Source of the DNA: Antedon mediterranea
Lineage: Eukaryota > Echinodermata > Crinoidea > Comatulida > Antedonidae
Length of the DNA: 64,000 nt
Direction of reading: 5' to 3'
Assembly: GCF_964355755.1 (NCBI RefSeq)
Contig: NC_092672.1
Span: 7,812,001 to 7,876,000 of the forward strand
Below, piece after piece: positions 1 through 64,000 of this stretch. Each line of letters starts with the position of its first letter. Within the stretch, counting starts at the first letter, position 1. Made by a program: the position numbers and the translations under genes. The notes beneath the pieces are model-generated. The model was not told where the DNA came from. It saw only the letters and a program-made list of their open reading frames with translations, and made no database searches.

Positions 1-357
1 AAACAAGAGAATTGTATTTTATTTATGATTAAGATATAAAAGTCTTGGACTTTTTTAAATAAATAATAAAAAGTTAATTGAAAATTAAAATTAGTACTTA
101 ATTTCATACGTGTTGAATCTGAGCAACTATTTTGTATACGCAGCTGCACCTGCAGAAGTAGTAGCATGTTATTCAATAATGTATTCCTAAAATCCATACT
201 TGTTCAAAACAAAGAACAACTTTCAATAAGCTAGAACAAGAAAAAAGGTTGTGGATGCTAATTCATACTTAAACGGTTCTCTAAAATTTACCACACCATG
301 TGTAAAGTGTGTAATATGTACATACAGTACTAATATATTTTAAATCCACAATTACAG

Positions 358-1172
358 ATATTACATCATACAAGCCAGGTTTCTCAAAGCCAGGTAGGAT
401 AATATTATCAAATACTTCTTAAATTATCAAATACTTCTTCATTCGAAGAAATAGATAATGAACCATTTGTAAACTATGACTATGCATTATTACTATGCAA
501 ATACTAATAACTGTAATTATTACATTTACAGATATTATTACATTCAACAAGCCAGGTTCCTTAACTTTAGGTAGGCTATTATCATCAAATTCTTCTTAAA
601 CTCTAATAAGAAAAACAATTATTTGAATTGCTCATTCGAAGAAATGCATATTTAACCATTTTGTTAAAGTCAAAGTAAAACTTTATTCATCACTCACTGT
701 GCGAAACGATGTAGTTTATGATCCTATACATTATATTAAAATACAATAAAATTATAAACTATTTATAGACTATGCATTATGTACAATACTAGTATTTATT
801 TTATTTTATTTTATGTCTTTAGGCAATGTGGCCAAGGATTACCAATAGTGAATTAATCACTGTCCTATCAGATAGGTGGTAATCCCCCTGATACAGGGGC
901 TATTTTGTGAACCAGTTCACCGGGGTAACCCCTCCTCTTTTTCGAATAATGAACTAGGTTCTTTAAAGTGCACACAGGTTATAACTGCAGTGTAGAAGAC
1001 TTGTTCCACCACCAGAACTAGGAGCGAGTCGGCCTCGAACCCTTGCCGATGTTGTTGGCTCTTTAGGTACGGTAAACGGCGCCCCTGTCTTAACCGCTCG
1101 GCCATTTGACATTGATCTGTAATTATTAATCTACAGATATGACAGACGACAAGCCAGCTTTGTTAAAGTCAG
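358..1172 (+). repeat. Triplicated linker mini-exons of locus A
   Basis: Three short exons of 36, 39 and 36 bases (358-393, 532-570, 1137-1172) share the pattern D-x-T-x-x-K-P plus a small hydrophobic tail. Each is preceded by a similar ACAG acceptor and followed by GTAGG. The surrounding intron text also repeats (the stretches at 416-470 and 590-660). Exons 1342-1404 and 2645-2704 form a second Ser/Thr-rich pair beginning ATCCA. A decayed relative begins at 2997 and lacks a donor. Exon duplication is the simplest reading. Confidence 0.6.
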
Positions 1173-4100
1173 GTAGGCTATTTTATCAATAGCTTTTAGA
1201 ATTATGAATTCCTCCCGTACTCAAAATGGACCTCGGGTACTAATCTTTCTCCATACTTCTGCATTATAATTCTTTTATAGTGGTTTGAGTGTCTAAAAGT
1301 ATATTAAAACAAATTAGAGTAATAAAACGTTTAATTTTCAGATCCATCATCTATGAGCCAACCCTCAACAGCCTCAACGGATGCAACAGACGTTGCAATG
1401 GCAGGTAGGTCGCTTATTTAGTTTTCATTATTTTAATAAAGAACATGCACTGTTTACCGATTCCATGCAGTGCTGTATCTCCACATACTAATATTTCCGA
1501 GGTATTATAGGAATATTTGGTAACACAGCATCACATGTAAGATTAGGTTAAGGGTTAGGTTACTACTACATACAACATGTGAAACACATGATGTTGTATT
1601 ACCAAATATTTCTATTCTTTGGAAATAGATACAGTACCGAAAATCGGCTGGTTAAATGAAATCAATTTAAGCTATTATATGTGGATGATAATTCAGTACA
1701 TTACTGTTTACTTTTCACATTTTTTTTTGTAATCGCGAATCAGTGTTATATCGTCATTACTCGACAAATGTGAGATTTATGATACATACGCATGAATTAT
1801 TCATTGCTATAAATTATTATTCATGTTGAAGACAGAACTTTACTAACCAAACTCTTCCACTTTGTACTGTAGGCCTACAAGAAGTAATGAGAAATAAGAA
1901 TGTCTGAAATTTACGATCAAAACTATCGTGCCTAACTGCTATTAATTCAAAATATTGATGATGTATATTATATAATAACATTCCAATTATTATTTTGATA
2001 CACAGAGACTTAAGAATAAGCATACAACATCATTTTCTGGCATATAAACATTTTATTGAAAAAAATGAATGTAACCTGCATGTGATTGTGGATATGTATA
2101 ATTCAAGTTAAACGCAGATTTTATTTTTCTAATATCACATTTATGCTCAGGAAAAAGCCCGTCTTATAGTTCATGTAATATTACATGTGGGTGGGCGGGA
2201 AAAAGGGGGAGATTAAAATTATCTTACTGAATAATTGTTGGAGACGTGAGAGCAGCGTGGTCCAAGAGGATTGTACCACGCCCTCTCACTTCTCAAAATA
2301 TAATCGTGTTAAACTTTGTTTTCACACAATTCCTGCTTTTTGATACACAGAGACTTAAGAATAAGCATACAACATCATTTTCTGGCATATAAACATTTTA
2401 TTGGAAAAATGAACATTCTAAACGTGTAACCTGCATGTGATTGTGGATATGTATAATTCAAATAGACGTAGATTTTATTTTTCTAATATCACATGGATGC
2501 TCAGGAAAAATCCCGTGGCAGGTATGAAACACCGCCGAAAGCAGCTGAAATTTACGATCCAAACTATCGTGACTAACTGCTATTAATTCAAAATATTGAT
2601 GATGTATTATAATAACATTCCAATTATTATATTTGAATTTTTAGATCCAAGCTCTACTACTGCGGACCAACTATCACCTGACGCAACAAACGATGCAAAG
2701 ACAGGTAGACAAACTAATGTGTTTAAAAAGAAAAATATAAAAACAATAGTTTCTTTTTGATTTACAGACGTTTAATCAATGTTGCCATCCCTCCATTACT
2801 AATAGTAATAGGCCTATAGTAGTACTACTATAGTAGTAGTTTTTGATCCTACATACATATGGCTATTCATTATCGATATCAATCATTTTTGAACATCACA
2901 TTGAATAAGGGAATTCAACACATGGCAGGCTACACCGTATCAGCTAAGATATGAATATAACGAATTTATTTAGAATAAAACATATGTAATTTTCAGATCC
3001 ACCATCTGTGAGAAAATTCTTAACAAACTTTCTCTACAACTATTTTGTCAAAAAAAGTTGGACTGTTTGCATGGGATGTATTTTTTTTAAATATTAATCA
3101 ATTATGTGTAATGTTATTACAGTAACGAATTCATGATTTAACCAGGGAAGATTGAAAATACAATTTGTAATTTTACTTTTTCCTGTTTTAACTATAACAT
3201 TAATTAATAATGAAATAATGTCGTCCTTCTATAGGTCAGTTATAGAGAGTGTAATAACGTATTCTTTAACGGTATGGTTCGGTAGCGCTACCGAAAATGA
3301 AAAGCGTGACCTAAATAGAATAGTCAAGACCGCATCGCGTATAATTGGATCTGCACAACTGCCTTTGGAGAACATATTTTCGGATCGTTTTCTGAAAAAG
3401 GCAGTGGCTATTAAAGATGATCAATTTCATCCGGCCTCTAGTATGTTCCAGTTGATGCGCAGCGGTCGGCGATTTCGTTCTATTAAGGCCAATAAGGCAC
3501 GATTTACAAATAGTTTCTTTCCAGGATCTATTAGAGCCTTAAATATGATGTAGACCCCTTTTTTTTTTTTGTAATGTTTTTGTTTTTGAGTTCGTGTTGT
3601 GTCCGTTGGATATTGTGCTCCGCCAACAGAGCAAACAGAATTTCTATGTTTTTCCTAAAACAAATGATAATAAATGATACTTGACTTGACTTGACTTGAT
3701 TATAAACTATTTATGTATTAATTCATGTATTTTTATATTTCGTTTTATTTATTATTACGTAATTATGCCAACATAATCGTGAACAAAGCCAGGCCTAATG
3801 TCCAATTTATTGTTGCTAGAAATGTCTTATATTGTTACCATTTAATATTTTAAACACATTTTTTGTAGATTTAACTGATGCAGAATTAACTATATTGATG
3901 GCAAGGGTATCTGGCTGGTGTACTACCAACGGGATAAACTTAAACAAGCTGAAAGTGGTAATGAGCGAGTTCACGAATGATAAGCTTACATTAGCCACGA
4001 TCCAGAAAAAGAGCAATGCTTTAGATCTGTTAAAACTACTGAGAGAGGCTGGATTAATTAATCCAACAGACATCAGTGTTCTCATTGAAATAATTAAATT

Positions 4101-4419
4101 GTCTGGGATTGAGGGTGTTCAAAGCGAGATTAAGGAAGAATGGAAGGTACCAAAATTCAAAGATGTTCAAATCAAACACGTTAGAGAGCATCGTAAGAAA
4201 CTTCTGGCGTTTGGTCGCAAAGTATCCAAGGAAAACGTCAAGACGATTGGATTTCTAAACAGCATCTTAGTTGACGAAAACACTGATCCATATTTCTTAA
4301 TTTTAGAATTAGAAAGAAATGGCTTACTCAAAGCAGGAGAAATGTTCGAGAAATTCATTAAGACACTTAAAGAATTTAATATGCATAATGAAGTTGATGC
4401 ATTAGAGCACGGTGAATAA
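358..4419 (+). CDS. Locus A: 3' part of a DED-DED gene with repeated linker mini-exons
   Basis: This looks like the 3' half of a gene whose start lies upstream. Linker exons, each after an AG acceptor and before a GT donor, are at 358-393, 532-570, 1137-1172, 1342-1404 and 2645-2704; all are phase 1 on both sides. The terminal exon is 3869-4419, starting after TTTTTGTAG and ending in TAA. It encodes about 183 residues with two helical repeats. The first has the DED-like core LDLLKLLREAGLINPTD; the second follows the motif EHRKKLLAFG and has DPYFLILELERNGLL. The same exon recurs in loci D, E1 and E2. The DED assignment rests on this helix pattern; the classic RxDL motif is not evident. By family, such domains mediate homotypic assembly in cell-death and immune signalling. 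Whether a TIR precedes it cannot be seen. A LINE fragment lies in the last intron. Confidence 0.62.
822..1110 (-). mobile_element. tRNA-derived SINE (Ser/Leu-like head), minus strand
   Basis: Read on the minus strand from 1110, the sequence begins ATGGCCGAGCGGTTAAG, a type-2 tRNA A box, and has a B box GGTTCGAGGCC about 70 bases later. A body of about 190 bases follows. The acceptor arms do not pair, so this is a SINE, not a working tRNA. Body sequence with GTGCACAC and CCAGTTCACCGG recurs at 43741-43846. It sits in an intron of locus A. Confidence 0.7.
1903..2645. repeat. Local direct duplication in a locus A intron
   Basis: Two partly overlapping blocks repeat in direct orientation. The block around 1903-2000 recurs at 2543-2645, and the block at 1997-2161 recurs at 2339-2517, with small indels. 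No coding frame explains the conservation. It looks like a local rearranged duplication inside the intron before linker exon 2645-2704. Confidence 0.55.
3152..3703 (+). mobile_element. 3' end of a CR1/L2-type LINE
   Basis: An open frame from 3152 to 3553 encodes the C-terminal tail typical of CR1/L2 reverse transcriptases: ESVITYSLTVWFGS, then RIVKTASRIIG, then SGRRFRSI and NSFFPGSIRALN. It ends in TAG and is followed by a short 3' UTR and a (TTGAC)n tail near 3678-3700, as expected for this group. Only the 3' end is present, so the copy is 5'-truncated. It lies in the last intron of locus A. Confidence 0.8.
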
Positions 4420-5388
4420 TGAAAGTTTCATTCTTTTAGAAATGTTATAGTGTGTCACTTTGTGTATTACTTATCGCGATATTAGTTATTATTTTGTATT
4501 ATCACACGTTTAGTATAGTTATAGTAAGTCACGTAAATGACATTAAAACATTAAAATACAACTGGTTGATTTTTAAAGGTTTTGTGTCTTCATGAAAGAT
4601 TCAACTTTAAATGTTTACAAAGAGTTATTAACATGAACGTATAACCTCCATATTTCAATTGCTACTAAATAAATTACTGTAAGCCATTAAAGAAATTAAG
4701 CAAATTTTCATCTAACCCATTCAAAAAAATAGATATTAACAATTTTAAAAATGTATTACCAGTATCGAATAAATCATAAATTGGCTTATTAATAGTCTGG
4801 TGATGGCCTACAATGGTTTGTACGTAATATGTTAATCTGTCTTCCCCTTTCAATAATATGGATGTTTCGCAACATTACGAATACGGCAACGAAGTCGGAC
4901 ACGTCACACATTTAAGCTGATCCCCATTTCATATTCGTAAAGCGTAAACGGGAGGTCAATTTTGATCAATCAGTTGTTGAAGTCCCCACTCTCTCTAATG
5001 TTACGCTAGGCCTAGGCAGCCAAGCAACAAGCAGGTGCACTTCGATTTACCGCAGTCATATTTTGGACGGCGCCCTTAATATTTCGATGTATTCGTAGCG
5101 TTGTGAAATTAGCGTTTTCCGTCTTCCGCCATTACGCTTTCCACAGTTTGTTTCTATTTTCGTCTGTTTAGGGCAGGATGGTTTGTTATTGTGTTTGTGC
5201 CAAATTGTTCTTTATTTGGTTCATACAATAAATGTTTGGGCTTACTAGTCATTTTACTTAATACTCATTCAATTTAGTTGACCCGTGTAAAAACACGTGG
5301 TTTATGAGAAATGATTACGTCTTTCACTGCAACAATTAGATTATGTTTTGAGAAGAACATTGTAATGCTAAACATGCTATTAAAATTG
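4420..5388. other. Intergenic stretch after locus A
   Basis: AT-rich DNA following the locus A stop codon. An AATAAA-type signal (CTAAATAAATT) near 4665 could end the transcript. I see no exon, tRNA or clear repeat up to the inverted-repeat element at 5389. Confidence 0.4.
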
Positions 5389-5735
5389 AATTGTCATTTT
5401 TTTCAGTAATTTGTCTTTGGATTTATATATATATATATAAACACATTAGGCAATGAACATTAATTCTAAACCGCACGGTGATATACTGAAATTTAATTAA
5501 TTAATTTGAAACGATAAAGATGAAGAAATCTGTGAGAATGAGAACCGAGACTCGAACTCGGACCGCCTGCTTGATATGCAGATGTCCTAACCATTAGACC
5601 ACTGGGCTTTCATGGTATTGTTCAAACGGCGGAACAGCACTAGTCCTCAGTTGTACGCACGCGCAACAGAGATCAAATTGATACGCCCTCATCTTTCAGT
5701 ATTTTTATTCACGAGGCGGGATCTCCGAAGAGATA

Positions 5736-5814
<79 letters not shown>

Positions 5815-5846
5815 CCAAAGGCAAATTACTGAAAAAAATGACAATG
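5389..5846. mobile_element. MITE-like element with 47-bp inverted ends and a tRNA-like core
   Basis: The left arm (5389-5438) and right arm (about 5795-5846) are reverse complements over about 47 bases with one mismatch; each combines CAGTAATTTGTCTTTGG with an (AT)n run. Between them is a tRNA-like unit on the minus strand and a stretch at 5630-5700 that recurs at 61893-61965. Terminal inverted repeats suggest a DNA element, while the tRNA core suggests a SINE. Confidence 0.6.
5540..5611 (-). pseudogene. tRNA-like sequence, minus strand
   Basis: On the minus strand this has an A box TGGTCTAATGGTTAGGA and a B box GAGTTCGAGTCTC at the right spacing, with an anticodon-arm-like stem CTGC/GCAG. 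The acceptor arms do not pair, and the anticodon would be the unusual AUC. It is best read as a tRNA pseudogene or SINE head. Confidence 0.6.
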
Positions 5847-5870
5847 CTGTGGGTATCAGTGGCTGGATCT

Positions 5871-5941
<71 letters not shown>
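5739..5941. repeat. Two (AT)n microsatellites
   Basis: Alternating AT runs at 5739-5811 and 5873-5941. Both produce artefactual Tyr-Ile open frames on either strand. The first abuts the right arm of the inverted-repeat element at 5389-5846. Confidence 0.9.
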
Positions 5942-5944
<3 letters not shown>

Positions 5945-5949
5945 CAGCT

Positions 5950-6868
5950 TATACATTTTTTACGACCTGGTATAACTTTACAGTGATCTTTGAAATAGCA
6001 ACAAAAGAAAAATGGCATGAACTGGTTATTGAAATTATTCAAATAAGAGGCTTCCTGGGTGTATAGCTCACCTGGATTCTACAACAATAATCTTATACCT
6101 GAAATACATCACGCATCAACGTATGCTCAGAGCATGATAGGCCTGTATTGAAAATGTTGTAAATCGGTATTGTGTATTTTCGGTCTGCTAATTTAGAATA
6201 AAACATAATAGTATAATCGAAAATTCCAATAATAATCTATTATTCTACATATTTTCTTTACATGCTATGGTCCGATTGGAATCATAGAATTGCGGTTAAT
6301 ACGCCACAGGATCGCGGGGACTGAACAGGAACTGGAACTTTTGGTAAGCAATCACCTTATCGTTCGATTTGATTTTACCTTACATAAACTAGTAATTAGC
6401 ATTTTTTATAAACAGTGTAGCAATCAAGATTAAAAAACTGTTTTTATTTTAGTTTTATTTAATAAGTAGAACATTCATTTATTAATTGTTTATCTCAGGA
6501 CAGTTATGTTCACATTATTTACAAGGTAACCAGATTTTTTTTACATTTTTGTTTTATTGTGATACATTGTATTTAGGTCTAATTTAGCTTAGGTCTACAG
6601 TCTTATAATAATTATCTTGCTAAGTCAAATTTTATCCATTTAAAGTAACGTAAAAGTTTTTAAATCATCACATCCGGAATTAAGGTGTGGTTTCGGAGAG
6701 TGCGCAGAATGTCATTTAGACTGGCGATATAGGTTCCAAAATCGAAAAACTTTGTTTAGACGCGAGATTAGTAGTTATTCAAAGTACGATGAATACAACG
6801 ACAAAATCAATAGATATTACAACTGCTCTATTGCACCGATTCAAAAGAAGTTATGTTACGGGCCATAG
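5950..6868 (+). other. Best-preserved copy of the leader exon / unknown ORF unit
   Basis: This stretch is homologous to units of the array at 25740-31300. It has an exon-like segment ending at 6343 in front of a GTAAGC donor, and an open frame from about 6645 to the stop at 6868. That frame reads PELRCGFGECAECHLDWRYR, then NRKTLFRRE and YNCSIAPIQKKLCYG. Other copies carry a TGA after WRYRF but keep the frame elsewhere, including a 3-base indel. I do not recognise the protein. It could be a decayed gene, a repeat-encoded protein, or a leader region of gene B. Confidence 0.4.
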
Positions 6869-7770
6869 ACTAACGCCCGTATTCTTAAACCGGACTTTAG
6901 TCGTAGTTCGAGCTAAAACTAAAAAAATGACGTCATTTTAATTCATAAACCGAACTTCAACTAAATCACCGACTAAATCAGGCCAACCTCCACTAAATCG
7001 AGACGGATTTTGATCGATTTTTTTAGTCCTGGAGGGGGCAGACTAAATGGTCGACTAAATGGTTTTTAAACGATGTTTATAAAAAAACGTAACAGTCATC
7101 GAATTGTTATATTGGCCAGATATTGAAGAATGAAATATCTATATTTATATTAGCTTAATTAAATATACATTGGTATAAATTATAATAATGAAAATCATCT
7201 TTATTTACAACTGTATACAAATTACATTATTTTCTTCGCGCAAGTCCGACTTGAGCTACGTCACGCCATAGCGACAATGGGAGATGCGGCAATTCACCAC
7301 GCGATGGAATGTTTAGGGGGCCTAGCGCTTTCTTGTCACGCTATGAAGTGCGTGGTTCGTGGCGATCATACTTTGTTGGGGGCCTAGAAAATATAAAAGT
7401 TACCGTACCGCCATGGTTCCTAAATATATTTTTAAGATTTTATTTGTTGTTAATCAAATATACTTCACTGTTAAATTAATACTGATATTGTTCTAATAAT
7501 TAACGATTAAAATTATTTTTCATGTATATAGTCCTGATGCGTAAAAAGTGTTGAAAGAAATGGAAAGTGATATCAATGCGCAAAATTTCGTCTGCTCCTC
7601 AAATACTCTCTTGTCATTGGCCAATGTATAGCCTTTGTTACCCAGACGTGTGCAACTCGACTAAAAGCTCGACTTCATTAAGTCGAACTGCAAACTTCGA
7701 CTACTTCGTTTTTGAATCGAATTTGAAGTAATAGCTCGAACTACGACTTTTCCAAGTCGAACTTCGACTT
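6869..7770. mobile_element. Probable non-autonomous DNA element with inverted ends
   Basis: The left end contains AGTCGTAGTTCGAGCT (near 6898). Its reverse complement AGCTCGAACTACGACT occurs near 7733. Both ends are rich in variants of CGACTAAA / AAGTCGAAC. No transposase frame is visible between them. The extent is approximate and I could not fix a target duplication. Confidence 0.45.
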
Positions 7771-8551
7771 GCGTGCGTGAGATGAACAATTACGTCACAC
7801 TTTATAGATATGTTTAAGGAATATTCATGTTTATTTTGTGACGTTTCATGAGGGGGTTCCCAACTTATGTACGAAAAGAAATATCGTGGCCGGGAAGAGT
7901 ACGCTTTTATTATACTATACTATTATATTATTAAGGCAGACAAACCGTGCGGAGGACGGGTTACTGGAAGACCACAATTTAATTACAAAAGTAGCAAGTA
8001 GGTAACAAATCTCCCATACACAAAAAAAAATGTAAAATATCAAAACCAGTTAAATAAAAATAAAATGTAAATGAATAAACTTACAAATTCGTGTTTCCGC
8101 AGCAATGTGTTTTTAATTAGATTTTTTATTTTATCTCTATGTATCAAATACTTAATACACCACAAAAAACAACCAAAATAATATAGTTTGGCATTTTATA
8201 CTTTCGTTATGTGTTTGCGCGCATCATCTAATTCACACAGCCCAGTTTTTCTTTAGCGTCTTTTAATTTCGTAAAGTCTAAACAGTCAAATAGTGTATAA
8301 CAAATCAATGGCCGTAAATACAGTAGCTCCGAATTTTATTCGTGATACAATTTGTTTTGATTTTAATAATTTGTCAAAGTACTTTTATCAGAGTGCGCTT
8401 TTATGATACTTGCCCATGCAAAGTATTTAACCACATATTAAGGCAGAAAAAGACCATGCGGAGCACGGGTTACTGCTAGTACATTTTAATTAATAATGAA
8501 TTGTATATTTATTTATAGGTTTTAGCTGGTATTGAAATATTGCATTTGAAG

Positions 8552-11500
8552 ATGTCTGTGAGTTTTAGACAAATCTCTTTTTTTCATAATTTTGTATTAT
8601 TTCAGTAATACCAGTATTTTCAAAACTCTAACTACATATTATATAAAGCAAACAAAAACTACATACATTATAACTATAGTAACCATGCCAATATGTGCAT
8701 AAATTGATAAATTTAGTGAATATAAAGTATATACGTAGGCCTAAATGTTTCACATATCAACGCTTTCCTGCTTTTTTCATTATTAATATGTATGTAACTT
8801 TTTTTTAACTATTGCTACATTATAGAATATTTTAAAATAACATTATAATCATTATAACATCAACCTTCCATCATTATAATAGAACCGAGGATTAGTTAAC
8901 TATTCTCGATCAGTACAACTACATAACAAACTGGCAGTACTGATGAATATAATTTCTTTCAGGAAAGAGGATACATTATGCTCTGCTATAGTTGGAAGGA
9001 CGAAAGGTAAGTTAAAATAATATATATTTTATATTATTATTATATTCCATGTAAACACGTGAACGTGATTGGTTCAAATGGCATCACATGGCTACCGTTC
9101 CGGGGATCAAAAATGTTATAACGGACTGATAAGTGAGTTTAAATGTAATATAACAGATATTGATTTGTGTATAGTGTAACAGTTGAGATCCTGCTTGGGA
9201 CTTATGCCTACATTTTTTTACTCGAGACTAATTATAAAATATAATTTCGTCGGGGGATCTCAAATGTTATAATCACTTCTAAGCAATTAATATCTGTATA
9301 ATAATAACTATACGAATAACTATTATTTTATAATATGATCTATATCGCATATTTAGAAATACATGTTTTTTTTTATAAAATAACACATTTTAGTAATACA
9401 TAATGAATGAAACATTTTTAATAATTTCAACAATAAAATTGTTAACGTTTATTAGAATCGTTGAAATGATATGGGAACGTTTAGAACAAGCCGGTTACAG
9501 AGTGTGGATTGACCGAAGTGGTACAGATGGACTGAAACGAAAACATAAGTCTATTTACATTGAAATGGCAAAGGCTGTCAAAAATGCGACGGTCGTAATT
9601 GGATGTTTATCTAAAGCATACCAGGAAAGCGAAAATTGTTTACGTGGTAAATGTTTGTATTGAATAATTTAAATATTTAAAACGATTCGTTGTTTTTGCA
9701 TTATTTTTGTTTAATCTACCCAGAACTAACATGGAAATTACATTATGTTTATAATTCAGAGGGCAATATGATCGGAAATCGTAACAAAGATTGTATTCCT
9801 ATAATTGCGGAGAAGGGTTATAAACGAAACGAGTGGGTTGAGACAATATTTGGTGGACAAATCTACATTGACTTTTCAAATGCAGAGGACTTTGAAAATA
9901 GTTTCAAGATTTTGCTTTTGAGGTTAAAAGATTACACAGATTTGGTAAATTATAATTGCATTATCTATTTATTGTTAATGTTCTTCCTCTTTTGGCCAGT
10001 GTTCCATGGTATAGAATAAGTTTCAATAATAACTAAAATCATTATATTGTTACAAGCATGCTCGTGAAAAAATGAAATCATTTTCTTTTTAAAAAATGAA
10101 TGTGAATTTGTTGTAACCAGACATAACTAAAATTCTTATTGAGAATAAATCTTTGTTCCAACATTTTTCATTCATTTCTTAGTTGAAATAAATAACATTG
10201 GTACCTTATGCGATCCTAATGCACTCCAAATTTCACGAAAATTGATCGAGTTAACTCTGTACTGCGTCATCTTTTCTTAAATATTTTTTCTGCTTACATA
10301 ATTTTATTATATTTTTTAGCATTTTCTAATACATAAATTGTCATGGCCAAATAAGATAAGAGATGTTTGGTATCATAAATAGTATTTCCTACAAGCATGA
10401 ACTAATCTAATGAACACATAAAGTTCGAAATATAGAATCACTTTTACTTTTACATAAACAGTAAAATATGTGAAAAGGAGCCAAAAAATAACTTTCTTTC
10501 AAAGTTTGACTCCTGTAACAAAAATAAATTATAAGCATAAATTTTGATCCAACAAAAATAATTCAATAAGAAAAAAACAACAACTATATAAAAGAAATAA
10601 AGTAAACATGTGCTAATGTTTTTGTAAAAGTGAACATTAACTTCATTTATGAATTTAAATCTTGAAGAGGTAAATTTTATAGCTAAGGATAAATTACTCC
10701 AAAGTTGAGCTCCATTAAAAAAAAGAAGTACGAACTTTCGGAATTGCAAAATTATTTCTATTACTAAATTTGGACTAGCATTAAGTGTAATTAAATATTT
10801 CATAGTTTGATGCGGTGTTTGCCATTAATTTGGTCATTAAAATTTAACTATACTTAAATCAATCAAACAACTTATAACCGTCTAAAATACCCAGGTCTTT
10901 AAATAATGGAGAAGATGGAGCCATAAATCAAAGAAAGTTAGGCCTATATACATCTAAGACACATTTTTTGGATAAGTAAAATAGGATATAGATGCGACTT
11001 ATATGTACTACCCCAGACTTCTAAAATCTATTTGATTGAATAAATGATTTATAGGCCTAAAGCATTAGTAAAATAATACGGGGTACAATATGGCGTAAAC
11101 TAAAAAGAATTCCATATTTCTTTTTTTTATCCTATATTTAATATATGGCTTTTCCATGTGATATGTTTATCTAATTTAACAACTAAAACTGAATTTCTTC
11201 TTTAATCATAACATTTTTTGTAATAAATATTGTTTGATTTAATAATAATTTTAGATCGGTTACAAACAAGGCCAACATCCATTAAGTCGCGTGCTACAAT
11301 GCATAGTGATACCGGACCGACAGACAAACAGACCAACAGACAGACAGACCGACAGACAGACGGACCGACCGACATAGTGAACTATACTGACCGAAATTAC
11401 TGAACATGTTTAAAAATGTTGAAATGTTTAAAAACATTTATATTTTTTTAATTTACACGTGCGTAGCCTGTCACTTTTGACGTGCTCGTATAACGTAATT

Positions 11501-14500
11501 TCGAGTTGAAAAGTAAGTCAAGAAAACAGAAATCGGGCAAAAAGAGTGCGCAATAACATTTAACGCGCAGTGCGCGCGCAAAAATCTGCGCACTCATGGC
11601 AATTTTGTAAACGCTTAAAATTGCCTGAAACGTACTCTTATTTCATCGAAAATAAATTTTGAAAATTTTAAGCGCGCGTACGCATGCGTTACATGCGCTA
11701 CGCACGTAATTGTATTGCCATATGATGATTTATGCCCTGAAATTTATGAGTACCAAATTTTATTTAATTGTGATTCATGGTTGTTAAGATATGATTACAA
11801 ACGTGATTTCGTTAAATCGTGCGTAGACCACGTAATTTTTTATTGCGCACCGTGAAAACATAACCACATCAATTCCTGGCCATAAGGAATATTCTGTGAA
11901 AAATTGACTTAGCTAGATTAAACTGATATCAAGATAAGGTCATAAAGCGATAAAACGCATAGTGATACCGGACCGACAGACAGACAGACAGACCGACAGA
12001 CAGACCGACAGACAGACCGACCGACCGACATAGTGAACTATAGAGTCGCTTCCACGCGACTAAAAACAATAGAATTAGTTTTGACAAAATTAACAGTTAA
12101 TTTATTAGCGTCATACCAGTTTGAAATTTTTTTTTTAAATGATGACTTACCATAGACAAATTGTCAAATAAGTTAGTGTCATCAGCAAATAAACGAAATC
12201 CATGGTTTATTTTTTGTTTTTGATCTTTCTACCATTGGGCCATGGATATTACTAAAAACAATATAAAAAGCGTAGGGAATGAGACTTTAAGGCTGTAGAA
12301 AATTCATCTATCGATATATTATCATCGTCCAATTTGGACTGATCTTCTAGCAGAATACATTGATGTTTATCTATTTTAACAGAATCTATATATAAATTTA
12401 CGTAAGGGCAAAATTCGGTAAATCGCGCCTTACTTCTAGAATTTTCACTCGATGGTATGTAAAGTTGGTTCGTACTTTCGGTACTGATTTTAACCGCCTG
12501 ATGTAACCCTGTTTACTAATTAAATTGAGTTAGATAATTAGTTATTGACGATTAAAACGAATTTAGGTTCAACGATTTGCCCCAAATAGGGGTGTTTTCC
12601 GATCGTGGTATACACTGTCTAATGGATGTCCATCTTGAAAAATACCCGCCAAAAAAATGCGAGGAGGCTTCGCATTTTTCTATCTCCTCCTACGATAATT
12701 GTTTTTAATAGCTGAAAACCGGTTGAACAGCTAGAGTACACCATCATAATGTTGAAGACAGGCCGATTTTCTTTAAAAAATACTATTTTGATAGATTTAA
12801 TATACGATTATACAAATGTATTGATTTGCGATGAATGGAACATCCCAATCTCTCAGTCTGCCAGAGTTTGGTTTAACACAAGTACTGTAGGTAAATTTAT
12901 GAGCCCTTGGTTTAACACATACGGTAGGTAAATATATGGGCCCTTTGAGAATAAACTTGCAATACTTTGACAATACTGTAAATACCTATTAACTATTTTT
13001 CATTTGAATCGAACATTTCTTACTGTGAATGTTCGTACTGTTAGATGTAACATAAAAATATATACAAATAAACTTTATTACTGAGACTGTGGATAGGCTC
13101 TACTGTTAGATATACAAATAAACTTTATACTGACAGTTCCTTCTCAACGTTTGTATTAATTAATAATTACCAAAAATATAAACGTCGTAGTGGTGTATCG
13201 TGACATGTACTTTAATATTTCAATCGATTATGACAGTGACAATTTTAACAAAGTATTAAATCGCAAATGTTTTAGGCCTACTGTATTTAGAGGTATATTA
13301 TTTATAGGCCTATAAAACATGAACAAAATATTTCGTTACTCAGTGGATAAAGAATATATTTAAAAATTGTTCCTCTTTGTACCTATCCGCTTTCCCATCC
13401 CTCAACCCTAATGTTACATAGCGAGGAGGCTTCGCATTTTCCTATCTCCTCCTACGATAATTGTTTTTAATAGCTGAAAACCGGTTGAACAGCTAGAGTA
13501 CACCATCATAATGTTGAAGACAGGCCGATTTTCTTTAAAAAAATACTATTTTGATAGATTGCTAGAGTACACCATCATAATGTTGAAGACAGGCCGATTT
13601 TCTTTAAAAAATACTATTTTGATAGATTTAATATACGATTATACAAATGTATTGATTTGCGATGAATGGAACATCCCAATCTCTCAGTCTGCCAGAGTTT
13701 GGTTTAACACAAGTACTGTAGGTAAATTTATGAGCCCTTGGTTTAACACATACGGTAGGTAAATATATGGGCCCTTTGAGAATAAACTTGCAATAGGTTC
13801 GGAAAATGTTAAAAACCAATTTCTATTATTTGAATCGGTAAACAGTTTCCATTTATTATACATTGATAATGAAACATGAAATATTCCTATTTATGTCCCT
13901 CGAGGTTCATTACAATTTATATTTAGTAGTCCCACGGACTTCATCTTAGCCACTCCCCCGAGTGCTAAGGCCAAATTTATGATACCCTACTTTCTATGTA
14001 AGTTTATGTGCTTATAAATTAAGACTCATGTAAACAGCTTGATTACATCATTTTACAGACAAACGAAACTTTTTTAAACCTACTGTTTCAATAACTGAGT
14101 ATAATACTGTATACGTTTTCATAAGTAAGCGCATATACATTTTCGTGTTTTCATTGACGAGATTGTAATAGTAACTTCAGTAACTATTACAGTACTTATT
14201 TATTATACGACACAAGACAATTGTATCTGACAGGTACGTACATTATTCTAAAAAATAAGTCTAGATAGATCCCTTAGGCGTCATAAATCACAGGCCAACA
14301 AATCAGTACTCATGACAGAAATTCGACCCAGTTTGGTTCACACAAATGTTTACAGGAATTTCAACACCACAACCGATGATTTGCCCTAAATATTTAGGTA
14401 GACTACAGTTTAATTTTTCACTGAATAGGAGCTTGCATTTCCGATTTCCATTTCGCAGAATGTCTAGGTCTATTTATTTAGTTTGGTTCTTATAATATAT

Positions 14501-17500
14501 AAATACAATCAACTTTATTACTGCGGTTCCATCACCACCACCACGTGCCGCCCAATTCCCGTACATACATTTCCATTTCTCCCTAATTTCTTTAATCCAC
14601 ATAAATTAATTGTCCTTTATGGAATCCAGTATTGGTTTTGTTGTCTCTATTTCTGAATACCCCAATTAGGGGGACACTTCCGTTTTTGTTTAGTGTCCCA
14701 AAAAAGTCCCCGTCCGTGGATTCTACTGTATTCGAGAACCATCTGTGAGCACCCCTAGATGGTACGCGAGCGAAGCGAGCGTGCCATCTAGTTAATACAA
14801 TTTATTGGATTACGGTCGAAGCGGCCGCCAACCAAAGCGGCCGCTAGTTCAATAACGGTAATTTGTATGGAACGCCGTGTGCGCTTTGATTGTCGTTGTT
14901 TTGTCATTTTTGATTGTCATTGTTTCGATCGTCAGGTTTTCTTTTCCTCGGACGTAAATAACAACTTACATTATTAATATTATGTAATATATTCTCTTTT
15001 TTGACAGATTGAATGTGATACCTTCTTTTAAACGAAATGGCGAATCGATGATTACTTACTTTAACTGTTCTAAATGATATAGGCCTATATGTTTAATAAA
15101 GTCAATAAAAAACATTGTGGTGTTTTTATTGTATAATATATAATATGCCAATTATTAAGAATAATATATATATTTTTTCAGTAAAATATATCAAATCAAA
15201 ATATATATATTTGTTATTGTATATTAATATATTAGTAAAGTAACTACTGTAAGTAGTACGTGTTCGCAAACATAATTTAATTACAATAACATGATGACAT
15301 CAATCTATTTATTTAATATCCTAAATTGTTTTATACCTTCAGATATATAAATATTGATCAATTTAAAATTAGTTTTAAATACTAAAATAAGACGCAAGTG
15401 CCTGTACGGTACGGTAATTAATTACGTGAATTTCTGCTAATAACTCGACTGGCGGCCGGCCAGGAATAGTGCTGTAGAAGGTCGCGTTTTCGTCTTCACG
15501 TTGCTTCATTGAAAACACAAACAATGTATTACAATGGAATAACACTTAAATGTATAACACACCCTATTACTAATAATAAAAACCAAGATTCGATAGTACA
15601 GTGTAAACGAGATATAAAAATTCGGCAATACCGTACGTAACTTATTATTGCAATACTGTATAAAGATTCGATGTAAATGAGATATAAATATTCGGCAATA
15701 CCGTACGTAAATTAATGCAATACTGTAAAGATTCGATGTAAATTAATGAGATATAAATATTCGGCAATACCGTACGTAACTTATTATTGCAATACTGTAT
15801 AAAGATTCGATGTAAATGAGATATAAAGATTCGGCAATACCGTACGTAAATTATTAATGCAATACTGTAAAGATTCGATGTAAATGAGATATAAATATTC
15901 GGCAATACCGTACGTAAATTATTATTGCAATACTGTATAAAGATTCGATGTAAATGAGATATAAAGATTCGGCAATACCGTACATGAATTATTAATGCAA
16001 TACTGTATAAAGATTTGATGTAAATTAGATATAAATATTCGGCAATACCGTACGTAAATTATTATTGCAATACTGTATAAAGATTTGATGTAAATGAGAT
16101 ATAAAGTTTCGGCAATACCGTACGTAAATTATTAATGCAATACTGTAAAGATTCGATGTAAATGAGATATAAATATTCGGCAATACCGTACGTAAATTAT
16201 TATTGCAATACTGTATAAAGATTCGATGTAAATGAGATATAAAGATTCGGCAATACCGTACATGAATTATTAATGCAATACTGTATAAAGATTTGATGTA
16301 AATTAGATATAAATATTCGGCAATACCGTACGTAAATTATTATTGCAATACTGTATAAAGATTCGATGTAAATGAGATATAAAGATTCGGCAATACCGTA
16401 CATGAATTATTAATGCAATACTGTATAAAGATTTGATGTAAATTAGATATAAATATTCGGCAATACCGTACGTAAATTATTATTGCAATACTGTATAAAG
16501 ATTTGATGTAAATGAGATATAAAGATTCGGCAATACCGTACGTAAATTATTAATGCAGTACTGTAAAAAGATTCGATAGTATGTAAATGAGATATAAATA
16601 TTCGGCAATACCGTACGTAAATTATTAATGCAATACTGTATAAAGACTCGATAGTATGTAAATGAGATATAAAGATTCGGCAATACCTTAATAGTACGTA
16701 AATTATTATTGCAATACTGTAAAAAGATTCTATGAGATACAAGGATTCAGCAATACCGTACGTAAATTATTAATGCAATACTGTATAAGGATTCGATAGT
16801 AAATGAGATATAAATGTTCGGCAATACCGTACGTAAATTATTATATTGCAATACTGTAAAAAGATTCGATAGTATGTAAATGAGATATAAAGATTCGGCA
16901 ATACCGTACGTAAATTATTATTGCAATACTGTATGAAGATTCGATAGTATGTAAATGAGATATAAATATTCGCCAATACCGTACGTAAATTATTAATGCA
17001 ATACTGTTAGACAGGTTCCATTTCTCAAAAAACGGCCTAGAAAACGAATCAAGAAGCATTTTTGGGTAGAAGCTGGGATCCACTTGATTTAGGATATTTC
17101 GACCTCGCTGATTACGAATATGGCGGATCCCAAGCGAAATTCGGCCATCTAAGCCCTTAATTTGCATAATTAAAAATGGCGGCCATTTTTTATAATTACC
17201 CTATATCTCGAGAACCACTAGTCACAGATAATTAATATTGGTCTCAAAATGTTTTAAATATATGTTTTTATATTCACTTTAATGACACATTTTCTCAAAA
17301 AATGGATGCAAGTCTTATTTCTGACATTTTGACCTTTGACCTTGATTTATCGTATCTCAGTAACCAATAATCGGAGAGACACGAAATAGGGCTCAAATTG
17401 TTTAGAAACTATACATTCATATTTATTATAATGAAATGTTTTTACAAAAAATGGCCGATTCTACAACTATTGACCTTTGAACTATTAGTCAAATATAATA

Positions 17501-20500
17501 ATATAACTTTGAAAATTGTGGTCTTATGAATTTTTTTTTCTTTTTAAATTGTTTAAAACATGTGTGTTTCTATCCAGTCTAATGGCACATTTTGTACAAG
17601 AATGGCCGATAGCATGGTTATTGACCTTTAAACTATAGCATAGGCCTACTGTATACTAAATATAATATAATTGCATAACTATGAAATTATTTATACACAA
17701 TAATAATTAGTAAAATTATAAAATTCACTGCCATCAAATATTATGTGTTATGATTTATATAGATTTAAAAAAAAATTGAACACGCAAGTTACATTTGTTG
17801 AAATTTGAAATTACCTGCCATCAATATGATGGAGTATGATTATAGATTTTTTTAAATGTGAACATGTCAGCTACATTTGGAAATTACCTGCCATCAATAT
17901 GATGGATTATGATTATAGATTTAAAAAAGAATTTGAACACGTAAGCTACATTTGAAAATTACCTGCCATCAATATGATGGATTATGATTATAGATTTAAA
18001 AAAGAATTTGAACACATCAGCTACATTTGGAAATTTGGAAATTACCTGCCATCAATATGATGGATTATGATTGTATAGAGGCCTACCTGCCATCAATATG
18101 ATGGATTATGATTATAGATTTAAAAAAGAATTTGAACACGTACTAAGCTACATTTGAAAATTACCTGCCATCAATATGATGGATTATGATTGTATAGATT
18201 TAAAAGAAAATGTGAACACGTAAGCTACATTTGGAATGAACATGTTAAGGGCATTAGTTGAAGATCATTCATGCAAAGGTTTCCGTCATCTTTAGCGTTG
18301 TTACAGCGGCATAAAGCTGTACATGGTAGTTTTGACTTCTTTCACCTACATCTATTGGTTATGCATCGTGTCTTGCATCCACAATAAATCATCTCTAACG
18401 AAGCAGTAGGAATAGCTTCATTTTTCAGAAGCACTGGTTGAAGTTTACCATTAGATAGCTCCCACCCAAAATCTGTTGGTGATGGCAAATGCTGGATTGG
18501 CGATACAGCTTTTTTCCACCATACGAGTGCTTGGAAGTGTGCTCTTTTTATATGTTGGTGCACTGCATCGCTTGTTGGAGGTAATGCCTCTGGTTTTGTT
18601 TTTTTTTTAAGCCTAACTTCATTGGTACTTTTAACTTGACAAACACCGTAAACATAGCAAATGAATCTTTCCGATTTCATAATAACTTGGGCACTGATAG
18701 GTTTTCTCCCAGGTCTTTAATTAGTTCATAATTTTTTTTAATACTTCCCATGCCGATGCCTCTGAGTGACCACTTAGATATGAACAGGGAAGAGTTAAAT
18801 TACTGTATGTATGTATTAATGTAATTTAACTCTTCCCTGGATATGAGGTAGTATCGCATCCACTAATAGTGTGGAATTGGAATCAGTGCTTTTGCATAAC
18901 CCTCGGGCAAGGCTTGAAAAATGTCTTTTATAGATACTTTCTTTTTTTGGATGTCCCTGTCATCATCCATTTGGATACCATTCTTTGGTGGTGAGACACT
19001 AGAATCACTAGTACGTCTGTATCCCTAGAAGCAACTACAACTGTGTCGTATCGGACATTGGCAGCATGACAAGTCTCGTGTCCGATTCTTCATGATCTGC
19101 GACCAGAGACAACGTATTCGTGTAGACTTTTGATGATTTAACAACTGATTCTTTCATAAATCCACCAGCTGTGACAATTTCTTTGTCTATAGGAGCTTGA
19201 CGAATCAACTCCTCTGATAGAAATCGTGCCAGATCTGCTTTATTATCTTGTAATGCCAAAAAGTTTGACCAGCAATTTGGCAGCGGTATTTCACCACTTT
19301 CTATAATTCGACGAATTGGTCTCTGTGTTTTGGTTCATCTTTGTCTAGTGGTGCCCTTTATCGACAGTTTTAAGTTAGGCATGCCATGTTAAAAAAAACA
19401 AAACCAGAGGCATTACCTCCAACAAGCGATGCAGTGCACCAACATATAAAAAGAGCACACTTCCAAGCACTCGTCTGGAAAAAAGCTGTATCGCCAATCC
19501 AGCATTTGCCATCACCAACAGATTTTGGGTGGGAGCTATCTAATGGTAAACTTCAACCAGTGCTTATGAAAAATGAAGCTATTCCTACTGCTTCGTTAGA
19601 GATGATTTATTGTGGATGCAAGACACGATGCATAACCAATAGATGTAGGTGCAAGAAGTCAAAACTACCATGTACAGCTTTATGCCGCTGTAACAACGCT
19701 AAAGATGACGGAAACCTTTGCATGAATGATCTTAAACTGATGCCCTTAACATGTTCATTCCAAATGTAGCTTACGTGTTCACATTTTCTTTTAAATCTAT
19801 ACAATCATAATCCATCATATTGATGGCAGGTAATTTTCAAATGTAGCTTAGTACGTGTTCAAATTCTTTTTTAAATCTATAATCATAATCCATCATATTG
19901 ATGGCAGGTAGGCCTACTATACAATCATAATCCATCATATTGATGGCAGGTAATTTCCAAATTTCCAAATGTAGCTGATGTGTTCAAATTCTTTTTTAAA
20001 TCTATAATCATAATCCATATGTAGCTTACGTGTTCAAATTCTTTTTTAAATCTATAATCATAATCCATCATATTGATGGCAGGTAATTTCCAAATGTAGC
20101 TGACATGTTCACATTTAAAAAAATCTATAACCATACTCCATCATATTGATGGCAGGTAATTTCAAATTTCAAATTTCAACAAATGTAACTTGCGTGTTCA
20201 AATTTTTTTTAAATCTATATAAATCATAACACATAATATTTGATGGCAGTGAACTTTATAATTGTACTAATTATTATTGTGTATAAATAATTTCATAGTT
20301 ATGCAATTATATTATATTTAGTATACAGTAGGCCTATGCTATAGTTTAAAGGTCAATAGCCATACTATCGGCCATTCTTGTACAAAATGTGCCATTAGAC
20401 TGGATAGAAACACACATGTTTTAAACAATTTAAAAAGAAAAAAAAATTCATAAGACCACAATTTTCAAAGTTATATTATTATATTTGACTAATAGTTCAA

Positions 20501-23500
20501 AGGTCAATAGTTGTAGAATCGGCCATTTTTTGTAAAAACATTTCATTATAATAAATATGAATGCATAGTTTCTGAACAATTTGAGCCCTATTTCGTGTCT
20601 CTCCGATTATTGGTTACTGAGATACGATAAATCAAGGTCAAAGGTCAAAATGTCAGAAATAAGACTTGCATCCATTTTTTGGGAAAATGTGTCATTAAAG
20701 TGAATATAAAAACATATATTTAAAACATTTTGAGACCAAAATTAATTATCTGTGACTAGTGGTTCTCGAGATATAGGGTAATTATAAAAAATGGCCGCCA
20801 TTTTTAATTATGCAAATTAAGGGCTTAGATGACCAAATTTCGCTTGGGATCCGCCATATTCGTAATCAGCGAGGTCGAAATATCCTAAATCAAGTGGATC
20901 CCAGCTTCTACCCAAAAATGCTTCTTACACCATATTTCAGAGGAAATAGAACTTGTCTATGTATAAAGATTCGATAGGAGAGTGCTCAAGAAACGTCGGG
21001 TCAAGAGGATAAAATAAACAAATAAATAAATAGTACGTAATAAATGAGACATAGAGGTTCAATAGTATGTAGATTATGATGCAAACGTAAATTATTAATG
21101 ATTCGATAATATATAATGTAAATATATTTAGTTAGTTATTAATATTAAAATACAAATAAAATATACATTAATTTATCCGCAGGCAAACTTAATTATTATA
21201 GAAATATAAAGATTCGATAGTACATGATTTGGCTTATATTTATTGGTTTGACCATACACACAGCTGTAACTCAACTCGCCATAGGCCATGGCGTTGACAA
21301 CGACAATCAAAGATTAAAGCGCACATGGCGTTCCATACAAATGACGATATTAAACTGGCGGCCGCTTTGGTTGGCGGCCGCTTCGACCATACTCCCTACC
21401 TCCAATTTATTAACCCGCTGTGAAATTCATCGTCGCCATCGTCGTCGTCGTCATCGTCATCGTCATCGTCATTATTATTATGTTATCCTATCATGCCTTA
21501 TAAAACTAGAGGGTACTCCGAGAGTACAAACCTCCGCCTACTGTAAAATTCCCCTATATAAAATTCCCCCTGAATATTTTTTTTTTACATTTTTTTTATT
21601 AGTTCTAAGTGTAAATATGTTAACTGCACACTACAAAGTTGTGGATGACAGTGTGGTGTAATGGTTATGTATCCAGCCTCTCACAGTTGAGATCGCTGGT
21701 TCAAGTCCCACTGAGGTTTTTTTTTTGTTATTATTTTTTTATTTCTTTTTTGTTTTTGTTTTTTGTGGACCATGATCTTTGATCCTGACCCTTCAAAATT
21801 TAACCACAATTATATGATGTGTCATTGATCATTGTGGCTAAGTTTGGTGAGAATCGAATAAAAACTGTGGTCTCTAGGCAGTAAAATAGTTGTTTGTTAG
21901 TTGTGACCTTGACCTATGACCTTTTCCCCTCAAATTCGAACTCGTCCGAGCTTTTGGGGAATAGATCATTGTTGCCAAATTTGGTGAGAATCGGATAAAA
22001 GCTGTGGCCTCCAGGCTGTTCACAGACACACACACAAACACACAAACACACACACAAACATACAGGGGTGAAAACATAACCTCCTTGGCGGAGGTAATAA
22101 AATTGAGATGTATAAAACAGACATTTGCTAAATTATAGTAATAATAATAAATAAACAGTACATTTTATAAAACAGACACGAGGTGAAACTAAATGTATAA
22201 TAATGTTATCCGTAGAACCAATAATATTAAGAATTTAGAAATCACTCTTTTTATCTACGTATCACACACGTTGGAACATTATTTCTAATTGATAGTGGAC
22301 TTTTATAACTAGATAAACCAACTGTTTTTTGTGTTACAGAATCCTAATACCGATGATAAGGACTCATCAAATAATACTCCGCAGCATGCCGCAACTTCTG
22401 GTGAAAATCCAGGTCAGATTTAAATTTCAAAACTTAAATTGCTAGCATAAAATTAGTGTCAATAAAAATGAATGTGTGGATTGCCTCAGATCACCTGTTC
22501 GCTTCAGTAGCTCTGCCCCTGAATGCAAGAAACAAACGATCGAAAGAAAAACAAGACCATATACATGGCTGCAGTCGCGTGTTCAAGATAGTGTTTACCG
22601 ACCGACATGGTGAGCTGTAGAGTCGCGTTGTACGCACGCGACTAAAAATATATGATTTAGCAATTTTCGAAAAATGTTTTTGCTGTGCAACATCATACCA
22701 ATTTCCACAGTAATAATAGCATAATGAAAAGAGAAAACCTTTTTAATGAGTGTTTTCTTTTATCTATTTTATAGGTAAAACGACCCAAGTATCAGATGTC
22801 ATCAACATTCTCAACAGTGAAATTAAAGAACTGCAAAAACATGTTGCTGATCTCAAAGAACAAGCCAGCATGGTCAAAGATCAATACAAAACGAATGAAG
22901 CAGTTGGTTCAACAATTCCTAAAGTTCTCAGGAAAGCTAATTTAAATGAAATAGCTGATAAAGTCGAAAGTAGGCAAAAAATTAAATGCATTTTAGATTA
23001 AAATATCTTTTTTTTTAAATCTAGGCCTATATATTATATATATGTGTTAATGTATTCAATTTACTTACTTTACTTTCTTTCATTAAGCATAGTCTCGATA
23101 GATAGAGTAAAATAGAGTACTTAAACCGAACTGGGATTTAAAATTAACAATGTCAATTCAAAACAGGAATATGAAGAATTTTATTTATTTGTAACATTAT
23201 AATTGTTATTTTTCATCAAATAAAGAGTTCCTTTTTATATAGATGCAACCAATAAATTAATGGATTTGGCAAAGAAATTGGGCACTGAATGGAAACAAGT
23301 TGGAGTATATCTTGGCTTCAAGCAAGAAGATTTCTATCGGTTTGAAAATGATAGTGGTAACAACACAGCATGGGCAATTTTCAGCATGCTGGACCGATGG
23401 TATAAGAATGCAGAAGTTCATGAGAGGTATGAAAAACTTACTAAAGCGCTCAAAGAATCCGATAGGGAGGATTTAGCAGATGAAGTTCAAAGTTGGCTAG

Positions 23501-23505
23501 CATAA
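8552..23505 (+). CDS. Gene B: TIR / coiled-coil / Death-domain protein
   Basis: Exons are 8519-8557 (start ATG TCT at 8552), 8963-9006, 9456-9646, 9760-9944, 22340-22412, 22775-22969 and 23243-23505; all have AG/GT borders and compatible phases. The predicted protein is 318 residues. Residues 3-142 form a TIR of the metazoan TIR_2 type, with box-1-like GYIMLCYSW, then AGYRVWID and a Glu (about residue 81) in ENCLREGN where TIR NADases have the catalytic Glu. Residues 167-231 look like a coiled coil. From about 235 to the end is a Death domain (LAKKLGTEWKQVGVYLGF, AIFSMLDRWY). This gives a cytosolic adaptor or effector. It resembles MyD88 in content but with the domains in reverse order. Coding exons 4 and 5 are about 12.4 kb apart because of nested transposons, so correct splicing needs RNA support. 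Confidence 0.75.
9149..9302. mobile_element. Palindromic MITE in gene B intron 2
   Basis: The ends read ATATAACAGATATTG and its inverted counterpart near CAATTAATATCTGTATA. The same termini bound 25350-25555, 36402-36556 and 41166-41366. It is short and non-coding, in the intron between the first and second TIR exons. Confidence 0.55.
9945..11300. other. Gene B intron, unit-specific start
   Basis: Intron DNA after the third TIR exon. It matches gene C (37288-38020) up to about 10785, where the copies part and the inserted block begins. From there to 11300 I see AT-rich DNA and no exon or element I can name. Confidence 0.5.
11301..12066. repeat. Dispersed repeat with (GACAGACC)n tails
   Basis: Two stretches, 11301-11386 and 11956-12066, share GCATAGTGATACCGG, a run of CAGACCGAC-type repeats and CATAGTGAACTAT. 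The second ends with a hairpin-forming GAGTCGC...GCGACT and an A-rich end. Related ends occur at 22585-22650, 38370-38450 and, inverted, 54592-54680. This looks like the 3' end of an interspersed retroelement family; the class is not clear. Confidence 0.5.
12385..14791. mobile_element. Non-autonomous Helitron (copy 1)
   Basis: The 5' end is TCTATATATAAATTTACG and the 3' end is a GC-rich hairpin (GATGGTACGC...GCGTGCCATC) running into CTAG. It is flanked by host A (12384) and T (14792), the Helitron target pattern, with no target duplication. There is no Rep/helicase frame in 2.4 kb. A segment from 12660 is repeated internally from 13421, including a 68-base tandem copy. Short frames inside are not convincing genes. 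It lies in the large intron of gene B. Confidence 0.78.
15588..17008. repeat. ~70-bp minisatellite, about 20 copies
   Basis: The unit contains GCAATACTGTATAAAGATTC, ATGTAAATGAGATATAAA and TTCGGCAATACCGTACGTAA. Units differ by substitutions and small indels, and a two-unit higher-order pattern (TATAAATATTC / TATAAAGATTC) is visible. It abuts the left arm of the palindrome; remnants reappear after the right arm (20958-21225). Minus-strand open frames here are artefacts. Confidence 0.9.
18240..19380 (-). pseudogene. Decayed transposon-borne gene (HEESDTR / CXC-rich type)
   Basis: Read on the minus strand, 19259-19035 has NKADLARFLSEEL and DHEESDTRLV, and 18590-18300 has LPPTSDAVHQHIKRAHFQAL, FGWELSNGKLQP and a Cys-rich end (YCGCKTRCITNRCRCKKS). 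This combination is familiar from multi-copy transposon-associated proteins of aquatic invertebrates, though I cannot name the family. The middle has stops and a small foldback insertion (18787-18841). The 3' end is duplicated in inverted form at 19386-19769. Confidence 0.6.
18775..18848. mobile_element. Tiny foldback insertion with target repeat
   Basis: CAGGGAAGAGTTAAATTAC near 18785 is followed about 17 bases later by its exact reverse complement. The unit is flanked by GATATGA on both sides. It interrupts the minus-strand transposon gene remnant, so it went in after that gene was present. Confidence 0.6.
19386..19769 (+). pseudogene. Inverted duplicate of the same gene's 3' end
   Basis: A plus-strand frame of 127 codons with LPPTSDAVHQHIKRAHFQAL and a Cys-rich tail ending in CRCNNAKDDGNLC. 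It is the mirror copy of 18612-18240 and better preserved: one Trp fewer at the Trp-Lys-Lys site and an unbroken Cys region. Without the upstream part it cannot be a full gene. Confidence 0.6.
21429..21482. repeat. (CGTCAT)n-type microsatellite
   Basis: A run of CGTCGT and CATCGT units grading into ATT repeats, just outside the right end of the 6.6-kb transposon. It produces a His/Arg-rich artefactual frame. Confidence 0.8.
21643..22105 (+). mobile_element. tRNA-derived SINE, plus strand
   Basis: The head has A box GTGGTGTAATGGTTA (21653) and B box GGTTCAAGTCC (21698). The body contains two versions of TTTGGTGAGAATCG followed by a (CACA)n stretch, and it ends in ACCTCCTTGGCGGAGGTAAT. Weak arm pairing argues against a functional tRNA. 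It lies in the large intron of gene B. Confidence 0.75.
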
Positions 23506-24470
23506 TCAAATCGGTTGGTTGCTTTTGGTGTATCCTGTGGATTCTGACTGAGTAGTGGATAATTTAGATGTTTTTAACATTCAGTTTAAACAACATAATA
23601 TTATATCTTTTAATTTATATTTTATTCAGAAATTTAACATTATTATAATAGTTTTAGTTGAATATTTTGCTTCTAATACCCGTGTTTAGTATGACATATA
23701 GATATGCAATTATATTTGCTTTCATGATTTCTTACTTAATTTCTATAACTTCATTGTTTGTTACACACTACCAAATTTCAAAAGACACCGCATTGTGTGA
23801 ACCCTGGTTATCAATAGCCTAAGCAAGCAGAGAATATAGACACCCTACTACTTACATTTAGTACGATTAAATCATTATTTCTATATTTTGTATAACTATG
23901 TTTAAGAAACATGAATGCTGGCGGTAATCATGCCATCAATTCACAACGTCGATCATTCTTGAAAGTAATTGATAAGATTTCAACAAACTATTAGTTATAT
24001 GGAGTGGATAATAGATAATAAATTTAGGCTAAAAAATTGTTGAATGTGTATTGTATTCAATTAAATATAAAATGTTACATATTACATTGTGGGATTACCT
24101 CATGCTCAAAAATGAAACTTCTTACTTCTTTTCCTATACCTTTTTATTATTTAAATGTATGTATCTGGACTGTATTCCTATATCTTAAACAAAATCACTG
24201 CAGTACAGTATACTGCAGTACTACTAAAATTATAAAAACATAAATATCCCTTTATAATTTGTTTTAATATATCTCAATCATCACCAAAATCTAAATAATA
24301 AAACCCTGAACATAATCGAAAAAAAAACCAGAATAAATAAATAAACGAATAAACAGACCACGGACATACGGACGATCGATAACATACAGATATGATGAAG
24401 CGTGTGATAACGATAAAGATGGACGAAGATGTTACTGATAACTATTGACATTTCATTTAGTTTCCGTAAA
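23506..24470. other. 3' flank of gene B
   Basis: Sequence after the Death-domain stop codon, matching 39320-40288 almost base for base. It contains probable 3' UTR and no further exon that I can support. A short open frame at 24037-24243 is conserved in both copies, but as expected from the duplication alone. Confidence 0.45.
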
Positions 24471-24658
24471 GGCCAGCTCAGACAGCGTCGTTCAACGAGG
24501 CCCGACGACTCGTCTCGTCGAGAGAAAATTAAACATGTTTAAATTTTTCCCGACGACCTAAAACTACGCCCGACGCTATATCGTCGGAATTCAACTAAGA
24601 CAGCACTGACGAATCAAGACGTATCTTCGAGCCTCGTCGTACGACGCTGTCTGAGGCC
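24471..24658. mobile_element. 188-bp MITE, copy in unit 1
   Basis: Inverted ends GGCCAGCTCAGACAGCGTCGT and ACGACGCTGTCTGAGGCC enclose a GACGA-rich non-coding core. The same element is at 40289-40460, so it was present before the segmental duplication. Confidence 0.7.
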
Positions 24659-24870
24659 GTAATGAAACTTCTAGCAAAAATAGTTTCTTTCATCCCTATT
24701 AAGTATTACTTTATATTACATAGCCTATGTAAATACGTGAACGTGATTGGTTGAAACTGCATCACATGACTACCGCTGCGAGGATCGTAAATCGTATATA
24801 TCCTCGAGTTCGATGATATTAACTGTGTAATTTTCGTTTGGCAACACTCGCGTCAAACAAAAGTCATCTA

Positions 24871-24930
24871 CTGGATCTTGAACTCGCGATGGAATTGTCA
24901 ACGCTTCATGCGCTGCGCCACGGAACTTGC
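24871..24930 (-). pseudogene. tRNA-like remnant, minus strand
   Basis: On the minus strand GTGGCGCAGCGCATGAAGCG resembles an A box and GAGTTCAAGATCC a B box. The arms do not pair well. A duplicate lies at 40665-40733, where the spacer is 12 bases longer. Confidence 0.4.
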
Positions 24931-25349
24931 TTGAAGAAATTAATCAACTAAACTATTTAAACTATGCATACATAGCGCCCTCATTTGTGATTAGTCCTCC
25001 CTAGATGTGATGAAAGACCATTTGTGATTGGTTAATACTCACAGTAGTAACCGGTACGCGCGCGACGCACTGAACATCCGGTGATTCGGCTCAAAGGAAG
25101 AAGACGAATTATTATTATTTATTCGGCCTATGATAATAATAATGTAGGCTTATTGATGGAAATTCTTCTGTTATTATTTAAACGACCTAGGCTAGTGAAT
25201 ATTTTATTGCCAAGGAATCATTAATTAGTAATTATCTGTATATTATTCTTCGCAAGGTAAGGTGTTTAGGCAGCTTGTTTACATACAATACAAAAAGGAG
25301 GCCTAGCCTAGCTTCACCCGACCCAGCAGACTTGTTCTTGGCTATGTAA

Positions 25350-25555
25350 TATAACAGATATCGCCTTTTATATCGGTAAAATATAAGATTTAACATCCCC
25401 TCGGGATGATATATTATGTACTCGGGGAATTATATATATCCTTCAGCTGCCGCTTCGGGATATATATATTCCCTCAAACCTAATATCATTCCCTCGGGGA
25501 TGTCAAATCTTATATTTCACCTCTAAGCAGGCAATATCTGTATAATACTGGACCC
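25350..25555. mobile_element. Palindromic MITE, copy in unit 1
   Basis: An imperfect palindrome of about 205 bases with ends ATAACAGATAT and ATATCTGTAT and a CCCTCGGGGAT-type core on both sides. It is the same family as 9149-9302, and the orthologous position is 41166-41366. Confidence 0.65.
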
Positions 25556-25739
25556 ACATTATTTCAGATTTAATGCTATGTTTGCCAAGACATTTCTTTT
25601 AATTTATTCACATTAAGGCTCCCGCAAAGAATCTTCTCTCACAAATATATTTTCAGAACATTGTATGTGGTCAGGAATTAAATAATGACCCTGCTGAAAA
25701 TAGATACAGTGTAAAGTTTCGGTCTCTTAATTTAGAATC

Positions 25740-28700
25740 CAACAATAGTATAACACAAATTAGTCTATTATATATTTTAAGTCTATTATATACAACAATT
25801 TAAAATAACGTAAAAGTTTGTAAATCATCATATCCGGTAGAATTAAGGTGTGGTTTCGGAGAGTGCGCAGAATGTCATTTAGACTGGCGATATAGGTTCT
25901 GAAATCGAAAAACTTTGTTTAGACGCAAAATTAGCCACCGATGTATTGGTAGTGATTCAAAGTACGATAAATACAACAACAAAATCAATAGACATTACAA
26001 CTGCTCTATTGCACCGATTCAAAAGAAGTTATGTTACGGGACCATATCATAATATTATGCGATGTTGATCCAAAAATAAGCTTTATCAGACGCAGTTCCC
26101 GGAAGCGAAATTACATTTAGAGTGAACGAAATATTATATATGGGAAAGATATATATATATATATATTATATATATATATATATTATATATATATTATGGG
26201 AAAGTATTGGAGTTTTTTGTTTGTTTTGTTGTTATTAAACTTGTCATAATTTCCCATCTGGTGAGTTTATATGCCTATCTCGAGAGGTTATACATTTTTT
26301 CTCATGAATATAGGCCTACACATAGTAATCCGTGAAAATAATTATAGATATCGCTTACTTATTTTTAATTCGTAATACTTGAGACCCTTTAGCTTATATT
26401 TTTTAATGTAATAATTTGACTAAAACAAATAATATAGTATTTTGACCATCGGTGTTTAGTGTAGGCGTACTTGCACCTTGTCATACAATGTTTATTGCAA
26501 ATCAAACCGATATTTATAACTCAACAGCAGAGCATCTGAAAATAATGTGAAGTTTTATATCACAAGGACTATTATTTTCTTAAATTCGACAACATTTCCA
26601 ATGTATTACAATGCTTAAACGTATGTACAGGTAGGAATTATGACGTGATTGGATATGCTAGTAAAATATCGATTCATACAACGTTGAACTCTCTATCATT
26701 ACAATACAGTTGCTTTTCTCTAGGCTGGTTGCCAACTGGACGTTTTCACCGGTATTTTCCATTTGGACATTTTCCCCACAACTCCAAGACTGATACTATT
26801 TCTTTTTTTTTATAGATTTAGTCCTTAGTACTGTTTCTTTAAAAATTATTTTCGTAACGCCACTCTCTTTTAAATTGTTTAGGCCTATATTGTTTTTTCT
26901 CAATAAATATTATATTTACAACTTTTACACATTTTACAACCTGGTAATAACTATACAGTAATCTTTGAAATAGCAACAACAAAAAGACAGCATGAACTTT
27001 TTATTCAAATTATACAAATAAGAGGCTTCCTGGATGTATAATAGTTCACCTGTATTCTACAACAATAATCTTCTACCGGAAATAGGCCTACATCACGCAT
27101 CAACGTATCAGTGCATGATAGGCCTGTATTGAAAATGTTATAAATCGATATTGTGTATTATTTTCGGTCGGTTAATTTAGAATAAAACATAATAGTATAA
27201 TGGAAATTTCCAATAATAATCTATTATTCGACATATTTTCTTTACATTCTATGGTCCGATTGGAATCACAGAATTGTGCTTAATACGCCACAGGAGCGCG
27301 GAAACTAGAACTTTTGGTAAGCAATCACCTTATCATTCGGTTTGATTTTACCTTACATAAACTAGTAATTAGCATTTTTTTAAAGCAGTGTAGCAATCAA
27401 TATTAAAAAACTGTTTTTATTTTAGTTTTATTTAGTTAGTAGAACATTCATTTATTAATTGTTTATCTCAGGACATTTATGTTCACATTATTAATAAGGT
27501 AAAAAGATTTTTTTTTATTTTTGTTTTATTGTGATGCATTGTATTGAGGTCTATAAGCTCATGTCTAGAGTATTATAATAATTATCTTGCTAATTCGAAT
27601 TTTATCAATTTAAAATAACGTAAAAGTTTGTAAATCATCACATCCGGTAGAATTAAGGTGTGGTTTCGGAGAGTGCGCAGAATGTCATTTAGACTGGCGA
27701 TATGGGTTCTGAAATCGAAAAACTTTGTTTAGACGCGAGATTAGCCGATGCATTGGTAGTTATTCAAAGTATGTTAAATACAAGGACAAAATCAATAGAC
27801 ATTACAACAGCTCTATTGCACCGATTTAACAAAAGTTATGTTACGGGCTATAGGCCTACCATTATGTATTGAGAGACTGACATAAATGCGAAAATGGAAA
27901 CTCCACTAAGTTGAATGACAAATCCCAAAGCATTTCTGGTATTTATGAGTCCCATGATATTATATAATACTGTAAATCAAAACAGTCCATGAAAGTGTTT
28001 GTTTGTACCATGGAACTATAATTATAGTTCCATGTTTGTACTAAATGACAGAAATTGAGTCTGTATTTCATATAAAAGTTATTCACTTCTGTAACAAAAA
28101 AATAATATTTATTCACATATAAAAAGAGAAAAGAAACGTTTAATTATAACTCAAAAACCATTGTCTGACAGACAATTTAAGTATTTTTTGCTTTAAATTA
28201 CATTTTTCAGGTAAAATAACTATTATGTGACAATAAAATGACACATTCAAAAACAAATTTGAAATAAAAAATATTTTTCAGAGGGACAATATTATCTTTA
28301 AAACTGTTACGTCAGCAAGCAAGCAGCGTTTTTTGTAAGAAATATTTCTTGTTTAAAGTAACTTGAAATAATTTGACTAAAACAAATAATATAGAATTTT
28401 GACCATCGGTGTTTAGTGTAGGCGTACTTGCACCTTGTCATACAATGTTTATTGCAAATCAACGATATTTATAACTCAACAGCAGAACATCTGAAATAAT
28501 ATGACGTCTTATATCACAAGGACTGTTATTTTTTTTTCGACAACATTTTCAATGTATTATAATTATGCTTAAACGTATGTACAGGTAAGAACTAGGACGT
28601 GATTGGATATGCTAGTAAAATATCTATTCATAAATCGTTGAACTCTCTATTATTATAATACAGTTGCTTTTCTCTAGGCTGGTTGCCCACTGGACATTTT

Positions 28701-31300
28701 CACCGGTATTTTCCACCTGGACATTTTCCCCACAACTCCAAGACTGATACTATTTAATATTTTTTTTATAGATTTAGTTCAGAGTACTGTTTCTTAAAAA
28801 AAACTCTTCATCTTATTTTCATAACGCCACTCTCTTAAATTGTTTAGGCCTATATTGTTTTTTCTCAATAAACTATACTATATTTTCAACTTTTACACAT
28901 TTTACAACCTGGTAATAACTATAGAGTAATCTTTGAAATAGCAGCAACAAAAAAACAGCATGAACTTGTTTAACCTTAGTTCACGTGGATTCTACAACAA
29001 TAATCTTCTACCGGAAACAGGCCTACATCACGCATCAACGTATGATCAGAGCATGATAGGCCTGTATAGAAAATGTTATAAATCGATATTGTGTATTTTC
29101 GGTCTGCTAATTTAGCATAAAACATAATAGTATAATGGAAAATTTGAATAATAATCTATTATTCGACATATGTTCTTTACATTCTATGGTCCGATTGGAA
29201 TCACAGAATTGCGCTTAATACGCCACAGGAGCGCGAGAACTCAACAGGAACTGGAACTTTTGGTAAGCAATCACCTTATCATTCGGTTTGATTTTACCTT
29301 ACATAAACTAGTAATTAGCATTTTTTTAAACAGTGTAGCAATCAAGATTAAAAAACTGTTTTTATGTTTTTATTTTAGTTTTATTTAGTTAGTAGAACAT
29401 TCATTTATTAATTGTTTATCTATCAGGACATTTAAGTTCACAATATTAATAAGGTAACAAGATTTTTTTAAATGTTTAGTTTTATTGTGATGCATTGTAT
29501 TTAGGTCTAATTAAACTCAGGTCTACGGTATTATAATAATTATCTTGCTAATTCGAATTTTATCAATTTAAAATAACGTAAAAGTTTGTAAATCAACACA
29601 TCCGGTAGAATTAAGGTGTGGTTTCGGAGAGTACGCAGAATGTCATTTAGACTGGCGATATAGGTTCTGAAATCTAAAAACTTTGTTTAGACGCGAGATT
29701 AGCCGATGCATTGGTAGTGATTCAAAGTACGATAAATACAACGACAAAATCAATAGACATTACAACTGCTCTAATGCACCGATTTAACAAAAGTTATGTT
29801 ACGGGCTATAGGCATCCATTATATTTATGTATTGAGAGACTGACATAAATGCGAAAATGGAAACTCCACTATAATTTATAGGTCCCAGCTGGGAAAAGAG
29901 TCTAACGGTTGAATGACAAATCCCAAAGCCTTTCTGGTATTTATGAGTCCCATGATATTATATAATACTGTAAATCAAAACAGTCCATGAAAGTTTTTGT
30001 TTGTACCATGGAACTATAATTATAGTTCCATGTTTGTACTAAAATGACAGAAATTGAGTCTCTATTTCATATCAAAGTTATTCACTTCTGTAACAAAAAA
30101 ATAATATTTATTCACATAAAAAAAGAGAAAAGAAACGTTTAATTATAACTCAAAAACCATTGTCTGACAGACAATTTAAGTATTTTTTGCTTTAAATTAC
30201 ATTTTTTCAGGTAAAATAAATATTATGTGACAATAAAATGACACATTCAAAAACAAATTTGAAATAAAAAATATTTTTCAGAGGGACAATATATCTTTAA
30301 AACTGTTACGTCAGTAAGCAAGCAGCGTTTTTTGTAAGAAATATTAACTTGAAATAATTTGACTAAAACAAATAATATATAATTTTAAAAAAACTGTTTT
30401 TGTTTTAGTTTTATTTAGTTAGTAGAACATTCATTTATTAATTGTTTATCTATCAGGACATTTAAGTTCACAATATTAATAAGGTAACAAGATTTTTTTT
30501 TTTTTTTTATTGTGATGCATTGTATTTAGGTCTATAAGCTCATGTCTAGAGTATTATAATAATTATCTTGCTAATTCGAATTATATCAATTTAAAATAAC
30601 GTAAAAGTTTGTAAATCATCATATCCGGTAGAATTAAGGTGTGGTTTCTGAGAGTGCGCAAAATGGCATTTAGACTGGCGATATAGGTTCTGAAATCGAA
30701 AAACTTTGTTTAGACGCGAGATTACCCGCTGCATTGGTAGTTATTCAAAATATGATAAATACAACGACAAAATCAATAGACATTACAACTGCTCTATTGC
30801 ACCGATTCAACAGAAGTTTTGTTACGGGCTATAGGCCTACAGTACCATAATCATATATTAATTCACACGGGCATTATGCGATGTTGATCCAAAAATAAGC
30901 TTTAACAGACGCAGTTTCCTGAAGCGAAATTACATTTAGAGTGAACGAAATATTATATATGGAAAAGATATAAATATATTTTTTTTTTTGTTTTTTTTTT
31001 TGCTTTGTTGTTATTCAACTTGGCATAATTTCCCATCTGGTGAGTTTATATGTCTATCTCGAGAGGTTATACATTTTTCTCATAGGCCTACACATAGTAA
31101 ACCGTGAAAATATAGAAATCGCTTTCTTATTTTTAATTCGTAATACTAGAGATTATATTTTTTACTATAGCCTAACTTGAAATAATTTGACTAAAGCAAA
31201 TAATATAGAATTTTGACCATCAGTGTTTAGTGTAGGCGTACTTGCACCTTGTCAACATTATAACAATGTTTATTGCAAATCAGCGATATTTATCATTAAA
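25740..31300 (+). repeat. Tandem array of ~2-kb units between genes B and C
   Basis: A landmark with GACCATCGGTGTTTAG occurs at 26443 and 28401, and as a CATCAG variant at 31214. The unknown-protein segment occurs at about 25832, 27640, 29600 and 30627. The main period is 1958 bases; later units are truncated. Exon-like leaders with a GTAAGC donor end at 27316 and 29262. The unit also occurs upstream of gene B (5950-6868). I recognise no domain, so this is either an amplified promoter/leader region or a tandem pseudogene family. Confidence 0.65.
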
Positions 31301-31325
31301 ATGTTTTAATCTCTGCCGACTGATT

Positions 31326-31372
31326 GACAGACTTCAACGTGCGTGAGATGAACATGCACGTTGAAGTCTGTC
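31326..31372. repeat. Perfect 17-bp inverted repeat
   Basis: GACAGACTTCAACGTGC and its exact reverse complement are separated by 13 bases. It directly adjoins the outer inverted arm at 31373. GCACGTTGAA also appears next to the end of the second foldback (34628). Confidence 0.7.
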
Positions 31373-32035
31373 CCGCCCGCGAATTTTTTTTTACTCGTCA
31401 TATAAGGCCGATTCAGCAGAAGTCAATAGAGGGCGCGCTGCATCGCTCATGAATATTTATTAGAAAGTGCTACTCGATCGCATGTATTAACACTTTCGCG
31501 CTAGCTATCTGCTATCTGTCGATACGCGATACGATGATACAATCGCCTTCCACTTGCTTCCACCATCTCCCTCTCTAGCCGATGGATATCACAGCTTGTG
31601 ATGTCCATAACTGTAGCGATATTGATGATGATTATTTATAAAAGAAAAAAAAACACCTGGAAATATAACTACTAGGCCTATGCCACAACCATGGTGGGAC
31701 TGAGGCATATTGCACCCATTTAAAGAAATACTGCATCCGCAGGCGACAGTCATCATGGACCGAAAATACTCAGAGAAGGCGCGATTACAATACATCGGAA
31801 ACGCAGTTTCAAACTGTTATTGTTAAATGGATTAGTTGAAGACAGTGTTGTTGTGCCAAAGAAGAAATGTCCAAATGCTTAAATAAAATGTACAGATTGG
31901 TATGATCATGGTGGTATGATGTAGGCCTAGGCCTACTGTAAAAGGGTAAAAATCAATGTTAAAACCTCCTTGGTAAAAGCGCGAAACCCTTTGGGTGTTA
32001 TTACAGTATCATCATAAATATTATTTTATTATACC

Positions 32036-33319
32036 ACCATATACAGTGGCGTATCCAGTAGGGGAGCCGGGGGGCCCGGGCCCCCCCCCCCCCCCCCCCC
32101 CCTGATTTCGTTTCCGTCGGCACATCATCGCGGCCGTCGGCAAACAAAGGTGCCGGGGAAAAAAATAAACTATTTATTCTGACAATAATTGAACTGTAAA
32201 CATAATTCTTTTGAGTGTTTGTTTATTTACATATCATATCATCATTGATCCCTTCAGATCAACTATTTTTTATTTTCATTACATCTAACGAAACACGTTA
32301 AAAATGTGTAGCACGTACGTACGGCCGTACGCGGTAGATTGTTTACTCAAAAGTCTTTGACCTTACCCTAAAACCTTGTTTTTGCATGCAGTTGAGCCTC
32401 TCATGACCTGAGATTTGTATGTCTTCCTACGCTAAGAGATTATATAGTTCCACATGCCATGTGCTTTTTTGTCTAAGATATATTTATTATAAGTGCCAAA
32501 AACCCGGTTTTATGAGGCCTTTATTATTCAAAATTTTTAAAGAAAAAGCACATATACCATAAAAAATATCCATGTATTTCATTTTTGGAACAGATTATTC
32601 CGTGAGACTCAACCAGGGAGTTGAAAATAACAACTCCCTGGCTCAACTACAAAACCACCATTTTGTGATATGATGTCATCGTAAGCCAATCAAAGCTGAG
32701 CTTTCTCGCGATTGGCATTGCTCACGGTTGAATGATTTAGGATTCTAGCTGATTTGATTGGTGGATGCGAATCACCCGCAGCGGAATGTTTTCTCTCGCG
32801 CGTGTACCATGAATCTCTCGGATCGTTACTACACAAAGTTAGAGCAATGAATTTGTCCGAATTCCGTTAAGTAAACAACTTTATATATTTTATAAGCATT
32901 TAATAACATGTTTTATTGATATTTCCAATGGTGATATATAAAATAAATTACTAAAAAACGTAATTATTTTAACCAAAAATAGAATTGTCGACTGAGGCCG
33001 CAAATTGTTTTACTTCTTTCGTGGCTAAAAACGATCATTTTCGGCGATGTTTTAGACCCTATATTTCGAAAACTACAAGTCAGATTTTCCTAACTCTTTC
33101 TTTATTGTAATATGAATACAACATACTAACAGATAATGTTGGTTTGGTTTTAATTTTGCATCGTTATCCCATATAAGACAATATGACTATGTAATCCTAG
33201 AACATATATATTGATCAGAGACGTCGTGTATGTAAAGATAATGACACCAATTTTGTCGGCAAATTGGCAATTCCCGGCCCCCCCAACTTCAAAATCCTGG
33301 ATACGCCACTGACCATATA
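32036..33319. mobile_element. Non-autonomous hAT-like transposon with 8-bp target duplication
   Basis: The ends are CAGTGGCGTATCCAG at 32044 and CTGGATACGCCACTG ending at 33311. ACCATATA flanks both sides (32036-32043 and 33312-33319), the 8-bp duplication typical of hAT elements. G- and C-rich runs, including a pure C run at about 32081-32101, lie next to the left end. An 11-bp-stem hairpin (CCAGGGAGTTG...) lies near 32613. No hAT transposase frame is present. Confidence 0.85.
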
Positions 33320-33360
33320 CCTATTACAGTATTAATTAAATGTAATTATTGCACGAATTT

Positions 33361-33440
33361 TCATTTCATTTATTTATTTGACCAACAAATATACAATACA
33401 ATTGCTGTAACTACAAGTCAGCAGTCCCATATGATCTTAA
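33361..33440 (-). mobile_element. LINE 3' tail fragment, minus strand
   Basis: CATTTCATTTATTTATTTGACCAACA at the left and GTAACTACAAGTCAGCAGTCCC at the right form the reverse complement of the 3' end at 53440-53576. Only the tail is present. Confidence 0.65.
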
Positions 33441-33710
33441 CAAAAATAAATAAATAATTGCTTTCATTGTAGGCCTATATCAGTAGTCAAGAAGAACATT
33501 ACAGTAGCACTGTAGTAGGTAGCTGATATGACAGCGAGTTGGGAAAGCAATTCCCTGCTCTGCTTGCGTGACCGCTGGCGCTGACTGTCTTAGCGTGCAG
33601 CAGCAGCAGCCTGGCTGGCTGTAATTTAAATATTCATGAGCGATAGAGCGCGCCCTCTATTGACTTCTGCTAAATCGGCCTTATATGACGAGTAAAAAAA
33701 ATTTCGCGTC

Positions 33711-34628
33711 CCGCCCGCGATTTTTTTTTTCGTACATAAGTTGGGGACCCCTCATGAAACGTCACAAAATAAACATGAATAATTCATCAGTTACTTTTTT
33801 TGTTCCGTGTGTACCCAAGCGTATAGCAACAAGTGATTACAACTGCGATACGATTCTTTCTAGGCCTAGGATTCTAGGTCAATTCATGATATTGCCTTCG
33901 CGCACTCTTCTTCACACACACACCAACCTATGCAAAATGTGTCGAGGCTAATCGACAGCTAGGCAAGACATTCAACTAAGTAGGTAATTAGACATAGCCC
34001 ATAGAAAGCTTAGACCACAAGAAGAATGTGTATAATTTGTGTACTGTAATTTTTTAATTCTGCTATTTTATTATCAAACAATATTATGCATGTACTCAAA
34101 GGAACTTTAAAAATGCGCGTAATTATGAACACATGAGATGGAAAGATTAGAACCACAAGAATAAAAAATGTATTTTTGTGTAATGTAATTGTTTAATTTT
34201 GCTGACTTATTACTCGGACTGTCATACCTAACCGTAACACACACGTCACACCCACACAGACTACTAGAATAGACATGGGCTTTAGAGACTAATAATTAGG
34301 CCTAATAGTAATAATAGAAACTATAATTTTAACACGTAATTCTTTAGTAATACATTATATTAAAAACACTATCATAAACTAAAGGCTGATTATTTCGACA
34401 ATCCACACAAAACGCCGCTATTCTTTTATGAAATCGCACGCCGCAACCACAGCGGAGATAGGCCTAGAATCGTATCGCAGTTGTGTCGTGTAATCACTTC
34501 TTGTTGCTATACGCTTGGGTGCACACGGAACAAGAAAATTTAACTGATGAATTATTCATGTTTATTTTGTGACGTTTCATTAAGGGGTCCCCAACTTATG
34601 TAAGAAAAAAAAATCGCCTCCCGCCCAT
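33711..34628. mobile_element. Foldback element with ~155-bp inverted arms
   Basis: The left arm 33711-33868 and right arm 34461-34628 are reverse complements. They share ACATAAGTTGGGGACCCCTC and CGTATAGCAACAAG with small differences. The same end sequence, CATGTTTATTTTGTGACGTTTCAT, also occurs at 7822-7845 and 35018-35041, so the family is multi-copy here. The left arm overlaps the right end of the 31373-33720 element. Confidence 0.7.
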
Positions 34629-35839
34629 GCACGTTGAAACACAGCACAAAGTCCCATATCCAGTATTGCTTTCATTTTGTAGCTTACAGATATTTAAAAG
34701 TAAAGGAATACTCCGTGTATAACAAAATCAATGGCCGTAAATAGTTCCGAATTGTATTGTTGACAATTTGTTTGTTTTTTTTATAAATAATTTGTCATTG
34801 GCAAGGAAGCGATTTTTTTTCGTACAGAAGTTGGGGCCAATTATGTGAAAGATAGCCGAACTACTTCTTAAATATATCTAAACCAAACCCTCTAAATAAT
34901 CTCTCTCATGTAAAGTCCATAGTCCAATACACTCGACTACACAGACGGCTCGACAGAAAGCGTCTGTATTAGCTCATTTCTTACGTCACACTTTATGGAT
35001 ATGGTAAATGAATATTCATGTTTATTTTGTGACGTTTCATGAGAGGTGGTTCCCAACTTATGTACGAAAAGAAATATCGTGGCCGGGAAGAGTACGCTTT
35101 TATTATACTTAATCATGCCATGCGAATTATTATTAAGACAGACAAACCGTGCGGAAGAAGGGTTACTGGTAGACCACAATTTAATTACAAAAGTAGCAAA
35201 TAGGTAACAAATCTCCCATACACAAAAAAAAATGTAAAATATCAAAACCAGTTAAATAAAAATAAAATGTAAATGAATAAACTTACAAATTCGTGTTTCC
35301 GCAGCAATGTGTTTTTAATTAGATTTTTTATTTTATCTCTATGTATCAAATAATTAATACACCACGAAAAACAAGCAACATAATATACGGTAGTTTGGCA
35401 TTTTATACTTTCGTTATGTGTTTGCGCGCATCATCTAATTCACACAGCACAGTTTTTCTTTAGCGTCTTTTATATTCGTAAAGTCTAAACAGTCAAAAGT
35501 AAAGTTAAGTCTAAAGTTCCACATCCACTGTACTATTGCTTTAATGTTTTAGCCTACATATATTTTAAAGTGAATGGATAGTGTATAACAAATCAATGGC
35601 CGTAAATACATTAACTCCGAATTTTATTCGTGATACAATTTGTTTTGATTTTAATAATTTGTCAAAGTACTTTTATCAGAGTGCGCTTTTATTATACTTA
35701 CCCATGCAAAGTATTTAACCACATATTAAGACAGAAAAAGACCGTGCGCAGTACGGGTTACTGCTAGTACATTTTAATTAATAATGAATTGTATAATTAT
35801 TTATAGGTTTTAGCTGGTATTGAAATATTGCATTTGAAG

Positions 35840-38800
35840 ATGTCTGTGAGTTTTTGACAAATCTCTTTTTTCACAATTTTGTATTATTTCAGTAATACCA
35901 GTATTTTCAAAACTCTAACTACATATTATATAAAGCAAACAAAAACTACATACATTATAACTATAGTAACCATGCCAATATGTGCATAAATTGTTAAATT
36001 TAGTGAATATAAAGTATATACGTATGCATACATTTTTCACATATTTGTATTGGGCTTTTTTTTAAACTATTGCTACATTATAGAATATTTTAAAATAACA
36101 TTATAATCATTATAACATCAACCTTCCATCATTATAATAGAACCGAGGATTAGTTAACTATTCTCGATCACTACAACTACATAACAAACTGGCAGTACTG
36201 ATGAATATAATTTCTTTCAGGGAAGAGGATACATTATGCTCTGCTATAGTTGGAAGGACGAAAGGTAAGTTAAAATAATATATATTTTATATTATATATC
36301 CCATGTAAACACGTGAACGTGATTGGTTCAAAAGGCATCACATGGCTACCGTTTCGTGGATCAAAAATGTTATAGCGGACTGATCAGTGGGTTATAAATG
36401 TAATATAACAGATATTGATTTATATATATGTGTAGTGTAACAGTTAATATCCTGCTTGGGACCTATGCTTTTTATTCGAGACTAATTATTAAATATTATT
36501 TCCTCGGAGGATTTCAAATGTTATAATTACCTCTAAGCAATTAATATCTGTATAATATAATGACTATACGAATAACAATGATTTTATAATAGGATCTATA
36601 TCGCATATTTAGAAATACATATTTTTTTTATATAAAATAACGCAATTTAGTAATACATACTAAACATACATACATTTTTAATAATTTAGAAATACGTGTT
36701 TTTTTTTTGTTTTTTTTAAATAACACATTTAAGTAATACATACAAATAATGAATTTTTAATAATTTCAATAATAAAATTGTTAACGTTTATTAGAATCGT
36801 TGAAAAGATATGGGAACGTTTAGAACAAGCCGGTTACAGAGTGTGGATTGACCGAAGTGGTACAGATGGATTGAAACGAAAACATAAGTCTATTTACATT
36901 GAAATGGCAAAGGCTGTCAAAAATGCGACAGTCGTAATTGGATGTTTATCTAAAGCATACCAGGAAAGCGAAAATTGTTTACGTGGTAAATGTTTGTATT
37001 GCTTTGAATAATTAAATATTTAAAACGATTCGTTGTTTTTGCATTATTTTTGTTTAATCTATCCAGAACTAACATGGAAATTACATTATGTTTATAATTC
37101 AGAGGGCAATATGATCGGAAATCGTAACAAAGATTGTTTTCCTATAATTGCGGAGAAGGGTTATAAACGAAACGAGTGGGTTGAGACAATATTTGGTGGA
37201 CAAATTTACATTGACTTTTCAAATGCAGAGGACTTTGAAAATAGTTTCAAGATTTTGCTTTTGAGGCTAAAAGATTACACAGATTTGGTAAATTATAATT
37301 GCATTATCTATTTATTGTTAATGTTCTTCCTCTTTTGGCCAGTGTTCCAAGGTATAGAATAAGTTTCAATAATAACTAAAATCATATAAATATAGTGTTA
37401 CAAGCATGCTCGTGAAAAAATGAAAATTGAGAATACATCTTTGTTCCAACATTTTTCATTCATTTCTTAGTTGAAATAAATAACATTGGTACCTTATGCG
37501 ATCCTAATGCACTCCAAATTCCACGAAAATTGATCGAGTTAACTCTGTAGGCCTACTGCGTCATCTTTTCTTAAATATTAATTTCTCTGCTTAGGCCTAC
37601 ATAATTTTATTATGTTTGGTATCATAAATAGTATTTCCTACAAGCAGGGCCATGGCCACTAATTAACTAATCAAATGAACACATAAAGTTCGAAATATAG
37701 AATCACTTTACATAAACAGTAAAATATGTGAAAAGGAGCCAAAAAATAGCTTTCTGCTAATCGAAGTTTGACTCCTGTCACAAAAATAAATTATAAGTTA
37801 AATTTTGATCCAACTACAATAATTCAATAAGAAAAAAACTACAACTATATAAAAGAAATAAAGTAAACATGTGCTAATGTTTTTGTAAAAGTGAACATTA
37901 ACTTCATTTATGAATTTAAATTTTATAGGGTAAATTACTCCAAAGTTGAGCTCCATTAAAAAAAAAGAAGTACGAACTTTCGGAATTGCAAAATTATTTC
38001 TATTACTAAATCTGGACTAGCATTTTTACTCTATTTTCACTCTTTATCTACGTATCACACACGTTGAAACATTTTTTTTTTAATTGATAGTGGACTTTTA
38101 TAACTAGATAAACCAACTGTTTTTTGTGTTACAGAATCCTAATACCAATGATAAGGACTCATCAGATAATACTTCGCAGCATGCCGCAACTTCTGGTGAA
38201 AATCCAGGTCAGATTTAAATTTCAAAACTTAAATTGCTAGCATAAAATTAGTGTCAATAAAAATGAATGTGTGGATTGCCTCAGATCACCTGTTCGCTTC
38301 AGTAGCTCTGCCCCTGAATGCAGGAAACAAACGATCGAAAGAAAAACAAGACCATATATGCAGTCGCGTGTTCAAGATAGTGTTTACCGACCAACCGACC
38401 GACCGACATGGTGAGCTGTAGAGTCGCGTTGTACGCACGCGACTAAAAATATATGATTTAGCAATTTTTGAAAAATGTTTTTGCTGTGCATGTCAGCAAA
38501 ACCAACATCATACCAATTTCCACAGTAACAATAGCATAATGAAAAGAGAAAACCTTTTTAATGAGTGTTTTCTTTTATCTATTTTATAGGTAAAACGACC
38601 CAAGTATCAGATGTCATCAACATTCTCAACAGTGAAATTAAAGAACTGCAAAAACATGTTGCTGATCTCAAAGAACAAGCCAGCATGGTCAAAGATCAAT
38701 ACAAGACGAATGAAGCAGTTGGTTCAACAATTCCTAAAGTTCTCAGGAAAGCTAATCTAAATGAAATAGCTGATAAAGTCGAAAGTAGGCAAAAAATTAA

Positions 38801-39319
38801 ATGCATTTTAGATTAAAATATCTTTTTTTTTAATCTAGGCCTATATATTATATAGATGTGTTAATGTATTCAATTTACTTACTTTACTTTCTTTCGTTAA
38901 GCATAGTCTCGATAGATAGAGTAAAATAGAGTACTTAAACCGAACTGGGATTTAAAATTAACAATCTCAATTCAAAACAGGAATATGAAGAATTTTATTT
39001 ATTTGTAACATTATAATTGTTATTTTTCATCAAATAAAGAGTTCCTTTTTATATAGATGCAACCAATAAATTAATGGATTTGGCAAAGAAATTGGGCACT
39101 GAATGGAAACAAGTTGGAGTATATCTTGGCTTCAAGCAAGAAGATTTCTATCGGTTTGAAAATGATAGTGGTAACAACACAGCATGGGCAATTTTCAGCA
39201 TGCTGGACCGATGGTATAAGAATGCAGAAATTCATGAGAGGTATGAAAAACTTACTAAAGCGCTCAAAGAATCCGATAGGAAGGATTTAGCAGATGAAGT
39301 TCAAAGTTGGCTAGCATAA
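35840..39319 (+). CDS. Gene C: TIR / coiled-coil / Death-domain protein, compact copy
   Basis: Exons are 35817-35845 (ATG TCT at 35840), 36221-36264, 36795-36985, 37103-37287, 38135-38207, 38590-38784 and 39057-39319. They have the same sizes and phases as gene B and again give 318 residues. Differences are few: GRGYIML for ERGYIML, IVEK for IVEM, DCFPII for DCIPII, AEIHERY for AEVHERY and DRKDL for DREDL. The TIR has AGYRVWID and the split-codon Glu in ENCLREGN. The coiled-coil segment begins KTTQVSDVINILNSEIKEL. The Death domain begins at LMDLAKKLGTEW. Its short introns make it the better template for the structure. The acceptor for exon 4 (AATTCAG at 37102) was chosen over one 39 bases upstream because it matches gene D in length. 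Confidence 0.8.
38370..38450. repeat. Dispersed repeat tail (unit 2 copy; unit 1 copy at 22585-22650)
   Basis: ACCGACCGACATGGTGAGC followed by the hairpin-forming GAGTCGCGTTGTACGCACGCGACT. It lies in the intron between linker and coiled-coil exons in both gene B and gene C. Confidence 0.5.
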
Positions 39320-40288
39320 TCAAATCGGTTGGTTGCTTTTGCTGTATCCTATGGATTCTGACTGAGTAGCGGATAATTTAGATGTTTTTAACATTCAGTT
39401 TAAACAACATAATATTATATCTTTTAATTTATATTTTATTCAGAAATTTAACATTATTATAATAGACTAGTTTTAGTTGAATATTTTGCTTCTAATACCC
39501 GTGTTTAGTATGACATATAGATATGCAATTATATTTTGCTTTCATGATTTCTTACTTAATTTCTATAACTTCATTGTTTGTTACACACTACCAAATTTCA
39601 AAAGACACCGCATTGTGTGAACCCTGGTTATCAATAGCCTAAGCAAGCAGAGAATATAGACACCTTACTACTTACATTTAGTACGATTAAATCATTATTT
39701 CTATATTTTGTATAACTATGTTTAAGAAACATGAATGCTGACGGTAATCATGCCATCAATTCACAACGTCGATCATTCTTGAAAGTAATTGATAAGATTT
39801 CAACAAACTATTAGTTATATGGAGTGGATAATAGATAATAAATTTAGGCTAAAAAATTGTTGAATGTGTATTGTATTCAATTAAATATAAAATGTTACGT
39901 ATTACATTGTGGGATTACCTCATGCTCAAAATTGAAACGTCTTACTTCTTTTCCTATACCTTTTTATTATTTAAATGTATGTATCTGGACTGTATTCCTA
40001 TATCTTAAACAAAATCACTGCAGTACAGTATACTGCAGTACTACTAAAATTATAAAAACATAAATATCCCTTTATAATTTGTTTTAATATATCTCAATCA
40101 TCACCAAAATCTAAATAATAAAACCCTGAACATAATCGAAAAAAAACCGAATAAATAAATAAACGAATAAACAGACCACGGACATACGGACGATCGATAA
40201 CATACAGATATGATGAAGCGTGTGATAACGATAAAGATGGACGAAGATGTTACTGATAACTATTGACATTTCATTTAGTTTCCGTAAA

Positions 40289-41366
40289 GGCCAGCTCAGA
40301 CAGCGTCGTTCAACGGGGCCCGACGACTCGTCTGGTCGAGAGAAAATTAAACATGTTTAAATTTTTCCCGACGACCTAAAACTACGCCCGACGCTATATC
40401 GACAGCACTGACGAATCAAGACGTGTCTTCGAGCCTCGTCGTACGACGCTGTCTGAGGCCGTAATGAAACTTCTAGCAAAAATAGTTTCTTTCATCTTTA
40501 AATTGATATTACATAGCCTATGTAAATACGTGAACGTGATTGGTTGAAACTGCATCACATGACTACCGCTGCGCGGATCGTAAATCGTATATATCCTCGA
40601 GTTCGATGATATTAACTGTGTAATTTTCGTGTGGCAACACTCGCGTCCAACAAAAGTCATCTACTGGATCTTGAACTCACGATGGAATTGTCACTCACAA
40701 GACAACGCTTCATGCGCTGCGCCACGGAACTTGCTTGAAGAAATTAATCAACTAAACTATTTAAACTATGCATACATAGCGCCCTCATTTGTTATTAGTC
40801 CACCCTAAATTTGATGAAACACAGTTTGTGATTGGTTAATACTCACAGTAGTAACCGGTACGCGCGCGACGCACTGAACATCCGTTGATTCGGCTCAAAG
40901 GAAGAAGACGAATTATTATTTATTCGGCCTATGATAATAATAATAATGTAGGCTTATTGATGGAAATTCTTCTGTTATTATTTAAACGACCTAGGCTAGT
41001 GAATATTTTATTGCCAAGGAATCATTAATTAGTAATTATCTGTATATTATTCTTCGCAAGGTAAGGTGTCTAGGCAGGCTTGTTTAAATACAATACAAAT
41101 AGTAGTATTAGGAGGCCTAGCCTAGCTTCACCCAACCCACCAGCAGACTTGTTCTTGGCTATATAATATAACAGATATTGCCTTTTATATCGGTTAAATA
41201 TAAGATTTGACATCCCCTCGGGAATGATATTAAGTTCTCGGGGAATATATATTTCCCTCAGCTGGCGCTTCGGGAAATATATATTCCCTCGAACTTAATA
41301 TCATTCCCGGCCCTCGGGGATGTCAAACCTTATATTTAACCTCTAAACAGTCAATATCTGTATAAT
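40289..41366. mobile_element. MITE cluster downstream of gene C
   Basis: Contains the unit 2 copies of three small elements: the GGCC...GGCC MITE (40289-40460, with a short deletion against unit 1), the tRNA-like remnant (40665-40733, minus strand) and the palindromic MITE (41166-41366). Order and spacing match 24471-25555. Confidence 0.65.
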
Positions 41367-41569
41367 ACTGGACCCACATTATTTCAGCTTTAATGCTATG
41401 TTTGCCAAGGCATTACTTTTAATTTATTCACATTAAGGCTCACGCAAAGAATCTTCTCTCACAAATATATTTTCAGAGCATTGTATGTGGTCAGGAATTA
41501 AATAATGACCCTGCTGAAAATCGATACAGTGTAAGTTTCGGTCTGTTAATTTAGAATCCAACAATAGTA

Positions 41570-43052
41570 TCTATATATAAATTATGGTTAATTCTGACAT
41601 AGGCGAGCACAATGCAAAAACAGCGGTAAAAATATCCCAGATGTACCGCGAAACGTAAATTTGATAACATTAATTTAATTTTCACATCGACGCTATTTTT
41701 CCATATTTTCTATCTTAGGAAGATATTATAATGAGTTTTTTAACACAATTTATATTTTCAACTCAATTTCAATTCTTCCCGGGTCAAAGTAATTTCCGGG
41801 TTCATCTTGCAACAACCTGGTTTCAACTATTTTCTCTCTTTTATACACACAAGGTAGCAGTTAAAATAATAGATTTGACCCTAAAGGTAACTGGAAACAG
41901 GCACTTTCCATCAATCAATACAGTGTCCCTTTGGAAGAAGGAAGAAAAAAACCGATAGTAGCAGTTTTTTGTTTATTTTAGGAACGGACAGCGCGTGTGT
42001 GAAGGTACAGTAGTTAAAAAATAAAAATTATACTGCAAATTAATAAAGATCAACTTAAATATACGCCATAAAGAATCGGAATATATTGTGGGAAATAGTA
42101 TTATAAAATTACATAGGGAGATTTGATGATAAGACATTTTGTTTAAAATCGAGTGAAATCCCGATAGTTGATTGAGTAAGCTGACAGGAATAACTGTAGG
42201 CTATCTGTTTCCCGTTAGGACCGAGATGTCTGCCCATGTTGCAAGCCGCAATGTCTTCTTTCTTGGGCCCACTCTGTCACGGCAGTTAGTTTCAAAAGAT
42301 GTTTAAATTAAATAATGTATTAATAATAATTATTATTAGGATAGTATTTATTTGAATAAACGCCTCTCCAATAAAACATCACTTTGAATAATAATCATTA
42401 TACTATTTGTAGTAGAATTCATCGCACTGTTATCTACAATTTACCAAGCATTTGTTATTCTTTTTTACTACTTTTCATATCTATTAGAGGATTTCATTTG
42501 ATTGTAAATGTTACCATATTATTAAAACTAAAAAAATTAACAAATCCCTCGAATAAGCACCTCCCTCAACTGAATTCCGCCTCCCCAAAGGGCCCTACAA
42601 AACAATAAACAATATACTTTAAAATGTTATTTTATTTTATTTTATTTTATTTCATACTCATCCAACAGCGAGAAACCCGCCAATTACAGGATGGATAAAC
42701 TATTTAATAATTTCACATGACAAACATATACACAAGATGCTCTACATAAACAAAGACTTATTATTAAGTCTTTGGGAGTGGAGTTGTAAATTGTCAAACC
42801 CTGACATATGACAGGACTTGAACCCAGGACCCTTAGATTGGTAGCCAAGCATCATAACCACCAAGCCACAGCTCCACTCCACTATTAATCATCTAAAACA
42901 CTGTGAAACAGAGTAGTTTAGTTTTACGAATGTCAAGCATTTTCAATAATGGTAACCGACAGAAAACGTACAAGGAGAACATTTTTATCATTCCGAGAAC
43001 CATCGTCTACACTTCCTAGAGGGGGAGCGAGCGAAGCGAGCTCACCCTCTAG
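41570..43052. mobile_element. Non-autonomous Helitron (copy 2)
   Basis: Begins TCTATATATAA after host A (41569). Ends with the hairpin GAGGGGGAGC...GCTCACCCTC and CTAG before host T (43053). The total is 1483 bases, without a Rep/helicase frame. The interior differs from copy 1, so it belongs to a different subfamily. It contains a minus-strand tRNA-like unit and a (TTTTAT)n run near 42630. Confidence 0.8.
42805..42872 (-). pseudogene. tRNA-like unit inside Helitron copy 2
   Basis: On the minus strand TGGCTTGGTGGTTATGATG serves as A box and GGGTTCAAGTCC as B box, about 35 bases apart. Terminal pairing is incomplete, so a captured SINE head or tRNA pseudogene is more likely than a working tRNA. 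Confidence 0.5.
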
Positions 43053-43300
43053 TAAAATACAATTGTAAATGTCGCCCTCTATTTTTTTTTGTTTACATAG
43101 CGACCATCATTAGAATCATTTTAATTGATAATATTTTTAATTTAATAATTATTTTCAGAAGTCTCAGAAGTCATATAATGTTTTATTATACTTCTTTTTA
43201 TTTTCTAGACCCGCTATATATTTTTTACAAATATTTAAAGTATTTTAAAATAATACTAAAGCAGTGAGTGATTGTGTGAGCATGACCTTTTGACCTAAAA

Positions 43301-43463
43301 ACCTTTCATTCACACCAAAACACTGGGGTGTCCCCGCAGTTCACTCTCCGGAGAATGTTCAGCTGTTCAACCCCGCAGTTTTAAACTCCGGAGTTGCTTG
43401 ATTTTACCTTTCACATCAAAACAACTCCGGAGTGTTTTGCTTTGGTGGTGTGAATGAAAGGGG
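43301..43463. mobile_element. 163-bp MITE
   Basis: CCTTTCATTCACACCAAAAC at the left mirrors TTTGGTGGTGTGAATGAAAGG at the right, with CTCCGGAG motifs repeated inside. It is non-coding and foldback-capable. Confidence 0.7.
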
Positions 43464-43740
43464 TATTATTATTACTAAATGAAGAATTTGTATCCCCATT
43501 ATAAGTCTAAAACGTGCTAATCTGGGAAACAACTGATTTGTGTTATATGGGGTATATACATCATACATACAGGGAGAACGGTGAATAATTACATTTCCAT
43601 TCTAAACTATTTGCTTATCAACATGTTGTGTAAAACAATTTATAGATGTAAATTTTTGTTTGTTTACATTGCTTGCATTTTCTTGAATAATAATAATAAC
43701 TGAATAATTCGGATTAGGACCTTTACGGACCCACGACAGC

Positions 43741-43846
43741 CACGTCACCGGCTACCATGAACGACATGGGATTAAATGGACCAGTTCACCGGTGTAACTC
43801 CTACTCTCTTGAGAAAATGCACCGAGTCCTTTTAAAGTGCACACGT
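43741..43846 (-). mobile_element. SINE body fragment
   Basis: Shares CCAGTTCACCGG, a GTAACTCCTAC-like block and TTTAAAGTGCACAC with the SINE body at 900-975. The tRNA head is missing. Confidence 0.5.
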
Positions 43847-43849
43847 TTT

Positions 43850-45995
43850 TTGTAATAGTGATAATATTGTTTTAAGCTAAATTCACACGGAAGATGGTGT
43901 ATACACAGAACATATAATATACAGAATTGAACGGTGAACGTTCTGTGAAACGGAATAAGTGTGAATGTAGATTCTTAGGACGTACAGTAATAAAGTGGCT
44001 TTTCTATTCTTATTTATTTAGTTATGTTTGTTTATATTTTGTTGTTTTATGTAAACTGGTTGACACATATAACCATTATGTAAAACTGTAAACAATGAAA
44101 AAAGATAAAGTAAACACCACAAAACGTAATTTGTGTTTATTAATCGTTAATCATGATGACTGACAATAACATAAATACTAAAATGTAATCATATTTCCGA
44201 TCGATGATTAGCGGTTTATACGCCCTCAAAATATGTTGTATCATTGAACTTGATTCCCTTATCTAAAATGGTATGGGCCAATAGAAAACAGGAGTTTATG
44301 AATACAATTATTTTTACATAATAATTATCATAACATTTTTAGATTATTTTTATTAATATAATGTATGTTTGTTATTATCAATAATATGGTTCTTCCATTT
44401 TATCGTTTTCAAAGAATGAACAGGTCAAATCATGTTCTAGGTGCTATGTTGCACGTATAGTTTATGACTATAACCATGCGGATGATATGTTTACTTTCTC
44501 TGTGGTCTAATGCCCGGATCCTATAGATCAATTTTTCATCCCGGATTTTCCCTTTTGATATTCGTATTTTTCAGACTTACATGATGTTTGTCTGTAAGGC
44601 CTGCATATCGCTTGACACTGTTACGTTCGTTTTATTATAACATAAGGAGGAATTATTTTAACTAAACTAATTCTTCGATGCTCACAGTAGGCCTATGTCT
44701 AAATAAAAATTATAATTCAATATTTATAATAATTCATTCCACGATTTAAACTTCTCGGAAAGTATAGGGCAAACATTGTTTGCAATTATATTGATCTATC
44801 TCGACACGGTTACTAAATTTGTACAATCGGTAATTTCCGCTCCATTCAAATGGATCAACAGTCAAATGATGAGAAATAAAATTATCCATTCGGATCAGTA
44901 GAGGGAGTGTTATGGGGAACAGCGGCAGGAAAGTGGCTCCTCGGTAAGTATTCAGTAATTTAATTTTTGGCCTAAACATTTTCCAGTTCCAGTTTTACGT
45001 ATATAATGTACCAAATGGTTGTTTGAAATGGTTATCAACTATCGAGTTTAAGTAGGCTGTAGTTATCTTTATCGAAGAATAATTATCACATTCCTCCACT
45101 GGGTATGGATTCGGTCAAGTGGATGAAGAATAATATGCAAGGATAAAAGGAATTCATGGATTTCACGGTTGATGTGACAATAGCCTATTCGTAACGTAGG
45201 TTGGGCTGCAGATTTGTTGCGAAGTATTTAGGGAAAGGCACCGGTGGATGTCGGCAATTAAGTAAGTTAGATGTTGTGTAACAGGGTGAATAGTCACACT
45301 TTTTTACTTCGTTAAAATATATTATACTGTTGATTAATGTTGATTTCCATTGAGCAGTCTGCGAAACGGGCATTTTTTAATTAGTGTAGCCTTAATAACA
45401 TTGCATTGGTTAAACGTTTTGTGATAGGCCTATATTTTTCCTTATGAAATATTTTACCGTATTCTATCCACTTAACGTGCCAAGCCCTTTCCAGATGTTT
45501 AGGAAATATTATCTAGAATTAACAGCCATCTTAATGTAGACCTTTTCCTTCCTGTAGTTATCACTATACATTTGAGATCATTAATGGTATATCTCAGCGA
45601 AGTCATCATTTGTTTATTATTTGTCATATTTTTTTCTCTTTAAAAACAAAAACGTAACACACGTAATCAATTTTTTATGAAGATTATTTTGTCAATATGA
45701 TAGACTACAAATTCGCTTGCTTTAATTCATATAAAACTATATTTTGTATTTCTGTGGTTCTTTCTTTTCGAATAGCTTCACTAACGAGATTTAATAACGT
45801 CGAACAATGTATTCCTTTGATAGGTATTATACATTGTAAACATTGTATTATTATCATGTCTAGGAATAAACTTTCAATTTGAAAGTCATCGGGAAATATA
45901 ATTCACGTGACGTCCACCTGACATGCATAAAGTAGTAGATACTATGATTGTTATGCTTAAAAGTAACTTGGTTTTAAATAAATTTTAATTTACAG
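43850..45995. other. Upstream region of gene D
   Basis: No coding exon seen. A possible noncoding leader exon ends at 44943 in front of GTAAGTA (TGGCTCCTCG|GTAAGT). It could splice to the acceptor at 45995 that opens the start-codon exon. Short open frames on either strand here look random. Confidence 0.35.
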
Positions 45996-46038
45996 ATTTT
46001 GAAGTATTGAAGAAACTGTCTAAGTAAAGATATCAACC

Positions 46039-49000
46039 ATGACGGTAAGTAATTTATTTTATTATAAACATCTATTGGAGAGGAAAGTATCGAGAACAAT
46101 AGAATAAATTTAGTACCGTATACACACCAAAGTAAAACAATAAATAAGCCATACTACTACCATAGCTGGTCAATTTAAAGTTTCTTTATACACCGGCTCC
46201 ACATTTCGAAAACTTTGAATATAAAAATAAAAAACATAATTTATTTATGTCATTGCTATGTGCCTGTTTGCACTTTGTTCAATGCATTCGTTAAATATTT
46301 TTTTGTTTACTCCAATTGCCGTTGAATACGAATTTATGAATTATGAACTATATCTGTATCGATTTCACTGTTCAAACTAGGAATTATTCACTGTACCAAA
46401 TTATCATAATATAAATAAAGACTTATACCGTAATTCTATTATATCATTACTCTTACAGTATAATATGTATTGACATGAATTTATGTAATGTAATTAATGT
46501 GAATTGTTTTTAGGAAAGAGGATACATTATGCTCAGCTACAATTGGGCTCACAAAGTGTAAGTTTAACAAATAATAAAACAAGTAATAAGATATTTAGGA
46601 CTAACCATGCACCCGGATTTCAGTATTATACGCGTGATGACGCGCAAACGTCGTGTTTTATTCATTCTTGTATATCTAGTCACCATTGATAAAATTACAG
46701 ACTATAGAACAGTCAGGGTAAAATATATATAAATATGATTGGAGGAAAAGAGAAGGCAACATTATGACGTATTTCACAAAATAGTGACTAAATGCCGTCA
46801 AGAATTGCAACGTCATCGTATTACGTAAGCCTAAAAATGATATTAGTGTATAATCCATCAGTCATGTTTAGAGAACAATAGTTTTAAGAAAGAATCAATT
46901 ATTTTCTCTTCCTTAGAATCGTTAGAAATATAAGATACCGTCTATGGCAAGAAGGTTACAGAGTGTGGATAGATATTGATGAGAAGGATGGAATGAAAGA
47001 CTTTATTTACAGTGATATGCCTAATGCTGTCAAACATGCCACAGTTGTCATATCCTGTTTGTCTAAGAAATACGAAGACAGCCCTAATTGTAAAACTGGT
47101 AGGTCTGTTTTAATTGATTTTATATAAGCTTATCTAGGTTATCGACAGCGATTTATCTTAATATTCCTAACACATCTTGGCATACATGGCGTGTCATAGG
47201 CTAGCCCCAGTCTCTAAATAAATAATAGTCTTTTTATGTTGTTAGCATTCCACAAGTCATTTCGTGTCTACAAGCTACAGTTATTATACGTATGAAACGC
47301 CGCGTGTGTCTTTTTTAGCATTATTATGTCTATCTACACTATTTAGCGAGTGCCATACTTGACTTTGAAACTACAAACAAACATCAAAATATATCTATAT
47401 TGTATAACTTAAAGACAACAATCAATTATTAGAGAAACAATCATTAGAGACTTGTGGCAGGTATAATATCAAACAGACGATTTCGAGTTCGAATCTCCTT
47501 TATGTCATTTAACAAGAAAGACAATAATGCAAAAAATGCAGAGTCACCGTTATTATTAGGACCATTTTCCACTGGAAAACTGCAATGTCTTGAAACAAGG
47601 TGCAGAGAATAAAATTGATGGTGAGCTATATTTAATTTTTTTTTCTTTATTTTAGAGGGTGGTTGCATTGGACATTATAATAAGAAACGCATTCCACTAC
47701 TGATGGAGAAGGATTATAAACTTGACGACTGGGTTTTGGGAATATTTGTTGGACGAATTTGGATTGACTTTTCAAATGTAGAACGCTTTGAAGCCAATTT
47801 TCAGGAACTGCTTGCAAGACTACAGAACTACCCAACTTTGGTAAGTTAAACGATTCTACACGATTTATTGTATTATGCCCATTACAACAGACGGAACTGA
47901 AGATTGAGGACTCCTTACTAACCCTTAGCCTATAGAAAACAAACCCATTCTTTGTCAACCCTAATCATACAATAATAGATCTCACTTTTTGTTATACCAT
48001 AAGAAAATCATTTTTGTTACAGAATCCAGAGAAGAACAACCGAATACCAGCTAATCTACCGCTACCTGAACCACTTTCTTCGAACACAAATCCAAGTATG
48101 TTAAAGATTTATGTAGAAATTATCTTAACAATTAAGCTAAATAATTTAATATGCTATTTCAGAATACTATATTTACTTTTAAATTACAAGTAGTCTTGGA
48201 ATAAGCTTGGTGATAACCTACGTATATCATATGACTCCCGGGAGGCAAATGGTAAGTGTAATTTGAGTGGGGCTCATTGTTGTAGGCTTCGTCAATTCAA
48301 ATAAGCTTTTGGACACATTAGAATAAAAAGCATTGCCTGTCGATTAGAAATGGCAGAGGGTGAATTTATTTATTTACTCATATGAAATCTAAAAAACATC
48401 TACCATATAGCAAATTTAACTTAGCTGTATAAACACTGAAAAACTACAGTATATAAGCATAGGGAATTTAGGTTTTTATATCCAATTCAATTGTCTGTTC
48501 GCCATTTCCCTCTATTGTGGATGATAAAGGCAAGATACTTCTCATAAAATTCACAAATAATCTAAAAAAAAATTTACTTTTGTGTTTAGTTCCACCATCT
48601 ACATCTTCGGATCCTCCAGATACAGCGCCCCCAGTGGACACAACGGATAATCCACGTTCTTTAGGATCAGGTAAGCAAATCTTTCCTTAATCAGAAATGA
48701 CTTTTTTTTTAAACTATAGTTTACTGATAACATTTTAAAAGCTAACTGATCTATTTTACAGAAATATCTGGTAATCTTGAAGAGAGGACAACTAGTAGGC
48801 CTACAAGACCAAGTTACAGTAGGATTATATCAGAACATTAATTTCTTTACATAGGCCTATAATTATCATAGTAGGATCCTACACATTTCTACAGATAATA
48901 AACAAGAGATATATCATTGCATGTAAAGCAGTATAATTTATAGGCCTTGGGACACATCTCCTCTCAGACCTAATCTATACGTATTTCAAAATACATCAAC

Positions 49001-49666
49001 CACTAGTAACTGTGCTACTTTACCAATTAATATTATTATTATTATTACTGTATTTATTTTACATGTTAATTGTTATGAAAGAAACCATTATATAAATATT
49101 TTACTTTTTATATAGAATTGACTGAACGTGAATATGCAAGTCTGCTCGTAAAAGTTTCACAACGTTGGAAAAAGTTTGGCAACGTCCATATGTTGAAGGT
49201 ACTACTATGTGACTTTAACAAAATCGGAATAACTGAAATTCAAAAGAATAATGACGAATTTGAATTGTTTAAGTTACTCCGGGGTAGTGGTAAACTGAGT
49301 CCATCAAACATAGATGTTATCGTCGAGGCTGCGTTCTTATGCGGGGTAGGGGCTATTGAGGAGGTCATCCTGGATAAGATACCGGAATATCAGTACCCTA
49401 CGTCTAATAAAGAAATAAATACAATCACAAAATATCGCCAAAACGTGATCGAATTCGGAATTATTGTAAATCAAAGTAACTTGGAAGAAATTGTAAAATT
49501 GTCTAGTCTTCCTTGTAAGAAGGAGGCAGATAAGTGGAGTCTGATATTTGAACTAGAACTTCATAATGTACTGACTCCAAAGAATAAGGAGTCATTCATT
49601 GAAATGCTAGGAGATCTAGAAAATGACACGACGAAAGAAGTCGATGCATTGAACACTTACAAATGA
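46039..49666 (+). CDS. Gene D: TIR with two DED-like domains
   Basis: Exons are 45996-46044 (start ATG ACG at 46039), 46514-46557, 46917-47098, 47656-47840, 48023-48095, 48590-48670, 48762-48794 (donor uncertain; 48818 also fits) and 49116-49666, with compatible phases throughout. The protein is about 384 residues. Residues 3-139 are a TIR: RGYIMLSYNW, EGYRVWIDIDEKDGM, VVISCLSKKYEDSPNC, then Glu (about residue 78, codon split by an intron) and RIPLLMEKDY, close to metazoan TIR_2. A Pro/Ser-rich linker covers residues 140-201. Residues 202-384 hold two DED-like repeats (FELFKLLRGSGKLSPSNID; FELELHNVLTPKN). The start exon has an acceptor, so a 5' leader exon is expected. The likely role is a cytosolic innate-immune or cell-death adaptor or NAD-consuming effector; this is inferred. 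Confidence 0.75.
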
Positions 49667-50482
49667 ACCAAGCATGTAACTCTATTGGTGTATATTGTAC
49701 AGTAGATTATTGTATGCATATTATTTTTCGTAGGCCTACTCTATTGTTCATACATTATTATTTTGTATAGATTATTATCAAGTGATTAATACCAAGTAAA
49801 TTAAAATACTAGTAATTTTTAAAAACTTTAAACAATGTCAACTAGCCATCATTTTTAAATAATCTGGAAGTTGTTTTTTGTATTGTATTTCTGTGTTTTA
49901 TCTTTATTGTATTTTATATACACAAGTAGGCCTAATGTTATTAAATACTTTAATAATAACTTATATGCATTTAATAAGCACTATTGCTAACTTGATACTT
50001 TTACTAATCTGCCATTATTCATTAGCTTATAGTAATGTAAATAATATTGTAGGTAGGTTCTAAACGTTTACAAAGTATTGATTTAAGCATAATTAAAAAT
50101 AAATTATCATGTATTATAATATTGTAGATTATACACGTTTCACAAATATTAATGCAAGTTTTTTTTTCTCTTTCGTGGGGCCAACCCACTTTTATTTCAT
50201 TCTTCATATTACACATTGTAGTTATATAGAAATTGTATAAAATGTCATTAAAAAAATGTTTTAAATATATATATATAAGTAAAAATTAAAATAATAATGA
50301 AACAATTAAAAATTAATACATGTAATTTAAAGAAATACAAGTTAATAATTTTCTTTTTACGTTACCCCATTTCTTTTTTACCTTGTTTATGTTACAAGCA
50401 TATTGATTCTGTATAAGATGTTTTAGCTCAAATCGGAACAAGTTCCAGACGACTTTTTTTGATCTAATTTTTGAATGCTTTT
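49667..50482. other. 3' flank of gene D
   Basis: AT-rich, with possible polyadenylation signals (AAATAAATTAT near 50097). No exon or named element until the minus-strand LINE. The 3' UTR of the LINE probably occupies the right-hand part. Confidence 0.4.
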
Positions 50483-51545
50483 CTATGATTTAATAAAATT
50501 TGTTTTATAAATACAAAAAGTAAACAATGATAATAATTTATTGACATTTTCACTTTTTGTTCCAATAACAATGTCTAGCCAATCATGTACGGTTTCTTCA
50601 AGTGTATAGCATTTTAGAATCATGTTATTGAATTTTGTCCATACTTTTTGGATACTTTTACATTTCAATAGCATGTGCTTGTCTGTCTCAATTTCGTTTT
50701 GGCAGTGTTCGCACATTTCTTCAGGATATATTTTCCATATCTTAATTCGTTGTTTACATGCCAGAATCCGATGTAGCAGTTTAAAATTAAATTTTGCTAC
50801 TTTTGTTACATGTTTCATGCTATACTTTTTTAACCATATTTCATTCCACTTAAAGTTCACATTTCTAAATTCTGTTTCCCATTTCGATTGACAAAATGGA
50901 GTAATAGATATATTGTTGATAATGTGTTTATAATAAAATGAATTTTTATACTTTTTACAAAATATTGTTTGTATTTCGTGTTTGTCTCTCTCTTTTTCAT
51001 TGTTTATAATTATTTTCCTCCAATTTGAGGGAATTGCATTTACAATCTTAAAATATTCAATTATTCCATTTTGTTGCTCTGAAAGGGAGGGTATCAATTC
51101 TGTCGGAGTCATTAATCTGTGATTAACTATTATATCTTTTATTGTTTTATACCCTGCCTGTATCCAACTTTTAAAATATAATGTTTTTCCACTGCATTTT
51201 ATAAAAGTGTTTTCCCACAATAGTTGTTTTTCGTTTACATTTTGCGGGTATGTAATACTTATATTGTTAAAATACACTAACACTTTTAACATTTCTTTAT
51301 AAAATTCAGGCATACATTTCAGTTGTACATGACTTTCAAAATTGGGTTCACTAGTATTGACAGTATAATTAAATGGATACATATAATGTTTTGGTAAATA
51401 TTTCCATTTACCTGGGTCAGGGCTTAACAATCTCTTAACCCAACTAAGTTTTTTAACGAACTAACCATTGTGCTAAGATGTACCATATTTAGACCACCTT
51501 CTAATATTGAATTTATAAGGGTTTTTCTTTTATTTTTTCTCTTTT
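50483..51545 (-). mobile_element. C-terminal end of an L1/Tx1-like LINE, minus strand
   Basis: A 315-codon frame on the minus strand (51430-50483) has KWETEFRNVNFKWNEIW and the zinc-knuckle-like CEHCQNEIETDKHMLLKC (C-x2-C-x7-H-x4-C) seen near the C terminus of L1/Tx1-type ORF2 proteins. Before it, 51545-51435 reads as the expected GGLNMVHLSTM...SLK block in another frame, separated by a one-base shift in an A run. It is 5'-truncated and not functional. Confidence 0.75.
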
Positions 51546-51754
51546 TTTACTCTACAAAAATCTATATTATACCTTTTCTACTTTTGGGAATACATATTTA
51601 GGCACATTTATGACACTAGCATTATATATAAGTTTGGAAATTGCAAATGTTTTGGCAATGGCACTCAAGCGTATTATCGATAATCGCCATTTTCGACAGC
51701 AGTTAACATCACGTATGGATATAAGCTACCTTTACCTCCACGGTAAGCTTTACT

Positions 51755-52788
51755 TCTATATATAAATTTACGTAAGGGCAAAATTCGGTAAATCGCGCCT
51801 TACTTCTAGAATTTTTACTCGATGGTACGTAAAGTTGGTTCGTACTTTCGGTACTGATTAACCACCTGATGTAACCCTGTTTACTAATTAAATTAAATTA
51901 AGTTAGATAATTAGTTATTGACGATTAAAACGAATTTAGGTTCAACGATTTGCCCCGAATAGGGTATTTTCCGATCGTGGTATACACTGTCTAATGGATG
52001 TCCATCTTGAAAAATACCCGCCACAAAAATGCGAGGAGGCTTCGCATTTTCCTATCTCCTCCTACGATAATTGTTTTTAATAGCTGAAAACCGGTTGAAC
52101 AGCTAGAGTACACCATCATAATGTTGAAGACAGGCCGATTTTCTTAAAAAAATACTATTTTGATAGATTTAATATACGATTATACAAATGTATCGATTTG
52201 CGATGAATGGAACATCCAAATCTCTCAGTCTGCCAGAGTTTGGTTTAACACAAGTCGGTAAATTTATGAGCCCTTGGTTTAACATATACGGTAGGTAAAT
52301 ATATGGGCCCTTTGAGAATAAACTTGCAATACTTTGACAATACTGTAAATACCTATTAACTATTTTTGGTCCTCATTTGAATCGAACATTTCTTACTTTG
52401 AATGTTCGTCCTGTTAGATAATAATAAACTGTATTACTGACATTGTGGATAGGCTCTACTGTTAGATATATAAACACATTATTATATACAAATAAACTTT
52501 ATACTGACAGTTCCTTCTCAACGTTTGTATTAATTAATAATTACTAACAATATAAACGTCGTAGTGGTGTATCGTGACATGTACTTTAATATTTCAATCG
52601 ATTATGACAGTAACAGTTTTAACAAAGTATTAAATCGCACATGTTTTACTGTATTTAGAGGTATATTATGTATAGGCTTATAAAAAATGAACAAAATATT
52701 TCGTTACTGAGTGGATAAAGAATATATTTAAAAATTGTTCCTCTTTGTACCTATCCGCTTTCCCATCCCTCAACCCTAATGTTACATA
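51755..52788. mobile_element. Helitron-like copy 3 (3'-incomplete relative of copy 1)
   Basis: Starts TCTATATATAAATTTACG and stays homologous to 12385-13420 through to GTTACATA at 52788, where homology stops. No CTAG hairpin end is visible. The base before the start is T, not the expected A. Confidence 0.65.
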
Positions 52789-53139
52789 CAAAACACAAAT
52801 TGGGTTTCTCTAAATGAGTCCAAATCAAAAATTTAAAAATAAGTTATAAGTGAGTTTGTCTACCAATGTGGCTACTTTTTCTAGTGATGTTTGAACATTT
52901 AAGGTTAATGTAGGCCTACATTAATATTATATATTTTACAATTAATTTCAGTAAACTGCATGTATTAAACGACAGTCAACAATTTCAACAACATGAATGG
53001 TAACTATTTTTTTTTAAACATAATATCGGTTCCTTCATCTTCAATATTCAATCTATGTAATTCTACCAATAACTAATAAATATTAATAAATAAAGAGGCT
53101 GGTTGAGGCTCAATCAAAATGAAAGACCACTAGGAGCAG

Positions 53140-53576
53140 AGATGTGGTGGTGCTTTTAGGAATGGTCGCTTCCCTAAGCTTTGGTCTCAGTTACCTTCCT
53201 CATTACGCCAATTAGCTGTTACTGAATCTTTTCCTTATGTTTTATCATCTATTGACTCTTTCCTTCATGATAATTATCTTTAATTCTTTTTTCTTTTTTT
53301 TTTCATTTATTTTTTTTTTATTTATTTATTTTTTTTTATTTTTAATTAAATTTTTTTGAATCATGTTTGTTCTTTTTTTTTCCTGTATACTCTCAGCTTT
53401 ATACTTTATTTGTTTATAAAAACATATATTTATTTTAGTTAAGATCATGGGACTGCTGACTCTTGTAGTTACAGTAATCATATTACTTTAGCAGTCTCTC
53501 ACCAATTTCATCTTTGTACATTGTATATATGTTTTGTTGGTCGAATAAATAAATGAAATGAAATTAAATGAGACGA
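53140..53576 (+). mobile_element. 3' end of a CR1-like LINE in the E1 intron
   Basis: A frame to the TAA at 53281-53283 reads RCGGAFRNGRFPKLWSQLPS then LRQLAVTESFPYV, like the extreme C terminus of CR1/jockey-type reverse transcriptases. T-rich 3' UTR and an (AAATG)n-like tail near 53555-53576 follow. A minus-strand tail of the same family is at 33361-33440. Confidence 0.65.
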
Positions 53577-55165
53577 TTCGGCCCGGGATCATTCGGCCCT
53601 GGTAGACGATTCAGCACACTTAAATTTATCGGCTTTTATATGCATTTTATAAGCCTAAAATAAGCTTTTTTCCCCAAATTTTATTTTCAGAGAGACTATG
53701 GGATAGTACTACTAATAGATGAAGATGCAATAAAGCAAACATTTTGAAAACATTGTCAAAAATGATAATTTTTTAGTCACCGATGCCGCGCTCTCCGTGG
53801 AGTTATTTCACCGCGCTGGGCCGGTAGAAGTACACGTCCAGCTTAGGCCCGGTGTAAGATAAGTATCCGGCATTCAAAAGTGTCAGAGCGGACACTTTTC
53901 AGCATTGAATAGTGTCCAGTTGCATTTTTCAACAAGTTCGCGGACGCGGCTTTAATGCTGTCCGGTCCGTCAATAGCCAGGCAACCGTTGTATGTGGTTA
54001 GGATTTGAGATTCACAATAATTAAGACTATATTTTCTGTGCGGCCTGTGCATGCAATATAAAGACAAAGTAGACTCAAAGCTTTAAATTATAGTTGGCAC
54101 AAAACAAGTTAATCATACCCAACTAGTTTTCTTCCAAGTAATGTCCACTTTTAATTAAAGATACTTCCAATAATGTTTATAAACGTCCACTGATAAGCCT
54201 ATTCATGTCAGGGAGCGAACGTCAAAATGCCACTTAACATGTGCCCAAATTTGCCGTACCAGTCGCGTCGCGCATATCATAATATATGACGTATAAAATA
54301 GGTTAGCAGTTAGTCGACGTGAAAATCTAAATATCAGACAAAACATGAACTTTATAATAGAAGTAGCTTGATCAATGAATTTACGAGTACGGGGGAGAAC
54401 AAAAATATAAGAACTTATAATTTGTTACATAATTATTTATCAACTAGAAGAATGAAAGTAAGATGATGGTCGAGAATAACACCTAAGTGATTGTGCCGGG
54501 TAACCTGTTTGATAGGAGAGTAGCTAATAGAGACATTGATTGGTCGAAGTGAAGAAAGTCTTTGAGGCGTTCCAATAACCATAACAGTTTTTTAGTCACG
54601 TGCAACGCTACTCTAGAGCTCACTATGTCGGTCGGTTGGTTGGTCGGTCGGTTTGGTCGGTAAACACTAACTTGAGCACACGACTGCTGCAGCCATGTAT
54701 ATGGCCTTGTTTAGTGTTAAGAGCCAATTTATTTGCAAGCAGCCAAGTGGACATTTTATTAAAGTCAAAATCAAGATATGTGGTTTGTACAAATAGGATT
54801 AAGCAGGGGAATGATGATTGATAACAAATAAGCCTAATTATGTATCAACCGAATAGAGCAAAATTGTGTTTAAATACAATTACATGCAAGATATCTTAGT
54901 AGGTTACTGTAGATATCTTTTACGAAAAAAACTAAAATAACACAAACTAAAGATGCAACATGGCGCAAACGGAATATAACCATTACTTAGGCCACATGTA
55001 TTAAAATATGCTGTAACCGATTCCTGATAATTTGATATAAATAAAGATAAATCAATCGATAGAATAACATATATATTATAGCAAGAGGCTATCTATAATC
55101 CTCCTTGGCTGGGGTAAAACATATAAACACGCGGTAATTAACTATTGTAATTTTTTTTAAATATT
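53577..55165. other. Remaining E1 intron with repeats
   Basis: Holds a block at 54019-54150 that recurs at 62366-62500 (GACTAT...TTTCTGTGC, TTAAATTATAGTTGGCACAA). It also holds an inverted copy (54592-54710) of the ACCGAC-tailed dispersed repeat. I see no exon. Confidence 0.45.
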
Positions 55166-55497
55166 AAAGATGCATTGTCCCCCAAAAACATGAAAAATGA
55201 AGGACTTTGAATAGGCTATTTTGTAGTTTTAGCCAAGTTAATACTTCCGTAAAAAAAAACCTCGAAGCAATAATGTTTTCACTTATAAAATGACAAAATA
55301 AATTCAACCAAAAACCCGTTGGCTGGCAGTCAATTTGACAATTTTTTTGCTTTAAATTACAGTCTTTTCAGGTAAATAATTTTTTTTAATTAAATTTTTG
55401 GTCAAAGTGAATAACTATTATGTGAAAACAAAATGGCATATTCAACAAAAAAATTTATACAAAATTATTTTTTCAGGGGTACAATACATCTTTAAGT
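55166..55497. mobile_element. MITE with TTAA-type ends next to the E1 DED exon
   Basis: The ends TTAAAGATGCATTGTCCCCC and GGGGTACAATACATCTTTAA are inverted. The element ends 27 bases before the DED exon. Related right-hand sequence is at 28150-28320 and 30150-30310. TTAA at both ends is the kind of target site used by piggyBac-like elements; I see no transposase. Confidence 0.6.
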
Positions 55498-56355
55498 ATA
55501 TCAATATATTTATTTTGTTGTAGAATTGGACTTCCAAACATTTTTGATGACGGTATCTCTATGGTGTGACAAACATGGGAATTTAAACAAGATGAAATTG
55601 GCGTTTCGTGAGTTTAATACAATCTTTAGAAGAAGCATAACACTTAGAGCTATTCAGAATGCGAAAAAATGCGTTTGATCTGATTAGAATGCTTATCGCT
55701 AATGGAATGATCCATCGAACAAATATACGTATACTTATTGAAGTTTTTAAAGTATGTGGAAGGGGTGGTGTTGAAAGCGTGATTAAGCCAGAATGGAATT
55801 TACCCAAATTCGAAGATGTTCCAATCACAAACATTTCGGATCACCGAAGAAAACTGATACAATTCGGTAACACAGTCACCAATGAAAACATGAGAGTACT
55901 TGGACAATTGTACAACATTAGAGAAAGAGATCCGTATTCTTTAACTCTACAATTAGATATAATGGGATATCTTACAGGAGACAAGATGAATGAATTCATT
56001 GAGAAACTTAAAGATTTGAAGATGTTTAATGAAGTTGATGCATTGAGTAAATATTTGACATATTTGACATTTCTATTCTATATCAAGAGCTTATCAACTT
56101 TTTTTTAAATTAATTTAAGCAGAAAGTGTGTGCCCTTTTGTAATGATTATTGCAGTATCAAGCCTATTTAGTTACTTTAAATACGTGTCTAATATTAATT
56201 AAATAATATTATAAAGTTATGAATTAATTAAATATTAGTACATGCCATTATTCACAAAATTTCACTAGATACCTAGTACTAGTCTACTTTAGTAGTAGGC
56301 CTATTAGGATTTTACTCTACTAGAATACGTGTTTGTGCATGTTGTATTATTAAAC

Positions 56356-57562
56356 ATGCACGTCGTTCGCAAGTTTGACAAAGATAAGTTGCCTTGTGGA
56401 AGCAATGCAATGGATGTTACACGTTACCGTAAACTGTTTGAAGAAACAGGTATTCATTTCATTGTCTGGATCTGTAGCACCAATTAGTTATAGACATGGG
56501 TTTAACACTGAAAGGTTAAAATTAAAATTCTTCTGAATTTAAAACTCATATCAAATAAAATACAATTTTTAAGAAAATATGAACATTTTTTTCGAAGACA
56601 TTTGATTTACCGTATAATTGACTTTTGATATGGAAATTTGAATCAGCGTTACTAAAGTATTATTTTGTTCATACTTCATACAAATCTTAAGATAACATTA
56701 TCATTATTACTTCTATGACAGAAGGCCACGGCGCTACTGGTGTGGCACATGGTGAGGCTACAGGTACACCAAACGAACCAACATCAATGACAGGTTAGGA
56801 GATTGTATGTTTGTGTTTTTTTGTGTGTTAAACTTAAATGTTTGATGATATAAAACACATTAATCTATAAGATTATGAAAGTTTCGTAATACAGTACAAA
56901 TTTCCAAATGAAAATTGTACTAGGAAGGTGTTTAAACATGATTAAGCACGTTACAGAAACATAATGTATACATACTGTATCATAGGCAGATAACACTGGT
57001 AAATCGTCTTATTATATTATTAGAATTAACAGAGGACGAATTCAATGAACTGTTAACGGATGTATCTCTTTGGTGGAAGAAACATGGAAACATTAACATG
57101 CTGAGAGTGTTGCTTAGCGAGTTTACACGTCATCATAACAGCATCGCTCTACACACATTAGAGGAAGCAAAGACACCTTATGATCTGATTCGTTTACTTA
57201 ATGCTTCAGGACTTCTCAAACCGACAGACATAGATATCCTCGTTGAAGCCACTAACTTATGCGGACTTCAGGGAGTTCGGGAAGCGATTGTGAAATCACC
57301 AAACTTCGACGTTCCATACAAAAACTTCTCAGACCATCGAAGAAAGTTAATAGCGTTGGGTCAACAAATGAATACAGACAACAAGCTAATTATAGGCCAA
57401 CTTAAGGACATTAGTGTCAACGATGACACAGATCCGTTTTGGTTAATCTTAAAATTGGAAATGAAAGGCACACTTGCAGAGGGAGAGAAGATTGAAAAAT
57501 TCATTGAACAAATGACACGTTATGGTATGACTAAAGAAGTGGAGGCATTGACAAAACTTTGA
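56356..57562 (+). CDS. Gene E2: DED-DED protein without TIR
   Basis: Three exons, 56356-56449, 56722-56793 and 57024-57562, give 234 residues with phase-1 introns. The first encodes a short N-terminus with MHVVRKFDKDKLPCG and RYRKLFEET. The second is a Gly/Thr/His linker. The third is the DED pair: ELTEDEFNELLTDVSLWWKK, PYDLIRLLNASGLLKPTDID, DHRRKLIALG, DPFWLILKLEMKGTLAEG and MTKEVEALTKL, stopping where A and D stop. It is closest to A and E1. With no sensor domain it could be a soluble partner, regulator or decoy for the TIR-DED proteins; this is inference. The N-terminal exon is assigned from the open frame and donor only, so the true start could be elsewhere. Confidence 0.7.
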
Positions 57563-58871
57563 TAAATCAACCAGTATAAGGAAAACAACATTTGAATGAG
57601 TGCATGAATGAGACACTAGAATGCTATGGGAAAAGTTTGTTCTGCACAGAAATAACTTTTATTCTGTTTGACGTTGACGTTTGTATTGTTCTGGTATCAT
57701 TGGACAAGTTGGCCTTGATTACATATTGGACGTATAATAGTGTTGTTATAAATACAAATGATGATACATAGAAACTACTGTAGTATTAAAACAAAAGTAC
57801 TGTATGAATACACCATCAATACATGCATTTGTATAGTTAAATATTAAAAGTTGTGTCATAACAGTATTAACCAGATATTCTATAAGAATATTTAAGTTTA
57901 AAAGAGTGTACGTCCATTGTCCATTTGGAGCCAATAACAGCATTAAAAAGAACACAACTAAAGTACACAACATAATAGTTTACAACTTATGCCTCAACAT
58001 CGTCATAGAGTTGAATAATAAAGTGAATAAACAAATAATTGAATGTAATGGCCACTGTATCTGATATCGTAAAAACTAGAATCAAAAGGAACCCTTTATT
58101 ATAATAACGAACTCTTTGATTATTTCAAAGTTTAATCAGGACATTCTAAAATGTATTTGTCATTGTATATATTGTATATTATATTGTTTATACAATTTTT
58201 TCCTCTCTATTTTTTTTTTTAAGGATTTTGAAATAAATTGAATTAAATAAATTGATTTATGATTTTATTGTTTTTCTCCCCCATTAGGATAACTGGATCT
58301 TCAATTTTGCCACCAGCTTCATCATAAAAAAAATCCCCAACAATCATGCGAGTGTGATTATAATGCATTCGGCAATACAAACTAGATTACTAGAATACAA
58401 AATGTAGTACAAATACAACAATTGTGAAGAATACAAATTGATGTTCTTAATGTAATAATAATAACAATAATATGTAGATATTTATAACTCACTATAATAC
58501 AAACATAATCAAAGGCGCAGTGAATAAAAGTAACCAACAATTTTTTTTTAACAAGGAGGATTTCAGCATAGTTTTGAATAATAAGTTTAAATTTGAACAT
58601 AAAGAGGTAAGGTGCCTGAACCGGAAAAGACCGTCTTGAAGAAATGCATTAGAAGAATAAAGAGAACGGGTTAAAGAATAAGGTGAAAGAGAAACAGATT
58701 TGATGGTTGTTTGAAAACTATTGATTTGGAAAAAAGAAGGAGAATTTTAAATAGTATCCGTTATTTCATAGAAAGTCAATGAAGGTCTGTAACAATGTGT
58801 TGTTTACACCAGGGAAGAGCGACTCTCCCTCCCACTTGAGGAGTACTGAATGCAGTACTATTATTTGTATA
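57563..58871. other. 3' flank of E2
   Basis: Probable 3' UTR and intergenic DNA, with AATAAA near 58016. Minus-strand frames at 57746-57973 and 58382-58600 lack recognisable content or splice partners. Nothing else supported. Confidence 0.4.
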
Positions 58872-61156
58872 GGCTAAATAGGATAAGTAGGAGTAAGTAG
58901 GATAAGTAGGAGTAAGTAGAAGTAAGTAGGAGTAAGTAGGATAAGTAGGAGTAAGTAGAAGTAAGTAGGAGTAAGTAGGATAAGTAGGAGTAAGTAGGAG
59001 TAAGTAGGATAAGTAGGAGTAAGTAGAAGTAAGTAGGAGTAAGTAGGAGTAAGTAGAAGTAAGTAGGAGTAAGTAGGATAAGTAGGAGTAAGTAGGAGTA
59101 AGTAGGAGTAAGTAGGAGTAAGTAGGAGTAAGTAGGAGTAAGTAGGAGTAAGTAGGAGTAAGTAGAAGTAAGTAGAAGTAAGTAGGAGTAAGTAGGATAA
59201 GTAGGAGTAAGTAGGAGTAAGTAGGAGTAAGTAGGAGTAAGTAGGATAAGTAGGAGTAAGTAGGAGTAAGTAGGAGTAAGTAGAAGTAAGTAGGATAAGT
59301 AGGAGTAAGTAGGAGTAAGTAGGAGTAAGTAGAAGTAAGTAGAAGTAAGTAGGAGTAAGTAGAAGTAAGTAGAAGTAAGTAGGAGTAAGTAGGAGTAAGT
59401 AGGAGTAAGTAGGAGTAAGTAGGAGTAAGTAGGAGTAAGTAGGAGTAAGTAGGAGTAAGTAGGAGTAAGTAGGAGTAAGTAGGAGTAAGTAGGAGTAAGT
59501 AGGAGTAAGTAGGAGTAAGTAGAAGTAAGTAGGAGTAAGTAGAAGTAAGTAGGAGTAAGTAGGAGTAAGTAGGAGTAAGTAGGAGTAAGTAGGAGTAAGT
59601 AGGAGTAAGTAGGAGTAAGTAGAAGTAAGTAGGAGTAAGTAGAAGTAAGTAGGAGTAAGTAGGAGTAAGTAGGAGTAAGTAGGAGTAAGTAGGAGTAAGT
59701 AGGAGTAAGTAGGAGTAAGTAGGAGTAAGTAGGAGTAAGTAGGAGTAAGTAGGAGTAAGTAGGAGTAAGTAGGAGTAAGTAGGAGTAAGTAGGAGTAAGT
59801 AGGAGTAAGTAGGAGTAAGTAGGAGTAAGTAGGAGTAAGTAGAAGTAAGTAGGAGTAAGTAGAAGTAAGTAGGAGTAAGTAGGAGTAAGTAGGAGTAAGT
59901 AGGAGTAAGTAGGAGTAAGTAGGAGTAAGTAGGAGTAAGTAGGAGTAAGTAGGAGTAAGTAGGAGTAAGTAGGAGTAAGTAGGAGTAAGTAGGAGTAAGT
60001 ACGAGTAAGTAGGAGTAAGTAGGAGTAAGTAGGAGTAAGTAGGAGTAAGTAGGAGTAAGTAGGAGTAAGTAGGAGTAAGTAGAAGTAAGTAGGAGTAAGT
60101 AGGAGTAAGTAGGAGTAAGTAGGAGTAAGTAGGAGTAAGTAGGATAAGTAGGAGTAAGTAGAAGTAAGTAGGAGTAAGTAGGAGTAAGTAGGAGTAAGTA
60201 GGAGTAAGTAGGAGTAAGTAGGATAAGTAGGAGTAAGTAGAAGTAGGAGTAAGTAGGAGTAAGTAGGAGTAAGTAGGAGTAAGTAGGAGTAAGTAGGAGT
60301 AAGTAGGAGTAAGTAGAAGTAAGTAGGAGTAAGTAGGATAAGTAGGAGTAAGTAGGAGTAAGTAGGAGTAAGTAGGAGTAAGTAGGAGTAAGTAGGAGTA
60401 AGTAGGAGTAAGTAGGAGTAAGTAGGAGTAAGTAGGAGTAAGTAGGAGTAAGTAGGATAAGTAGGAGTAAGTAGGAGTAAGTAGAAGTAAGTAGGAGTAA
60501 GTAGGAGTAAGTAGGAGTAAGTAGGAGTAAGTAGGAGTAAGTAGGATTAAGTAGGAGTAAGTAGAAGTAAGTAGGAGTAAGTAGGAGTAAGTAGAAGTAA
60601 GTAGGAGTAAGTAGGAGTAAGTAGGAGTAAGTAGGAGTAAGTAGGAGTAAGTAGGAGTAAGTAGGAGTAAGTAGGAGTAAGTAGGAGTAAGTAGGAGTAA
60701 GTAGGAGTAAGTAGGAGTAAGTAGGAGTAAGTAGGAGTAAGTAGGATAAGTAGGAGTAAGTAGGAGTAAGTAGGAGTAAGTAGGAGTAAGTAGGAGTAAG
60801 TAGGAGTAAGTAGGAGTAAGTAGGAGTAAGTAGGAGTAAGTAGGAGTAAGTAGGATAAGTAGGAGTAAGTAGGAGTAAGTAGGAGTAAGTAGGAGTAAGT
60901 AGGAGTAAGTAGGAGTAAGTAGGATAAGTAGGAGTAAGTAGGAGTAAGTAGGAGTAAGTAGGAGTAAGTAGGAGTAAGTAGGAGTAAGTAGGAGTAAGTA
61001 GGAGTAAGTAGGAGTAAGTAGGAGTAAGTAGGAGTAAGTAGGAGTAAGTAGGAGTAAGTAGGAGTAAGTAGGAGTAAGTAGGAGTAAGTAGAAGTAAGTA
61101 GGAGTAAGTAGGAGTAAGTAGGAGTAAGTAGGAGTAAGTAGGAGTAAGTAGGATAA
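58872..61156. repeat. 2.3-kb minisatellite of a 10-bp unit
   Basis: About 228 near-perfect tandem copies of AGTAGGAGTA. Variants are GAAGTA (G to A) and one-base-short GATAAGTAG units, concentrated in the first 500 bases. The plus strand has almost no C (one exception near 60002). A 795-codon minus-strand frame of LLLTPTYSY repeats is a by-product of 10-bp periodicity with few stops, not a gene. Every unit contains GTAAGT, the consensus 5' splice-site core. Confidence 0.95.
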
Positions 61157-63180
61157 ATATCACCGTACGATTGACGTAATATGTTGGTTTACTATACTAT
61201 GGCCAGATTATATCATTTCATGTAATACTTTGCTATGCTAGTGTTACAGCAGTTCACTGTGCTAACCACCGTCCCTATACATTTCTCTTCTGGTAAAAAT
61301 ACCAATAAACAAACACCCAGCCGTTCTTACAATCACAATACAATAACCTTAGACATCCTAATAAATATACCACTAAAAATAATTAACTTTAGTACATTAT
61401 AAATTTCACTATGGTATGCATGTTAAACAACCACCGTATTTATTTTTTTATAAATACCAATAGCAAGATAGTTGGAAAGTAAATACAAATTTACTTTATG
61501 CCTACAAAGTTATGGACACGACATCACATTTGTGTACGCTAGTCCTCCCGACATTGCTAATTTAGCTATAGGATTGGCGGTACGTTAAGTAAAGCTTAAA
61601 GCACATAAACCATAAACAATAATCATGGCACCAAGTATTGAATTAAAAGATAGGCTTACCCATGCATATTGGTCATGGTCCATAAATGGATAAATTCCTT
61701 CACTCAATCAGTCTTCTAGGGTATACATCATTTAATTACAATCCAATCAACTCAAATTTTAACATAAAACACTCCATTAGTTATTTCCCCTCCTGCATTA
61801 TACGCCTATCTTTACCATTTGACCATTGGTCTTGCAGCATAGTGTGCTAAAATCCGACATAGAAATTCCTTTCTCGATGTGGCATGATGGGACAGCACAC
61901 TCAATTGTACGCGGCGCAACCAAGACATCAAATAATTGGTATACGCCCTCATCTTAACAAGAATCTATATAGATCTAACACCGTATTTAGCGAAACTGAA
62001 AATCAGTCAATCATTAATAAAAACTTTTGCCTTAGGATTAGCTCATTTTTTAGAAGTTTCTTTTTTAACAGTTTGACGTACGGTACCTCGGAAAACACAT
62101 CTATACTGTTTTTCCAGGGGAGGGGGAGGGAGGGAGGGGGAGCAAGTTTTTGAATGCGAATGAAAACGACTAGGCCCTAATAAGATTAAATTACAATACA
62201 GTACAATATTATTTCTAGTGTAAAAGATTGAATACTGTATGTTCGGGGGAAATATTAGTCAGGTAACCGTTTTATGATAGGTGGTTTGGATTTGAGATTC
62301 AGGTTTTGATCGCGCATGTAGCCTACTTGTCTTCTTTTTAACGACCTTCGTTAAAGACCACTATAATTAAGACTATTTTCTGTGCAGCCTGTGCATGCCA
62401 TAACAAGGCAAAGTAGGCACAAAGCCTTAAATTATAGTTGGCACAAAACAAGTTGATGATGCCCCACTAGTTTTCTTCCAATTAAAGTCCACTTTAGTTA
62501 AAGACACCTCCAATTAGCGACCATTATATTATTTGAGTAAAGACAAGAATAATAAATATTTTTAATTATGTGACAAAAACACGTAACTGTACTGGTACTC
62601 TTCCAATAAAAGATCACTTTACTTAAAGACAGCTTCAATTAGCGACCATTATATTATTTGGTATGAGTAAGTTTTTAATTATGTGACAAAAACACGTTGT
62701 GTACTGGTTCTTATATCAAAAACACAATGAATGGCTAGATAATAAAATTCATTCTCAATGAAACAGCAGTTAAAATAAATTCATTCAGCAATCGAAATAT
62801 CGCAGAATCACATTGCAACGTATGTACCCTATACTGTACACCTCAGATATATTCATGGACAAGTACGTACCGAGGGACTTATATTCTAATGTCGATTCCA
62901 GTCTCTACCCCGAAGTAAACCAAAGTAAAGATAATCATTCATCTATTGTAAACATGATTAAATCAGCTTATCATAATTTTGAGTTCTGGTAATTAAATAA
63001 ATAATATGGTAAGAATAGGCTATGATTATCTTTCTGGAAATTGATAACTGCACTATTTACCAAACAATAGGAGATTCGTTCGTTCCAGCGATTAATTTAG
63101 AATAGTGGGAAATATCTTATTCTATAAATAGGCCTATAAAGGGGAAACAGTGTTTATAATAACCTACATGACGCGAACTT
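61157..63180. other. Repeat-bearing stretch before locus F
   Basis: 61893-61965 resembles the core of the element at 5389-5846 (TACGCCCTCATCTT). 62366-62500 is homologous to 54019-54150. 62505-62600 and 62625-62712 form a direct repeat (AATTAGCGACCATTATATTA and TTATGTGACAAAAACACG). A G-rich run lies at 62117-62142. No exon seen. Confidence 0.45.
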
Positions 63181-63519
63181 CTATTGTTAGCGTTTACCTT
63201 CCTGTAAATTGATCTATCGCCATTTTGGCTTAATACACGGTAAGTATACTATTTCGATTTTTTTATTTCTGTTTAAGCATTTCTACCAAACAAAAACCGT
63301 TTGTGTGTGAATATTGTTAGTATGGTCTATAAAGGAGTACAGTCTAAGACTCGAACACACAAAATAAAGTAGCCACAGGATGTGTACTTACAATAGATTA
63401 AATTATTAATATTGAGGTGTGGGAGTGTCATGAATACGGTAAGCCTATTCTTAATTCTTAATTAGTGGTGTTATAAAGTAATGCTACTTACTATTTATAT
63501 GTTTTACAATTAATTTCAG

Positions 63520-63572
63520 TAAACTGCATACCTATTATTAAACGATAGTCAAGAATTTCAACAATATGGATG
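63520..63572 (+). CDS. Locus F: first coding exon of another cluster member
   Basis: An exon after ACAATTAATTTCAG, with ATG GAT G at 63566 followed by GTAAAT. It is homologous to the E1 first exon (52952-52999), sharing TAAACTGCAT and AATTTCAACAA. A leader exon could end at 63239 (AATACACG|GTAAGT). Phase 1 fits direct splicing to a DED exon, so F probably encodes a DED-only protein. Its body lies beyond the window. Confidence 0.5.
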
Positions 63573-64000
63573 GTAAATATATCCTTTTTTATGTTTCCTT
63601 CTAATCTATAAACTAATAGTTCAACCAATAAATAAAAAGCCAGCTTTGGTTGGCCTTAGTATGTAATAGGCTGATCAGTCTACAAATAAACAAATAGGCC
63701 TACATGTCTTCTTCGAAGAAAAAACACTTTTGGGACCAGGTTTCTGGTGGTTCCTTCTGTTTTTTGGTATCGACTGTTCAGCTTGTGTATTATTATTAAT
63801 ATTATTATCAATACAATGACATGGTGAACATAAGAGAAAAAAGATCTGGACAATTGAAGACGTGAGCACTATTACCACGGGTCAGCAAGCATGTTCACAA
63901 GTCAGATAAAATTAACCATGACTCTCTGGCATGGAAACAGATAAAGTTCTATAGGATACATTAAAAAACAAACTGCAAATGTCAAACAATACTGAAACGA
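63573..64000. other. Locus F first intron
   Basis: Intron sequence homologous at its start to the E1 intron (53003-53115, around TAAAT...AGCCAGC/AGAGGCTGG). A minus-strand frame at 63675-63878 has no supporting feature. Confidence 0.4.

Follow-up and report, generated by a model that had tools for sequence, protein, structure and literature searches.

The window (the whole 64,000-nucleotide stretch of DNA that was analysed) carries exons for TIR, DED and Death domains in close succession, and the question raised by this locus is whether the TIR and tandem DED exons of gene D form one gene and, if so, what its product may do.

Layout of the cluster

Six loci (A, B, C, D, E1 and E2) were located within the window, and the paralogous exons of the cluster matched one another with E values from 1e-16 to 1e-38, well above chance (Table 1). 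The initial annotation had described at least six loci with shared exon layouts and had assigned the DED-DED layout to A, E1, E2 and probably F. The six loci were found as described, A and E2 are DED-DED genes and F is real, but E1 is frameshifted (two overlapping frames match one DED-DED) and thus broken in this assembly, and the DED-DED exons of F lie outside the window. The cluster also exceeds the window to the left, where T0 and two minus-strand DED-DED exons were found.

B (8552-23505) and C (35840-39319) are intact TIR-linker-coiled coil-Death genes with 318 aa open each, sharing 97.5% identity (dN 0.011, dS 0.033). The TIR-coiled coil-Death layout given to them by the initial annotation was therefore right except that the linker exon between the TIR and the coiled coil had been missed. 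In gene B, about 12.4 kb separate the TIR from linker exon 1, the intron having been enlarged by inserts, and no Pfam family exceeded its cut-off on the coiled-coil-like exon. The segment ELTWKLHYVYNS 5' of TIR exon 4 of gene B was taken as coding at first and is now assigned to the intron, with TTCAG/AGGG giving the conserved E-G start.

As for the DED-only genes, the first exon of E2 shares 68% identity with an ORF upstream of the DED-DED locus L010, and TPNEPTSM in its linker is conserved in the DED-DED loci L007, L008, L010 and L013. A faint likeness of this first exon (MHVVRKFDKDKLPC...) to a caspase start was set aside, the exon being a short ATG exon that ends in phase 1. At least 150 DED-DED exons are present genome-wide (150 of the 305 candidates were scored, all 150 at E<3e-5), so this kind of exon is not peculiar to the cluster. 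The free DED-DED proteins being a genome-wide expansion, finding them beside the TIR genes is little evidence of a partnership with the TIR proteins, and the co-assembly of both kinds of protein and the role in immunity or cell death proposed by the initial annotation are putative.

Table 1. Positions of the exons and loci of the cluster (window positions, or C3 positions where indicated).
Gene	Feature	Position	Strand	Remarks
T0	second TIR-DED-DED gene	C3:7805895-7809209		left of window; one in-frame TAA in TIR
A	candidate Pro/Ser/Thr linker exon	1342..1404	+	PSSMSQPSTASTDATDVAMA; phase 1->1; mechanical scan only
A	tandem DED exon	3869..4419	+	phase-1 acceptor; DED 2.3e-5; 41% identity with E2
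B	TIR exons	8552-8557, 8963-9006, 9456-9646, 9760-9944	+	TIR_2 1e-20
B	linker exon 1	22340..22412	+	88% identity with that of C
B	coiled-coil-like exon	22775..22969	+	phase 1->1
B	Death domain exon	23243..23505	+	phase 1 -> stop; PF00531 1.9e-13
C	exons	35840-35845, 36221-36264, 36795-36985, 37103-37287, 38135-38207, 38590-38784, 39057-39319	+	copy of B
D	exon 1	46039..46044	+	ATG ACG, two codons; donor gtaagt; phase 0
D	exon 2	46514..46557	+	TIR beta-A (ERGYIMLSYNWAHK); phase 0->2; conserved in T0, B, C
D	exon 3	46917..47098	+	TIR (GYRVWID ... SPNCKT); phase 2->1
D	exon 4	47656..47840	+	C-terminal half of TIR; phase 1->0
D	linker exon 1	48023..48095	+	NPEKNNRIPANLPLPEPLSSNTNP; phase 0->1
D	linker exon 2	48590..48670	+	PPSTSSDPPDTAPPVDTTDNPRSLGS; phase 1->1
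D	last exon	49116..49666	+	tandem DED; phase 1 -> stop
E1	tandem DED exon	55524..about 56050	+	frameshift at A-run in DED1, near 55,655
E2	first exon	56356..56449	+	MHVVRKFDKDKLPCGSNAMDVTRYRKLFEET; ends in phase 1
E2	linker exon	56722..56793	+	GHGATGVAHGEATGTPNEPTSMT; phase 1->1
E2	tandem DED exon	57024..57562	+	phase 1 -> stop
F	DED-DED exons	C3:7876608-7877129, C3:7878328-7878864		beyond window

Tandem DED and TIR domains

The 180-residue domain was examined by structure prediction of the D and E2 exons. The AlphaFold model of D (pLDDT 91.7) was superposed on the caspase-8 tandem DED 4zbw with Z 16.3 over 169 residues and that of E2 (pLDDT 88.7) on 8yd7 with Z 16.8 over 165 residues, whereas unrelated chains gave Z<4 and the tandem DEDs of viral FLIP and c-FLIP(S) gave Z 12-13.5. 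The best 47 Foldseek matches of the E2 model were all DED structures of caspase-8, FADD or FLIP. These predicted models identify the domain as a genuine tandem DED, in line with the death fold proposed by the initial annotation; its two six-helix death folds pack against each other as those of caspase-8 do. With Pfam DED, 12 of the 21 family members were detected at E<=1, the best being locus F (6.5e-9, over the cut-off), and D by itself gave 0.013, under the cut-off. Single-sequence PDB searches with E2 and full D returned no homologue, but matches were found by the profile and fold searches. Concerning the E/D-RxDL charge triad, no RxDL was present in the alignment of these DEDs, whereas two of the genome's canonical DED genes keep the motif (IERIDLK, ISRLDLC). 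Judged from their sequences, the cluster DEDs are not filed in the canonical FADD/caspase-8 DED subfamily and, lacking RxDL, may not bind caspase-8-like DEDs.

The TIR and Death assignments of the initial annotation were borne out by the Pfam profiles (TIR_2 at 63-75 bits versus a cut-off of 28, Death at 54 versus 22.6). For TIR_2 (PF13676), 63.4 bits were obtained for D over profile positions 1-122 of 122, 74.9 for B and 59.4 for T0; exon 3 of D gave 2e-8 by itself and 3.7e-17 once spliced. The glutamate of D, T0, B and C (NCKTE, NCLRE or NCKRE), encoded in D by the junction codon of exon 4, was aligned with the C-x-x-E of 7xoz, in the position of the catalytic Glu of TIR NADases with solved structures. 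C-x-x-E is also carried by the MyD88-like TIRs of the same genome, so this glutamate is not specific and does not prove catalysis.

Gene D, T0 and a probable exchange of the last exon

Gene D was modelled as a complete seven-exon gene encoding TIR, about 55 residues of flexible Pro/Ser/Thr linker and DED-DED, with all junctions GT-AG and in phase, donors mostly GTAAG-like, and the frame open over 373 codons (373 aa). In B, C and D, four coding exons make up the TIR, the first being a two-codon exon, which also occurs in T0 (MS), B (MS) and C (MS) with the next exon 380-512 nt on; a linker exon then follows, and D has a second one. TIR exon 4 cannot be spliced straight onto either the coiled-coil or the DED exon, as the phases clash (0 versus 1), and the search that this led to, a side-by-side reading of T0, C and D followed by a tblastn check, yielded the linker exons. 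TIR-DED-DED, the layout proposed for D by the initial annotation, thus stands with TIR and tandem DED in one model, to which two missed linker exons were added. Linker exon 1 of D shares 67% identity with that of T0 (E 2.7e-6) and has a counterpart in B and C; being common to the TIR-Death genes, it belongs to the TIR side. Linker exon 2 shares 58% identity with T0 (E 1.4e-4) and 61% with the DED-DED locus L016 on C1.

T0 keeps the seven-exon layout of D, both linker exons included, and, owing to its in-frame stop, D is the only intact copy known of the TIR-DED-DED architecture. Among the matches listed, from which weak TIR exons could escape, no DED locus besides D and T0 had a TIR just upstream. 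The TIR (dN/dS 0.17/0.64, ratio 0.27) and the linkers (0.29/0.65) of D and T0 have diverged together; for the D-type DED the values were 0.21/0.58. The two DEDs share only 32% identity and fall in separate clades, while the TIR and linkers are close; in the FastTree phylogeny D joined L025 with support 1.00 and T0 joined L016/L018 with 0.965. As the last exons come from different subfamilies despite the joint divergence of TIR and linkers, the D/T0 duplication was probably followed by an exchange of the phase-1 last exon.

Possible roles and comparison with known systems

The fold, on predicted structures, and the gene model of D are shown here by computation. The best reading is that the product would be a soluble, cytosolic TIR-DED adaptor or effector, and the joint reading, in which D encodes a TIR-linker-tandem DED protein, originated locally by way of phase-1 exon tails and couples TIR to DED, is considered reasonably probable. 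D would have arisen locally. The TIR members of the cluster have the TIR and the first linker exon in common and vary in the phase-1 exons thereafter, namely coiled coil and Death in B and C, or a second linker and one of two DED-DED exons in D and T0. The tandem DED may dock on, or co-polymerise with, DED filaments, candidate partners in the genome being a FADD-like DED-DED-Death gene at C6:9.65 Mb, DED-DED-caspase genes at C2:8.90 and 9.12 Mb and many free DED-DED proteins; the TIR may take its signal from TIR receptors or adaptors, or be clustered and activated by DED assembly. The product would thereby connect TIR signalling with cell death of the DED/caspase-8 type in a single molecule, a connection for which vertebrates use separate adaptors.

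By analogy with SARM1, the TIR might instead act as an effector that the tandem DED gates, with filaments clustering TIRs for NAD+ cleavage. Consistent with it are the catalytic-position C-x-x-E of D, T0, B and C, PDB matches of the TIR profile to Cat1 (E 0.018) and a plant TIR NADase (E 0.0095), and a flexible linker joining the TIR to a tandem helical oligomeriser; the same glutamate in the MyD88-like TIRs and the match of the same profile to MyD88 (E 0.021) argue against it, and we regard it as possible, on the unlikely side. A fuller version, in which D is an exon-exchange product whose caspase-8-type tandem DED joins or nucleates filaments and thereby activates a catalytic TIR, bringing NAD+ signalling and the caspase-8 platform together in one protein, is held to be doubtful.

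An unlikely alternative, again by analogy, is a c-FLIP-like decoy that would cap DED filaments or TIR complexes and damp signalling. A caspase-free tandem DED like those of viral FLIP and c-FLIP(S), the numerous free DED-DED genes and the absent RxDL motif point in this direction, but an intact TIR under purifying selection would be superfluous for a plain decoy.

Alternatively, D might be two adjoining genes, a TIR gene whose last exon is linker 1 and a DED-DED gene whose first exon escaped detection, so that the joint model would be an artefact. E2, nearby, is a DED-DED gene with its own start exon, and linker 2 also occurs 5' of the DED-DED exon at L016, where no TIR was detected, so linker 2 by itself is no proof of a TIR-DED link. 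However, the similarity of linker 1 stops at the phase-1 donor in four of the four TIR genes, which must therefore continue into a phase-1 exon, and both linker 2 and the DED exon are of this phase; the gap of about 500 nt from linker 1 to linker 2, in D as in T0, contains no ATG exon of >=40 nt ending in phase 1, unlike E2 with its ATG start exon; and the arrangement is kept in both D and T0 with dN/dS<1. Given the same seven exons in T0 and no alternative first exon found between the two parts of either gene, the TIR and DED parts of D are very likely in one transcript, in line with the initial annotation; the evidence is comparative (shared linkers, matching phases and the T0 layout). Two adjoining genes are accordingly very unlikely.

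That D is a recent non-functional join in a decaying cluster, as the in-frame TAA in T0, the E1 frameshift and the large inserts in gene B might suggest, is highly improbable in view of the 373 open codons and intact splice sites of D, dN/dS<1 in every part, and intact B and C.

Vertebrate TIR signalling has no route to DED proteins other than chains of adaptors, and in SARM1 a tandem SAM module drives the TIR that cleaves NAD+. MyD88 is, like D, a cytosolic protein with a TIR and a death-fold domain, but its Death is N-terminal and its TIR C-terminal, whereas in D, B and C the order is reversed (TIR from residue 7 or earlier) and the partner of the TIR is a tandem DED (D) or a coiled coil and Death (B and C); Death-TIR genes of MyD88 order are present in the same genome at C11:5.62-5.66 Mb. 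Caspase-8, c-FLIP and viral FLIP have two DEDs packed alike, but in D the TIR and linker precede the DEDs and RxDL is absent; compared with caspase-8 and c-FLIP, D has no caspase or pseudo-caspase, its DEDs being C-terminal with the stop codon ending the DED exon, and no Peptidase_C14 match was found in or near the cluster. SARM1 (an ARM-SAM-SAM-TIR NADase) combines, as does D, a C-x-x-E TIR with a tandem helical oligomerisation module, but D has DED-DED in place of SAM-SAM, the opposite order and no ARM repeats, Pfam having returned TIR_2 and DED only.

The initial annotation had called TIR with tandem DED unusual, and the combination was indeed not found in a search of 5.39 million open-access papers. 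The ecTIR-DC families are invertebrate TIR proteins hypothesised to be adaptors and, like D, have no transmembrane segments; in the text of PMC6321704, as distinct from the original family list, no TIR with a tandem DED is named. In amphioxus, 28 TIR domain combinations were counted, with lineage-specific pairing of TIR and apoptosis domains as here; in the passages of PMC2575513 that were compared, DED with NACHT is reported and TIR with DED is unmentioned. Set beside these systems, the present cluster shows adaptor formation from one TIR-linker head and three tails, all via phase-1 introns, with one tail seemingly exchanged after gene duplication, and with a natural TIR-tandem DED fusion the connection between the two assembly systems could be put to a direct test.

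Death-fold and TIR exons in and around the window

The assembly (354 Mb, 18 contigs, with intron-rich genes) was searched, and the region read was extended 18 kb to the left and 9.5 kb to the right of the window (C3:7812001-7876000) to cover the loci at its edges. By using long open frames as tblastn queries, tandem DED-like exons were detected at A, D, E1 and E2, TIR exons at B, C and D, and Death exons at B and C. The TIR and Death assignments of the initial annotation were borne out by Pfam on single exons (TIR_2, 2.8e-10 and 2e-8; Death, 1.9e-13), but DED lay under the cut-off (A, 2.3e-5; E2, 0.0097; D, 0.013). DED-DED exons, annotated at A, E1, E2 and probably F, were matched, but the two exons of F lie right of the window. 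On its left side lie T0, which pairs TIR with DED-DED, and two further DED-DED exons on the minus strand.

That the 180-residue domain has a Death fold, as annotated, was confirmed by a test set beforehand, with predicted structures. The alignment for modelling consisted of 21 DED-DED exons of the same genome, with D placed first for the D model. AlphaFold gave pLDDT 88.7 and pTM 0.84 for E2, and 91.7 and 0.87 for D. The first 47 Foldseek matches of the E2 model were caspase-8, FADD/caspase-8/c-FLIP and viral FLIP DED structures. By VIA-align, Z against caspase-8 was 16.8 for E2 (165 residues, rmsd 2.8) and 16.3 for D (169 residues, rmsd 3.0), unrelated chains giving Z < 4; the match covered both DEDs and their packing on each other. 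The RxDL motif was absent from the family in the alignment of 21 exons, whereas two DED genes of canonical type in this genome retain it.

Gene models

In D, the last TIR exon cannot be joined straight to the DED exon, since the former ends in phase 0 and the latter starts in phase 1, and an additional linker exon was therefore needed; the same clash excluded a direct join to the coiled-coil exon in B and C. T0, C and D each contain a linker exon 1 (phase 0 to 1), and B has one recognised by similarity; in D and T0, linker exon 2 (phase 1 to 1) precedes the DED exon. All four models have seven exons, the first of only two codons (MS or MT). D encodes 373 aa without a stop (spliced, TIR_2 63.4 bits in Pfam, entire profile covered). 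The annotated union of TIR and DED-DED in D is thus very likely from linkers, phases, open model and T0 layout, although T0 carries one TAA inside TIR exon 4; the TIR-coiled coil-Death order of B and C stands with open models of 318 aa each, but with an extra linker exon before the coiled coil.

Linker 1, being common to the TIR-Death genes, belongs to the TIR side, and as the likeness among its copies stops at the phase-1 donor, the gene must continue. No ATG exon of at least 40 nt ending in phase 1 was found between linkers 1 and 2 of D or T0; the DED-only gene E2 has such an exon (MHVVRKFDKDKLPC...). Purifying selection acts on the TIR, on the linkers and on the DED. These three points (linker 1 continuity, no intervening ATG exon and purifying selection) support, at the sequence level, a single TIR-DED transcript. 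A caution is that linker 2 is present before the DED exon of L016 as well, a locus at which no TIR was detected, so that this linker probably derives from the DED part.

Origin of the combination and the family across the genome

Between D and T0, the linkers (dN 0.29, dS 0.65) have diverged to the same degree as TIR (dN 0.17, dS 0.64), whereas the DED exons share only 32% identity and their dS is saturated. By FastTree, the D DED grouped with L025 (support 1.00), and the T0 DED with the DED-DED loci L016 and L018 (0.965). This is most simply read as duplication of a TIR-linker-DED gene, one copy of which may later have gained a different DED exon via the phase-1 intron. Coiled coil plus Death sits behind the same TIR head in B and C, which are recent duplicates (97.5% identical, dS 0.033); the B intron after TIR is enlarged to >12 kb and contains a 3.9 kb palindrome.

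Genome-wide, at least 150 DED-DED exons were obtained (150/150 kept), and since only 150 of 305 candidates were scored, the family may well be larger. A phase-1 acceptor is common to these exons in nearly all loci examined. TIR_2 matches numbered 78 and Death matches at least 143; among the DED-DED matches listed, TIR lay just upstream only at D and T0. The near-identical blocks and repeat array common to L003 and L016 indicate a recent segmental duplication in the DED-DED family, and the exon order at L041 suggests that Death-TIR-TIR genes may exist.

Features in and outside the window (exon joins of candidate partners inferred from order and strand)
Feature	Location	Strand	Remark
T0 TIR exon 4	C3:7807341-7807528		three-base deletion vs D makes in-frame TAA; splice sites intact
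L025, DED-DED	C3:7801401-7801931	-	~59 kb left of D; DED 68% identical to D
Palindrome, B intron	17051-20926		near-perfect; arms 17051-18606 and 19391-20926, ~99% complementary, 784 nt spacer; ORF in arms with weak CXC-type cysteine motif (PF03638 0.044)
LINE-type retroelement remnant	50483-51460	-	directly downstream of D; 325-aa ORF, zf-RVT (PF13966 4.2e-6)
Tandem satellite, 2.4 kb	58776-61196		no stop in any of the three minus-strand frames (LLLLTPTYSY repeats); rejected as gene
TAGGCCTA-like octamers	1-64000		repeated in introns of this genome
L003 and L016, DED-DED	C1:3.24 Mb and C1:2.24 Mb		~1 Mb apart; upstream regions share near-identical blocks and repeat array (KPFYAVIQYKVRQ, translated)
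DED-DED-Death, FADD-like	C6:9.65 Mb		candidate partner
DED-DED-caspase (L042)	C2:8.90 Mb, C2:8900201-8902600		candidate partner; active-site motif ETCRG vs QACxG
DED-DED-caspase	C2:9.12 Mb		candidate partner; motif QACQG
Death-TIR, MyD88 order	C11:5.62-5.66 Mb		candidate partners
L041	C11:5615801-5620300		Death exon, then two TIR segments
Possible Death-TIR-TIR type	C11:5.616-5.664 Mb		at least four copies in tandem

Proposed role and known systems

Tandem DEDs assemble into filaments together with FADD and caspase-8; TIR domains, once clustered, signal or cleave NAD+. The domains, the gene model, the fold and the presence of different DED exons after one shared head were established by computation; the D protein would couple TIR signalling or NAD+ cleavage with DED assembly. 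In its general form, as a bridge between the TIR and DED systems, this role is favoured as a whole, with moderate confidence. The TIR carries the C-x-x-E glutamate and, in a PDB profile search, matched plant TIR enzymes, Cat1 and MyD88 about equally, which favours neither an adaptor nor an enzyme; the boldest version of the bridging role, a DED-gated TIR enzyme, appears rather unlikely.

No mention of a TIR-DED pairing was found in the open-access literature, to which the search was confined, and amphioxus is reported to have 28 TIR combinations (PMC2575513). In view of both, TIR-DED-DED is regarded as a variant of the death-fold/TIR adaptor and not as a new category.
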